DNA from: Heliocybe sulcata
Taxonomy: Eukaryota > Basidiomycota > Agaricomycetes > Gloeophyllales > Gloeophyllaceae
Assembly (NCBI GenBank): GCA_004369045.1
Contig: ML213517.1
Span: 130,757 to 194,756, forward strand
Length of the DNA: 64,000 bases
Direction of reading: 5' to 3'
Shown here: piece after piece, positions 1-64,000 of the stretch
Layout of the letters: each line of letters begins with the position of its first letter
Position numbering within the stretch: the stretch's first letter is position 1
Translations under genes and position numbers: made by a program
Notes under the pieces: model-generated
Database searches by the model: none
Told to the model about the DNA's origin: nothing
The model's input: the letters and a program-made list of their open reading frames with translations, nothing else

Positions 1-3000
1 AAACCCCACTACAGCAACCACGCACCTCCGTATAATACTTGAAAATCTCATGCACCTCATTCATCCAGCTCATATCCAAGCTCTCCGTAAAGTTCGTCCA
101 CCCCGCCTGCCCCGGCTCGCGGATGAACCCGCCGTGCTCCGCGCTCATGCCCAGCTTCCCAAAGTGCCCGAGGTGCGTCTCCAAAAACTCCTGGTCCCGC
201 CCCGAGATAATATACACCACGTTCCGCTCATCCCCCGTCAGCTTCTCCAGCGCCTCCAGCGTCGGCTCGCTCGGCACCGCCATACTCGGCGTCTTCACAA
301 TCGGCGTGAGCGTGCCCTACACCCCACCCCGTCAGCCCACCAACAACCAGCCCGCAGAACACGCAGGGACCACGCACATCATAGTCAAACAAGAACAACC
401 GCTTCCCCGCCTTCTTATACCACTCCTCCATCATCTCCAACGGCAGCGGCGGCGTCTGCCTCGCCATCCCCGCCGCCCCCACGCGCTCGAGCAGCATCTG
501 CACCAGCATCGCCGCCCACGTATGACTCGTATGCGTCGTCACTTGCTTATACAAACTCTCGTGTCTCCTGGTCTTCTCCTCGTCGCTCATCAACAGGCCG
601 TGGTGCATCGCAGCCGCGACCTCCTATATATACGTGTCACGTCAGCAGTGTCATCGAGGCACAACAGCGAATTGATGTGTGTCAGCGATCAGGGCGCTTC
701 CAGAAGACAACGGAGCCGAAACACGCTTATCTCCCCGCGCCCGTCTCCGTCTCCACGCATCAACGACTCCGAGATCCCCCAATCTGAGCCGCTCACCACG
801 CTCATAAATCACGTGCCTCGGCTGACAGGCCACTGGCAACACCCGGACGCCAGCCACCCACGTCACCCACGAGCCTCCGCCACACCCATCTCGCCGGCAC
901 ACACCAAACAAACAAAACCCCACTCACCCCCAAATTCCACGGATTCGTCAACATCGCCTCCCCCATCTCCCCACTAATCCCCATAAACTCACTCAACACC
1001 AACGGGCTCCTCTTCGTCTTCTCCTGCGCAATCACAAACTCCATGCTCGTCGTGTTCATCCCGTCCCGCAAAGGCGTCACCACACCCAGGTCAGCCACAG
1101 ACAGCAGCGCATAGAACTCGTCCTTCTTGATCGTTTGGTGGCTACGGGGAGGCGTTAGCGGGGCAGAAGATGTCGATCAAGAAGCCCGTCACGCCTCGAA
1201 ACACGGAAATCAAAGAAGACGATTAAACACGTCTTTCCAGCCGCCGAAGAGAAACACGTCCCCGCATCTCGCCACGGGTACATGAAGTCTCCGCGCCCGA
1301 GTGCACGAACTCCAGAATCACGGTACCCGACCGCAACCACACGAGCCAAAAACCAAAACCCAACCGCACCCGCCCGAGCCAAAAAAACTAAAACAACGAA
1401 CACTCACTAATGATGCACAGGAATAAAATCCAAACTCCCATACTCCCCATTCACATGGCTCACAATCTCGCTCACCTGCCGCTCCAGCTTCGGCGAGTCC
1501 GTCAGCGCAGGCGAGGTCACCTAATCCAGCAGTCAGTGATTGGGAAGTGGAACAGCGGGTGGGGAGGAAGTAGGGAAGTGGGGAGTGAAAAGGTGGAGTG
1601 ATGAAGAAAGTGAGGCAGAGGCAGGGAGCGCCCAAAACCAAAAAAAAAAAAAAAACGAGCAACAACCACCAAAACCAGAATCCCAACGCACCTGTATCAA
1701 CACCACATTCCCAATCCACTCCGGATAATCCTGCAACAGCTTCTCAAACGCCCGCATCTATCCCATCCATCAGCCCCTCCCCATGTCAAACCACACAGCA
1801 CGCACCTTCTGCACAACACCCTTTACCACATCCAGCTTGTCCCGCCCGACGATGATCTTCTTGCCCTGGTACAGCGCGCGCAGCGCCTCCAGTTTCGGCT
1901 GAATACCTGGGCGCTGGCTGGAGGGAGTTAGCGTTGGTNNNNNNNNNNNNNNNNNNNNNNNNNNNNNNNNNNNNNNNNNNNNNNNNNNNNNNNNNNNNNN
2001 NNNNNNNNNNNNNNNNNNCAATAGAAAAAACTAGCCCAGAACGCGGAACCAGGAAGAAACCACTCACATATCCTTCCCAACCCGCTCCGCATCCACCCCC
2101 ACCGGACAATGCCTCACGGCCGTCACATGCCCCGCCACATCAATGCCCTGCAAAACCATCGTCAGCACATGCCTACACCGTCTGGTCCTGCAGAATAAGC
2201 ACGACGCCAACTCCTCCCGCTACCACCTCCGAAAAAAGCGGCATAAGACTGCAACTCACCTTGGCCCCCGCAGCAATCTCATACCCACACACCCTCACAC
2301 AGCTGCTCGTGAAATGACGGCTATAGCTATACGTCTGGAAGCACACGAGGTTCGCGCCGAGCATACCGTCCAAAATCTCCTTGCGGCCTGCGGGCAGTGT
2401 CAGTGACGCCCCCGTCCCCTCGGAAAAGCAGACACTCACGCGGGACACAGCGGAACACCTCCGAGCTCGGGAACGGCGTGTGCACAAACAGGCCCACGTA
2501 CGCGTCGGGCACCTGCTGGCGGATCATCCTGCCGAAATCAAATGAGCCCTGCATCCTGTTCATTCGTCACGCAGACGCACCTCGGGAGGAGCAGGAGATG
2601 GTAGTCGTGTACCCAGACGAGGTCGCCGGGGCGCAGGACCTCGCGGACCTTGTCGGCGAAGAGCTGGTTGACGGCCTCGTATGCGGGCCAGTGCTTGTCG
2701 GCCGAGGCGTATTCGGTGGCGACGTCCTGCCAGAGGAGGTAGTGGAAGAGGGGCCAGAGGGCTGCGCGGGGTTAGTTTTAGGACAGGAGGGGGATGGAAG
2801 GACGCACTCTCTTTGCAGTAGCCGTCGTAGTGCCCGTGCGCGACCTTGTCGTCCATCCACACGGGGATGAGCTGGGCTTTGATGAGTACGAGTGTCCCAT
2901 TTGTGGTGAAATGAACGTACCTTGAGACTCTTGCCCTTCTCGTCGCTCTCGGCGTCCTCGTAGTTCATGATGGCCTCCTCGAGAGCGGCGCGGTCCTCGT

Positions 3001-3496
3001 CACGCAGGTCCTTCATTGGCAGCTTCGGTCCCTCGGGGTTGCTCGGAGCCTGGGTGGCGGAGAAGGAGGGCGGGGACGAGTAGATATCGCCCGGCCAGCC
3101 GACGAGCACCTGCTCGTGCGTCGCGGAGAGGGAGCGGATGCCAGAGATCATGGCGGCGTGGCCGTAGCGCACGCCAAGACTCCATTTCGTGTTCTGCAGG
3201 GCATCGTCCTTGGGATCGGAGATGTCGACGGGGCTGGGTGGCTGGGTGTCGTGGGCGGGGTCGGCGGGGGGCGTGCTGGGCGGGGAGAGGAGGCCGGGGA
3301 CGGAGTGGACGGAGTGGGCGGGTGCGCTGGGGGTGTTGAGGGAGCAGGTGATGGGGAGGTAGTGGCAGACGTGGATGACGCGCCCGGAGAGGGCGATGCC
3401 CTTTGCCTGGTGCTGCTCCTCCAGCGTGCGGATGGAGTCGAGGATGGAGGAGAGCGGCGGGGACTGCTGCGTCGAGGGCTCGGAGAAGGAGTCCAT
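1..3496 (-). CDS. TPS2: Trehalose-6-phosphate synthase/phosphatase (Tps2-type), 3' end beyond window
   Basis: Multi-exon minus-strand gene that starts at the ATG at 3496 (MDSFSEPSTQQS) and runs off the left edge. The N-terminal part is a GT20 trehalose-6-phosphate synthase domain: LVGWPGDI near 3.1 kb, VWVHDYHLLLLP near 2.6 kb, and VHTPFPSSEVFRC near 2.45 kb. The C-terminal part is a HAD phosphatase: the LFLFDYD stretch at about 385-405, whose DGT motif is completed across a short intron, then VVYIISGRDQEF near 200 and SAEHGGFIREPGQ near 130. In fungi this two-domain layout belongs to Tps2, which dephosphorylates trehalose-6-phosphate to trehalose in the Tps complex; the GT20 part is usually not the active synthase. 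Introns are about 50 nt. An 80-base N gap lies inside the gene at 1939-2018, so part of the synthase domain is unread. Family call is firm; exon ends around the gap are not. Confidence 0.9.
1939..2018. other. Assembly gap (80 N)
   Basis: A run of 80 undetermined bases inside the trehalose gene. It is the only such run in the window. The real gap length is unknown. Confidence 0.99.
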
Positions 3497-4480
3497 GGCG
3501 GGCGAAAGATGAAGAGACAGAGGTGTTACTCGAGTATTTGTAGAGATGATAATCGAGCGACGACATTCCATGATGACCCGATTAGGCAATCCAGGTCCAC
3601 GACGTCACTGCCAGGTCATCGAACCCATCCCAGACGCTGATCCCCGCAGATTCCCCGGAATGATCTGCGACGAGAGGTTTATCTCGCCATTGCTATATCT
3701 TTCATGATCAGCTTTGCACTCGCAGCGGCAGGACCCTCCCTCACGTTCGGGTCGTCGACAGGCAGTCTCGCATCTGTACGCTAGTCCAAGTCGCAGGCTG
3801 GTTCTCGGGCCGATCCCTTTCCTCTGCTTCACTGCACGTCGCGAGACGCGATACAGCAAGGAGAGAAAGGGAGCCCACCGAGCACCAGATCCGCATTGTA
3901 TCTAGGGTGCGTACTTGTGTAGACTCTCGTCCTTTGTTATGCTGGTTGGAAGGAGATGGGATCCTTGTCTCAAAATCCGTATTCTTCACTCCTTTCGGAT
4001 CGTGCCTCCCATTCGCGCTTCTACGGCTGGTAGGAATCTCGTAACATACAGATCCACCTCACAAAATCGATTTTCTGCTTTCTCTTTGCCCTTACGGTTC
4101 GAAAGGCTAGAGGGAGGGCAGGTGCTCCTCTTCTCGTGATCAGATCACTGCTAAAGGACCTCTTTTGTTCTTGTGTCGCCAGCGTTTGTCCCCTTATTGA
4201 CATAATACGCTCTTGTCCTCTTTCTGCACCTCGACGAATACAACAGCGCCCTCGGTCCTCCCTTGCCCATTGAAGGGCGGGTTGGCGGTGGAGAAGGGCA
4301 CGAGCCAGCCAGGCGGTATGTGCCCGATCCGCTACATAGCCGCTGTTGGCATGGGGAGATACGATGGACCGTCCAGTGGCCATTCACACGGTTTCGACAC
4401 ACCGGACCCACAGGGTCGCTACGCCACTCACGATGCTGGCGACCCTGTGGCGTCCCCCCTGCCACACGTACCCGGAGAAG
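3497..4480. other. Intergenic, no gene recognised
   Basis: About 1 kb upstream of the trehalose gene. Open frames exist on both strands but none resembles a known family or has a convincing exon structure. It presumably contains the promoter of the minus-strand trehalose gene, and its right end leads into the TATA-box promoter at 4492. Confidence 0.5.
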
Positions 4481-4491
4481 TGCCACTCGGG

Positions 4492-4499
4492 TATAAAAG
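4492..4499 (+). promoter_or_regulatory. TATA box of an unresolved plus-strand transcript
   Basis: TATAAAAG followed by a pyrimidine-rich stretch and a possible start codon at 4612. The spacing fits a fungal core promoter. The first candidate start is ATG at 4612 directly overlapping a GTACGT splice donor; with acceptor CAG near 4668 it gives a short peptide beginning MDEPIYPAQPSTRTIEHL and ending after about 32 residues. No family match is recognised. Confidence 0.4.
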
Positions 4500-4740
4500 C
4501 CTCACTTCTCCCTCACACCGTCTCTCACCCCCCGGCTCCCGCATTACTCATTTGCACCCTCCGCTTCTACAAACCTCGCATACAGAACACCCCTGCTCGT
4601 CCCTGCCAGCCATGTACGTCCCCCTTCGTATTCGTCAAAACTAATCATTGACACCATACATGATACAGGGACGAACCAATCTACCCCGCTCAACCGAGCA
4701 CCAGAACCATCGAACACCTCCAGTACACTCCATTATCCCC

Positions 4741-4920
4741 CGCCCCTTCAACCAGGGCACACTGAGCAGCCGCACCTGGGACCCATCTTCACCCAGCGCA
4801 TAGCCAGCAGTCTACAACCCGTACCGCGCTTCACCAGCACACAGCGAGCAGCCTCCGACCGTACCGCGCTTCACCAGCACATATCCAGCAGCCTGCCGCC
4901 ATACCGCACTCAGACCGGCA
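4741..4920 (+). repeat. 40-bp direct tandem repeat, about 4.5 diverged copies
   Basis: Units begin at 4741, 4781, 4821, 4861 and 4901 (half unit). The units at 4821 and 4861 share GTACCGCGCTTCACCAGCAC exactly; the outer units are more diverged but keep a TTCA-CC core and a CAGCAG-like block at the same offsets. Because 40 is not a multiple of three, successive copies are read in different frames, which argues against a simple repeat protein here. Confidence 0.75.
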
Positions 4921-4924
4921 ACAA

Positions 4925-5950
4925 CTACCGCCGCCCGACCTCACCCTCACCCCCGGCTGCGGCAGCGGTTATCGGACCTGGATAACTATGAAGCCCGACT
5001 GACTTGAAACGCGAAGCGCCCGCATGGGCGGGGTGAGGCAATCGGCCAACAACATTACACGGGTTGAAGGCGGGTGCTACGCCACTGTCGGAGGCGGTCA
5101 ACTGCCCGGCTTCGACCTCGCGATGTGCGTAGGTCGGGACCTGGTTAGGCTTTGTCTCTGTACGCCCCATTGGTGACTAGTTAACCCGCTATGCGTGGCG
5201 AGAGCTCCATGACGGACATCGATGGTGTGGAGGAGAAGCACAACCCAACTTCTCGCTCGAGGACCAGATGCGCGAGCTCTACTATTCGATCAACGGCATT
5301 ACTACAAGTTGATCGGCATGCTACACCGCTCTCGCAGACGCTCAACCATCCCTTCACCCACCCAATTTCGACCTCTACCGAACCTGGCGAACTATAAGGC
5401 AGGAAGTCGAGACCAGTCAGCGCCGGTGCGGTGGAGTACACCGCTGTCGATCGTTGGTTACAGGCTCACCTTCGTACGCCACAATCAACCCGCCCCCACC
5501 TTCGACGCCGCGGCAACAGGCACTGAAATTTGAATGGATGAGGTCGCTGTGGCCCCTGCTACCAAGGTGTGGAGGAAGCAGGAACCTAAGGCTTCTCGGA
5601 TGCCGTCCCTTCCCGGCCGGCCATGTCGCAAAGGTTTTGCGCCATGGTTTGGCAGTGGTGGGACGGGTTTCGTGAATGAGGAACATGATGACAAGGTGAG
5701 TTGTATGCCATTTATTCTATTTTTCGGGTGTGTGTCTGGGGAGCATGGTCTTGACCAAAAGGTGAGGCTTATGGACATTCTACTTCGAAGAGTTTCATCT
5801 GGAGACAGCGAGCCACGCAGGATGCAGGGAATCAGACTGAATAGTCAGTCAGGACCAGGCACGATTGCGGGAATTAGAATGTCAATACGTGTAATGGCTA
5901 ATAGTACAATCTATATATCATGTCCGCTCCATCCCGTCCTCCTAATCCAC
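4925..5950. other. Unresolved stretch, possibly a small multi-exon gene
   Basis: Several medium open frames lie on the plus strand, for example 5534-6016 (MDEVAVAPATKVW), with nearby GTGAGT and GTGAGG donor-like sites at about 5695 and 5762. No frame resembles a family I recognise and no consistent splicing could be built, so no gene is called. Confidence 0.4.
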
Positions 5951-5954
5951 AAAG

Positions 5955-6502
5955 CTATGGATGGCTTCTCCACGTCAAATCACCCTCTTGAACAACCACA
6001 GCCCGGACGTTCCTAGACTCAGACGGCGCCCACACCATCTTCTTCACGCCCGCTCGCCGCTGCCCAGGGCGCCTCCGCGCATTCACATTCCGCTTCGCAG
6101 CCGACCTGCTGACGACAATCTCCGGCGCGACAGACACAATCGTCGCATACGCAGCAGGGGCGATCCGCGACAAGGGCGACGCGGCGAGCGCGAGCAGCTC
6201 CGCGGGGGTATACTGGATGAGGGGTATATCTAATCGAGCACGCAGCGTTGAGTCTTGACTCTTAACTCTGAGGCACAGGCGTGGCGAGGAGACTTACGGT
6301 TCTCGCTAGATTGGGGGTATACGGATACGGACGTCTTGGAGGATAGCGAAGACGGCAACGACGCGCTGGTCGAGTTTGGGGATGACGATCGTGATGAAGA
6401 TGAAGACGAGCTCCCAGACTGTTTCCTCCTGTGTACCGGAACGTACTTCTCTTGCGACGAAGCAGCCGAGCTCGAGCGAGGGATGTCAATGGGCGCAGAC
6501 AT
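5955..6502 (-). CDS. Small basic protein with a candidate eIF4E-binding motif
   Basis: Two exons on the minus strand. Exon 1 starts at the ATG at 6502 (MSAPIDIPRSSSAASSQ) and contains a long serine run. A GTAAGT donor after ...QSSEN and an acceptor ATTAG near 6230 join it to exon 2, which reads IPLIQYTPAELLALAAS and then a basic, arginine-rich tail ending ...DLTWRSHP at 5955. The product is about 155 residues. The piece YTPAELL fits the consensus Y-x4-L-hydrophobic used by eIF4E-binding proteins such as Caf20, Eap1 and 4E-BPs. The serine-rich, disordered N-terminus and a basic C-terminus fit a translational regulator, but that role is inference from one short motif. I do not recognise a named family. 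Confidence 0.65.
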
Positions 6503-7043
6503 GGTAGTCGTCTCGTCAACACCAAGAGGAAGAGCTGTAAGGATAAGGATGGTAGTATAAAAGCACCGTGCTGCTTTCGAACTGAGGAAACATCAAGAAA
6601 CACATCCCGTTCTTATACGCAAGCCAAGCGCCGCCTAGCCCAGGAGACAAGTCATCACAGCCCAGATAGCAGTCAGCCAGCCCGAGGATGTCCAATTGGT
6701 CCACGTCCGCGTCAGCTCATTACTCAGAAGCCTCAGCGCGAGCAGAACGCAGCAGACGCAGTAAGCACGACGTAGAAGGACGGCGAAGGTTCTGGCGGTC
6801 ACTTCCATTTCAGGACCTGCGGTGGCGTCTGCGGTGGCGTCGATTTCAAATCTCCTACTGCGCACTGCGACCATGCTATGCAGACCGTATTTTATGTGTA
6901 TTATATGTACAGGCGCCGTAAGATACATGGAACACGGACTCGGGCAACCAGCCCGCACAAGAACAGACAAGTGTCGAATACAAGGTGCATGCGACTCTAT
7001 GTACGAAGTGCTTACCAGAACATGTATTGAATGGATCGAGTCC
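6503..7043. other. Intergenic between two minus-strand genes
   Basis: Holds the 3' flank of the transporter gene and the 5' flank of the small gene, with a TTTATACT stretch on the minus strand about 55 bases before the ATG at 6502. No further gene is seen. Confidence 0.6.
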
Positions 7044-9038
7044 CTATAACTTGGACAGCAACAGACCAATGACCACGAATATGATCGTTGAGGGAGGTGT
7101 GACCACGCAGTATGCCCAGAAGATTGTGCGGCTGATGAGACGCTCGAAGGCATCCCCGGACGCAGCTTGAGTAATCTATGCAAAGTCAAACGTCAACAAA
7201 CGGTCACTGTCCTGCGAAGGTCGCCAACGTACCTGAGCCAACGTCAGTGCAGGCGGCGAAGCAATCAGAAGCACATTTGACACGACGAACACGGGGCTGA
7301 AGACACCATCCCAATCAGCAACTATTGCCCCAAATATGAAGCGGGACAACTCACTCTTCCAACACCCGCTGCCAGTCGAACTTCGCCGACAGTGCCATCG
7401 CCGGCAGCAGCAGCAAAGGCGTGATGATCATCCTCGCAAGCACACTAACGAAGACCGTCTTGGTCTCGCCTGGTCTCTTCTCCGAATCACTGGTCGCATT
7501 CATCAAGGTCTTGATCCCCTGACCCCGCTTCGCAAGGCTGAACACATTCTTCATATGTCCAGCAAGAGACACCTGTGAAGGCACAGTCCGCAGCGACGAC
7601 TGGTCACGGTGCGTAGGCAGCTTCCGCTTGCTCGCCTCTGCCTCGGGGTCAGGAGGGGTGTAAAAGTACGCGCCGAGGACAACCAAGGTGATCGGGATGG
7701 AACAGTTACCAGCGGCATTGAGCGCACCCTTGATGGGCAGAAGATGCTCGTCGAGCGTGTGTTGGAGTGGCTGAATCAGCGCGACGACCAGACTCGCCAG
7801 GGCCGCCCAGAGTGGCACCGTCATGAACTCGCTGAACTTGGACCATCCCTTCGCGACCTTGTTTTTTAGCCGGCGCACGCGGGACTGGAACTTGGACGAC
7901 GTCGGCTCCGTAATGGGTCTCCCGATGAGCATCTCATCCGACTCGTCATCATCGACGGTGCTGCCGTCGTATTCACCCGAGGTACCGTCGTCTCTTATCG
8001 GGTCCTTGCTGGAGGCCTCCTGCGGGAAAGAGTAGAAGCCTGAGGGCTTAGATCCCAGATTCGCATTCAGAGAGTCTTTCGCGCGACTGATGGTAATCTC
8101 AGGAGTCGACTTGCCACTGGCCTGTGTGGATGAAGAGGAGCTGGCACGGTGATCCTGGTACTGGTGGCGATGAATCTGCTGCTCTTCCGAGGAGGGAGGG
8201 AAGCCGGATTCATCGGGTTCCAGAAGAGGCGATGCTTCCGTCTCTCTCAGTTCGACGGGCTCAGTATCAGCCTGAGCAAGGAGGCGGACACCGTAGCTCC
8301 AACGCAGCTGCATCACGTGGCGTCAATGTGGATATGACGGTGAGGCACCGATCAGTACTCACCACCATGCCCATGGTGCTGTGCAATACGAGATACGTGA
8401 GAGCTCTCCCCACCATAGCATCCTTGTTGTCGTCATCTCCCCACTTCAACCCTGGGACCGTGATGACCAGACTCTGCATCAACGCAATCGGAAGGGAGTT
8501 GGAGTTCATGAACATGGCGGCAGCGATGGCGAAGCTCCGTTGCGAGCGCTTCAGTCTAAACACCGTGGCAAGGACGTAGGCGACGATCATGGATGCGATG
8601 GTGGTGAAAGTGAAGAATATGGGGATGATCCATAGCTCCTTCAACTTGGCTGTAAGATCTCCTCAACGACGAGTGCCACAATACTAGACTGCGTGCTCAC
8701 CAGGAGACAGGAAGAAAGCTACTTTCGAGAACAGCAGCGACGGTGTAAACAGCGAGACATTGACGCGGTTCAATTGCTATTGATGGGTATGAAGATTAAC
8801 ATTGAATATCACTTTTCAGGTATGCGATATAGATGGAAATGGCGAGGCTAACCTTCTGGGTCTTCTTATCTAATACTCCTCGTCTTGCCAGAATGTAGCC
8901 TGCTAGACACAGGATGAACACCTCCAAAATCGACTGTGCACATCTATTAGCTCCCCTTCACTCCAGGTAATTGAGTTCCGCGCTCACCTCGAACACCACC
9001 TTCAATAGCGGCAGTATAGGTGTATCCAACGGGCTCAT
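7044..9038 (-). CDS. Auxin efflux carrier / PIN-like membrane transporter (Ecm3-type)
   Basis: Minus-strand gene with at least seven exons. It starts at 9038 (MSPLDTPILPLLKVVFE, exon 8988-9038), continues through exon 8853-8933 (SILEVFILCLAGYILARRG) and the SLFTPSLLFSKVAFF exon, and ends at the stop at 7044 after IIFVVIGLLLSKL. The layout is two bundles of hydrophobic helices separated by a long hydrophilic loop (about 7880-8290) rich in Ser, Asp and Glu. The LFTPSLLFSK and NSNSLPIALMQSL motifs are typical of the membrane transport family PF03547, and the second bundle carries GNCSIPITLVVLGAYF. Fungal members sit in the ER or plasma membrane and are annotated as PIN-like or ECM3. Substrate cannot be told from sequence. 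All joints use normal GT-AG introns and no break was seen. Confidence 0.88.
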
Positions 9039-9699
9039 CGTCGTTGCTTGGTAGTCGTGAAAGCGAGGTCGTAAAGAAAGAAAAGTTACGCAGCCTTGCT
9101 AACATGACGCAGATCAATATAAGGCGGCTCCTTGCCTCGAGCCAAGCGGCCCAGATCCGGGGAAGCGGTTCCGCCAGGGACCGGCGTCTGCCGAGAAAGC
9201 CCTCATCGGCAGTCCCAGAGTCTTTCCTGGCCTGCCAAGGCTCCGGTGGCCACCGGGCTCCGCTGCTCTGAGTCTCGGGAACACTACACATACAGCATCC
9301 TTTTGACATCCTCCCACCGTGAACCGATTCAGTTCAGGATCCGAGGAAGTGTACTGCTGCAAGCAACTTCGCCCAGACTTTGTCCTGTCCAGTGGTGAAC
9401 TAGATTGCCGGAAACGAAGGAGGTGGAGTATCAGTTGCTCGCTGTGTGACATCACCTTCAAGCTGGGTCCTCTCGCCAAGTGGACGTCGTCATGATTCAT
9501 AGTCGGAGTATAATGTTCCAAAGATACAACATGCAGGGTTTATACATAGCATCGGAAGCAACGGCGGTATGCCAAATTCATGTAAGATTCAGGAGGCATG
9601 TCAAGCGTGAAGCTAGTGAAGTGGGACAGGCGCAGGATATGTGCTTACAGACAGCGGTCTTGTGATTCGTTCTACCCGCAGCTTGGGAACGGATTGGGC
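9039..9699. other. Intergenic between two minus-strand genes
   Basis: About 660 bases between the stop of the JmjC gene and the start of the transporter gene. It should hold the terminator of the first and the promoter of the second. No coding frame with family resemblance is seen. Confidence 0.6.
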
Positions 9700-10760
9700 T
9701 CACAAGAACCAGGAATTGACGCTGATACTCTCTTCAAGCGCCCTCACTGAATGGTACCATCCCTTTGGTATAAAGACCGCATCCCCAGGCTCGATCGTCG
9801 CCTCATACCACGTCTTCACACCTTCATGGAACCGGGGCCACCTGGTCGCGTCGAAGGCGTGATCAAATGGGATGAGAGAGGTGTTTCGTAAGAAAGGCTC
9901 CTCGGAGATGTAAAGCCATTCTTTGTCGGACGGGGGAAAGACGCGAATAACCTTCTTGCCCAGCAATTGGAAGAGAAGGTTGTGCCCGAGAATGTCACGG
10001 TGAATCTATCGCGGGAAAGGTTAAGGTAAGATGAAGTTCCAGTGCTTGGGACGCGCGTACTGGTGTATATGTATCTGCAGTGCCTATCCACAAATTTGGT
10101 GGTGCAGCTAGGTCAGGTGCGTGTGGAAATGGTAGATGCACGTCAGCTTTGAGAGATGGGATCTGCTCAACGGTCGTGAAATGATCACAAAAGGATACGA
10201 AGGGAATTGTGGGTACCGTCGATGCGGTGTCAGGCAAAGTCAAAACTACTTTTCATGACACGGCATAGAGAGCTACACACGTTCATGCCAGGGGTACGCA
10301 ATCAGTGTTCACGTACCTCATCAATACTCAGTTGAGATACGTAAGCCGCACCCTCCCATTCCAGGCTCTCCAACAGCTCTACGAACAGCCGAAATCTCAC
10401 TTCCACCCGCTGCCATTGGCGCGCATCAGGCTCTTGCACATTGTAACCCACGTTCTTGGGTCCCAGTTCGATGGGCACAAGGATGTCGGCGGTTTCTTCT
10501 GTAACCAAATCTCGGATGCTCTTCCATTTCTCCCTCGCAGGCCAGTTTGAAGACAGCCCAGCCACGATACAAGGGCTCGGAGGATCGGCCTCCACGATCT
10601 GCGACTTGAAATCCGCCGGTGAAGGGTCAGAGTACATGAGGATCCGTGTTGGATTGGCGAGAGGTCGATGAACGAGAGGTTTGCTTGTAAACAGTGACCG
10701 AACACGACACGTCCTGGCAGATCGTACAAGCGGTTTCCTCAGAGATTGATGTAGTACCAT
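9700..10760 (-). CDS. JmjC / cupin-8 domain Fe(II)-2-oxoglutarate oxygenase-like protein
   Basis: Three-exon minus-strand gene. I take the ATG at 10760 (MVLHQSLRKPLVRSARTC) because the in-frame upstream ATG at 10907 adds a sequence with no family look. The order is: an N-terminal arginine-rich segment without acidic residues, a cupin-8 entry region (PCIVAGLSSNWPAREKW), LKADVHLPFPHAP, then IHRDILGHNLLFQLLGKK carrying the H-x-D iron ligands, and PGDAVFIPKGWYHSV carrying the distal histidine, ending NSWFL. The facial triad therefore looks intact. The family hydroxylates proteins, tRNA or histones. The N-terminus resembles a mitochondrial presequence, but this is inference. Which of the cupin-8 subfamilies (KDM8, HSPBAP1, TYW5) it belongs to is open. 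Confidence 0.82.
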
Positions 10761-11063
10761 TGCTAGGAGCAGAGCCGGATTTAAGATGCCAGAAGTATAA
10801 GCAGCACCGTGCAGATGTTGTTCGGTGATGCAGTTCCGAGCAAGGTGAGGGGACGTTGCTCCCGGAAGCCACACGCACAGAATCGTGGGAGCCATGGGTT
10901 GTATCACGTGCTCTTAACATGCTGTGGCAGGGCTGTGGCACACGTTCTGGGACAGCTACTCTTTCTTCCCCTTCTCGCTCAACCAGTACAGCAATCCTCC
11001 AAACAGGCGCTACAAAGCTTTCAGGTCTACTAGGACACGAAGGATCCCCCGTTCCCTCAGATC
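10761..11063. other. Divergent intergenic region
   Basis: About 300 bases between the starts of the JmjC gene (minus) and the F-box gene (plus), so it likely carries both promoters. No clear TATA element was picked out. Confidence 0.5.
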
Positions 11064-12545
11064 ATGTTGAGCTCGGCCGTGTGGCGTCTAAGGAAGTCTG
11101 CCACTCATGCCACCGCGTCTGGTAAGTTCCGCAAACGGCACTCCAGCCGTGGTGAGATGTTTAATAACAATACATTAGAGTCCAAGGTGGAGATTATAAA
11201 CACCGGTGGTCAATGTCTTCCGACAGAGATCATTTGGCGGGTCATTAAGCATGGACTGAAGGACCAACCTGGCCGCCGGCAATACGCGTATTTGATGCGC
11301 ATGTCCAGAGCCTCAAAAGCATTGAAGCACTTCATAGCTACAACACCCGATTTGTGGACGGATATCTATGTGCTGCTATCCGGCGATGTGGACAAAGAGC
11401 TGCAGGTCTACGAGGAGTACATGCGGCGCTCCAGGACCCTCCTCGTCGACGTTACCCTTACCCAAGGGCCTTTAGACCGCCTTCCAGAACATTTTCGCAA
11501 TAAGCCTCTCCATATTGTCACCTCCGTTGCGTGTGGCAGAGAACGATGGAAATCGGTGGAAATCGACGCGCCTGCTTTCTATGTAGAGCTCCTGAAGACC
11601 GGACCTGTTATGCCGAACCTTCAGTATATCAAGTTTGAATGTGAGCATTACCACAGCAGTTTGCCACCAATCGAGGACCCCAAATTTTACCATGCCCTCG
11701 CGACGTCTCCCACGTCTCCCTCGAATGTCATTGCTCCTGCGCTAACGCATGTAGCAATGCGCTCGGTGTTGGTTCTTGATCTTCACAAGGTTATCGACAT
11801 ATCAAAACTGACAGCGCTAGAGCTGGATGGGGAGACGAGCATCCGCGGTTATCCTCCGGTGGTCTTCAGAACATGGCCGGACGTGCTGCGGGTACTATTA
11901 GCCTGTCCTTTACTGGAGCGTCTCAAAATCAGCGCAAACATCCAGATGGTGAACAAAAGGGCGCTGTGCATGGTCACCTCGGACACGATGCTGACGCTGC
12001 AACATCTGCGTTGCCTTCACATTGTAGACGGCCGACACCTATTAGAACACTTCTTACTCACCGTCTCCTGCCCCAACCTGGAAATTCTACGCTTGTTCGA
12101 AGTTCCAGCAAGCGCAGGAGTCCACTGGCTCCGGATACCACGCTCGCAGCCACTACGCAAGGTTATCTTGGATGGAATAGGGCCCTACATTACTAGGCCG
12201 AAGCTCATCTCATTCCTATGCGCGTGTCAGGACGCCGAATACCTGCACATCAAGGACAGTAACGAACGCGGGGGGATGAAATGGTTCAGCGATATCTTCT
12301 CTCGAGACATCAAGCTGCATGGTCAAGGGCCTCTGTGGCCGAGTTTACGCAGCATCGCCTTCGAGCACGCATCTGGCGGAGGGCTGTCGGGCGAGCATGA
12401 CCTGGAGATCATGTTGGGAACGCGGATGAATCTGGGTAAGCCTATCAAGAGGCTTTACTTGAAGTGCAGTAATATCCATGATTTCGGGAGACTGAGACGC
12501 ATGGCAGAGATAATTGAAGCAGCACCCCTTGTCGAGGGGATTTAG
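11064..12545 (+). CDS. F-box/leucine-rich-repeat-like protein
   Basis: Uninterrupted 493-codon frame, unusual here in having no intron. An F-box-like helix pair lies at about residues 50-100 (CLPTEIIWRVIKHGL, then MRMSRASKALKHFI and TTPDLWTDIYVL), which matches the form seen in many Agaricomycete F-box proteins. The rest is irregular leucine-rich sequence (for example LLACPLLERLKISA and VSCPNLEILRLFE). Such proteins are substrate adaptors of SCF ubiquitin ligases. Members are numerous, fast-evolving and often single-exon in mushrooms. The start could also be the ATG at 11157 (MFNNNTLESK), since the first 31 residues are basic and unlike the family. Confidence 0.75.
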   Translation: MLSSAVWRLRKSATHATASGKFRKRHSSRGEMFNNNTLESKVEIINTGGQCLPTEIIWRVIKHGLKDQPGRRQYAYLMRMSRASKALKHFIATTPDLWTDIYVLLSGDVDKELQVYEEYMRRSRTLLVDVTLTQGPLDRLPEHFRNKPLHIVTSVACGRERWKSVEIDAPAFYVELLKTGPVMPNLQYIKFECEHYHSSLPPIEDPKFYHALATSPTSPSNVIAPALTHVAMRSVLVLDLHKVIDISKLTALELDGETSIRGYPPVVFRTWPDVLRVLLACPLLERLKISANIQMVNKRALCMVTSDTMLTLQHLRCLHIVDGRHLLEHFLLTVSCPNLEILRLFEVPASAGVHWLRIPRSQPLRKVILDGIGPYITRPKLISFLCACQDAEYLHIKDSNERGGMKWFSDIFSRDIKLHGQGPLWPSLRSIAFEHASGGGLSGEHDLEIMLGTRMNLGKPIKRLYLKCSNIHDFGRLRRMAEIIEAAPLVEGI

Positions 12546-14192
12546 AGGCCGTTCCGGAGTTCTGCCAAGGAGAATCGCCAGAGCGCTGCCGGCAATTGAT
12601 GTATGGGTAAGCCCTCTGTTGTCCTCAGTTACATGAGAAGATGTTACCTCGAAATGTATATGTCTCTATCGGTGTACACCATATACTCGGCATTCTCGAA
12701 AATGCTGGGGAGAGTCAGATCAGATGCGGTACGGCATCTACCGAGTTCATTGAAAAGCAAGTTCTGCTTCCGCGACTCGTTCTTGCAACCACGACAGCTC
12801 GAAAGCCGCGAGGCTCTCTCCGTACAAGACGCATTGCACGTCCACTCTCGAGAGCGGGCTAAGGTCTGAGCATTCTAGTCCTCCTCGATTGACCTTAGCT
12901 GGGTCCAGCGGTAACCCGCTGCGCGACGCACCAGCAAGCCTGCCCTGCGCGTTTTCGTCCCGAAGATCTCTACATGGAGGGAGGGCACGACGCGCGGAGG
13001 CATTGAGAGCGTCGCGGGGACTGGGCGGGTGAATTCTCCGGCAATCCTCGCCTCCATCGTTGCGCTCTCTATCGCGCCGGGCGCTGCTATGCGCGACGAA
13101 GGGTGCGGAGCAGCTCTTCCTTCAACCGGGGACGTGAGCGCTGTGCTTCTGTAAGCGGAGTCCGGAAAGGTTCAGCGCGCGCTTTAATTGCGGACCTAGT
13201 CCACTCTGCTTAGGAGCCGTTGTAGCTGTTCTGTCCCTCTCCGTGTTCTGCTCTCCCTTGGGATTTGTGGAGCGTGGAAGGGCGTATGAGGAGAGTGATG
13301 GTAGTGGGCGATGTCGGAGGGGGCCCGTCCTTCAGTTCACTTCGCGGCTCATCAGACTCTCCTGTTTGGGAGAGGATGAAACTCGATTCAGACTACTCTC
13401 GGGCTGTCGTTTTCCTTATGAATTTTTGTCGCGATTGCTCGTCTCTACGAGCGTTGACTTGATCATCACTATGTCCAGGTATGTTCACATGTGCATAGGA
13501 TGGTCATCTCTAATAATGTCTTCTCGCCTACAGATGTCGCCAGTTACCCTCAATAATGTCGTTTGGACAGGTGAGTTCCCGTCCGGATGAAGAGGATACT
13601 GCAATTGGCTACAACAGAGTGCGCCGCCTCTGAGTATATAGAGACGTTGATGTAAATGCTATGAACACTACAGTTGTATCTCAATTACTTCATAATATTC
13701 CCAATACCAATGTCGATGCTGCTGACGGATATTTGCCGCTATCGCAATATGCAAGCAGCTCAGTGATGCAGCGACAGTCCGAGGCGCCCGCCCGAAGTTT
13801 GAACTTATGTGGCTATGCCACGTGCCGCCTTACTCAATCCCTCCGTGACGCCGCCCCTGCGCACCGTTCTCACCCGTCCATCCTCGACATCGTACGCGAC
13901 GCCGGCCAAGACAAATACGCGTAGAAGGTGAGCACGAATATTAGCAGAAGGGAGATGCGGTGGTCGAACAGTTATGCCGGAGGGGAGGCAGAATCCGAGA
14001 AGTTCTGAGCGGCGACGATATCGGAATCTGGAGTTTTCAGTCGGAGAGGAGCAACCAGTTCGGCAGACCTGTCCTCGATCCCTCGTTTATCTTACTCTCT
14101 TATGCGCTTCAGTAATTTTGACGACATGCCTGCCATGCTCCTCACAGTTGCAATCCGTCCCTCCGCAACGCGACGAGACCATCGTCACCGCC
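12546..14192. other. Intergenic, 1.65 kb, no confident gene
   Basis: Short open frames on both strands do not resemble known proteins. A tiny spliceable frame (ATG at 13471, intron of about 55 nt, then MSFGQ-containing exon) was examined and not accepted. The right part should hold the promoter and 5' leader of the Zn2Cys6 gene. Confidence 0.5.
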
Positions 14193-15218
14193 ATGTCTGA
14201 CGGACACTCACCGTCGCCTACGCAGGCCTCGAGTAGCCAGGAGCAGCACCAGCCTCCTCCCCCGCCTATGATGCCGTACGGAATGCCTTATCCTCCTCCG
14301 CCAGGATACCCGGCGCCGTACTACTTTCCACCACCTCCTGAAGCTGCGCACGACCCCAATGCTCCCCCAGCCCCGTTCATGCTGCAGTTCGCCCCACCCC
14401 CGCCCGGTTATATGTATGCGCTTCCCCCAGGTGGGTGAAGGCGGTAGAGCATAGATCTTTGCTGACATTACCCTAGGCTACTATCCTCCACCTCCAATGG
14501 GCATGTCCATGCCATCCGTGATTGCGAAGCCTAAGCGGAAGCAGGTCAAGATGGCCGTATGTCTTACTGTTTCTTTTCTTTTCACCCATCACTCAATGGG
14601 TTTCCGGTGTTCAGTGCACAAACTGTGCTGCTGCGTGCAAGCGTTGTGACGAGAACAGACCTTGTGATCGGTGTCAGAAGTACGGCATCGCAGATACGTG
14701 CGTCGACGGTACCCGCAAAGAGCGGAAGAAGGGAGTTAAGAGAGGCCCGTACAAGCGAAAGAGAAAGCCAGAGGAGTCCGGTATGGGTACGCGTGACGAA
14801 TATCTCACCGTTGCTCCTGCGACTGACGTGCCACTGTTCACTCGTTCCAGACCCCGGCTCAGCACCGCCGCCCATCTCAGGCTACCCCCCGCCAGGCGAA
14901 GGCTACTACCCCGTCTACTATGCTCCGCCACCAGGGTACGCCCCTGCTCCCGATGGCCCCGAAGGTAGCCCTCCTGTCGTGATGCCACCTTACGGATACG
15001 CATACCCGCCCCCAGCACCGCCTACGGTTGAGCCGGCGCACATGCAGGGCCAGGATAAGGAGCCAGAGCAGGACAAGAGCAAAGACAAGAGCGAGAAGAG
15101 AAAGAAGAAGAAGCGCAGGGTGGAAGGAGAGAAGGACAAGGGAAATGAGCAGGGTGCGAAGCCGCCTGAGGCTGGCGGGTCGCTTGCAGTCCCACCACCT
15201 GTCGTTGCTGTCGGTTGA
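14193..15218 (+). CDS. Proline-rich Zn2Cys6 zinc-cluster protein
   Basis: Four exons: 14193-14430, 14477-14556, 14615-14780, 14851-15218. The N-terminus (MSDGHSPSPTQASSSQ) leads into low-complexity Pro/Tyr/Gly/Met sequence with repeated PPPPGY blocks. The zinc cluster is encoded in exon 3: CTNCAAACKRC, then PCDRC and ADTC, giving C-x2-C-x6-C-x5-C-x2-C-x8-C with one extra Cys inside the first loop. A strongly basic KGVKRGPYKRKRK follows, then a second Pro/Tyr/Gly block and a Lys/Glu-rich tail. The six-cysteine pattern and basic linker mark a fungal-type DNA-binding transcription regulator; targets are unknown. I start at 14193 because the upstream in-frame sequence from 13974 looks like leader. 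Confidence 0.85.
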
Positions 15219-15556
15219 CCTGTTCCCCTTGCGTTTCTTGCTGCGATGCTCGTTCACTCATGTTTTGAGCGCATGTTTTGCACTGTTCTCATTGTTACCA
15301 TTGTAGAAGTGAATATTATCTAGCTATCGCCCTTGCCCTTCTCTATGTTCAGACCTGTGGAAGCGCGCGCTCCCTTTGTGGCTTCGCCCTGTGGCTTTGA
15401 ACTGCTGTGGCGCGGCGCGTGGTGCTATTGCGTACTGTTTGTACCCAGTGGCACAGACGCGTACGGCGACAAATTTGAAGGTTCAACTTTCGCTCTTAAG
15501 CCAGCGTCCTTTGCTCGTTGCCTTCACTCACGTCTATATTCCTTCCGACTCCAATC

Positions 15557-16541
15557 ATGTCTGCCTTCCGTTCGGTTCGCCAAATTGCCGCCTCCTCGTC
15601 GCGCGTGTCTGCGCGTACCACCGTCGCGTCTTCGTGCCGGAGCAGACTGCTCTTGACTGCGGCGACCCGTCTGGCAACTCCTGCGAGCACAAGAGCGTTC
15701 TCGGTCAGCGCACGTGCTCTCGGCGAGGCTGCTTCGGACGTGGCTCTGTCGCAGAAGCTTCAAGAGGAGCTGAAGTATGAGAAAGAGACTGCGGTAGAGC
15801 AGGAGCCTGAGTTTTTGACTACGTTCAAGAGCCAAAATATCTGGAAGGTGCGTACATGTGCTAGGTCCATGGTTCGCGGAGGTGTATTAACTGCTGTGTG
15901 CGTGATAGATTGAAGATGCGTCGGGGAACGACGAGGTGACGTTGACGCGCAAGTTCGGCAACGAGACGTACGTGTCTTCCCCTTCTTCGACCTGGTTTCT
16001 TCCGATATTTACTTGTCTTGATCAGTATCCGGCTTGTATTCTCTATCGCCGACATTCAGGCGAATGAGGCGTACGACGAGCAGGAGGAGGACGGCGAAAC
16101 CGAGGAAACTGAGGGCGGCTTGCCAGGGCCCTCGTACCCGATCCGCTGCTCCTTCTCGATCTCGAAGTCCACCGGCCCCGGTGCGCTCAACATCGACACG
16201 ATGTGCCAGGACGGCGGGTTCATTGTCGACAATCTGAGCTTCTACTCGGACGCGAAGGTCGGCACGGAGCTGAGTGCCGAGATGGACTGGAAGCGCCGCG
16301 GGCTGTATATTGGGCCCCAGTTCGATACGCTGGATGTGGCGGTCCAGGAGTCATTTGAGCAGTTCTTGCAGGAGAGAGGGATCAATGAGAATTTAGCGTT
16401 TTTCATTCCCGAGTATGCAGAGTACAAGGAACAGAAGGTACGTTCGCTATCTATGCGGTATATCTAAATGACTAATACGCGTGATATCTGTAGGAGTACA
16501 TCAAATGGCTCGAGAACGTCAAGCAGTTCATTGAACTATGA
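15557..16541 (+). CDS. MAM33: Mitochondrial acidic matrix protein MAM33 (p32/gC1qR family)
   Basis: Four exons joined by short introns near 15848-15909, 15970-16024 and 16438-16494. The start (MSAFRSVRQIAASSSRVS) is a textbook mitochondrial presequence, rich in Arg and Ser with no acidic residues. The mature part has the MAM33 features: ATQK-like LSQKLQEELKYEKE near the N-terminus, an acidic loop (QEEDGETEETEGG), IRCSFSISKSTGPGAL and ending LENVKQFIEL. The family forms doughnut-shaped acidic trimers in the matrix and is linked to mitochondrial translation and oxidative phosphorylation. Length is normal and no defect was seen. Confidence 0.92.
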
Positions 16542-16848
16542 GCGGCTGCCTGTTCGATCTTGCTGTGATCGTAAAACAAAAGTACACCTCTATTACGATG
16601 CTGTTGCTGTATGATATGCATTATTTGCCATGCTAATCGCTGCGCCACCCCTCACTTGCGTCTGCATGAAAATCTACAGCACATAATCCGCGTACGTGAT
16701 CCCAGCTATTGTCTACCGACTACTAAGAGACAGCCGACGCACGAGACTTGAACGCAGCCTTCCAACGTGAGCCTGGCCTGCCAAAGGATTGGAGCTATGG
16801 ACACTCACTGCTTAACCATGCAGCGCGGATTTCAACATGATATGGTGA

Positions 16849-17412
16849 TGTATCTCGAAAAATACTTCATTTCCAAAAATTATGGTAGACTTTCGCGTCC
16901 ATCGAGCTGAATACGCAGCAATGTGCCAACATCCGGCTTCTCCTACCTTGGGTGTCGTGCGTCGAGCGCCGGCGGGAACTGGTGACGCTGACGGTATCAA
17001 ATTATCTCGACTCCTGGAATTCTCAGACAGGAGGACGCGCTCGTAACGGCACGTCTGCAGCTCCGATGTGTGGCGCATACGGTGCTGCAGTCTGCCTCCC
17101 CGAAGGCATCCCATCAGCGAGATTCAACTTCCTGACGAGCCCGGCACCCCTTCACCCAACATAGGACGCCCGTTCCCGAGACGCCCCTCAGTTTGCTGGT
17201 GTCGTGTATGCCGATAGTCTACGGCGCCAGTTGGTATGGGCCAACAGTCCTTCGCGCCTAGCGCGGAAGGCGACGCAGACGGAGGTAGGATTGAGCCGAG
17301 GCGAGCCTCTGACACTTGGAGGCGCCTTGGAGCACGACGAATGAATTGTCCACCTGCGAAGGAGGGCCGAATGCAACCCTGGACGGGGCGGGTGATGCTG
17401 CAGAGGTGCGTG
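16849..17412. repeat. Copy A of a diverged direct duplication
   Basis: Matches 17851-18409 in the same orientation at an offset of about 0.97-1.0 kb. Shared anchors include GTATCTCGAAA then TTCCAAAAATT, GGACGCGCTC then CACGTCTGCAG, AACAGTCCTTCGCG, GCGGAAGGCGA, and GGTGATGCTGCAGAGG. On the minus strand both copies keep a related frame (RRWTI-SSCS-APP, AFR-RREGLLA), but stops and indels prevent a gene call. Confidence 0.7.
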
Positions 17413-17850
17413 ACCGAGGAATAGTTGGCACTGACTATATACGTTCTCTCAAAGGCTCTATACTTCGGTGCAACATGAGGCCTACGCAAGGATCTGCCAC
17501 TCGGGCCGCTCCTGCGGCAATAATTGAATGGATCAGTGTTTTCGTTACATACTGGAGTCGTGAGTTTTACAAGTCAAACTCCTATCGTCGAGATTCGTCT
17601 GATGGAGCACAGTACATGCGTAATCAAATGAAGTACTACTGGTTCGTAGATTCAGCGAGCGTACTCATATATTACGATAACCCCCGCCCCCGGGCAGATG
17701 ATACGAATTCCAAATGTCAACAGAATGTATTGAAGCACTCGTCACTGGCATACGGCGACCCCACCCTCAGCTCCAGGACGTCATGAGCCTGCTACGAAAA
17801 GTATGAGGGTCCTCACCATGCTACAGTCTCAACGTCAGCGTTGGGTTCGA

Positions 17851-18409
17851 GTATCTCGAAAGATACGGAAATTCCAAAAATTGGTGGTACCCTTCCACGT
17901 TCAGCGAGCTGAACGGGGCAGCGCAATGCACCATGAACTCCGCGCCATGCCGGCCTTCTCGTACACCGAACGCCGTTGGGAACTACTCGCCCGACCTGTA
18001 GTGAGCGTCGGGGGACGCGCTCCTGAGAGCACGTCTGCAGCCCAGGGATCCAGTAAACCCGAGCTGTAGTTCGCACCCCATTGTGCCATGTGGATATTGT
18101 GGCGAGCCCCGACGGACCAGAGCACCGATCGGCTTTTGAGGACATCTGTTCCCTAGATGTCCTCTAGTGAAAGTAGCGCTTTGGGCCGCTGGGACGGCGT
18201 CAGTTAGCTGGGCTAACAGTCCTTCGCGTCTGACGCGGAAGGCGATGCAGAGCAAAGTAGGTATGAGATCGAGGCGGCCCTCCGCCCTTCCCAAGGGATC
18301 TTCAGGCGTTGGAGGTGCTTCGGAGCATGACGAGCAAATCGTCCACCCGCGATGGAGGACTGGCTTCAGACCTGGGCGAAGCGGGTGATGCTGCAGAGGT
18401 ACGGTGTTG
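17851..18409. repeat. Copy B of a diverged direct duplication
   Basis: Partner of 16849-17412. The minus-strand frame is longer here (17983-18426) and reads GWTICSSCSEAPPTPED and AFRVRREGLLAQ. Whether it was ever coding is unclear. No terminal repeats or target-site duplications were seen around either copy. Confidence 0.7.
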
Positions 18410-18688
18410 GGCAACCAGCAGATCAATTATATAGGCCCGATAAGCGCCGCGCAAGTGAAACACGAGGCTTACACACGGACCCACAAAATCAATTTCAACG
18501 TACAAGGACTGAATCCTAGGTGGTCGTCCACGTATTCTCCTTTGGGTGACTTAGATACTTCCGTGAGCAAAGCTGTAGTACACTTCCAATAGGAGAAACA
18601 TGGCAATACCAATACACACCAACATGATTAGAATCTTACAAAAACAGACCTCGTACTTATCCGTCCCTAGCCGCCTTATCGTTACCGC

Positions 18689-20598
18689 TTACTTCTTCTC
18701 CGCACCCGGCAGGGGCACCCTCTCCGCCCACACAAACGACCCTTCAAGGCTCGTAGTTCCTGTCCTCGGGCTGCTCACGCTTGTTCTGCTGCCCGACCTC
18801 GATCTAGAATACACGTCGTTCCCCGATACGGATGAACGCGAGGAGTGGGAGGACGCGGAGGAGGCGCGGCGGTGCCGTTGCATCCGCGTGGGGTCCACGT
18901 CCGGGACGTTGGCGATGCGGGCGAACAGGGACAGGACTACAAGAAGTAAAAGTGGATGAGTGGGAGTGGACGGGAGGGAGACAGGCGTACTATCGACGAT
19001 GGAGACGATGCCACATATGTGGCTGTTTGGTCTACCTGAGGTAGGTGAGGTCGGACGATTGGCTTCGGAGGTTACGAACAGTCGGTGTGAGTTCGCTGCG
19101 TGGAATTCAGGCTCAATGTCTCGTTCAGAACTGCAATATTCCAGAAACAGCATGCTTACTAGCAAGGAGCTTCTCGATGGAATACGACAAAGGACTATAC
19201 GGTGAGACGGAATACACTTTTCAAACAAGATCAGCTACGAGATCGATGGGAGACGAGAGATGGGTATACCAGGATATATCTCATTCCCGTCAGTAGCTCC
19301 GTACGGCTCCTGTGTAATAAGCTAGTCAATAAGCCACCTAACAGGTTATCGAGACAGGCGACCTTTATCATGTTTATCATCTGGTGAAGCGGAGTAGACA
19401 GTATCATTTGTGGATTCTTAGCCGGCACCACGACCTGTGAAGGGCTTGAGCGAACCGAGGTCTGCTACACGATTTGATCGCTCCAACCTTGCCGATATCC
19501 GTAACGCTAATAGCGCTATGTAACGAGCCCCCTTCCTCTTCAACGACAGCGATGCTGCTGACACCTTGCTCACTCATGAGGCGCATGGCATCGAGAACAG
19601 TAGCCGTGGAAGTCGTTGCCACGACGGCGCTGAAGAGGTTAATGGATGGAAGAGAGTGGGCATTGATGGGTGTTGATATGAAGTCGAGGAAGGAAGGCGT
19701 TTCCTGCGCGTGCTTGAAAAACCATGACAGGAGGTTCCTGTCTGAGACAAATCCGAGGAATTCTGTAAAGGGGGGCTCCGCTGAAATCAGGGCTGGCGCA
19801 GTATACTCTCGTAAGCTCCCTGTTTCGAGAACGATAATGACGACTACCTCTGTGCGTTCCTCTACAGAAGACTCCCAGCAGCGATATGCTTGTGGCATCG
19901 TGCGGGAGTATCTCGAGAGGATTCTTCTCCGAAAGGTCTAACTTGCCACATTATGATCGGAAAATACGTATATAGAAAGCTTTTCATGCATACTGGTCAC
20001 GAGATGAATTGGTACGTCGGGTCCTGACTTGGCAGCTTCAAGGATTTGTTCGACCCTGGGGTTGTCCCGCAGATAATCGGGGTGGAACGTGTGCCGTGAC
20101 GCAGCTAATGTCAGGAAAGCGTTCACATCTGCGAACTGCACGACCAGATCAATATCCCGCGCTACAATGAGAACCAGATTGACTCACATCGAATAACCCG
20201 ATGTATGGAGATTTCGGGGAAGCGTTGTCCGCCGGTGCTCGTACGGCCAGACACGTCAGGCCTTTGGATAGCAGAAGCTACCAGAATGTTGATTCATGCA
20301 GAATCGTGGTGTATTGTGATGGCACAACCGACCTCGCATGCGTCCTCAACTGTTGTGTCCGCGTCCACTGCCTCGACCGGCGAGTCAATGAGATCTAACG
20401 TACGATGCAGTGGACTATGAGCACACCTTAGCCTTAACATCATGCAAGATGAAACGGACCTTTCGCCAGAACATCCTGCCATGCCTTTGTCCATTCCTCT
20501 GTATCCGCTGTCGAAGCTGCAGCCACCGATATAGGTGAGGGTGATCTCACTGCAACGCTTCTCGCGCTGGAGACGGAGAGTCGCTTGTTTTGAGCCAT
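18689..20598 (-). CDS. SDS23: Sds23-type CBS-domain protein
   Basis: Minus-strand gene with about seven exons. The start at 20598 gives MAQNKRLSVSSARSVAVR, then WTKAWQDVLAK; an intron with GTCCGT donor joins DLIDSPVEAVDADTTVEDAC, LLSKGLTCLAVRAP, SPYIGLFD and FADVNAFLTLAASRHTF. Later come FLGFVSDRNLLSWFF, MRLMSEQGVSSIAVVEEEG, SAISVTDIGK, NAHRLFVTSE and CGIVSIVDILSLFARIA, so the four CBS-type modules expected for Sds23 are visible. The tail is Ser/Arg-rich and ends ERVPLPGAEKK. In yeasts Sds23 inhibits PP2A-type phosphatases and ties nutrient stress to the cell cycle. It is divergent from the Vps3-like N-half, with 268 bases between the starts. Confidence 0.88.
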
Positions 20599-20866
20599 AA
20601 GGTGAGCTCAGAGGTGCAAGGTAGGAGTAGAAGGAAGAATGATCATGGGCGACGTGCAGAGCAGCTCTAGGGCGTCCCGCTCGCGAAGCTTGGCGTTGGA
20701 TTGACGTATGCATCAAAGGGGAAACGGACGGAGCTGTATCGGAGCGCGCGTCGAGGATTCAGACGCGTCCATAGACGCCTACTGCTTTAACCGCAACAAT
20801 CATCAGCACGCCAGCCTTCGCTCCTGGTGTTTGATTTGGATTCTCTACTCCAGAGACGTACATTCA

Positions 20867-22382
20867 ATGACTTCCGTACCGACGAACCCTTTGGAAGTTC
20901 CGCCTTACCAGATTCAACCTCTCATTGCAAGCGTTCTACCAGGTTATCGTGAGTGTAGCACGGAGCTGGGCAGACATATGAAGGTGCCAATGGTGTCGCT
21001 TTGGATACAGAAAGCCCTAATGAGTCTGGAGTTCAAGTGAGGTGCGCGCAGGCTCTAGGTGAGGACAGTCAGACAGACAGCAAGCACTCATAACCAGCTG
21101 AATGACCCGTTATTCGTTAGGCACAGAGATATACATCGGATGCTCAAATGGAGAGCTCCTGCGCTACGCGCTACAAGCTGACAATCCGAATACGGTGTGC
21201 ATATCCTATGTTGTCCCTAGAGAGCTGCACTGATGTGCACAAGCCAGAGTCGTACCAGCTCCTCTCACGTCAGGACCTGCCCACCCCAAAGCCAGTCGAG
21301 GAGATAACGCTGCTCCCAAGTATATCGCGCGCCCTCATATTGCAAGGTTCGTCCGTGACAATAGCATGCTAGTGAAGGGTCTATGCGAGCCCTAATGTTT
21401 CTCGCAGATCGGCAAATCCATATCTACACTCTGCCATCGCTGGACCCCGTGCCAGCTACTCTGGTCAGACCTGTACGGAATGTCGTGTCTTTTGCTGTCG
21501 ATGATGAACACATGCGACGACCTCCTCCTCCTGACCCTTCCTATCCCATGGAGCCAGTAGAGTTCTGCGCGATCAAGCGCAATGGTATCGCGTGTTTTAG
21601 CTTCGCCAGAGATCGATTGCTGTTTCAAAAGGCAGGGTACATTCACTTACCTTCGATTCTTCGCATTCGCTGACTATGTTCTGCACAGGAAATCCCGTCG
21701 TCAGGAATCCTGATGGCCCGCCGTTCCGGAAAATACCTGGGCGTCCTATCTGCGGAAGATAAGACATATGGAATCATCGACCTAGAAGCACAAGCACTCT
21801 TCCCTCTTCTTCCGCTGTCGCAAGCACCCAGTATGGGGCCTTCTGATCCAGTTATCAAACCATCCATTACAGTCATCAGTGAGAACGAGTTCCTCCTGCT
21901 TTCATGGACAGGTGCTAGTACTATTGGCATATTCATCACTGGAGATGGCAATCCTGTTCGTGGAACCATAGAATGGCCCAGCCATCCTGAAGCCTTATGT
22001 TCGTACTGTCCTTCACTTTGCCGTGCTACGTCACATTGAACTAGGATCCTATTCAGGTATCGACTACCCCTACATAACCACCCTGCTTCCCAACGGCAGC
22101 ATCGAAATCCACAGTATCGAAACGCAAGCAATCGTTCAGGTAATCCCCGCGGAGCCCACAACTCCTACACCCTCCCCCCGCCTCGCCACCTTCCCTGTCG
22201 AGTTTGCGATCCGGAAGAATTTGGTGGCGTGCGCGAATAGATACTTCGTGCCGTCGACGAAGCGCTCGGAGAAGATGAAGACGACAAGGGTCAGGCTTCT
22301 GAGGAATACTATGATCAACGCGAATGAGATGGACGACCCGTCGCGCTGGCGGGACAGTGCTATAGATTTGCCGGATGAATGA
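20867..22382 (+). CDS. N-terminal (CNH) half of a Vps3/TGFBRAP1-type vesicle-tethering protein
   Basis: Multi-exon plus-strand gene starting at 20867 (MTSVPTNPLEVPPYQIQPL). Exons read LGTEIYIGCSNGELLRYAL, ESYQLLSRQDLPTPKPVEE, DRQIHIYTLPSLDPVP, EIPSSGILMARRSGKYLG, FLLLSWTGASTIGIFITGDG, IDYPYITTLLPNGSIEIHS, and the frame stops after SRWRDSAIDLPDE. This is a complete citron-homology (CNH) beta-propeller as found at the N-terminus of the CORVET subunit Vps3/TGFBRAP1, but the clathrin-repeat and Vps39 domains that should follow are absent here. They are found on the same strand at 49560-52402. Family length is about 900-1000 residues, this piece encodes fewer than half. No internal break is seen. 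Assignment to Vps3 rather than Vps39 is by sequence feel. Confidence 0.85.
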
Positions 22383-23090
22383 TCATTTACTTCTAGCTGT
22401 GGTGTCAATGGTTCCATGCGCTCATGTCGATCTTTATGTGTATGCAGCGGTAATTCATGTTAGTAATCAGGTCTCAGTGAGCTGCGCAAGCCTTCCAAAG
22501 AAGACTTCCCAGTATTCAATGGGCCCTGGGTGGACTTAAGGGCTCTTCACTCGCCCCTGCAGGCTCAAGTCTGCGTTACTCGTCTCGTACGAAGCGTCAA
22601 GCTCATCCTTGCAACTGGGCTACACGCATCATCAGCTTCATGCATATTGCCCTAAGAGCTGCCCAGGGCTGTGATGGGCTGTGATAACTGTGGTACGAAC
22701 GGTTCAATTGTGGCTAGTGACCATCCTTAGTGGTGATGTACTATCGGCACCTGTTGCGAGAACTTCGTCCGCCGCGGCAGCTTTCTTGTCCACCTCTGTC
22801 GTGACTAGTGTTGTCCGGCTCTGGCGACATCATAATGCAGAATGTAATAGCGACAGTAGATCTGTCTGATCGTTGACTAAGGCCTGCCAGGTTCGTGCTG
22901 TCGGTTCGTCTTGTCTTCGACAGACTGAGTACCGAAGTGCCGTTCTTCACGGGACATCAGTGTCATGTTATACAATATGCAATATCAGCAATACAATTGA
23001 TGCCATACATTACCACTGCAGGATGGACTACAGCGGGTCCCGCCCTACAGCCCGGAGTTGAACCGGGCTCCCAGTTTTCACCAGCGCAGA
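22383..23090. other. Convergent intergenic region at the left side of the split gene
   Basis: About 700 bases between the stop of the CNH half (plus) and the stop of cystathionine gamma-synthase (minus). No coding sequence continuing the Vps3-like protein and no mobile-element signature is seen. Confidence 0.6.
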
Positions 23091-25178
23091 TTATTGCGTG
23101 GCTTCACTACTTTTGACCGCCTCTTCCGCAGCCCTCAGTGCCTTCTCAAATGCTGCAAGCAGCGTCCCCCGATCCTCCAAGCCCACGCTAATGCGCACCA
23201 GCCCAGGGTCCACGCCAAACTGCTCCACCCAGTCAAGCTCGGCATAGTGCGCGAGGATGACATACGGAGAGGCGATTGTGAAGTTCGTACCCAGGCTAGG
23301 ACCCTTGTTGCAGTGAAGGTTGTCGAAAAAGACATGCGACGCGGCTCGTGTGGTGAAGGTGAGGGAGAACAGGCCTCCGTAGCCACCATCGCGCTGGTGG
23401 TCGCTTGTCGCCGCCTTGATGCGACATCGCTCGTAGTTTTCTGGAGTACTCCATTTAGGGTAATACACATCTTTGATCACGCATGGAGCGGAGGCTCCGC
23501 CCGCCAAGGACTGTGCGCGCAAGAAATCACAGAGCGCCTCGGTGTTCTCATTGATAGCGTAGATACGCTTGCGGAAGTTGCGCGAGTTGCGCTCCATGTA
23601 GATGGCGTCCTCGTCAAAGTAGCAATCTTCATAGTTGGCAGCCATGTATGCTTTGAGCTCTTGGTAGTGACGCCCTTTCGGGTTCAGGACGAGGCTGACG
23701 ACAAGGTAAGTCGGCGGATACAACGAACAAAGGGAAGCAAGGACGGAAACGAAGCTTACCTTCCGCCCATGACATTTGCATCTCCACTAAATATCTTGCT
23801 CAGACTACTGACCACAATATCAGCATACGGTAGTAGTTCCACGTTGACCAAGTTCGCAATCGTCTCATCCACCACCATTAAGAAGTTGTACTTGTCCGCT
23901 AATTCACGGAGGCGGACAAGATCCGGCGACCGAAGCAAAGGATTGGATGGGAACTCTGTGAACAGCGCCAGAATCGGCGGCGAAGAGCTCGTGGAAGCTT
24001 CCTTCTCAAGCATTTCTGCTAGGCTGTCAATGTCAGTGGCGGATCCATGGCCGTAGAAATGACAGCCGGGACCCCATTTCTGCAGGATTTTTAGGGTGTC
24101 GGTGTAAGGGAATCTGCACGGAGGTCAATTCCATGAAAGAAAAGAACGAGGAGGCAAAACTCACCCAAAGCACACACTCTTAGCGTGCGGTCTTGCGCCA
24201 AGAGCGAGTTGATGAGCGGACCAAATCGCTGACATACCGGTCGGGTATAGGAATACGTCGTCCTCTGTCACATCGCTCACTCCACGAGAACTAGGACCGA
24301 TCTCGACATCGTTAGACCCAGCGTGGGTGTCGTGGTGACCATCATTCACGAGCACACCCGCTATGCGCCTCCGCATCGCACGCTTCGCGGCAGCGGCAGC
24401 TGCGACGGGAAGATTCCGTCCATATCGCTCTTCCAGGTAGGTGCTCTCGTCCGCGCCGATGGTATCAGGTTCTTCAGCCCGTTTCGTGGGCGACGTAGGA
24501 CCAGGAATAGTAGGCGATTTGGGAATTGATATGGACCGGGAGTAGTGTCTGTTCGTGGATTTCATAGGCCGAGCAATCGGAGCTGGCGCGGGCGACTTCG
24601 TTTGGACAGTCTCATCTGGCAACAACGAGAGCGCACGTTCGGCAAGACGACTGGAGATACCCATGCCCGTGTGCTGCCAGAACTGCTTAGCCAAGGGGAA
24701 GCTCGCTGCAGGAAAGAGGACAATGTGCAGCTCGACGCAGTTAACACCGTTCCGGGAGCTGCCGTTCGTCTTCTTGTCTTCCGGGCAAACAACGAACTGA
24801 ACCAGGCGGACAGAGGTAGTGGTACCAGCCTCAGCAGACCGAGAAAGCATGAACGTACGGCAGTCCTCTGCAAGCCGCTTGGTAGGACATAAAAGACATT
24901 TCTCTCCGTTCACGCCGAACTTTTGCTCACATATACCGGCGAGCTGAGGGTTGATATGTGGTCAGCAAGGACATAATATAGTATACATGTTTGCTCACCT
25001 TTTGGATGCTCAAGTGGATGAAGAACCTCGGGTACCCGATGACCATCGCATCGACCACTCTCTTCTCTCCTTCCTCATAACCGACATTATCCCTCCATGT
25101 AGGCAACGATACAGAAATCGCGTGAGGGGTAAACGGAGGCACAGACGTTCCTAGAGTTGTCGCTATAGTAGCACTCAT
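23091..25178 (-). CDS. met-7: Cystathionine gamma-synthase (Cys/Met PLP-dependent enzyme)
   Basis: Minus-strand gene of about four exons. It starts at 25178 ([20 protein letters not shown]) with [19 protein letters not shown] and [16 protein letters not shown], then [10 protein letters not shown] and [13 protein letters not shown]. Next are [66 protein letters not shown], and [19 protein letters not shown], where the SLSK lysine is the PLP Schiff-base residue. The C-terminal exon ends AVKSSEATQ at 23091. Fungal cystathionine gamma-synthases (N. crassa met-7, yeast STR2) join cysteine to an activated homoserine in trans-sulfuration toward methionine. The extended N-terminal part before the PLP fold is normal for this fungal subgroup. 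Confidence 0.9.
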
Positions 25179-27196
25179 AGTTGTACAAAGGAGAGATCTT
25201 ATTCAGAGTCATTTCGATGGTGAGTGGTGGGTGAACTGTGGAAACGCTTTCGGCCGATCTTCCGCTTGCGCTTGCATTTGTAGGCGCATGCACAACAGAT
25301 ATTCTGAGTAGCAGGGTGTTCGCATCTCACGCGTCACGGGCGAACAATGAGATTTTTCGAGCACACAGGTATGCATGACTCAAAAGGAAGCTCGTACATT
25401 TTCGCAGCACTACAAATTGTATTTACGATGCAAGGACTACAGGTACACCTTCATTAGGTGGACAGTAGAGGCCCAGGAGACGACGTCTATAGAAAAGCGT
25501 GCGATCAGGAACGCCCAAGAATATTAGTGAGCATTATCCCGCACCTCCCGCAAAAACATCGCGAGCGAAGCGCGCATGGGTCTCCGAAGAGACCCAAGGG
25601 TGGAAAAAATTAAGGCAGCAGATCCAGAGTAGTCTGAATCGAGTTGCGCAAAGCAGCGCGCCGCGAATTGAACTGAAGGACGGTGCGGGCATCTACAACC
25701 TATTAGTATCCTCCCTTTCCCCTCGTACGTCGTTTGCTCCCCAGCCAGCGGAGACTTATCATCCTGTTCCGCGGCAGACCGTCGACCATCCCCGCAGATG
25801 GCCGGCCATGAACAGTCATCGCAGAAAAAGTGAAGTCCCATTGTGACATCGACCTCGAAACTGGTTCCACCCGAACGTATGGACCCGTGCGCCAGTTGCT
25901 GCTTCACAACAACGGGCACTTCAGCGCACCATAGCACTGAAGAGTATGTCACACGCCTGCTCGCACTTCATGACGAGTACCACCGCACAGCGATTAGACA
26001 AATGGACAGCTAACGACTCGCGCAACGCGAGTCCACGCATGTCCGATGCCCATATAGGCCCCTAATAGCTCCCGCAGAGCGTTCGCGAGCCATGGGCATT
26101 CGTTACGATACAGGTGGTCGGCCGCTAGCTCTCCGAGAGAGTGCGCACAGGTATCGAAACTAGATGACACTGACACTACTAACTCTCCGAGAGAGTTCTC
26201 ACGTCTTCTGCTGCAGCAGATTGGCCATCACTGATCCCCGAAGACAGCCAGGATCTTAGCCGGAGTGTGTATATGCGTGCGGATAGCATACTGAACTGGT
26301 AAGAGTCTCCAAAAACAAGTACCAGGGCGGTTCCGACATGTGCCGGTCGCAGCTCAACCGCCAGAACTGTTGAAAACGAGAGTGGCGCACCGGAGAGCCG
26401 TACTCAGCGGTGCAGGATCATCCCAGTTTCGCAACCAGGGATATCCTAAGTGGTCCTTTGCCGTCGCCTCCGTAAGGCTTTTTTGAACGATGCCAGCCAG
26501 ACTCTGGGGAACAGACAGGTTCGTTATGTCCTGCCCTCTGGAAAGGAGAGACCAATCTCCTTCTCGCCTTCGAACCAACAATAGCTGCGAGCATAAGCCC
26601 GCCGCATCGCACCGGTCCTAGCGAGACGACGCCGATAGGGAGAAGAGGAAAGAATGAAATGACCACGCACCGCCCAAGTCCCGCAGTGAATTCCAAGCTT
26701 CCCGGTAGTGCCCTCCCTACGACGTAGTTCTCTGGGCGTAATGGACATCCGGGAAGCGACTTTCTGGTGCACTGCTCAGTCTATTACGACCGGTCCCAGC
26801 AAGAGACGATCAAGGGAACTGTAAAGCTCAGACCTTAGCCCACTCGCAAGGAAAAGCCTTGAACTTTGTGCGTAACGAGTATCGCGGCTTTGGACCTGCT
26901 GCTTGCCAGTATGCGAAGTGGCGGAAGGAAAGGCAAATTTCATTGAAGATTTATATAGGCCAAGACAATTTCAAATTGCATACTACCATAACTGGCGAGA
27001 AGTTAACTCACGGTCACGTGGCGTTGTTCCATGAAAGTTGTGGCACCGGGCTGTTAACGCGTCCCTGTTCAAGCTCAAGTCGCTCTCGACGCTGCCGTCG
27101 ACGCTGTTCTCGCCGCGCCTGACAGCGAGCTCTGCATTCTCCTGTCCTCATTCGTCTTCACTCTTTACTGTCTATCCTGTACATTCCTTTGTAACT
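25179..27196. other. Intergenic, 2 kb, no confident gene
   Basis: Several short frames but none with family resemblance or consistent splicing. Holds two copies of a short dyad (see 26138-26197) and, at the right end, the promoter and leader of the acidic orphan gene. Confidence 0.5.
26138..26197. promoter_or_regulatory. Two closely spaced CTCTC-CGA-GAGAG dyads
   Basis: The second copy is a perfect inverted repeat AACTCTC-CGA-GAGAGTT; the first, about 45 bases to the left, keeps the core CTCTC-CGA-GAGAG. Paired dyads of this size can be binding sites for dimeric regulators, but no factor is assigned. Confidence 0.3.
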
Positions 27197-28630
27197 ATGG
27201 ACGCGGCAGAGCTAATTACCGGCATGTCAAACAATCCGTCGTCGTCTGCCATCACAGGCACGCAGGCCAGCGCACTCTCACGCCGCGACTACGACGAACC
27301 GCAAGACTGCGAAGACGAAGACATGGTTATTCCTCCCCGTGCTCCCAGTCGTCTTGCACTGAGGCAGGCGCTTCAGTCAAAGAAAGAGGGGGTCACGTCG
27401 GGAGAAGGCCCACGCCGACCTCAACTCAGACGGAGCGCAGAACTCGGAAGACATCGTCATAGCTATAGCTCATACGATTCTGAAGCAGAGGACACACCCT
27501 ATTCGTCCTCGGACTCTGGCGATGAAGATGGTCATGAGTCCGATACATCAGACTCGAGCGTGGAGGATGACTTCATTTTCGATGCCGTCTTCGGTGCAAA
27601 GCCTGCTCAGGCGCCAGTCATTTCCGAACCCGAAGCTGCCCCTCCCCCTCCACCTTCGCCCCCTGCACCGGTATACCAACCATCGCCCCTCTCTCCGGTC
27701 TCTTCACACGACTGTCAACCACCGGACCGCCCGCATATAATACCTCGACATAACTACCAGCACCACGGTCTGTCTCGCAGCAGCCTTCACTACCAGAAAT
27801 GGTTCTGGGCGATCAGACAGGAAGAATGGGAAGAGTGGGAGGCCCAGGTAGAGGAAGCCCAAGCCGCCGCTACAGCGTATGATGGTATAACGGTGCCACC
27901 CAAACCCTCACCACGGGGACCCCCGAGAGACAGAATGATCGTTCCCGAACCCCCGCCTTCATATAGCAGATTCCATGCTGCAGACCCGAACGCGTCGATA
28001 TACCCTCGTGCAGGCGACCTCTCAGACCTTCCACACGGGCAGTCCGTGCATCTCGACAGGTGGTTCTGCTTCTTCCCCCTGTACAAGGTTCATAAGAAAC
28101 TCTTCTTTTACGACATGCAACACCGGGCAAAGCACAGGTTTTCCCCGGATCCTATGGACTCGCCTCCTAGTGAGGATGACCTGACGCTCGTTGGGGATTC
28201 GTCTAATGAAGTCGAGATCGAGGAAGACGAGAGCCTGGACGATCTCATCCAGGTCGACCTCGGCGGAGGCCACACACGACCCAAGCCGAAACCCAACCCC
28301 CGCCCCTGGGAGACGAACTGGATCCTCCGCTGGGAGAAGTTTGCCGAGATCCTCAGACAGGAAGCGTTCGCGCGGGCAGCTGTGTTCGAACCAGCCACGG
28401 TGGCCACGCCCGTCGACGGCGCCGGTCGCCCGCTGGCCAAGTTCTATTTCGAAGAAGCCGACGAGGACAGCGACGGGAGCACCACGGATCCGGACAGCGA
28501 CGAGGACGACTACGGTGTGCTCATGTCCAACCCTATCTTTACCCGCCCGCTCGGCTTCGGCTTTGGCAGCATCTCGCGCGATATGCATGATTTTGACACT
28601 AGGCAGGAGTCTACGCTCATTTGCACATAG
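27197..28630 (+). CDS. Acidic, disordered orphan protein
   Basis: Uninterrupted frame. I take ATG 27197 (MDAAELITGMSNNPSSS) as start; an in-frame ATG at 27038 adds an uncharged Ser/Leu/Phe stretch that looks like leader. The product is about 477 residues. Visible parts are an acidic Ser/Asp/Glu region (YSSYDSEAEDTPYSSSDSGD), a proline-rich linker (AAPPPPPSPPAPVYQP), a Trp-rich core (YQKWFWAIRQEEWEEWE), HLDRWFCFFPLYKVHKKLFF, and further acidic blocks near the C-terminus (EEADEDSDGS). I do not recognise a family. It is likely a basidiomycete-specific intracellular protein; no signal peptide or membrane segment is apparent from the chosen start. Confidence 0.7.
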   Translation: MDAAELITGMSNNPSSSAITGTQASALSRRDYDEPQDCEDEDMVIPPRAPSRLALRQALQSKKEGVTSGEGPRRPQLRRSAELGRHRHSYSSYDSEAEDTPYSSSDSGDEDGHESDTSDSSVEDDFIFDAVFGAKPAQAPVISEPEAAPPPPPSPPAPVYQPSPLSPVSSHDCQPPDRPHIIPRHNYQHHGLSRSSLHYQKWFWAIRQEEWEEWEAQVEEAQAAATAYDGITVPPKPSPRGPPRDRMIVPEPPPSYSRFHAADPNASIYPRAGDLSDLPHGQSVHLDRWFCFFPLYKVHKKLFFYDMQHRAKHRFSPDPMDSPPSEDDLTLVGDSSNEVEIEEDESLDDLIQVDLGGGHTRPKPKPNPRPWETNWILRWEKFAEILRQEAFARAAVFEPATVATPVDGAGRPLAKFYFEEADEDSDGSTTDPDSDEDDYGVLMSNPIFTRPLGFGFGSISRDMHDFDTRQESTLICT

Positions 28631-28858
28631 GACACAGGACACAGGACACGAAAAGTATACTATTGGCTGGACATGGACCCGCTGGTATCATTGGTATCAT
28701 ATTAAGAACTATCTGTATCCCTAGATTTGTAGTACATCAAACGCCTTATACTGCCCGGTTACCTTCTCTATAATCCATACTCTCGTATACATACCGGTAC
28801 TGCCTGAGTCTATTCTATACACGTTTATATACCATTTACTTCTATCATTATATTGCAA

Positions 28859-30232
<1,374 letters not shown>

Positions 30233-30675
30233 AGTCGTCGATCGATCAGCAGTTATCGGGCTGCCTTGCATTGAAAGGGTGCGCTTTATACACTGAGCGT
30301 TGACTGCGGTGACTGTGCATACTGTACCCGAGAATAAAGAAACACGATGCGTAGTGCGTAATGACTCCCTGGTTTCCTCGGGATGCTACCGCAGTTCGAA
30401 TGGACCACCGACGAATTCGGACTTTGAGGTGCTCGGAATGAGAGGTAGAGTGGTTGCTGCCGCTGTCCGCTGATGGAATAGTCAAAATAGTCTGATAGAA
30501 TAGAGCGCACAGTCCCTCACAGTCCTCACTGCGGAAACTTCAGAGGTGTGGCCGGGACGGTGCGGGCCGCTGCTTGTTGCAACACGGTCACGTGATGGGG
30601 CACGTTGCAGGCGCGCTCGACTTGAACTCTTTCTCGCTCAAGTCTGCGACTACGTACTCACCTCCGCCTCTCGCT
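30233..30675. promoter_or_regulatory. Divergent promoter region of Old Yellow Enzyme copy 1 and separase
   Basis: Holds TATAAAG (minus strand, 30284-30290) for the oxidoreductase gene. The separase side lacks an obvious TATA box. An in-frame ATG at 30574 lies here, but the one at 30676 is favoured for separase. Confidence 0.5.
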
Positions 30676-33600
30676 ATGCCGCCTGTACAAACAACTCGTC
30701 CTCGCACTGCGTCTACTAGGGCCTTTAAGGTCAAGGCGACGACTCCGGTAGCAACGACACCCTCTGCAGACGAATTAGCTGACAAACTCGCATCGGGCCT
30801 CATTATTTCCCAAGATAGCAAAGGAAAGCGCAGGATTCCTACTGCTACTACTCGTGACGAACGTAGCGCTGCCATGCGAGTAGTAAATGAAGCATCCCAG
30901 GGCTTGTCGTCGGCAGTGCAGGCAGGATGGAAGGCGTCATCGTCGTCCAAGGTGCGGTCGGCTGGCAAGACTATCGCGGGCCCTTGGAGTGTATTCACTA
31001 TCAACAAGACGGTACAGACGGCCGAAGAGTTTCTCCAGAAGCTCCGGATACTGAATCCGGAGGACATGGATGTTGAGAGGGTTGCTATGAGTATGGCCGG
31101 GAAGCTCGTGAATCTCGAAATGGTGAGTGGATAGCGATCTTCTTCTTTATGTTCGCTACATCTGCTAACGTGATGCAGTACTCCTGCGCTGCGGGCCTTT
31201 TGAGAGATACTCGTCCTCGCTTCGTCTCTCATTGTACCTCTTTGATTTCACCTAATCCTTCTGGAGAAACCTGGGCCGATGACTTACCTGAAGAGTTCCG
31301 CCTCCTCTGCTTACCTCTCCCTTCTTCCCCCTTTGTCGATCCAGACCTCTTGAACCTCATCTCTACATATCTGCTTTACTCCCTCATTATTACGTCCAAC
31401 TCCGTCTTGCTATCTGACTCTGCTTCGAGCGTGGACTCGCTGCCAGATATCCTCTTCGACAAGCCCACCCTTCTAGCCTGGATTCCCGGCTTGTCTTCAC
31501 TATCTACCAAACATCTTGACTCTATCTACACCCGCGCATTCACATCGCTGGTCAAATCAAGCACATTATGCTCTGGACATCCTGCTGTACTCCTCCGAGT
31601 TCGAGTCTACGCGCTCTTATGTCTCCTGCACACTAGTCCGGGTACCGTTGCGCCCGACACCCTCTGGGACCAAGCGACCAAGTTCTTTACCGCCTTCGCC
31701 AAGAGCATTCAGGGTACTTCGAGGAAGCGTGTACCGAAGCAGGAGGAAAGTGACGCAATTAGTCTGGTCTGCTCGTCTTTCTCGTTACTGGCTTCTTGCG
31801 CCGAGAAACGAAGTTGTAGCACGAGTCTCTTAACCGGGAGAGGCTTCACGCAATGCGGCGAGTACTGCATGAATGTCGCCACTCGGGTTTGTTCATCCAC
31901 TCTCTCCTAAAGATTCCACTGACTATTCATTATCAGACCGGAGATCTGGCGCTCGTGGAACGGATATCTAGTGCTCTGCAAGGTTGTCGAGCGTCGTCGT
32001 CCCCGGAACCTCAGGCGGAGTCTGCTCCATCTGCGCCTGACAGGGGACCAAGTCCGGAGAGCAGAACAGAGACTCCCAGGCCGAAGCATGCCAGTCGCAA
32101 GGAGAAGCAGGATCGCCTCGTGGAATCGGCTCGGATCACGGCGGCTCTTACTGGGATTACGACGTACTTGGAAAATGTCGCTTCTCAAGAGCCAATACCT
32201 AGTAAGTACCCTGCGCCCTAAAGCGTCTCATTTACGAGCAATTCCAACCCATCTAATGTGGAATAGAGGACTGTTTCCACCGTATTCAGGAGGTTAGCGC
32301 AGTCGTCCCCAAATGCGGACGATTTATCGCCGCGAGTGGAAATGAGGATGAAAGTGATGAACAACGCACATCAGCTAAAGTTCGCAGAGCGCTGGAGAAG
32401 CTGCGGCGGGCTGCTGCCAAGATTGTGGATGGCTCTACACATCCGAATTTAGATGCTCCATGTAAACAGGGCTTAAATGGTCTGCTAGTTGATATCGTAG
32501 CTGTTTTGGAGCATGCACTGGAACAGGTCGGTCTGTTTAACTAAATCCACGGATGCGGTATTCACTAATGGTCCGATCTGCAGGGTAATGTCAGCACGGA
32601 GATCTTAACACCAGCCTTCGAGACGCTCTTTATGCTGGCACGATGTAGCCTATCAATATCGAACCCAGACACCCATACGACTGCCTACGAGTTCCTCGCC
32701 CGCGGGAGGCGTATCTTATCCTATTGCTCTTCGTCCTCACCCGATTTGGATGAAGCTACGCATGCAAACTACGTCCGTTGCGTCTCCGGAGCGTTCTACA
32801 ATATGGCTGGCACGCTGTACCAGGCGAATAGGCATGCTAGTGCTATGAGGTTCTTGCAGCCGGGATGTGAGCTCGGTACGGAGGCGCTCCGGCTGAGGAG
32901 CGAGGTGAGGGGTATAGATGTCGAGCCGAAGCAGGAGGAGTCGTGGCGGCAGTTGCAGGAGCAGATGCATAAGCGGTGGGAGTTGCTCGGCGTGTGCTAT
33001 TCCAAGATCGGGGAACGCAAGGTTAGTCTGGTTTGCTTTCCTGTGTCAAGCGTGCACGTGGACCTGATGCCCTTGTAGCTTGCATGCGATGCATTCATCC
33101 AGTGCATCAGAGCGTTTTCGTTTTCCGGCGTGGCGTTTGTTCAACTGGCAAAGTCGGGTCCCTCTGGCTCTGTCTTCGAGGGGACAAAAGACACGAAGCA
33201 GCTGGGCACAATCATTGACAGAGTGACATACGCAGCGACCTGCGAGCTGTTCCGCGGGCCGGGCGACGTGTCGCTCAGATTGGCGCTGTCCTCGCATGAC
33301 AGTGACGTCGTGGGGGCGGTCCTGGAGCGGCAGATAGCTGGTCTTGATGGAAGCAGGTGGAAGGAGGGTGTGCCGAAGGTGATCAAAGGCCTGCTGGACG
33401 ATGCGCTAGCCGTGTATGAACCACGGAGCAGACCCATTAGGAGGGCGCGGGTGCTGCTTCGGTGCATGGAGGCTTGGTATTATCAGAATGATGTGACGAC
33501 GGCGAGGCATGCGGATGAAGTCGGTGAAGAGATCGCGGCGCTGCTTTCACGAGAGGTATGTCTCGCTCCCATTCTGATGCGAGGTGCGCTGAGTAGGTGT

Positions 33601-36600
33601 TTTCAGGACTTTGGACAAGACACGGGGCTTGTACGGTTTGCCTCGCAGTATCTGGCGTCTGCCAGGATGTGGCAAGCGTTGCATGTGCATCGTCTCGGCG
33701 ATCCGCGCGGTATCACTGCCATTTCGAGATTACTGGAGGAGGCTTGTGATGTGCTGAAGCCGCTGGCGAATCCGGTTGGCCATGCTTCTCCCGCTAAGGC
33801 CAAGTCTCCCGTGGTTGCGAAGAAGGTCGTACCGTCGAGGCCGACAAGGACTGTCGTGAAGCGTACGACGGGTCGTCGAGTAGCGGCGTCCCGGACGGCC
33901 AGGCAGGATCCAGCGACACCGCCCAAGCTTCGCAAAGGCGCGCAAGCGGCGCCTCGAACAGCGAAGCAGGAACTAGGGACGCCACCTAAGCCTCGCAAAG
34001 GTGTGTAAGGTCAATGCCATGATTGGTTCTCGTAAACTCATCATTTCCGCAGCTCTTGGGGCCCCGTCTACGAATACGCCACAAACCATGCCCTCGCATC
34101 CTGTGCCATCTGGCGAGTCCGTGAACGTCTTTGACGACTTCGACAAGTTCTTCGCCCTGTTAGGTAAGTACACAAAGCATATGTGATTTGCCTGCGTTGA
34201 CTCTGGCTCAGAAATGGCGGCCCAACTGTTGGGTCTGCTGGGCCAAGTACCAGCTAGGGTGCAAATTCTGAATGCAATGCGACGACTGGCTGAGCGGCAT
34301 GCTAGTGACAACAGAGATGGTTGGCCCAGCATTATGTACTCATATGCTTCATGAACTTACTTTGTATTGAAGGCTACGTCAAAGCCTGCGTCGATTTGGC
34401 TCATGAATATGTGAAGCTCGGCAAGATCAGGAAGGCTGGTAGGATCTACGGCCAGGCCTTGACGGTAGTCCGTAGCCAACAGGCCTCTGAAGAGGCTGCC
34501 ATTCTCTTTCTGCTTCGATATGCGGAGTCTTTGGCCCTTGCCGACAACGTGCTTCGGAGGTCGGTGATATGTCTCTTTCTGACGGCTTTCCAAAGTAATT
34601 TTGTTGTATAGTTCAACGTCGTACTGTGAAGCCGTCGGACTGCAGGAAGCTCTGCATCTGGAGGAGAAGGGGTTGGCAACTTATGAGTGGGTGAAGATGC
34701 GGGTTGGACAGTTGGAGAGAGCTGCCATTGCATGCAGTGTATTCTCAGCCATCCAGTATGCGAGAGTAAGTGAGATTGTTCTTGACTGGGTCTCGCGCTC
34801 ACGTGCTTTCTCATGCCCCCCAGGATGACCCTTCAGCTTCCGTCAAAGGTCTACTGCAGTCACTACGTCTATGGAATCGCGCTCTGGAGAGTCTGGCACG
34901 CTTTCAGCCGCCGCCACCTTCCCCAAAAACATCGACGGAGGACAATCCCTTTGATATGACCGACGTCAAGGAAGCTCTACCTTCGCCTTCCGACGAGAAA
35001 CCACGGCAGCCGCGTCGTCAGCCATGTCGAGACGGTCTGGAATGGCGCATAACGCATGGGTTACTGGCCACGCTGTTTGCTCTGACTCAGGCCTACTTCT
35101 CTAGAGGTTCTGCCAGAGAAGCTGAGTACTTTGCAGACCAAGCGCTGGACTTGGCTCGCGCTCTGAATGCCCCGGTGCCTGTAGGACGGGCCTTGGCACG
35201 GAAAGGGGAGGTCCAGCTTCATCTTACTCATCTCACGGAAGGCTGCGAAAATTTGACACAAGCCTCGGACTGCTTGACGGACGTCCTCGGCCCTGAAGCA
35301 GCAGATATCAGACGCCTTCGAGGAGATTATCACCGGTTGTCCGCGAAGCCAGAGGATGCCCAACAGTTGTATGATGATGCCACAGCTACTCTGGAGCAAT
35401 TAGAGAAGGCCTTTGCGGGCATGGATGACCAATCTGCTGAGTGAGTCAGATATCTGTTGCGGTTAATGTAGGCGGACTGATGATGACTGAAGAGCTAGAC
35501 GGTACAGTTTAACATATGGCAAGTCCGCAGCCGAGGACTCTTCCTTGAAGGAGGCTCTGGTACCCGGACTCTTGGCATCTGTACTGCGACAACAAGGTTG
35601 GTGTGCATAGTTCTTGGTGGACTAGAGCTAACATGTCGGCGTATAGTATGGTTGCTTCGAAAAGAAGGCGATGATCGCTACGAAGAGCTGTTGCAGCGCT
35701 TCCTTTCATTGCCTCCTTCAGCCGAAATTAAGGTAACTGTTGTCCATCTGGGTCGCTCGAACCCTTCTAATCCTTTGTCGAAGGCCGAAGAAGTGGCTTT
35801 GATGTCTAGGCTCACTCTCCTTGACGTCTACAACCGTTTCCGAGCTGACATGTTCTTAAGCTCTCTAGCAGAGTCTGGTATGTGATTTGGTCTGTTCGAT
35901 CTACAGATCCCTCTAACTGAAGGCAACAAGCTATCTCCATCCCGATGGGGACATTATCTGGGAAACGGACTACTCTGTCCCCGGCAGCACAGGATGTCCT
36001 CTCCACCCTCGCTAACTCTGAGAAGTTATTCTGGTCTGGTCTATCCATAATCTCGCGACGAGGGCAAGTTTCGCACGTGCGCAACGCAGTACTGACACTG
36101 GCCCTTGTTCGGGCCTTCCAGACGTCGCTCGGTAGAGCGGGAAGCGACGCTGTGCTTGCCGCAGGGCTTCTAGGTATGGACAATCGCTGCATCAGCTTCA
36201 GAGCATTGCCTGAGATTTGTTTGACAGATCATTCATCCGCGGTATCACTTCGCCGAGAACTACTCGAGACCATCGATGGCAAATTCATCGAGTCTGGTCA
36301 TCTAGAGGACCTGCAGTGGTCTACAGTTACTCCAAATGGGTCTCCACTTCAGCAGAGCAGAACACGAAAGGTTCAACGTTTGTTTGCGCGTCTAGACTTC
36401 GGAGAAGATGAGTCGGATTCCTTCGAAGATCCTGAGCTCAAAAAATATTGGGCCGCGGTCGGGGATCGATGCCGGGCCAATAAACCAGACATCGAGAATT
36501 TGACTATATCCAGCACCAAGTCGCTACCTCCGAACTGGAGTATCATTAATATTAGCCTTGCTGAGGACAAGAGCGTCATGTTCGTGTCGCGACGATCAGC

Positions 36601-38118
36601 AGACTGTCAGCCTCTGCTGTTCTGCTTACCCCTAGGTGGACGAAGAGACGCCGATGAAGATGAGCATCTGTCGTTCGACGGTGCAATACATGAACTGCGA
36701 GAGATCATTCGTCTGAGTGACGAGGGAACCAGGCAAGCTGCGATGGTCAAGCAATCTCAAGAGAAGGCGGCCAGGGTTGCTTGGTGGGCCGAGAGGAGTG
36801 CTCTCGATAACCGGTTGCGCGAGCTCCTGGAAAACATTGAGTTCTGCTGGCTTGGGGCGTTCAAGGTGAGCGAACAATGTATTGGGATAGACGGCACCTG
36901 TTGACGTTTTATGTCGAGACTATTCTCGCACAGCGGCAGAACATTACTCCAGAAATTCTCGCATCCTTCCGTGCAAGCCTCGACAAGGTTTTCCAAAATG
37001 GCGGGAAGTTGAAGGATAAGAAGCAGAAGAACCAGGTTCGCTTGGACGACTCTATCCTCGAATGCTTCTGCGCTCTTTCTCCTCAGTGCCGGGATGAGGA
37101 GCTCGAAGATCTCGTATACTTCGTCCTAGACTTCTACCAGCTGCATGGAGCACAGGTGGCCGTAGCTGAAGTGGACGTGGACCAAGTGGCGGTGGACCTG
37201 CGCCTTGTCCTAGAAGAGTACTCGCCTAAGCTACAGCCTGTGGATGAGGATGAGCATCTCTTCCTCGTCCTGGACAAGAATGTTCATCAGATTCCTTGGG
37301 AAAGCCTTCCAATTCTACGAGGCAGGAGTGTAAGTCGCATACCCAGTGGCGAATTCCTTCTCGATCGGCTCGACTATGTCAACCTTCGCCGAGGCGCGGC
37401 AGGGGATGACGACAAGACCTCGGATAGGGTGGTCGTGGACCCGAGAAAAGCGTATTATGTACTGAACCCCAGTGGCGACCTCAAGGCGACTGAAGGCCGA
37501 TTCAGGGACTGGGTCACAGATATGCGCGAAGTCGGTTGGGATGGGATAGTGGGTCGCCAGCCAAGCGAATTGGAGTTCGCCAACGCTCTGTCCAGCCAAG
37601 ATTTGGTGATGTATGTCTCTTGGTCGTTGCTATCTTGCCTGCGTTGATTGCCTTCATCTGCAGCTACTTTGGCCATGGCGGAGGCGAACAGTACGTACGT
37701 TCGCACAAGATTAAGCACTTGAAGCGCTGTGCGGTCACCATGCTATGGGGATGCTCGTCTGGAGCTCTGCGGGATATGGGAGACTTTGATCCTATCGGAA
37801 CGCCGTACAACTATATGCTGGCTGGCTGGTACGTTTGCTTAAGCCAATTTGTATCCTTAACTAATCACCCTGCTATGCAGCCCCACCTTGGTCGCCAATC
37901 TCTGGGACGTCACAGACAGAGATATCGACAAGTTCTCTCAGGCCGTCTTTGACAAGCTTGACTTAACTCTGGACGGTGTCAAGAATAGGAAAAGCGGTAA
38001 GAACAAGCGCCAGGAGGTGTCGGTGGTGCAGGCTGTGGCTGAGTCTAGGGTGGCTTGTAAGCTCAAGTATCTGACAGGGGCCGCGCCAGTTGTGTATGGC
38101 ATACCGTTTTATCTCTGA
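30676..38118 (+). CDS. ESP1: Separase (peptidase C50), sister-chromatid cohesin protease
   Basis: Very large plus-strand gene with many short introns, running from MPPVQTTRPRTASTRAF at 30676 to VVYGIPFYL at 38118. The long N-terminal part is helical-repeat sequence, including TPR-like runs (YVKLGKIRKAGRIYGQAL), and a basic linker with two similar units (TARQDPATPPKLRKGA and TAKQELGTPPKPRKG) near 33.9 kb. The C-terminal catalytic domain has LFLVLDKNVHQIPWESLP, ILRGRSVSRIPS, YFGHGGGEQY with the catalytic His codon at 37674-37676, MLWGCSSGAL with the catalytic Cys at 37752-37754, and CPTLVANLWDVTDRDIDKFS. Separase cuts the cohesin kleisin at anaphase. All key residues are present and no break was seen. 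The start could be the in-frame ATG at 30574. Confidence 0.93.
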
Positions 38119-38669
38119 TTTACAATATCTTGCGGACGTTTTAATCCTAACTTATTCCCTCTTGTGTATGTATCTGATTTTACGTGGAAACGTATATTGC
38201 ATCGCTGCTGTCCTTACCAAGGAACTATGCTTGGTGGGACCGTCGGCGTCTGTCAGACCGTTTGCGAAGATATTTCTTGCACCGGCCTACCACAGCGCCC
38301 GGACCTCCATGATTCGTAAATATTGGTAAGCATCTTTCATAACGTATCGGGCTCGCGATTGAAGGAAACCAAAGTTGAAGGATTAGAGATCTTACATATT
38401 ATATGTTTGTAGTGCTGTGAAATTGCACAGCAGAATGGCCGGCGTAAGGATGCTCCTGTGCACGGAAATAGCCGGCGTATGTTGTCTTCATCAGCAGTCC
38501 CGATCCCGATTGTTCAAGACTTTTCCTCAACATGACGAATCGATGGGAAGCGCTCTGCTTTACTTTACCCACCAGACTGCTCTGTCAGCACACCTAACCC
38601 GTACTTGGCTATAAAAATGCTGCGTGGATTACAGCCTGGACACCATCGTCTCCCGCCCTCATAGTCGCC
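38119..38669. promoter_or_regulatory. Terminator of separase and promoter of Old Yellow Enzyme copy 2
   Basis: TATAAAAA at 38610-38617 stands 60 bases before the start codon at 38670. The rest shows no gene. The sequence upstream of the TATA box is not obviously related to that of copy 1. Confidence 0.6.
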
Positions 38670-40040
<1,371 letters not shown>

Positions 40041-40046
40041 TGCATG

Positions 40047-40124
40047 TGTATGCTGCGCACCAGATCAAGTGGGAATTCCGATGCGGTGGACCAGCGGAGA
40101 GCTCGCAGCAGCAGCAGGGCCCGT
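40047..40124 (+). pseudogene. Relic of a third Old Yellow Enzyme 3' end
   Basis: Just after the stop of copy 2, 78 bases resemble the gene's own last part (39930-40007): AHQIKWEFRCGGP here against [13 protein letters not shown], followed by a Ser/Gln run and CAGGGCC. I estimate about three quarters of bases match. It looks like the leftover end of a further tandem copy or a local duplication. Confidence 0.6.
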
Positions 40125-41714
40125 GCGCGTGATACGCCAAAGGACTTGAAGTAACTAGACTGTAGATCTAGATGTTATTTATTTAATGTTAAATTGTATC
40201 TAGAATTGCACATGCTTGCCACCAAGACACGATCGTTTGTCCAACCGAGCACGGCGCCCACGTGGAGAATACGAGGCATGCGCGGATGGCTGAGTAAGCT
40301 TTGCTCCCACCTCCTTGTCATGAGCACTAAGTAACTACAGCATACAGCCTATTTGCGCTAGTCCTGGCTAACTGGAACCCTCATGAATCTGTCTTGCTTC
40401 TGCCTCATTTTTGTGTGTTTGTCAATCTTGCGGGCACTTTTCCCGACCCGATGAAATGCGCTCTCGATCCGAGGTGTCTGAATTAAATGTCGGCGCTCCG
40501 GCATTGAATATTGAATTGTTACTCATGACCTTTGGCCTATTATGGAACAAGCTTATCACCTTCTTGCAGTAGCATCCATACCTTGCATGCGGATCCCCTT
40601 CTGCCTCATGTCCTCTTAGGTAATTTAAAGTAAGTACAAGCGCCCACCTCTCTATATATCAGCTCACAGGGTACCGACACGTCTTCTCATCTGAACAGCC
40701 TTCTGCAGCAGCGCTCGTCCCGCCCAGGACCGACTCTTCAGTCCGTCTTCACGAGTCGACGTGCCGCTGGCCAGCCAGCCTCGAGACCCGCCTGTCAATG
40801 TACGGCGGCGAAGGCAACCGTGATTCTCTCACCCATGGCTCCCCCGGCGCAGGCTCTACCTTCTCTGCATCGCTCTCAGTCCAATCGAGGACTAGGGATT
40901 GTCTGGTCGCGACTGGACACCAGGCTGACGTCGGAAGACGTACCAAGAGTCCATCACGGCTGGTATGACAGACTTGTCCGCATGCGTTGGATACCATCCG
41001 GTTGGAAGACCACATGGTACAACACTTCTTATTTGTCATGAGCTACAGAGCGAAAGTGCATCGGCGTCCTGTGGCGTCCGTCGCACCCGTGCTCTCTGGC
41101 GCGGCCTCTGTCTGCGGTTGCAAATAAGTGTGTTGAAACACTATGTAACTTGGGTGTCGCCGTCCCCGCTACGTTCGGTGCTAGAGGCCAAAGATAGCGC
41201 CGTGCTGTCTAGGCATGCTCGCTAGTACGTCCAAGGACGTGCGGTGCTTTCTGCGAGACCAATTTTTGGAACCTATTGGCTGCTTAGACGCCATATTCTG
41301 ACACACTGTCGGCGGAGGAGTGACTAACAGAGTGCTCAGTTTACATTGTACACACATCCAGAACCTGAACTGCATGATGTACTAGCACGCACCCTTGGCC
41401 TCGTAACTCAGCGCTCAGCGCTCAACTCCTACCAACACAACACCAGCACCGGTCATATGCACGATCAAGCGGGTGTCATTAGGACGACAGATACATACAA
41501 CCACCAAGGAGGTAAATATGTCTTATCAAAAATATGCTAGAGTCCAACGTCAAGCAAAGGGGGGCGGAATAAAGGGTCATGACAGAGCGAGAGAGAGAAC
41601 AAACACTGCAAGAACAGGAGTGAGCTACAACACCGCAACGTCCAGGGTCATGGCATTACTACTGTAATACGACTATTAATAAGGGGAATGGGTCTCAGGC
41701 GAACTTCACGCTGC
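40125..41714. other. Intergenic, 1.6 kb, no gene recognised
   Basis: A TATATAT stretch near 40655 is followed by pyrimidine-rich leader-like sequence and small open frames on both strands (for example 40820-41041, plus), none resembling a known protein. Confidence 0.5.
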
Positions 41715-43836
41715 TCATAGCACGAGGACAGCACCGGATACAAGCCCCAGAAGCGTCGTCACTAGCACCGCAGCCAGCGACGTAGGGATAGCCGTCAAAG
41801 ACGCAGCCGCCGACGAGCCGCTCGGCGCAGCGGCGTTGGTACCAGTGACGCCAGCAGTAGCAGTGGGCGACCCGTAGGGAATCGAAGTCGAGACAGACCC
41901 TGCCTGGCCCGAGCTGAACGGCAACGAAATCGGAGCGTTCGGAGATGCGGTAGGAGCCAGGAGCGTGCCATTCCTAACACCCGACATCCACTGCTCAAAG
42001 TTCTAACAGCACCGCAACGCGTCAGCTGTGCGAAGGATACGCATAATGGCGAAAGGACTCACAGGGTAGGTATAATCCTGTTCCACGTACGGCTTCGTGT
42101 TGTTGTTACACACCGCGAGAGGCGTGATCCACTTGAACGCCTGCTGGATCATCGGGAACCACTTCATGTTCTCAGACATGGTGAAGTTTTGCTGTTGGAA
42201 CGGTCAGTCTTCTCAAACTAGGAGTATAAGATCAGGAAGACCGACCAACTCATGGCTAAGTACCAGGATACCCTCAGTGTCGTAAGTGCCGTTCTTTGCC
42301 TTGTTGATGATGTTCTGAAAGCAGCGAGTAAGTACGGTCCATATCACTCGAATAAACCACTCCGTACCTGGTAGTTCTGATCGACAGTAGTCTGCGGGAG
42401 GGTCGGGTACTCATAGTCGAAGGTGTCCTCAACCCAGATGACGGTTTGCATGCCCAACGACTGAGCAATGTACCGGATACGGTCATCGACGTCACCGAAA
42501 GGAGGACGCCAGCACTGCGGCGTGATACCGAGAACGTCCTTGATGGCCTTCTTCGAGAAGTACACTATAAAAGAGGCCATTCATCAGCACCATATGAAAG
42601 GCGCTACTACGAATACACTCACGCTCAGCAAAAGCCTCCTCGTTCGTCAAAGCCGTCATGTACCGATGCGACCAGGTGTGCGCACAGCTGAATCCGGTTT
42701 AGCAGTAGCAGCAAATAAGCGCAGCGCATCAAAATCAATTCGACGTCACAATCAGACACATCATGTCCGGAAGAATGGAAAAGCGAGCCGTCAGAAAAAC
42801 TCGGGCCAGCAATCAACTAGGAGAACGCACATCTCGTGACCATCAGCCAGACCTCTCTGCGCCTCGAGCGGCCAGTCGAGGACGTTGGAGCCGATGTAGA
42901 ACAGAGTCGCCTTCTGGTTTTGCTGCTGGAGATAGTCCTGTTGGATGGTGTCGGGTACAATCAGTAACCCGAAACGTTAAGAGGTCCGGAAGAGAAGAAC
43001 GCACGTAGTACGCGTTGTGAGAGCAGTTAGGTCCATCATCGACGGTCAAACCCCAGGTGTTGGGGGTAGGGCAGCGCGTGACATCGTTGGCGATGCCAGA
43101 GATTTTCGGAGTCGTGCATTGATGGTACGACCACCAGCAGTCAGGGTCCTATCGAGATGGCGTTCTGTGAGCATCACTCCGTAGCACAGGATGAGATGAA
43201 AGGACTCACAGCGGCAGGATATGTAGGGGTGACGTTTGAGAAATCTCCAGTCTACGTGCGATATGAATAATCACAAAGTCCAAGTTACTAGAACAGAGCA
43301 CGTACGGGAGTACCCTTGGGGGCGATCTGGGGTATCCTGCGCGCGACAATTAAATTAGCATGGGCCTCATGTAGTCGTCATGCAAGCGACGCCACTGAGG
43401 CAACACTTACGTGGAGTTAAGGGTGTTGAATAGTGCAACGGCGTCAGTGTCCGCTGTCTGCAGGTTGGCGATCGTCCAGATGGTCTAAGCGGTCCACATG
43501 CGTCAGGAATGGAACCTAGTCGAGTTTGCCAAGGCCTTCGAAGGTGCACCAACTCACAGGATAGTTATGGATCTAGAGAATAGGTGTGCACAATTGAGTC
43601 AGAAATAGGTTACCAGACGGCAATCGATGAGAAAATAGTGAAGAGCTTCCCAACACTATTCCTCCGAGACTGTTCCTCTTTTCCTTATTACCACTCACCA
43701 TAGCTTGTACAGGCGCATATGAGTACACCTGGCATTCCGCTGTCGGGTCAACGCTGGAAGCCTTGTCCTGCCATGACTGCGCGTTGGAGAAAGCGGCGAG
43801 GGTCACAGAGGCCGCCACAAGGGTCTTGAACGCCAT
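41715..43836 (-). CDS. Secreted, GPI-anchored chitin deacetylase (CE4/NodB)
   Basis: Minus-strand gene with about ten short exons. It starts at 43836 with a signal peptide (MAFKTLVAASVTLAAFSNAQ) and continues HNYPTIWTIANLQTADTDA, DCWWSYHQCTTPK and DVTRCPTPNTWGL. The NodB motifs are intact: TVDDGP near 43.04 kb (metal-binding and catalytic Asp), HTWSH near 42.67 kb (metal-binding His pair) and PQCWRPPFGDVDDRIR near 42.5 kb. The C-terminus is a Ser/Ala/Thr-rich stretch and a hydrophobic tail (LVTTLLGLVSGAVLVL), typical of GPI attachment. Fungal enzymes of this type remove acetyl groups from chitin in the cell wall during growth or fruiting-body formation. Confidence 0.92.
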
Positions 43837-45822
43837 TGTCGTCGACGTTGTCTGGGACGTTAAAAGAGTGCAGAAAGCTGCTAGAGGCAGCGCCGGACTT
43901 GTAGCAGATAGAGACTGGAGACAAAGATGGATGGCAGGACCTGAGAGAGCCAAAATCTAATAAGAGCCTCACGTCGAGCGAAAGCCAACCGTCAACGGGT
44001 CAAACAACAAACCGGCAGCTCGGCACGCGCTTAACTCTATGACGTATAAGGTAATGGATGTATTTATAGGTGATGCATTTGTGGCGTGTGCTACTTTTAG
44101 ACCCCGCAGTGCTATTTGTGGTACTCGGCCAGCGAACTCAGGCATGGCGACCCTTCGCGAATGCACCCCATTCTATTGCCGCCAGCTGCCATCAGCCTGG
44201 AAAACGCCATGAGGGGCTGCTAGTCTGGTTCTTCGCCGCGTAGCATTCATATCCCGCGGAAACTGTGCTTTACATGCGTACGTATAGTCGTGCGACCCGA
44301 GGACATGCACGCTCATGGTGACCGGGCCCGAGCTGTAGGCAGGACGTGTGGACTTTGTGTGCTGATAGGCAATAGGCTGCAGAGCGGATTGACGCAAATG
44401 GAACCAGCCTGGTGAGCAGACAACGATTAATATTGAACCAGTGGCTCGTCGAGCTGCCGTGTTCTCCGAGACATGACCTGTCGCTCTCACACGTCGGGCA
44501 TTCCGTGCCAGCGAAAGGACGTCGATTGTTTTGTCTTCAAGGCACACCAGGCGAGCAGGTGATTTTCTATCGCGCTCTTCTTCAAATACTACTGGCATGA
44601 TAAGCGCTGACTTAGGTTAGTGTTTACAGCGAGCGAACCGGAGTTCTTGGTCCCGATGGAAGTCTCCTGAGTACAAGCCACCCGCCAGATTCTCTCCCTA
44701 AGAACGGAATGTCCTGGAGATGAACCGCTCACTTCAGAACGTCTCCCAATGGGCCTAAAGAGACATCTTCACCTCCCCGGACCTTCTTGGATTGCGTCTT
44801 GCACCTCCGGGTGACATACTCCAGGTATTAGCAAGAGTCTCATGTGCACCTTCGACCGTTGCTCTATTCTGGGCATCACTGTTAACGGGATATACTAGCC
44901 ACCGAGGCCGGTATTTGGACCTGTTACTGCGTGAAGACGCGCGGAAACGTCCCTGTACACTCCAAGTATAAGTAAGTGCTACACTCTTGCCGCTTCTTTA
45001 ATCTTTACTAACTTTACATAGGTATAGACAGCTACGATCTGTCTTCAATGCTATCCCTCGTGCATTCCAAAGGTCTCCCTCTGCTTTGTCTCATTGCAGA
45101 GCACAAGGTCGGTGATCGGACGGCTTACGCGCGGTTGACATCAACATGAGATATCAGACACTAAGGCCGCGCGCAGCATATATGCTAGCTACTATGAAAG
45201 AACATATCACAGGTATGCTATCTGTTATAGGTCTTTCTACAATTGTCTAGCAAGCTAGGGATGTTTCGGTGAGCATTAGACGTCGCAAATTGTATCCGGG
45301 CGCGAAGACATGATGCACGAATCGCGTCTTCGCTCTGGGTACAAATAGCGTGGCCGGTGGGCGTTATCTTCGCATAAGCCGCTATGTATACTGCCTCAAA
45401 AATGCTAACGGTGTTCTGATTCTACTGATATGGAGGCCTGTCTACGCGAGTCTGCCTCACTTTTTTTAGGAATTATCGGCCTATTGCGGTCGACTTCAGT
45501 TCAAGTATGTCGCATAGGCTCCACCTCCTTCACCAGTTATTAGGAAAGAACTCCAGGCGTCACAGTCTGAACACCTCAAGCTATACAGTAAGGACCTAAG
45601 CCCAGAGGTTACTCACCCTAAGCGAACCCCACACGGTTCCCCAAAGCACGTGGCGCAGCGTATCCGATGGGCACGATGTTCACTAGAACGTAGAGCGAGT
45701 GCTTCGGGGGCTATCTGATGTCGGCGCAGGTTAATGACGAAAGTCTGCGACCTCATCGACGCTCAGGCAGTAGAGCTCTATCTATCCATCCTATCTTCCA
45801 CGCAACAGAAACTAATTGAAGT
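43837..45822. other. Intergenic, 2 kb, no gene recognised
   Basis: Upstream of chitin deacetylase (minus) and of the first DUF6593-type gene (plus). No family-like frame, RNA gene or repeat boundary was found. Confidence 0.5.
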
Positions 45823-46458
45823 ATGACGCACTATACCTTCAAGACGATCGGGCGCAAAAGCGGGCACACCGAGATCCTCCCCGACCACGGACATGGGGAC
45901 CAAACTACATACTCTGTCGAGGGGCGCACGGGGTGGTTCTCGGATAAGTCTCCTTTCAGGATCAGCAAGCGCCTTAATGGGCATACATACCAAGTCGGCG
46001 AGGTGAATATCAAGTCCGACTGTGTAACCTGCAATCGTCGGACAATACCTTTGCATAGCAGCAGATTTTCCAGGTACGCTTGATAAACACGGATTTCTTG
46101 TTCGTGGCTGAATTCCTGTATCGCACAGCTCACGGAAGTTCATCGCTTTGAATGGCGAGAAGTACGTGTGGAAGATGGACGGTGTAGCTGGCGCACACGT
46201 GAGTCCTGCCATCGTAACATTTGTCCCGACAGCTCGGACACATCTTGTCTTCATATGTAGCTCCTGACGGATGATAACTCGAAGCGCACTGTTGCTTCCT
46301 ACACTGCTGCGCACGGCTTTTTCAAGAAGAAACCTGCAGAGCTCAGCGTATACGGAGAAGGCGAGACGATGATAGACGAGGTGGTGGCGACTGTCGTGTA
46401 TATGGGGCGTAAGGTGGACCGGAGAAAGAAACGGGACGAGGTGGTGTCGGTGATGTAG
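45823..46458 (+). CDS. DUF6593-type protein, tandem copy 1
   Basis: Exons 45823-46073, 46129-46198 and 46261-46458. The product is about 170 residues and starts MTHYTFKTIGRKSGHTEIL. Visible pattern: TTYSVEGRTGWFSDKS, YQVGEVNIKSDCVTCN, GEKYVWKMDGVAGAH, SKRTVASYTAAHGFF, LSVYGEGETMIDEVVATVVY, and a basic end (RRKKRDEVVSVM). This beta-rich layout with a closing D-E-V-V-x-T-x-V-Y helix matches the basidiomycete DUF6593 family, whose function is unknown. No signal peptide or membrane span is seen, so it is probably cytosolic. Confidence 0.85.
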
Positions 46459-47089
46459 TCGTGTTTGCAGATCCGGCGTGGCTGTTCCAGCCCTCTGAAC
46501 TCCGCAGGGGGGGCGCTGTTATGGCCGTGGGGCGGGTAGGACTTGATTGTGAATCAACCACTGTGTATCTATCTATTTTAAATGCCTGAATGCCTGTGCC
46601 ATACGAAGCCGATGAGGAAGACGAAAACACTTGCACCGATCAGCAGTGGCAGGCCACATCCACGGTGCACATACATGCAGGTACGCAGCTATTTCCTGGG
46701 CGTTGCCTAACTGGAAGTGGAACTCGCCAAGCCACCGAAGCGCATACCACTCGCATCAGTTATGTATCGTTACCATCATGGCGCGCGGATTCCAAACGTC
46801 ATTGGGCGGCGACATACTTCACCTGGCGAGGACGCTAAACTATCCGGCGATAGATGCCAGGTGGGCACCACTTGTCCACAGAGTCCTCCAAGCAACTGGT
46901 ACAGCATATTTGATGGAGAAGCTACAGTGCTCAAGACATTGTGGAGCAAGGACTCTTAACGGTGGCTATGCAGTGGACAGTGTGGAGGAAGGTGATCAAA
47001 GCCTCTGTCCCCATCGTGGTTCATGTAGTGCTATATAAGAGAACTCGATCCATCCGCCAAGTCTTACACAGAAGACCACTACTCGAAAC
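46459..47089 (+). promoter_or_regulatory. Spacer and promoter between DUF6593 copies 1 and 2
   Basis: TATATAAG at 47032-47039 lies about 55 bases before the ATG at 47090. A stretch near 46700-46745 (CCTAACTGGAAGTGGAACTC) resembles one upstream of copy 3 (near 48048-48075), so the tandem duplication probably included upstream DNA. Confidence 0.55.
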
Positions 47090-47748
47090 ATGACGCACTA
47101 TACCTTCATCTCACGCGCGCGCAATGAGGGCCACATCGACATCGTCCCCGACCAGGGAGATCTTACATCGTACTCCATTGACAGACGCACCGGCTGGTTC
47201 TCGGACAAGTCGACCGCACGAATCCAGAAGCATGTGGAAGGAAGAACATACGAGGTCGGCGAGGCCAGTGTCAGGTCTGACCGTGTAACGTGCAATGGTC
47301 GATCGATCCGTCTGCATGGCAAGATGTTCTCCAGGTACGCTTGCGAGTTATCTGTTACAGTTGTAAGTCTCATACCGTGCAGCTCGGAGACGTTCGTTGC
47401 CCCCAATAACCAGAAGTACAAGTGGTCGATGGATGGTGCGCATGGCGCCCATGTAAGTCACTTCGTATATAATCCTTGATTACAGCAGCACTCACCTCAG
47501 TCCTATTCTGTACGCAGCTTCGAGCAGATAAGGAGTCGACGGATACGAATATTGCTTCATATACCGCTGAGCACGGGCCCTTCAAGAAGCCGGACGAACT
47601 CACGGTATATGGCGAGGGTGAAATGATGATGGACGAGGTCGTCGCAACCGCCGTATACATGGCGCGAAAGGTGGCCCTCAAGAAGAAACGACGTACGAGC
47701 GTTGCTGGTGCTGTTATTGAATTCCTCGGGGATGGACTTGGGGGCTGA
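47090..47748 (+). CDS. DUF6593-type protein, tandem copy 2
   Basis: Three exons with the same joints as copy 1: the first intron follows the MFSR stretch, the second follows DGAHGAH. It starts MTHYTFISRARNEGHIDIV, then RRTGWFSDKSTARIQKHV, YEVGEASVRSDRVTCNG, NNQKYKWSMDG, IASYTAEHGPFKKP, LTVYGEGEMMMDEVVATAV and ends AVIEFLGDGLGG. It is the closest relative of copy 1 in the window and has a clear TATA box. Function unknown. Confidence 0.87.
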
Positions 47749-48371
47749 GTGCGAATGTTCGTGAGATCGACCGGCAATTCGTACGGAGGAAAGATGTCTT
47801 TGTTGTAGACTTTATTTGTATTTAAGCTGGTAGCCTTGTTGTGTATACCAAGGTATCGCGGACTTGTACCATACTATACCTGTGGACCTCTATGGCACGT
47901 TGGTTGTGTCCAGGGCAGTCCCTAGGCTCGTAATCACCCTCTTGTACGAGATGGGGCAGATTGTCGTAGGCGACAGAGACGGTGACCACAACTACCTCTG
48001 ACATCATCCAGCTGCACGCAACCCCACATACTCAGCAACCCCCTTGTTGCCTAAATGGAAAGTGTATTCGCCGAGCCTTATAGACTACCATCAGCTAAGG
48101 GTGGCACTGACACAGCCTTAAGACTCGGCAACTCACATCACGTTAGACATTGCTTCATTGGTATCTATGCTTACCTTGTAGGAGAATTGACGTTTCGGTA
48201 AGGCGATGCACATATTGTGGGGTGCGTGTTGCGACCATGGCCATGGCTGTTCCAGCGTACATAGCGTAGGGCTGGCAAATTCGAGAATGTCGCCACCCTT
48301 TAGTGATATATAATCCGAGGGCTTCTCAGGATTTCGAAGATCATTCTAGTCTCATAACCAATCCTATCACT
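47749..48371 (+). promoter_or_regulatory. Spacer and promoter between DUF6593 copies 2 and 3
   Basis: TATATAA at 48307-48313 lies about 60 bases before the start codon at 48372. It contains the second version of the upstream element shared with the previous spacer (CCTAAATGGAAAGTGTATTC, near 48050). Confidence 0.55.
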
Positions 48372-49005
48372 ATGTCAGTTCTATTCACCTGGGTCTCCCC
48401 CTCACGCAAAGGCGGTCATATCGAAATCACGCCCAACGATAACCGGTATGGCGTTTACATTGCCGACCGAGAAACTGGCATCCTTCATACCAGGTCGGAC
48501 ATCATGATCGAGAAACAAGTCGACGGGACGACGTACCAACTGGGAACTGTGGACATCAAATCGGGGCTTGTTACCTGCAATGGACGGACGGCGACAATGA
48601 ATAGAGTCTCCAAGCTCAGAGCGTGCGTCTCCCTGGACAAATGATCAATGGGAAACCTACCTAACTGATGCGCACACAGCCACGAGACTTTCGTTGCGTA
48701 CAACGGGATGAACTATGAGTGGGAAGTAGAACCCAGGGGAGCACATGTCAGTGAAAGATACTTTGAATGTCGGCGGTGCCAACTGACCTATAATACAGTT
48801 GAAAGTTGAAGATGAATCCAAACGCACTATTGCTTCTTTCACAGCTGAGCGCGGCTATTTCGGTGCAAGAGAGCCTGCCCAGCTCATCGTGCACGGGGAC
48901 GGGCTGATGATGCTGGACGAAGTCATTGCGACAGCGGTCTATATTGCACGTAAGATGGTCATTAGGAGAAATGCACAGATCGCAGCAGGTTCGGCGACCA
49001 CTTGA
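48372..49005 (+). CDS. DUF6593-type protein, tandem copy 3
   Basis: Three exons with introns at the family positions (after VSKLR and after PRGAH). It starts MSVLFTWVSPSRKGGHIEI, then VYIADRETGILHTRSD, YQLGTVDIKSGLVTCNG, MNYEWEVEPRGAH, SKRTIASFTAERGYFG, LIVHGDGLMMLDEVIATAV and ends AQIAAGSATT. It is more diverged from copies 1 and 2 than they are from each other. No defect seen. Confidence 0.86.
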
Positions 49006-49559
49006 GGGACGCGGGGACATCCAGTGGATACACCATCCCCAGGGGCGTATCCGCACAGACTCTAGTCAAGTTTAATTAGTAGCTCAGCATAGAATAATGG
49101 ATAGTATTCGAAGAATAGAAAGACAAACTGATTTATATGAATAACCGGCCAGCGTTCTTCTCTGCGCAATGCTGCCCGATCGCATGTCTTTCTTGACTAT
49201 CCTGCGATCCAAGGGCAACTTAGACTTCAGCGTTGAGGAGAGCCATAGAGCGCTTTCCCGCCATCCTGGTCTTGCCCATGTTCATTGAGAGGGTTATGAA
49301 CACCAGTATGAATTAACGTAGAACAAGGATATTGCATTTTTACAGTCCAGTATGACTCCATGAGGCTGACGACGAAGTAGCAGGCTTTATTATGCTTCTG
49401 ACGCCTCGATACACTACAAAATTCGCACAACTACAATATAATTCTCACGATCACAGACAGAGCTACCCGACATTGACCAGCCACGTTATGATTACTTGCT
49501 AGTGCCACGCTGCTACTATAGCATTTCGAATCCCTGAGCTCGACAATCTGCTACATGCG
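49006..49559. other. Intergenic region just before the C-terminal Vps3-like half
   Basis: No gene seen. In the last part, an open frame already reads IPELDNLLHAM directly before the ATG at 49560, and a TATAG acceptor-like site lies just upstream near 49520. This suggests the first piece of coding sequence here was once an internal exon rather than a gene start. Confidence 0.55.
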
Positions 49560-52402
49560 ATGAACGAACGAGTCTCCTTCCCCCGTTCGGGCATACTAGT
49601 ATTGGGCTCCAACACTGTCCAATCCCTCGTTCCTGCGACGCTCGTATCCCAGGCGGAATCCTTGCTCGAGAACCATAGGATATCCGAAGCCATTGATCTT
49701 GCTGAACAGCAGAGGAAGAGGCTCCAGTCTAAGCTTACTGCGGAGTACGATGAGGTATTCCCACAAACGTCCGCGTTCTAATGGTATCTGACGCGTCGCC
49801 TATGTGCAGACAGAGGAACTGCACTACGTGTTCCAACGGATAGGCCTGCAATGTTTCTCAGAGACTATGTTCGAAGATGCTGGAAAGTACTTGTTAAACG
49901 GCGAGCTGGACCCTCGGATCCTCGTGAGCTACTTTCCAGAATACCGAGGCGCGTTGTTCGCGCCGGACGACGCGATCGACATGTTTGCGGGAGTGGCAGA
50001 GTACCTGCCGGAGGAGGATACGGTCGCTGACCTCAGTGAGCGCTCATTCCTTGACCTTTGATTGTACCCTTGTTCTCCAACCTATTCTGAATTCCACTGA
50101 ATATATTGGGCTCCCTTCACTTTCTCCTTCTCTCTAAAATGCTTGCAAAACTCAGCCTTTCTTCTCACCCGCCATGTCGGGACTGATTGCAGTTGCACAA
50201 AACCTAGTCAGGAACTACTCCCCCCATCTCAAACCGAACACGCGCGAGGCACGGCCTACAGTGGAGCTATCAGATATCCTAAAGGACGAAGCGCGCGGGA
50301 TGCTATATACCGTCTTGCAGGGTTGGCGAAGGAAGGGAAGGGTGGAAGACAAGGGTCTGGCTGTGGTGAGAGATGTCAAGAAGGTGAGTGCTGTCACGAT
50401 TATCTGGTGACTATGTCCTGACAGTGAAGAGAATAGGTTGTCGATACGGTTCTTACGAAGATGCATGCCGAGAATGGGGATACCCCGGAATTGCACAAGA
50501 TGTTGGATTCTGACAACGATGTCCTTCTAGAGGAGGTTGAGCCTATCCTGATCCAGTCCCACCAGTTCAATGTCTTGTGCAAACTATACAGACAGCGTGG
50601 ACAGGAACGCAAGCTATTAGACGCTTGGGCCAAGTGAGTTGATGCTTGAGTTGACATGAGCAGTAGAGTGTTCACTGACTCCTCCACACTCAGACTCGCT
50701 GAAGGAGAATGGGCCGATGAAGACCTCCCCGATCCACTCACAACAATGTTTGATTATCTAAGCGAAAAGCGAGATCGCGCACTCATCCAGCGCTGGGGCG
50801 TCTGGTTCTCTACTAAAGATCCCGAGAGAGGTCTCAAGGTTTGTGTAAACGTACTTCGTCTGCGCTCCTGATGCTCACCAGCCGTGCAGCTGCTAATATC
50901 CCGAGACGCTGGCAAGCGAGCGGGCAAGGCGGAAGACGAACTGGCTCTCCTTGAACGGCTACGGGATGCGAGTCCCGTCGCAGCTGCTCAGTACTTGCAG
51001 CATCTGGTTCTGCAACGGCGCAGCACAGTGAGCGAGAGTTCGTTGGTGTGCATCTGTTTAACTCTAAATCATCTTTATTTCTCCCAGAATCGAGAGTTGC
51101 ACCAGCAGTTGGCCATGGCCTGCATTGATCAGGTTCTTGCCTGCATGGTGGATGATAATGTCACGAAACTCTGGAGGGCTAAAGGTTAGGACGGATCCCG
51201 CTCAGCGGCAATTTCTATGTGCTTACTCCTGAACTTCCAATCAGTGTCCTCGTACTCGTCAAGTACATCAACTTCCTCTTCAAGTTCATTCCTGGCGTAC
51301 TTTAATTCGACCACGCCCGACTCGGAAAGCAAGCGGATACGTCTGAAAACTATACTGTTCTTGCAAGGCTCGAACTTGTACGATCCCGAACCAGTGAAGC
51401 AGCGGCTGGCGGATTATGCCAAGGTTTTCCCGCTGGAACTGGCTATCGTCGAAGGGAAGGTGCGTAGTGTTCTCGTTCTTCTGGTACCTTCGTTGAGCCG
51501 GCTGCGCTAGCTGGGCCACCACCGAGAAGCGCTCTCAGTTCTGATGCAAACGCTTCATGACTCGCGATCAGCGGAATCGTATTGCACCCTTGGAGGTGAT
51601 GTTGTCACGACGAGGCTTGCTTTGTCTATAGGGGAGAAGCATGATCTCTTATTGTTCGCGTCCCTTTTGTCTGGATCTGTACCCGGAGCGAAGAGCAGAG
51701 CACCTAGGATGATGGCGAGGCAGCAAAGTGCGGACGAAGATACTAGAAAGAAGTTGCTAGGGATCTTGCTAGAAGTCTGCATGAGTGGCGGGTGCGTGTA
51801 ACCGGATCCGATGCCTATTCAAGGAGGCCTTCTGACGTGCTAATATGATCCCAGGGAATTAATGGCAGAGAGTACAGCTCGGTTATTGAATTCGCAAGCC
51901 ATGAATCTTGACATCGTGGATGTAAGTCTGGATTCCTTTGCCGTCTATTCTTTATACTTGACTCATCTTCACGTCCAGGTCATCTCACTGGTACCGCCGG
52001 ATTGGCCTCTGAACCTAATGTCTTCGTTCCTTACGCGATCGTTCCGTCGATCCTTACACAGTATGCATGAAGGACAGATCGTAAAGAATATTAGCATGGC
52101 CCAGAATACCGAGGTGAGACATCTTTTGGTCGTCCTCGCGGTTACTCTGACAAATTGTTGACGAACGCCACCAGGTCGCTGAGCGGACGTGGGTGGTTAT
52201 CCGAGAACAGGGTGCTGTCATCGAGGAGCCGGCCGAGGATGATGAGGACGGTGAGGCAACGGGTGAGAAGGAAAAGATTGGTGAGATTCTCAATGAGAAG
52301 TTTGGCTTGCATGAGGAGGCGCCGGTGGATGCGATACAGGTTGATGAGGAGAAGGAGAGGGGTACAGGAGATGCTACGGAGGTGGACGAGGGTATCAGCT
52401 GA
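49560..52402 (+). CDS. C-terminal half of a Vps3/TGFBRAP1-type tethering protein (clathrin-repeat and Vps39 domains)
   Basis: About eleven exons on the plus strand. The first possible ATG in frame is at 49560 (MNERVSFPRSGILVLGSN). It continues VPATLVSQAESLLENHRIS, YVFQRIGLQCFSETMFEDA, LVRNYSPHLKPNTRE, FNVLCKLYRQRGQERKLL, LGHHREALSVLMQTL, DSRSAESYC, DVISLVPPDWPLNLMSSFL and SFRRSLHSMHEGQIVK. The order is the clathrin heavy-chain-like repeat region, Vps39 domain 1 and Vps39 domain 2 expected for the rest of a Vps3/TGFBRAP1 protein, and there is no CNH propeller. The end is an acidic tail stopping at 52402. All exons are open with normal splice sites. Its missing front matches 20867-22382. As it stands, the promoter and true start are uncertain. 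Confidence 0.85.
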
Positions 52403-54419
52403 CAGTGATATTACCGACTTCACTCGCATGCAGTCCATGTTCGATCGCACTTATATCTTATTGCTAATGCCCTTATCCGGTGTTCGTTGATGCTGACGGG
52501 GATGCAGGATGTTTCCTCCCTATTATTGTATCATCAGATTACTAGTACGGCGTCGACTAATCCGCTCATGGTAACTCAGTACTATAGCGTAGCATTGCCG
52601 CCTTCGACAAAGTCTAAGCTTCCAAGCAGAGTGAACGAGGAGGCACTGAATGCAAGCATCTCGACTGGTCCGTCAACTCTGAGCAAAGTACGTTTGACGA
52701 AGCCTGAGGGCACTCTTGCTGTGAGGCTGAGTAGGCACTGATCGCCTACCAATGAGCGTCTACGCACTTGGTTCGCATCATGGACAGGAGACAGAGAGGC
52801 GTTTAGTAGGTCCAGTCCATCCCGTCTCGGTGGTCGTCGGCTTGATATCCAGAGACGCGCGCTGCAAGAACGACCAGCCTGGCCAAGAGTCCTGGTCGCC
52901 ATTGGTTCGCTCGAGGGCACGGGGATTTTCCGGAGTACTCGAAGGTCGTGAGCTGTCGCCAAGAATGGAAGCCTAAGACTCTGCGGGAGCTTAAGGGGCA
53001 TGTGGGCCCGTGCCTCTTCGGTGCTTCCTTATTCCTAATAACGGCCAGTAGCTTAGAGCGAGGACCAGTGCAAGGTGCAGAATCAATACGCGCCTAGGAC
53101 AGAGGCTTCGCACCTTCGCATTTGCGTCTGATTGCACGACCCGCCACAGTAACTGCGAGAAAGAGGTCCGACCATGAGCCGCTTGCAATTGGTGGTTCTG
53201 AGTTTAGAAAGGTGTCACTGGGGCGTAGCCTTATCTAAATGCGCAGGCTCGGACGCAGACCTTGATAGGAAGGGTCTTGATAGAGCCAATTGAATCGAGC
53301 CCAGACTGCTCCCTGCTATTTGAAGAGTGCATGCGGCTGTCGAGTGAATTGTGCCGTGGGATGCTGTAAGATCAATAAGGACCTAGCCAACTCTGAACTC
53401 TGTGTACAGTTTTCAGCGGATACCACGATGATACGCCATGTCTTCGTGTGCTGTATTCTGAATGGCGTGAGTCGCATGTCCATCCACCAATACGCACTAA
53501 TGGAATGCGTACCTGTGTCTCAGCGCGTGTGGCTCTCGAATCCATGAGATTATCCTGTCCCATCGATAGCAAGGTCGGTCCCTCTTGCAGCAGATTCGGA
53601 CCTGCAAGCGCGTCTCGAGTCCTTAGGCGAGCAACGGTAAGCGCATTTTAGCTCATTCGACTTGAAAAGAAATTGTATGGGAGGGTGTTTAAGGACGCAT
53701 AGAGTCGATCCGTATGATGACATCACTCCCGGTACTTTCACATTTCTTCACAAATGCTGGATTTTCTTGTATTCTCGCATCCAAGGGCCCACTCTTCCTC
53801 TTCCCGTTCTCTCCATGTACCTCTATGCCACGATGTCGTAGCGCCTCACGTTGTGTATGAAGCCTGTCACCTGCGCTCGGCTGCGACACCACAACCCACT
53901 ATGCGAGTCCTCGTTGCAGCGGATTAGCTTGGCGACTCTGAAGCGCGAGCGTTCTCGGAACTCAGTCTGAGATCTGAACTTGGGAAGATAGTCTTGACGT
54001 CAAACTGAATCAGAGGTGAGGCAAAATCCCTCCGAGAGCCTGGGGCACGCCCGCGCTAGAGCTGTTCTTGTCGCGGGGCATCATACTCCCCACAGGCGCC
54101 GCCCCACCGGGGCCCTGCCGTCCCCCGAGAACGTCTTGGACGTACGCTGGGTCAGACTCAGAATCACGCTCAATGTGCAGCCGTTCTGTAGGATGATTTC
54201 TGTAGGCCGGCTGGGAGCGCCTGGGCAATGCGAGAGAGTTGAAGATGATTGCCACCGGCCAGGACGCGTCGGACCGTCGGGATGACAGAATAGCTTGAAC
54301 GTGGGAAGGTGAGCGCCTCGATCGACCTTTCGAAATCACATGAAATCGCCATTGCGTACATATTCCACTCCTGCGCCTGGCTCCCTGCAATTATTTTCTT
54401 ATCGCGTCCCTACCCTACG
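52403..54419. other. Intergenic, 2 kb, no confident gene
   Basis: Open frames on both strands (52487-52741 plus, 52582-53001 minus) overlap each other and show no family resemblance. The right end should hold the perilipin-like gene's promoter. Confidence 0.5.
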
Positions 54420-55632
54420 ATGGCCACAGAAACACAGACCGCCGCACCCCCCCAGCTCAGCATCGTCAACCGTCTCGGATCCATCCCCCTCATCCATGAC
54501 TCCCTAACTACCCTTCACTCCACACTGGCGAGCAACGCGTACACGCAGAGACCCTTCCTGACTGCGCAGGATCTTACCGTCATTGCGTACCACAAGATCG
54601 GCGAGCCCTTGCAGACAAGGCTCGCGCCGATCTTGGTGAAGGCTGACGGCTACGCGAACAAGGCCGTGGATGTCGTCGAGTCGAGGTATCCCTACCCCTT
54701 CAAAACACCCACCGAGGATATCGTGAAGGATGTCAAGGCCAGGAGCGATGGCGCACGCGATGTTGCGACGAAGACTATTGATGACAGGGTGAAGAAGCCC
54801 GTCGCTGGTGTTGCGCAGGGAATCGACCAGGTATGTCCTGTGTTTGACGTTATATAGTCTCAAGTGTGACATATCCTTTTCAGCGCTTCGCACCTCTGGT
54901 TGATCTCTTCGAACTCTATGTCAGCAAGCTCCATGCTCAGCTGCCCGAAACCCCAGCCACACAACACCCGATCGAGTCTCCCACATACCAATACCAACGC
55001 GCATACGCCCTGACGGTCAACCTCCGTGATTCCATCTACGTCTACTCCAAGGAGCACCTCGAGCAGATCGAGTCGCAGAGCACGTTACTGTATGTTGCCG
55101 TCTACGCTTTATACATCAGGTCACTGAGAAAATCTTCCATAGACAACGCGCTGCCGCCACCGCCCAGAACATCTCCACGACTGCCTCTTCATCCTACAGC
55201 ACTGCTCAACAAAAGGTCCACACCCTCTCTGACACCATGCTCTGCGAGATCCGCACCATCCAGTCCTCCACTGCAGCCCTTCCCGCACACCTCCAGCACA
55301 CCCTGCACGACCTCACCGTTGCCCTCTCCTCTACCGCGCACCAGCTCTCCGGCATCCTCACGCAGGACGCCCCGTTGTCGACTAAGGTTGTGCAGATCAG
55401 GGAGACGGTGCAGGAGCGCGTGCAGCCGCTGCTCGAGGGTCTGAATGCGAGGGTGGAGGGTGTGCTCGCGGCGTTGAAGAGCAAAAAGGATGAGGCGGAG
55501 GAGAAGGTAGAGGGGCAGGAGAAGGTCGCGGGGCAGGATGGGATGCCGAGCTTCGCGGCCGTGGTGAAGAATGAGGAGCATGTACCGGAGGGGCTGGGTA
55601 GCAAGGGTCCTGATGAGAACCACAAGTATTGA
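54420..55632 (+). CDS. Perilipin-like lipid-droplet protein
   Basis: Three exons: introns lie at about 54832-54882 and 55089-55144. It starts MATETQTAAPPQLSIVNRLG, then SIPLIHDSLTTLHSTLASN, ILVKADGYANKAVDVVESR, YPYPFKTPTEDIVKDVK, and RFAPLVDLFELYVSKL. A long amphipathic, Ala/Thr/Ser/Gln-rich part follows (AAATAQNISTTASSSYSTAQ), then a coiled Lys/Glu tail ending GPDENHKY. The PAT-like front (repeated short amphipathic helices, YANKAVDVVESRYPYPF) is the signature of fungal perilipins, which coat lipid droplets and control triglyceride turnover. Length of about 370 residues is slightly longer than ascomycete homologues. Confidence 0.8.
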
Positions 55633-56087
55633 TTAAACGTCGCAGCTATTGCTTTTGTTATCACTGTGTAGATTGACCGGATTGTGCTTTTTATTGGATT
55701 ATCTAGGAAGTCACGAATTTGTACGAACACTTTTATGTCAGTAATTGTATGGTGCTTTTGCCTGACAGTGATAGGCCGCGTTCAGTGCATCACGTGGATG
55801 GCGTGATGGAGTCCCGTGACTGGCGATGGACTGGTCACACCAGGCCACGCCGCGTTCTTCTCCCTCGTTTGCGGCCACCCTCCTTACTCTTACAGTGAGA
55901 CTCGGCCTGCTACCCTCGTATTATATTCTTCACCAACAACACAGCCAGCTGGCTACGTCATTCAAAATATAGGTATCAACGCAGATGTATGCATCACTGC
56001 GGTCACCATCCTCCGTGATGTCTCGGAGGGCACCCGCCAGGGCACCTGCACATATATAAAGGCCTACCCAAATGCTGCCTAAACTGA
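55633..56087 (+). promoter_or_regulatory. Spacer with TATA box of DUF6593 copy 4
   Basis: TATATAAA at 56053-56060 lies about 28 bases before the first ATG (56088) and 40 before the second (56100). No other gene is seen here. Confidence 0.6.
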
Positions 56088-56702
56088 ATGACTTGTATCA
56101 TGGATGGAGTCGCATTCGTCTTCTCTGCTTCGCTTTATGCTGGTCATATAAAAGTCGTAGCAGACGACAGCCAGGTTGATGTTTATACGGTGGACAGGAA
56201 GACTGGTGTGTTCCACGGTCAGTCTGACTCTGTGGTCTGTAAGAAAATTGGTGGAAGAAGTTATGCGGTAGGCGCCGCCAGTGTGAAGGTTGACGAGGTG
56301 ATGTGTAATCAGCGGAGGATCAAGATGTACAAAAGGATGCTTTCAAGGTGAGTGACCAGCATTTTGCCGCGTATGCGGTCGACTTTATTGTAGGCTTAGT
56401 TCGGAGACGTTCATTGGCTCCGATGGCTTACAGTACAAGTGGAAGGTGAAGGGCATGTGTAGTGCGTATGTAAGTACGGACATTACACTATCACATACAC
56501 TCTAATCACGGCTGTCGAATCATAGCTTTGGGTGGATGGTGGCTCCGAACACCTGCTTGCAGTCTACACGGCGGAGTCGCGGTTCTGGTCACGGTGCCCG
56601 GCTGTGCTTACCGTGTACGCTGATGCGCTAGGCATGCTTGACGAGGTCGTGGTGACGTGTGTCTATATTGCACGCAAGATTCAGATGCTACAAGATGGCT
56701 AG
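56088..56702 (+). CDS. DUF6593-type protein, dispersed copy 4
   Basis: Three exons with the same intron positions as the tandem trio (after RMLSR and after CSAY). It starts MTCIMDGVAFVFSASLYAGH; the second ATG (56100) is also possible. Later parts: VYTVDRKTGVFHGQSD, YAVGAASVKVDEVMCNQ, LQYKWKVKG, LAVYTAESRFW, LTVYADALGMLDEVVVTCV and end IQMLQDG. It is the most diverged of the four and has lost the charged C-terminal tail. It sits 7 kb beyond the trio, with the Vps3-like half and the perilipin gene between them. Confidence 0.83.
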
Positions 56703-56761
56703 GTATGAGGTATACTTCGTGCAATGGGCATGAACTGAATAATGCCTGTCTGGTGCTCGCG

Positions 56762-57079
56762 TCAAGCAGCTCGTATATCCAGCTCCCACCACGCTCCCTT
56801 GATTTGGAAGCCCAACCGGATGTACAGCCCCACGGCAGCGAGGTTCACAACATCCGCGAGGACCCAGACATCCTTCCCAGCCTCCTCCGATATCAGATGT
56901 TCACAGAACATCCCACGGTACCCTCTATCGCGAAACTTGCCTCTCACCAGTCTGGTGATCAATATCCCTCCCTTGTGCTCTAGAAATTGTATGTGGCCCG
57001 CTCTCATAGCGCCCTGTTCAGTCCGCCAGGTCGATACTGGCCTTCGTGGGGAAGCAGCTCTTAAAATACCCACTGCCAT
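56762..57079 (-). CDS. GNAT N-acetyltransferase-like C-terminal piece
   Basis: The minus-strand frame reads ILITRLVRGKFRDRGYRGM, then DVWVLADVVNLAAVGLYIR and LGFQIKGAWWELDIRAA, ending at 56762. This is the closing part of a GNAT fold: the R-G-K-F-R-x-R-G-Y-R-G-M stretch resembles the acetyl-CoA-binding Q/R-x-x-G-x-G/A loop, and LYIRLGF is the usual end strand. The front of the fold could not be put together from the frames up to about 57450. It may be a spliced gene with exons I could not resolve, or a decaying copy. It lies tail-to-tail with DUF6593 copy 4 and only 60 bases from it. Confidence 0.45.
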   Translation of the reverse strand: MAVGILRAASPRRPVSTWRTEQGAMRAGHIQFLEHKGGILITRLVRGKFRDRGYRGMFCEHLISEEAGKDVWVLADVVNLAAVGLYIRLGFQIKGAWWELDIRAA

Positions 57080-57585
57080 CCCCGAAGGCGAAACCGTCTT
57101 CCACGTTCTTTACTTGCAGTGCCGCCGCCACGCGTATACCTGTCTAATCTCAACATGGTACTCTCGCCAAGGTAGGATGGTCCAAGACACAGCGAGGGTA
57201 CACCGTGTATGGTGCTGTCCACGAATATCAAGTACGCTAGGATTGGCAATGTTCTGGTGATGGCATCCGTTTCCCCGTCCGAAGACGTGCGCGCCATTGC
57301 CGAAATGCGGCGGATGAGCTGGATTTCGCAGGAGGATCGACGACACGCCGAGCCGCTGATTCGTTCGGGTTTGGGTGCAAGGCGCGTGTAATGGACCCGG
57401 ACGAGCTCTTGAAGAGCATTTATTGATGACAATTGTATGCACACTTATCATGACATCAATACATCAGGCTCAGGGACACCCATCAGCCTTACCTGAAGAG
57501 TCCGTCTTTCCTGCATCTCCATCTCAGCTGCAAGGAGAAACAAGATACGATACACCATAGCTATATACTGCTGTCAACTAGTCAA

Positions 57586-59543
57586 CTATGGCTGATGCTG
57601 GTCCTCCAACGTCATCTCGTCGAACTCCTCCAGCAACTCGTTCAGCTGCACCTCTGGGAAGTCAGGCTCATCCTCCCCATCTTCCGCATCACCCATAGTC
57701 GACTCCGTCTCCGCCGCGGGCGCAGGCGCCTCGTCCACGTCCATCGCAAAGTGCGTCTTTTTTCTTGTCTTGCCGCCCGCCATACCGGAGCCTGCGCCCG
57801 GCTTGTCGTCCTTCGCCTTGAACAAGTTCACCGTGCCACGCAGCTCGGGGTCCTCCTCGAGATCTCTCAAGAACAACTCGTAGTCCTCCTCCACCTTCTT
57901 CTGGTCCCTTCCGCCCATGCGGCCGATGACACCCTTCGGATCCGAGTCCTCCGCCGCCTCCTTCGCGATACTCTGCAGCTTCCAGTTCCGCGGCCTTGAC
58001 TTCTTGCGGCGGTTCGGGTACGCCTTCTTCACAAGGATAATGTCCGGTATGCGGTCGGCGGGGAGCTTCGCGTAATCGTCCGAGTTGAAGTTGGTGTTGC
58101 TCAGGTGGAAGCCGAGGACGGCGTCGCCCGGCTGGAGGATCGCGCCGAGGTGGGTGCGTGTGTGGTAGATCTGGTTGGTATAGCTAGAGCTCTCGTAGTC
58201 CATGATGGCGTCGGGGTCGTCGTGCGTGCTCGAGGAGCGGAAGGCGCCTGACATAGCGACTTGTGCGTCGGCGAGGACGAGCTTTCCTCTGCGTGGACCG
58301 GAGGGCTCGATATCGAGTACGGTGAACTCGACGAGGTCGGTGGCGGTTGCGAGGGAATCGAAGGGCGTGCGCCAGTAGACAGGGGCGGAGAGCTCGGAAT
58401 ACTGTAGGGTGGCGACGTCCAGGAGATGGATGCTGTTGCCGACACGGCTACAGATGGTGAGGGGATTGATGTTGCCGAGCTGACGGGCGAGTTTTTGCGG
58501 GATACAGACGAGATCGTCTTTGCAAATCGGCATGATCTCGACCGAGTATGTGAACTTGTAGTTCGCGGTATTAGAATGCGTGTCTTGCGAGAGTAACTGT
58601 TCGGATGACTTTGACCTAGCGAATATTCAGTCAGGACAACATGGTCGGCTTTTTGCGTTAGAATACTCACTTGACTGGTACAATACTGCTCAAGAACTCG
58701 ACCATCTTGATGGCATGACTTCGCTGGCTGTAGAAGAAGTCCAAACCGTCTTTCACTTCCTTCACGGATATAGTATCCTTCTGAGCACTATGTTTCAGGA
58801 TAAGTTGTTCCAGGTACAAGAACGTCCGTTTGTGAGGGACCTTCTGCCGCACTTGGACGACGGCTTTCCAGGTGTTCTTGGCAGCTTGTCGGGCGCAATC
58901 AGGACATTGCGTATATTGCACTAGGTACTCGATCTCGAATACTTGTTCTAGGATTGTTGCAGTAAGGACCTGACAACATAAGCGGTTCAATCCGAATTCA
59001 TCTCGTTGCAAAGCAGAATAGACGCACCTCCTTCTGGATCGTAAGAGACACTCGCAACCTCTTTGAATGCGGCTCTGTCCATATAAAATGAGCCTCCGTC
59101 AGGCGAACCTTATTGAGGCCCTTTAGTCGCTTAAGGCATATTGCAAGGAGTTCTTGGGATTCGGGCTCGGCAATTGTCCACGCAGTGGGAGGTGTCAGGA
59201 ATCGTTCGCAATTCCGGCAGAACGTCAAGGAAGCTGAAGGAGACTACCATGAGCAAAAATGTGCGTGTAGAGGCAAGAAAATCCTCACATTGTTTTGGGA
59301 TGCCTTCTGTGATATCAATTCTGCGTCAAACTGCAATCAGCTGCTGAGACAAGATAGGAACAGACCTTCGGACTCACGAGTTGCGGAGACATGCTACGCA
59401 GAGATTCGCAGAATTTGGGACAATTGGTGTACCTAGATCCTGAATGTTCAGCTCCTTTTACTCTGTGATCTACTCAAGACTTGGTACTCACCGCAATCGG
59501 CACACAGCACTCTATGCACGGCGGGGGCGGGAACAAATTCCAT
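57586..59543 (-). CDS. NMD3: Nmd3, 60S ribosomal subunit export adaptor
   Basis: Minus-strand gene of about seven exons, three of them very short near the start. It begins at 59543 (MEFVPAPAVHRVLCADC) and continues ANLCVACLRN, IDITEGIPKQ and FCRNCERFLTPPTAW, giving the zinc-binding C-x2-C pairs of Nmd3. Then VRLTEAHFIWTEPHSKRL, EYLVQYTQCPDCARQAAKN, FYSQRSHAIKMVEFLSSIVP, DLVCIPQKLARQLGNI, YVFTVL-type beta domain, and VKKAYPNRRKKSRPRNWKL. The C-terminus is acidic (LLEEFDEMTLEDQHQP) and contains leucine-rich stretches that serve as nuclear export signals in this family. Nmd3 loads on pre-60S subunits and bridges them to Crm1. Confidence 0.95.
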
Positions 59544-59819
59544 TACTCTCGTCGACGTTCGCGCTGGGGTTGGCAGAGGCTTTATAGAGGATCAGTCCTT
59601 TGCAAAGGGTCGTAATTATATATTATGGATCCTTTCGCAGCCGCGATGACTATGTCCCTCAGAGATCACAGCCACCTCGGTCAAAATTACTGATTATCTT
59701 AGTAAGCAAGCGAGCCACGTGCTTGGATGTGGCGCATCCACCTGCATCGACTCGAACCTTTCCTCCGCTGCAAGCCAGTCTGCTCTTGCTTTCGCGGTCG
59801 GACGTGAGTCAGCTCCTAA

Positions 59820-60779
<960 letters not shown>

Positions 60780-62392
60780 TCAAGACCCATTCAGCGTGCT
60801 GGTCCTGTTTCTCTCCGGAATACCAGTAGGAGCGAACCGCATGCCCCCGCTGTTCCTCCACGGATACGAGGCCTCAGGCACCCCGGTCGCAGCCAACTGC
60901 ATACTTCCCCTCCAATGCGCTATCTCCGCCTCCGTCACTTCGTAAGGCGAATCAGGCCCTCCATGCGGGTTCGGCAGACTAATATCGCTGACCTCGCTTG
61001 GTGAGACGACGCTCATGGCAATGACGTGTCTGCATGGGCGAGTTGGGCGAACTGGAAAGGGCGGGAGACGCCCCTGCGATTTCGGTCGTACCTGCGCATC
61101 CGCGGTGTGAAGATAGGATTGGCTAGGACGCGGCAAAGGACCTAGCGTGTTGCGCTGCGAGACGGGCTTTTGGATCAGGCTGCGCGGCACAAGGTTTCCT
61201 AGACTGATCCTTAGTGAAGGATTTGCCGGGCTAGCACGCTCCTGTGCAGGTGCGGTAGTATCACTCTCCACATTCCGTGGCGACAGGCCATCCTCTAGAG
61301 TGCTTCGCTCTCTTGGGTCCGGAACACCGCTTCCCTCTTCCTCACTAGTGGGCTCGCTGATGGAGCTGGGCGTCGCAATCCCATTAGCAACTATGAACCT
61401 GACTCCTCGTCTCGGGCGCACTGGAAACGGTTGCCGCACCCCGGGCCGGAGCTGCGCCTCTGTTGGGGGACGTCTCTGCCCGGCTCCTCCAAAAGAATTT
61501 GGCAGGCTGATTTGGACGGTACGGAGGTCCCGGATAGAGCTAGTTCGGGACGATGTGTCGCTGCCCGTAACGGCGGGGATGCCCGACGGAGCACGTCGAG
61601 CTAGGACAGCAGCAATGGAGTGATCCGAGCCTGACAGTGAAGGAGGGGCAATGCGGGGAATTGTGTACGCTTGTGGAGGTGGCCTTGGTTCCCGAATGAT
61701 GGGGACACCGTGAAACAGATCAGGATCGCTTTTGACTTCAGTCGACATCGTGGGGGGCAGCATTCCTTTCTCTGCATTTGCGAGCAGGTCCAATCCAGGC
61801 TCTGCAGCCTTCTCTCGTCTTCTACGACGGATCAGGAGGAACGCCAACACCGCCGCAGCTACAAAGGCAATCGCGCCAATGACTCCAGCAGCAGTAGCTC
61901 CTGCCCTGGCGGCCTTCTCGCTGGCACTCTCTGATGCCGGTACGTTCGTGGTGACCTCGAGGTAGTCGAGAAGCACGGTGCCGTTGTCCTGTGTGGCCTT
62001 CTGCACGACAAGCGTATGTTCGCCATCAACCAAGGATGGCGACTGGTAGAACAACTGCTGGGGGAGGAGGGCTGAGGATGCGTTGACTGCGTGTGTGAAT
62101 ATGGGGAGATTATCGAGAGTATAGTTGCTACTGGAGCTTGTGGGGTCAACGGTGCCGAACACACTCACGGCTGTTCCTGCAGTTCCGCATGCATCAGTAA
62201 GGGTCATATTCATTTTGAAACTGCCTACGACGTACCCGTGAATCTGTAGGTCATCGTGGACCCTGCAGTGTTTGTGCCGTGCGTGGTGCCATTAAATTCG
62301 GAGCTCGCATTTCCAGCGGTGAACCAAGCACCGGAATACAGTAAAGTAGGGTCAGTATCATCAATTTTAAGCTGTACACTGTTGAAAGACAT
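60780..62392 (-). CDS. Single-pass membrane protein with extracellular beta domain and repeated cytoplasmic module
   Basis: Two exons visible. Exon 1 begins at 62392 (MSFNSVQLKIDDTDPTLLYS), with GAWFTAGNASSEFNGTTHGT, and is joined by a GTACGT donor near 62236 to GTAVSVFGTVDPTSSSSNY in exon 2. The outer part (LVDGEHTLVVQKATQDNG, LLDYLEVTTN) is the galactose-binding-like fold often seen in Agaricomycete one-span proteins. A transmembrane helix (AGVIGAIAFVAAAVLAFLLI, about 61892-61830) and a basic stop-transfer RRRRREK follow, then a long Pro/Ser-rich cytoplasmic tail to 60780. No signal peptide is seen at this start, so an upstream exon may be missing. Function unknown; sensor or wall-adhesion roles are guesses. 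Confidence 0.75.
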
Positions 62393-63405
62393 AGCTCGGC
62401 CAGATTAGAAGAACGCGAAAGAAAAGGAAGGAGTGCTACCTGGCTCGGAGGCGCCGCCTGAGGCATCTCGCTGGTTGAGAGCCGACTGGATTTTATGCAG
62501 CTGTGTTAGGTGCGGAGAAAGCACGGCTATCAGTCAGGACTTTGTTAGGATACATCAAAACCACGGCATCCCCGGAAGTTAACCTGGATTTTCGGCGCTT
62601 TTGCTGCTGTCCATCATGGGCGCATTGATGGCGAGCAACAGTGGGCAGGGCGGAACGACCTTCCCTCACGTTATAAGTCTCAGATAACCTCCGCCATTTC
62701 GTGGGTCGAACGCTGGAGGCGCTACTTAGGTACGTTGTGACTTACGAACTACAGTGATGGGCCACGAGGTGAGCTCTTTCGCCATAATTAGACCGGAATA
62801 GACAGTGTGGCTGTGTGCGGTCCCGAAGCTGTCGCTCAAGCCGCAGGGAGCTACCATGTTTCATTTTCTGAATACCATCATTTTCTCACTAGCAACAAAT
62901 ATCTGCGAGCATTCAAAGAATTAGCAAGCGCAGAGGCAGCAAAGTATATTTTACTACTAGCCTGGACAGACGAAGATGCTTGAGGGCGCGTTCATCCAGG
63001 AGCACGGACTCGAATGCGGTATATGTGGTGATTTTGTAGGAAGGTATGCATGTTTTGTCGGTCAAATTGGGTTTAGAGAAGACAGGAATGCAAGGAATAT
63101 GTCTGGCAGACGACTTTTAAACTATCCTCATCGGCGCGAACCAGGAAGCAAGTGGCCAACTCAAATCAACAATCCCAATACGAGCACCAGGCTCTAACCA
63201 GCCGGGCTAGTTGACAGATACCTGATATGTAAAATGAGTCTCACGGAGCCGCCTGTGACATTGTGACATGTCGTACTATCACCGCTGCAAGGGACGCGAC
63301 GTGGACCGTCTCAAATCACCGGCGAAATACGTGGTTCTTGTACTGCTTGATAGCCTGGGTCTTATAGAGGTCTTCACGAACTAGAGCCGCCAATTGCTCT
63401 GCAAC
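62393..63405. promoter_or_regulatory. Divergent intergenic region before SEC23
   Basis: About 1 kb between the start of the membrane protein gene (minus) and SEC23 (plus). A small plus-strand frame at 62976-63197 was not accepted as a gene. A short upstream exon of the membrane protein could lie at the left end. Confidence 0.45.

Positions 63406-64000
<595 letters not shown>

Follow-up and report, generated by a model that had tools for sequence, protein, structure and literature searches.

A gene of the Vps3 type is present as two open halves, located on the same (+) strand and 27 kb apart, in the window analysed here, a 64,000-nucleotide stretch of Heliocybe sulcata DNA (assembly GCA_004369045.1, contig ML213517.1, positions 130,757 to 194,756). 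The hand-built spliced models of the halves, denoted the N half and the C half (Table 1), contain no internal stops, in agreement with a previous sequence-only reading that described a Vps3/TGFBRAP1-type gene in two open halves on one strand. The assembly of the window places the CNH propeller and the solenoid in separate open reading frames, with 27 kb between them, and not in one polypeptide. The summed length of the halves is 1092 aa (388 + 704), near the 1011 aa of yeast Vps3 and the 1044 aa of the Cryptococcus family member Vlp1, which comes from a single gene. On balance, we consider it probable that a single gene for a Vps3-type CORVET subunit was divided in two by a rearrangement, either in this fungus or in its ancestry; a contiguous ancestral gene is assumed in close kin. 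Scans of viral and prokaryotic contigs with the two halves, in collections that do not cover fungi, yielded no relative, and Vps39_1 was found in 0 of 14 control genomes, a result that carries no weight.

Table 1. Features of the two halves and of the DNA between them (window coordinates).
Feature	Position	Strand	Details
N half: CNH beta-propeller, Vps3-type	20867..22382	+	7 exons, 388 aa, stop 22380-22382
N half exons	20867-20948, 21011-21058, 21121-21194, 21244-21346, 21408-21631, 21689-21998, 22057-22382	+	hand model
N half intron with AAG 3' end	21195-21243	+	hand model
GC-donor intron of N half (AAG/GCAGGG...CACAG)	21632..21688	+	joint found that keeps frame
Apparently non-coding stretch between N half and convergent cystathionine-synthase-like gene	22383..23093	.	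without recognisable solenoid remnant
Cystathionine gamma-synthase-like gene, C-terminal part	23094..24124	-	PF01053 and open stretch 23759-24124
Old Yellow Enzyme gene 1, inverted copy of gene 2	28862..30385	-	PF00724 6.2e-23
Separase gene, approximate limits	30499..38115	+	PF03568 2e-24 and 2.6e-63; TPR_12 2.5e-7
Old Yellow Enzyme gene 2	38598..40040	+	PF00724 3.2e-24 and 7.7e-24
Probable chitin/polysaccharide deacetylase	42006..42976	-	RPPFGDVDDRIR-type sequence read by eye
Three tandem DUF6593-type genes	45811..49002	+	one by PF20236, other two by DNA similarity
Upstream region of C half	49003..49559	+	without recognisable N-half remnant; short open stretch from 49503
C half: solenoid with Vps39_1	49560..52402	+	12 exons, 704 aa, hand model without internal stop
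C-half start matching strand and first helix into solenoid (yeast Vps3, Chaetomium Vps39)	49584..49700	+	joined-query phmmer, pairwise scores

The N half matched the Pfam CNH profile (PF00780) with an E-value of 2.2e-15 over profile positions 5-247 of 255, which bears out the earlier description of a CNH propeller that ends at the stop at 22382. Its best relative among the solved structures was yeast Vps3 (8qx8_E, 1.3e-11 by phmmer), with a weaker match to Chaetomium Vps39 (7zty_A, 1.4e-4). The C half matched Vps39_1 (PF10366) with an E-value of 9e-11 (residues 206-295, profile 1-92 of 108). The halves thus carry complementary parts of one family protein, CNH on one and Vps39_1 on the other, as had been claimed, the family being Vps3/Vps39. 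The C half had further been said to contain clathrin-repeat and Vps39 domains; the Vps39_1 part of this claim held, whereas Vps39 domain 2 was not found by Pfam at E ≤ 1, where the other match was a chance family (SgrR_N, 0.038, under its cut-off). No C-terminal zinc finger was detected in the C half at the same level (Pfam zinc-finger families and Vps39_2, E ≤ 1), and the last two exons are cysteine-free. Yeast Vps3 has no C-terminal extension, whereas human VPS39 has a putative C-terminal zinc finger; the absence of such a finger is consistent with assignment to the Vps3/TGFBRAP1 type. A search of the solved structures gave no match up to E 1 with the whole C half, and none up to E 10 with a 372-residue part of it.

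All 19 modelled exons (7 in the N half and 12 in the C half) are open, and the 17 introns, which are 49-157 nt long, all end in AG and start with GT in all cases except one. The splice sites had been described as good, which is true for most of them; the exceptions, both of which belong to the N half, are one GC donor and one AAG acceptor. By reading, such oddities affect two of the six introns of the N half and none of the 11 in the C half, a distribution with a chance of about 0.11 by hand calculation, and could be signs of decay of the N half. According to a rough substitution count, a half that was not under selection would be expected, at the 95% level, to show a stop or a lost splice base by a divergence of 4.6% for the N half and 2.2% for the C half.

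The open frames bear on an alternative reading, in which the genome has a full-length, functional Vps3 gene at another locus and the two halves are what remains, in complementary parts, of a tandem duplication or a dead extra copy. The shared strand and the order of the halves would suit a duplicated gene with complementary losses, and further tandem and inverted duplicates are present in the window. Against this stand the open exons and the usable joints of all 17 introns, as well as the lack of any recognisable remnant of the missing half beside either the N half (22383-23093) or the C half (49003-49559). We regard relics as unlikely. The left junction of the split falls in the first of these flanking stretches, unless it is within the final codons of the N half; the right junction falls in the second. 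Both are located only to this precision.

The position of the break relative to the protein fold was derived from the start of the C half. In a phmmer search with the joined halves as query, the head of the C half aligned collinearly within residues 457-518 of yeast Vps3 and with residues 372-415 of Chaetomium Vps39, although the latter match scored -1.4 bits when taken alone. In pairwise comparisons, the head resembled the yeast and Chaetomium segments about equally (scores of 43 and 41), and none of 500 shuffles reached either score, a test that is somewhat favourable to the head because the target stretches were chosen by the joined query. The whole C half as query landed at the same place, with the score reached by 1 of 500 shuffles for yeast and 9 of 500 for Chaetomium. 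The first 111 residues alone, searched against all solved structures, matched optineurin only (E 0.17 and 0.53), and neither Vps3 nor Vps39. The C half had been described as lacking a CNH domain. There is indeed no Pfam CNH match, but the C half carries some CNH-side sequence, since the strand preceding the solenoid is at its start. Thus, the halves abut in family coordinates, and by these alignments the break appears to be in the variable-length loop that connects the body of the CNH propeller with the strand at the entry to the alpha-solenoid. In Chaetomium Vps39, this loop is only about 20 residues long (352-372 in the joined search). From the models, the loop corresponds to about 255 of about 4360 bp, so that a random cut would fall there about 6% of the time.

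Halves that abut are also what a false cut would produce. There is a minor but appreciable probability that the halves are truly adjacent and that the block at 22.4-49.5 kb belongs elsewhere, through a misassembly or because two nuclear haplotypes were mixed. Haplotype mixing is a common risk in dikaryotic fungi, and the window does contain an N run. This run, at 1939-2018, is the only one and is far from the halves, as had been noted previously. A misassembly would, however, require two false joins, one at either end of the block, in N-free sequence that is not part of the modelled frames, and a random cut would rarely have hit the variable loop. Furthermore, the two junction regions share no exact repeat longer than 11 bp; their longest likeness is a single 13-bp stretch with a mismatch.

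The ATG of the C half at 49560 is preceded by an open stretch of 19 codons that follows a TAG, and this region could in principle contain a splice acceptor joining the halves into a single gene, either by splicing over 27 kb or by trans-splicing. The candidate acceptor, the AG at 49521, which needs phase 1, scored 0.48 bits, and the sole late phase-1 GT in the N half, at 22357, scored 1.54 bits. These scores are low, yet 3 of the 17 modelled acceptors and 2 of the 17 modelled donors scored lower in a leave-one-out comparison. A cut-off of 2 bits, which is exceeded by 17 of the 43 AGs upstream of the C half, would discard seven of the 17 modelled acceptors and two of the 17 modelled donors. However, the N half terminates in a stop codon, the interval between the halves is occupied by several genes on both strands, and the modelled introns are very short by comparison, making a single gene highly improbable. 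The previous reading had suggested that the open sequence ahead of the ATG was once part of an internal exon; for such an exon, starting at 49522, the same site scores count neither for nor against. An upstream first exon for the C half at 49170 was dropped for lack of a donor (by reading, unscored).

The genes between the halves were largely as previously listed: separase, two Old Yellow Enzyme genes, a cystathionine-synthase-like gene and DUF6593 were recovered, while chitin deacetylase was recognised by eye only. PF01053 matched 23091-23786 (4.4e-8) and reached profile position 380 of 381. Separase includes the sequence GHGGGEQY at 37671, which we take to be the separase motif. A second ORF of Old Yellow Enzyme gene 1 matched PF00724 at 1.7e-5, below the cut-off, and the gene is 84.2% identical to 38670-40041 over 1376 bp. 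For the DUF6593-type genes, PF20236 matched 47039-47479 (2.7e-5, 24.9 bits, with a cut-off of 27). The putative deacetylase gave no profile match, and motif-pattern scans were also empty there; its RPPFGDVDDRIR-type sequence is presumably the chitin/polysaccharide deacetylase motif. An origin of the block as a transposon or Starship-type cargo insertion gained no support: none of the 28 block ORFs scanned with Pfam (short exons left out) belonged to a transposase or tyrosine-recombinase family, and the junction regions share no long repeat. The tetranucleotide make-up of the block relative to the rest is ordinary, its value being reached by 66 of 200 random splits. We rejected the inverted Old Yellow Enzyme pair as the cause of the split: it sits inside the block, away from the block ends, and could therefore account for an inversion of separase at most.

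A similar division has been made experimentally in yeast, where Vps3 was cut at residue 426 to give Vps3-deltaN and Vps3-deltaC (Epp and Ungermann 2013, PMC3688683), with the same domain order as here. By our alignments, the cut falls within a loop at about residues 394-465, the region that corresponds to the gap between our halves. The yeast protein came from one gene cut in the laboratory, whereas here the split is in the sequence itself and 27 kb wide. The yeast C half assembled into CORVET and sorted cargo while Vps8 kept its N-terminal domain; the N half by itself was not incorporated into CORVET, and Vps21 was bound in vitro by neither of the two halves in the experiments described there (PMC3688683). 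Easy function in trans is therefore less likely.

Two further proteins provide a comparison. Vlp1 (CNAG_05395) of Cryptococcus neoformans, a basidiomycete member of the Vam6/Vps39/TRAP1 family, has CNH and Vps39_1 as here, but is encoded by a single 12-exon gene (1044 aa), includes Vps39 domain 2 and is filed as Vam6-like rather than Vps3 (PMC8228526). The N-terminal domain of Chaetomium thermophilum Vps39 (PDB 7ZTY, PMC9592082) is unbroken through the loop into the solenoid strand that starts the C half here; this protein is a HOPS subunit and matched the N half less well than yeast Vps3 did (see above). The single gene for Vlp1 argues against an old, clade-wide fission, in which the CNH and solenoid proteins would always have been separate genes in this lineage. 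Both halves are open and the split is undated, as such a history would allow, but close linkage on the same strand would be expected to fade over time, and we consider an old fission quite improbable. A literature search did not find any report of a Vps3 or Vps39 gene in two parts. As a general process, the fission and fusion of genes in fungi is the subject of a published study (PMC2557144). The splitting of the gene for the CORVET subunit Vps3 would be new, while gene fission as a process is already known.

In the fission that we favor, a rearrangement would have broken the gene within this variable loop, which joins the propeller body to the strand entering the solenoid; the route would have been transposition of the block, two inversions, or tandem duplication with complementary loss. 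Each half would then give a separate transcript. The C half, translated from the ATG at 49560, probably still serves CORVET, judging from the yeast comparison: it would join the CORVET core through the solenoid and C-terminal helix and tether Rab5 endosomes, like yeast Vps3 without its N-terminal domain. The propeller half may be heading for loss, or may re-bind the solenoid half non-covalently, perhaps by accepting the last strand carried by the C half. More speculatively, and with a rather low probability, this could be a natural two-polypeptide Vps3, with propeller and solenoid from separate genes and the propeller re-docking via the strand left on the C half, in which case the Rab5 tether would be a heteroheptamer or the propeller a detachable module.

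CORVET is a tether conserved in evolution. What the Vps3 propeller contributes is unclear, since yeast can do without this propeller as long as Vps8 has its own. If true, the split would provide a clear example of gene fission in which the intervening genes have been retained. A fungus in which the gene is split at nearly the site of the laboratory cut would then constitute a natural experiment, in which the propeller may be dispensable, work in trans, or be in the process of being lost.

Gene models for the two pieces of the Vps3-type gene, the CNH-propeller part (N piece) and the solenoid part (C piece), were built by hand from three-frame translations, and gave spliced frames of 388 and 704 residues without an internal stop, as expected from the sequence-only reading, in which both pieces had been called open. 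Its description of the splice sites as good was largely upheld: all 17 intron ends across the two models are AG and 16/17 intron starts are GT. The two oddities are both in the N piece, where the frame is kept across intron 21632-21688 only with a GC donor, and where intron 21195-21243 ends in AAG. Odd sites thus occur in 2/6 introns of the N piece versus 0/11 in the C piece, a difference that may be due to chance (≈0.11, calculated by hand).

Features in and around the split gene ("block", the ≈27 kb between the two pieces; OYE, Old Yellow Enzyme)
Feature	Position	Strand	Description or support
Nuclear RNase P RNA	12794-13407	+	Rfam RF00009, 41.2 bits, whole model covered; an insertion of ≈305 bases follows model position 239
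Left-flank diverged tandem duplicate	16850-16911 / 17851-17913 and 17221-17410 / 18194-18403		70-79% DNA identity; two ORFs, no Pfam match at E <= 0.01
N piece	20867-22382	+	Seven exons
Cystathionine-synthase-like gene	block		Profile
531-aa open frame	27035-28630	+	Strong coding bias; adjoins first OYE gene; no Pfam match at E <= 1
OYE gene 1	28858-30232	-	Profile; coordinates of DNA match
Separase	block, OYE genes on either side		Profile
OYE gene 2	38670-40041	+	Profile; coordinates of DNA match
DUF6593 gene	block		Profile match slightly under its cut-off
Two more DUF6593 copies	block		DNA similarity
Chitin-deacetylase-like sequence	block		By eye only
C piece	49560-52402	+	Twelve exons
Perilipin-like ORF, downstream of C piece	54294-54857	+	PF03036, 6.8e-6, under curated cut-off

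Pfam placed CNH on the N piece (2.2e-15) and Vps39_1 on the C piece (9e-11); the C piece had a single further entry, a chance match below the family's cut-off. Among solved structures, the best match of the N piece was yeast Vps3 (8qx8_E, 1.3e-11), followed by the Chaetomium Vps39 N-terminal domain (7zty_A, 1.4e-4; PMC9592082) and a Rom2 CNH domain (0.005). By this test the N-piece sequence is Vps3-like. The same search gave no match for the whole C piece up to E 1, or for a 372-residue part of it up to E 10, and by test its sequence is assigned at the family level only. It is Vps3-like on one ground, that it has no zinc finger, in line with the description of yeast Vps3 as lacking a C-terminal extension (PMC11187117).

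When the query was a stretch of the N piece linked by four X residues to the beginning of the C piece, it was collinear with yeast Vps3 over residues 294-518 (E 1.5e-4). The N piece by itself aligns up to residue 393; the C-piece match sets in with the strand SLIVYNNLGIHLLVP (residues 466-480, as counted). In Chaetomium Vps39, the C-piece stretch falls at 372-415, 20 residues beyond the end of the N-piece match (352), although alone it scores −1.4 bits. The initial 60 C-piece residues scored 41 (Chaetomium) and 43 (yeast) in pairwise alignment, and 0/500 shuffles reached either score; these targets were picked by the joined search, so that the scores confirm rather than discover the match. Against the same targets the final 79 N-piece residues were at chance level (162/500 and 175/500 shuffles). 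A separate search of solved structures with 111 residues from the C-piece start retrieved only optineurin (E 0.17 and 0.53) and neither Vps3 nor Vps39. On our reading of these alignments, no conserved family part appears to be missing or doubled, and the break would sit in a loop of variable length, from ≈20 residues in Chaetomium Vps39 to ≈70 in yeast Vps3. The N-piece propeller may need the strand kept by the C piece in order to close.

A misassembly is, on indirect grounds, a somewhat unlikely explanation of this arrangement: it would require two false joins, both without N, and the break hits a loop that accounts for only ≈6% of the gene's length (255 bp out of ≈4360 bp, our own count). 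The DNA is gene-dense and fairly even in composition (GC 0.50-0.61 per kb across the window), and the composition of the block is ordinary, 66/200 random splits being equally far apart. Most of the genes that had been named in the block were recovered by profiles (cystathionine-synthase-like, two OYE, separase and one DUF6593), the others being recognized by DNA similarity or by eye. The OYE genes are inverted copies with 84.2% identity over 1376 bp, a possible substrate for inverting the separase gene between them. No transposase or recombinase family was found among 28 block ORFs scanned with Pfam, the two junction regions at the block edges share no exact repeat >11 bp (one shared 13-bp stretch has a mismatch), and neither holds a recognizable remnant of the missing half.

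The C-piece start had looked as though it might be a former internal exon because of coding sequence (IPELDNLLHA) before its ATG. This lies within a 19-codon open run after a TAG. The AG at 49521 (0.48 bits) and the phase-1 GT at 22357 (1.54 bits) both score low, but 3/17 modelled acceptors and 2/17 donors score lower still (leave-one-out), and 17/43 AGs within 48980-49559 exceed 2 bits. The scoring matrix therefore hardly discriminates, and the former-exon argument is counted on neither side. That the halves are united by long-range splicing seems most improbable.

We lean towards a genuine fission in which the C half still works. The open frames limit any unconstrained drift since the split to less than roughly 4.6% (N half) and 2.2% (C half), counting stop-making and splice-breaking substitutions only. 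That both pieces are relics, with another full copy elsewhere, appears improbable. Vlp1 of Cryptococcus, a basidiomycete family member, is described as one gene (PMC8228526), in contrast to the two pieces here, and an old, clade-wide fission is a distinctly remote prospect. Four scans of collections outside the fungi gave no relative, as was to be expected. No naturally split Vps3 or Vps39 was found in searches of the open-access literature, consulted mostly at the level of listings.

A laboratory counterpart exists in yeast, where Epp and Ungermann cut Vps3 at residue 426, within the same loop as the break here (PMC3688683). The yeast C half was incorporated into CORVET, if perhaps with slightly lower efficiency, and sorting continued provided that Vps8 retained its N-terminal domain; the N half failed to enter the complex, and its effect was that of a deletion. 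In vitro, Vps21 was bound by neither half. The authors regard the N-terminal domain as the sole part of Vps3 for which Vps21 binding has been demonstrated, whereas the prediction in the CORVET structure paper is that Vps21 binds to the Vps3 and Vps8 solenoids (PMC11187117). By analogy, the C gene in Heliocybe could serve CORVET by itself, which would make the split survivable. For the N gene, this would leave decay, independent function or re-docking as possible courses. Its uninterrupted frame speaks for either a recent split or continued use, and the two odd splice sites in it are mildly in favor of relaxation.
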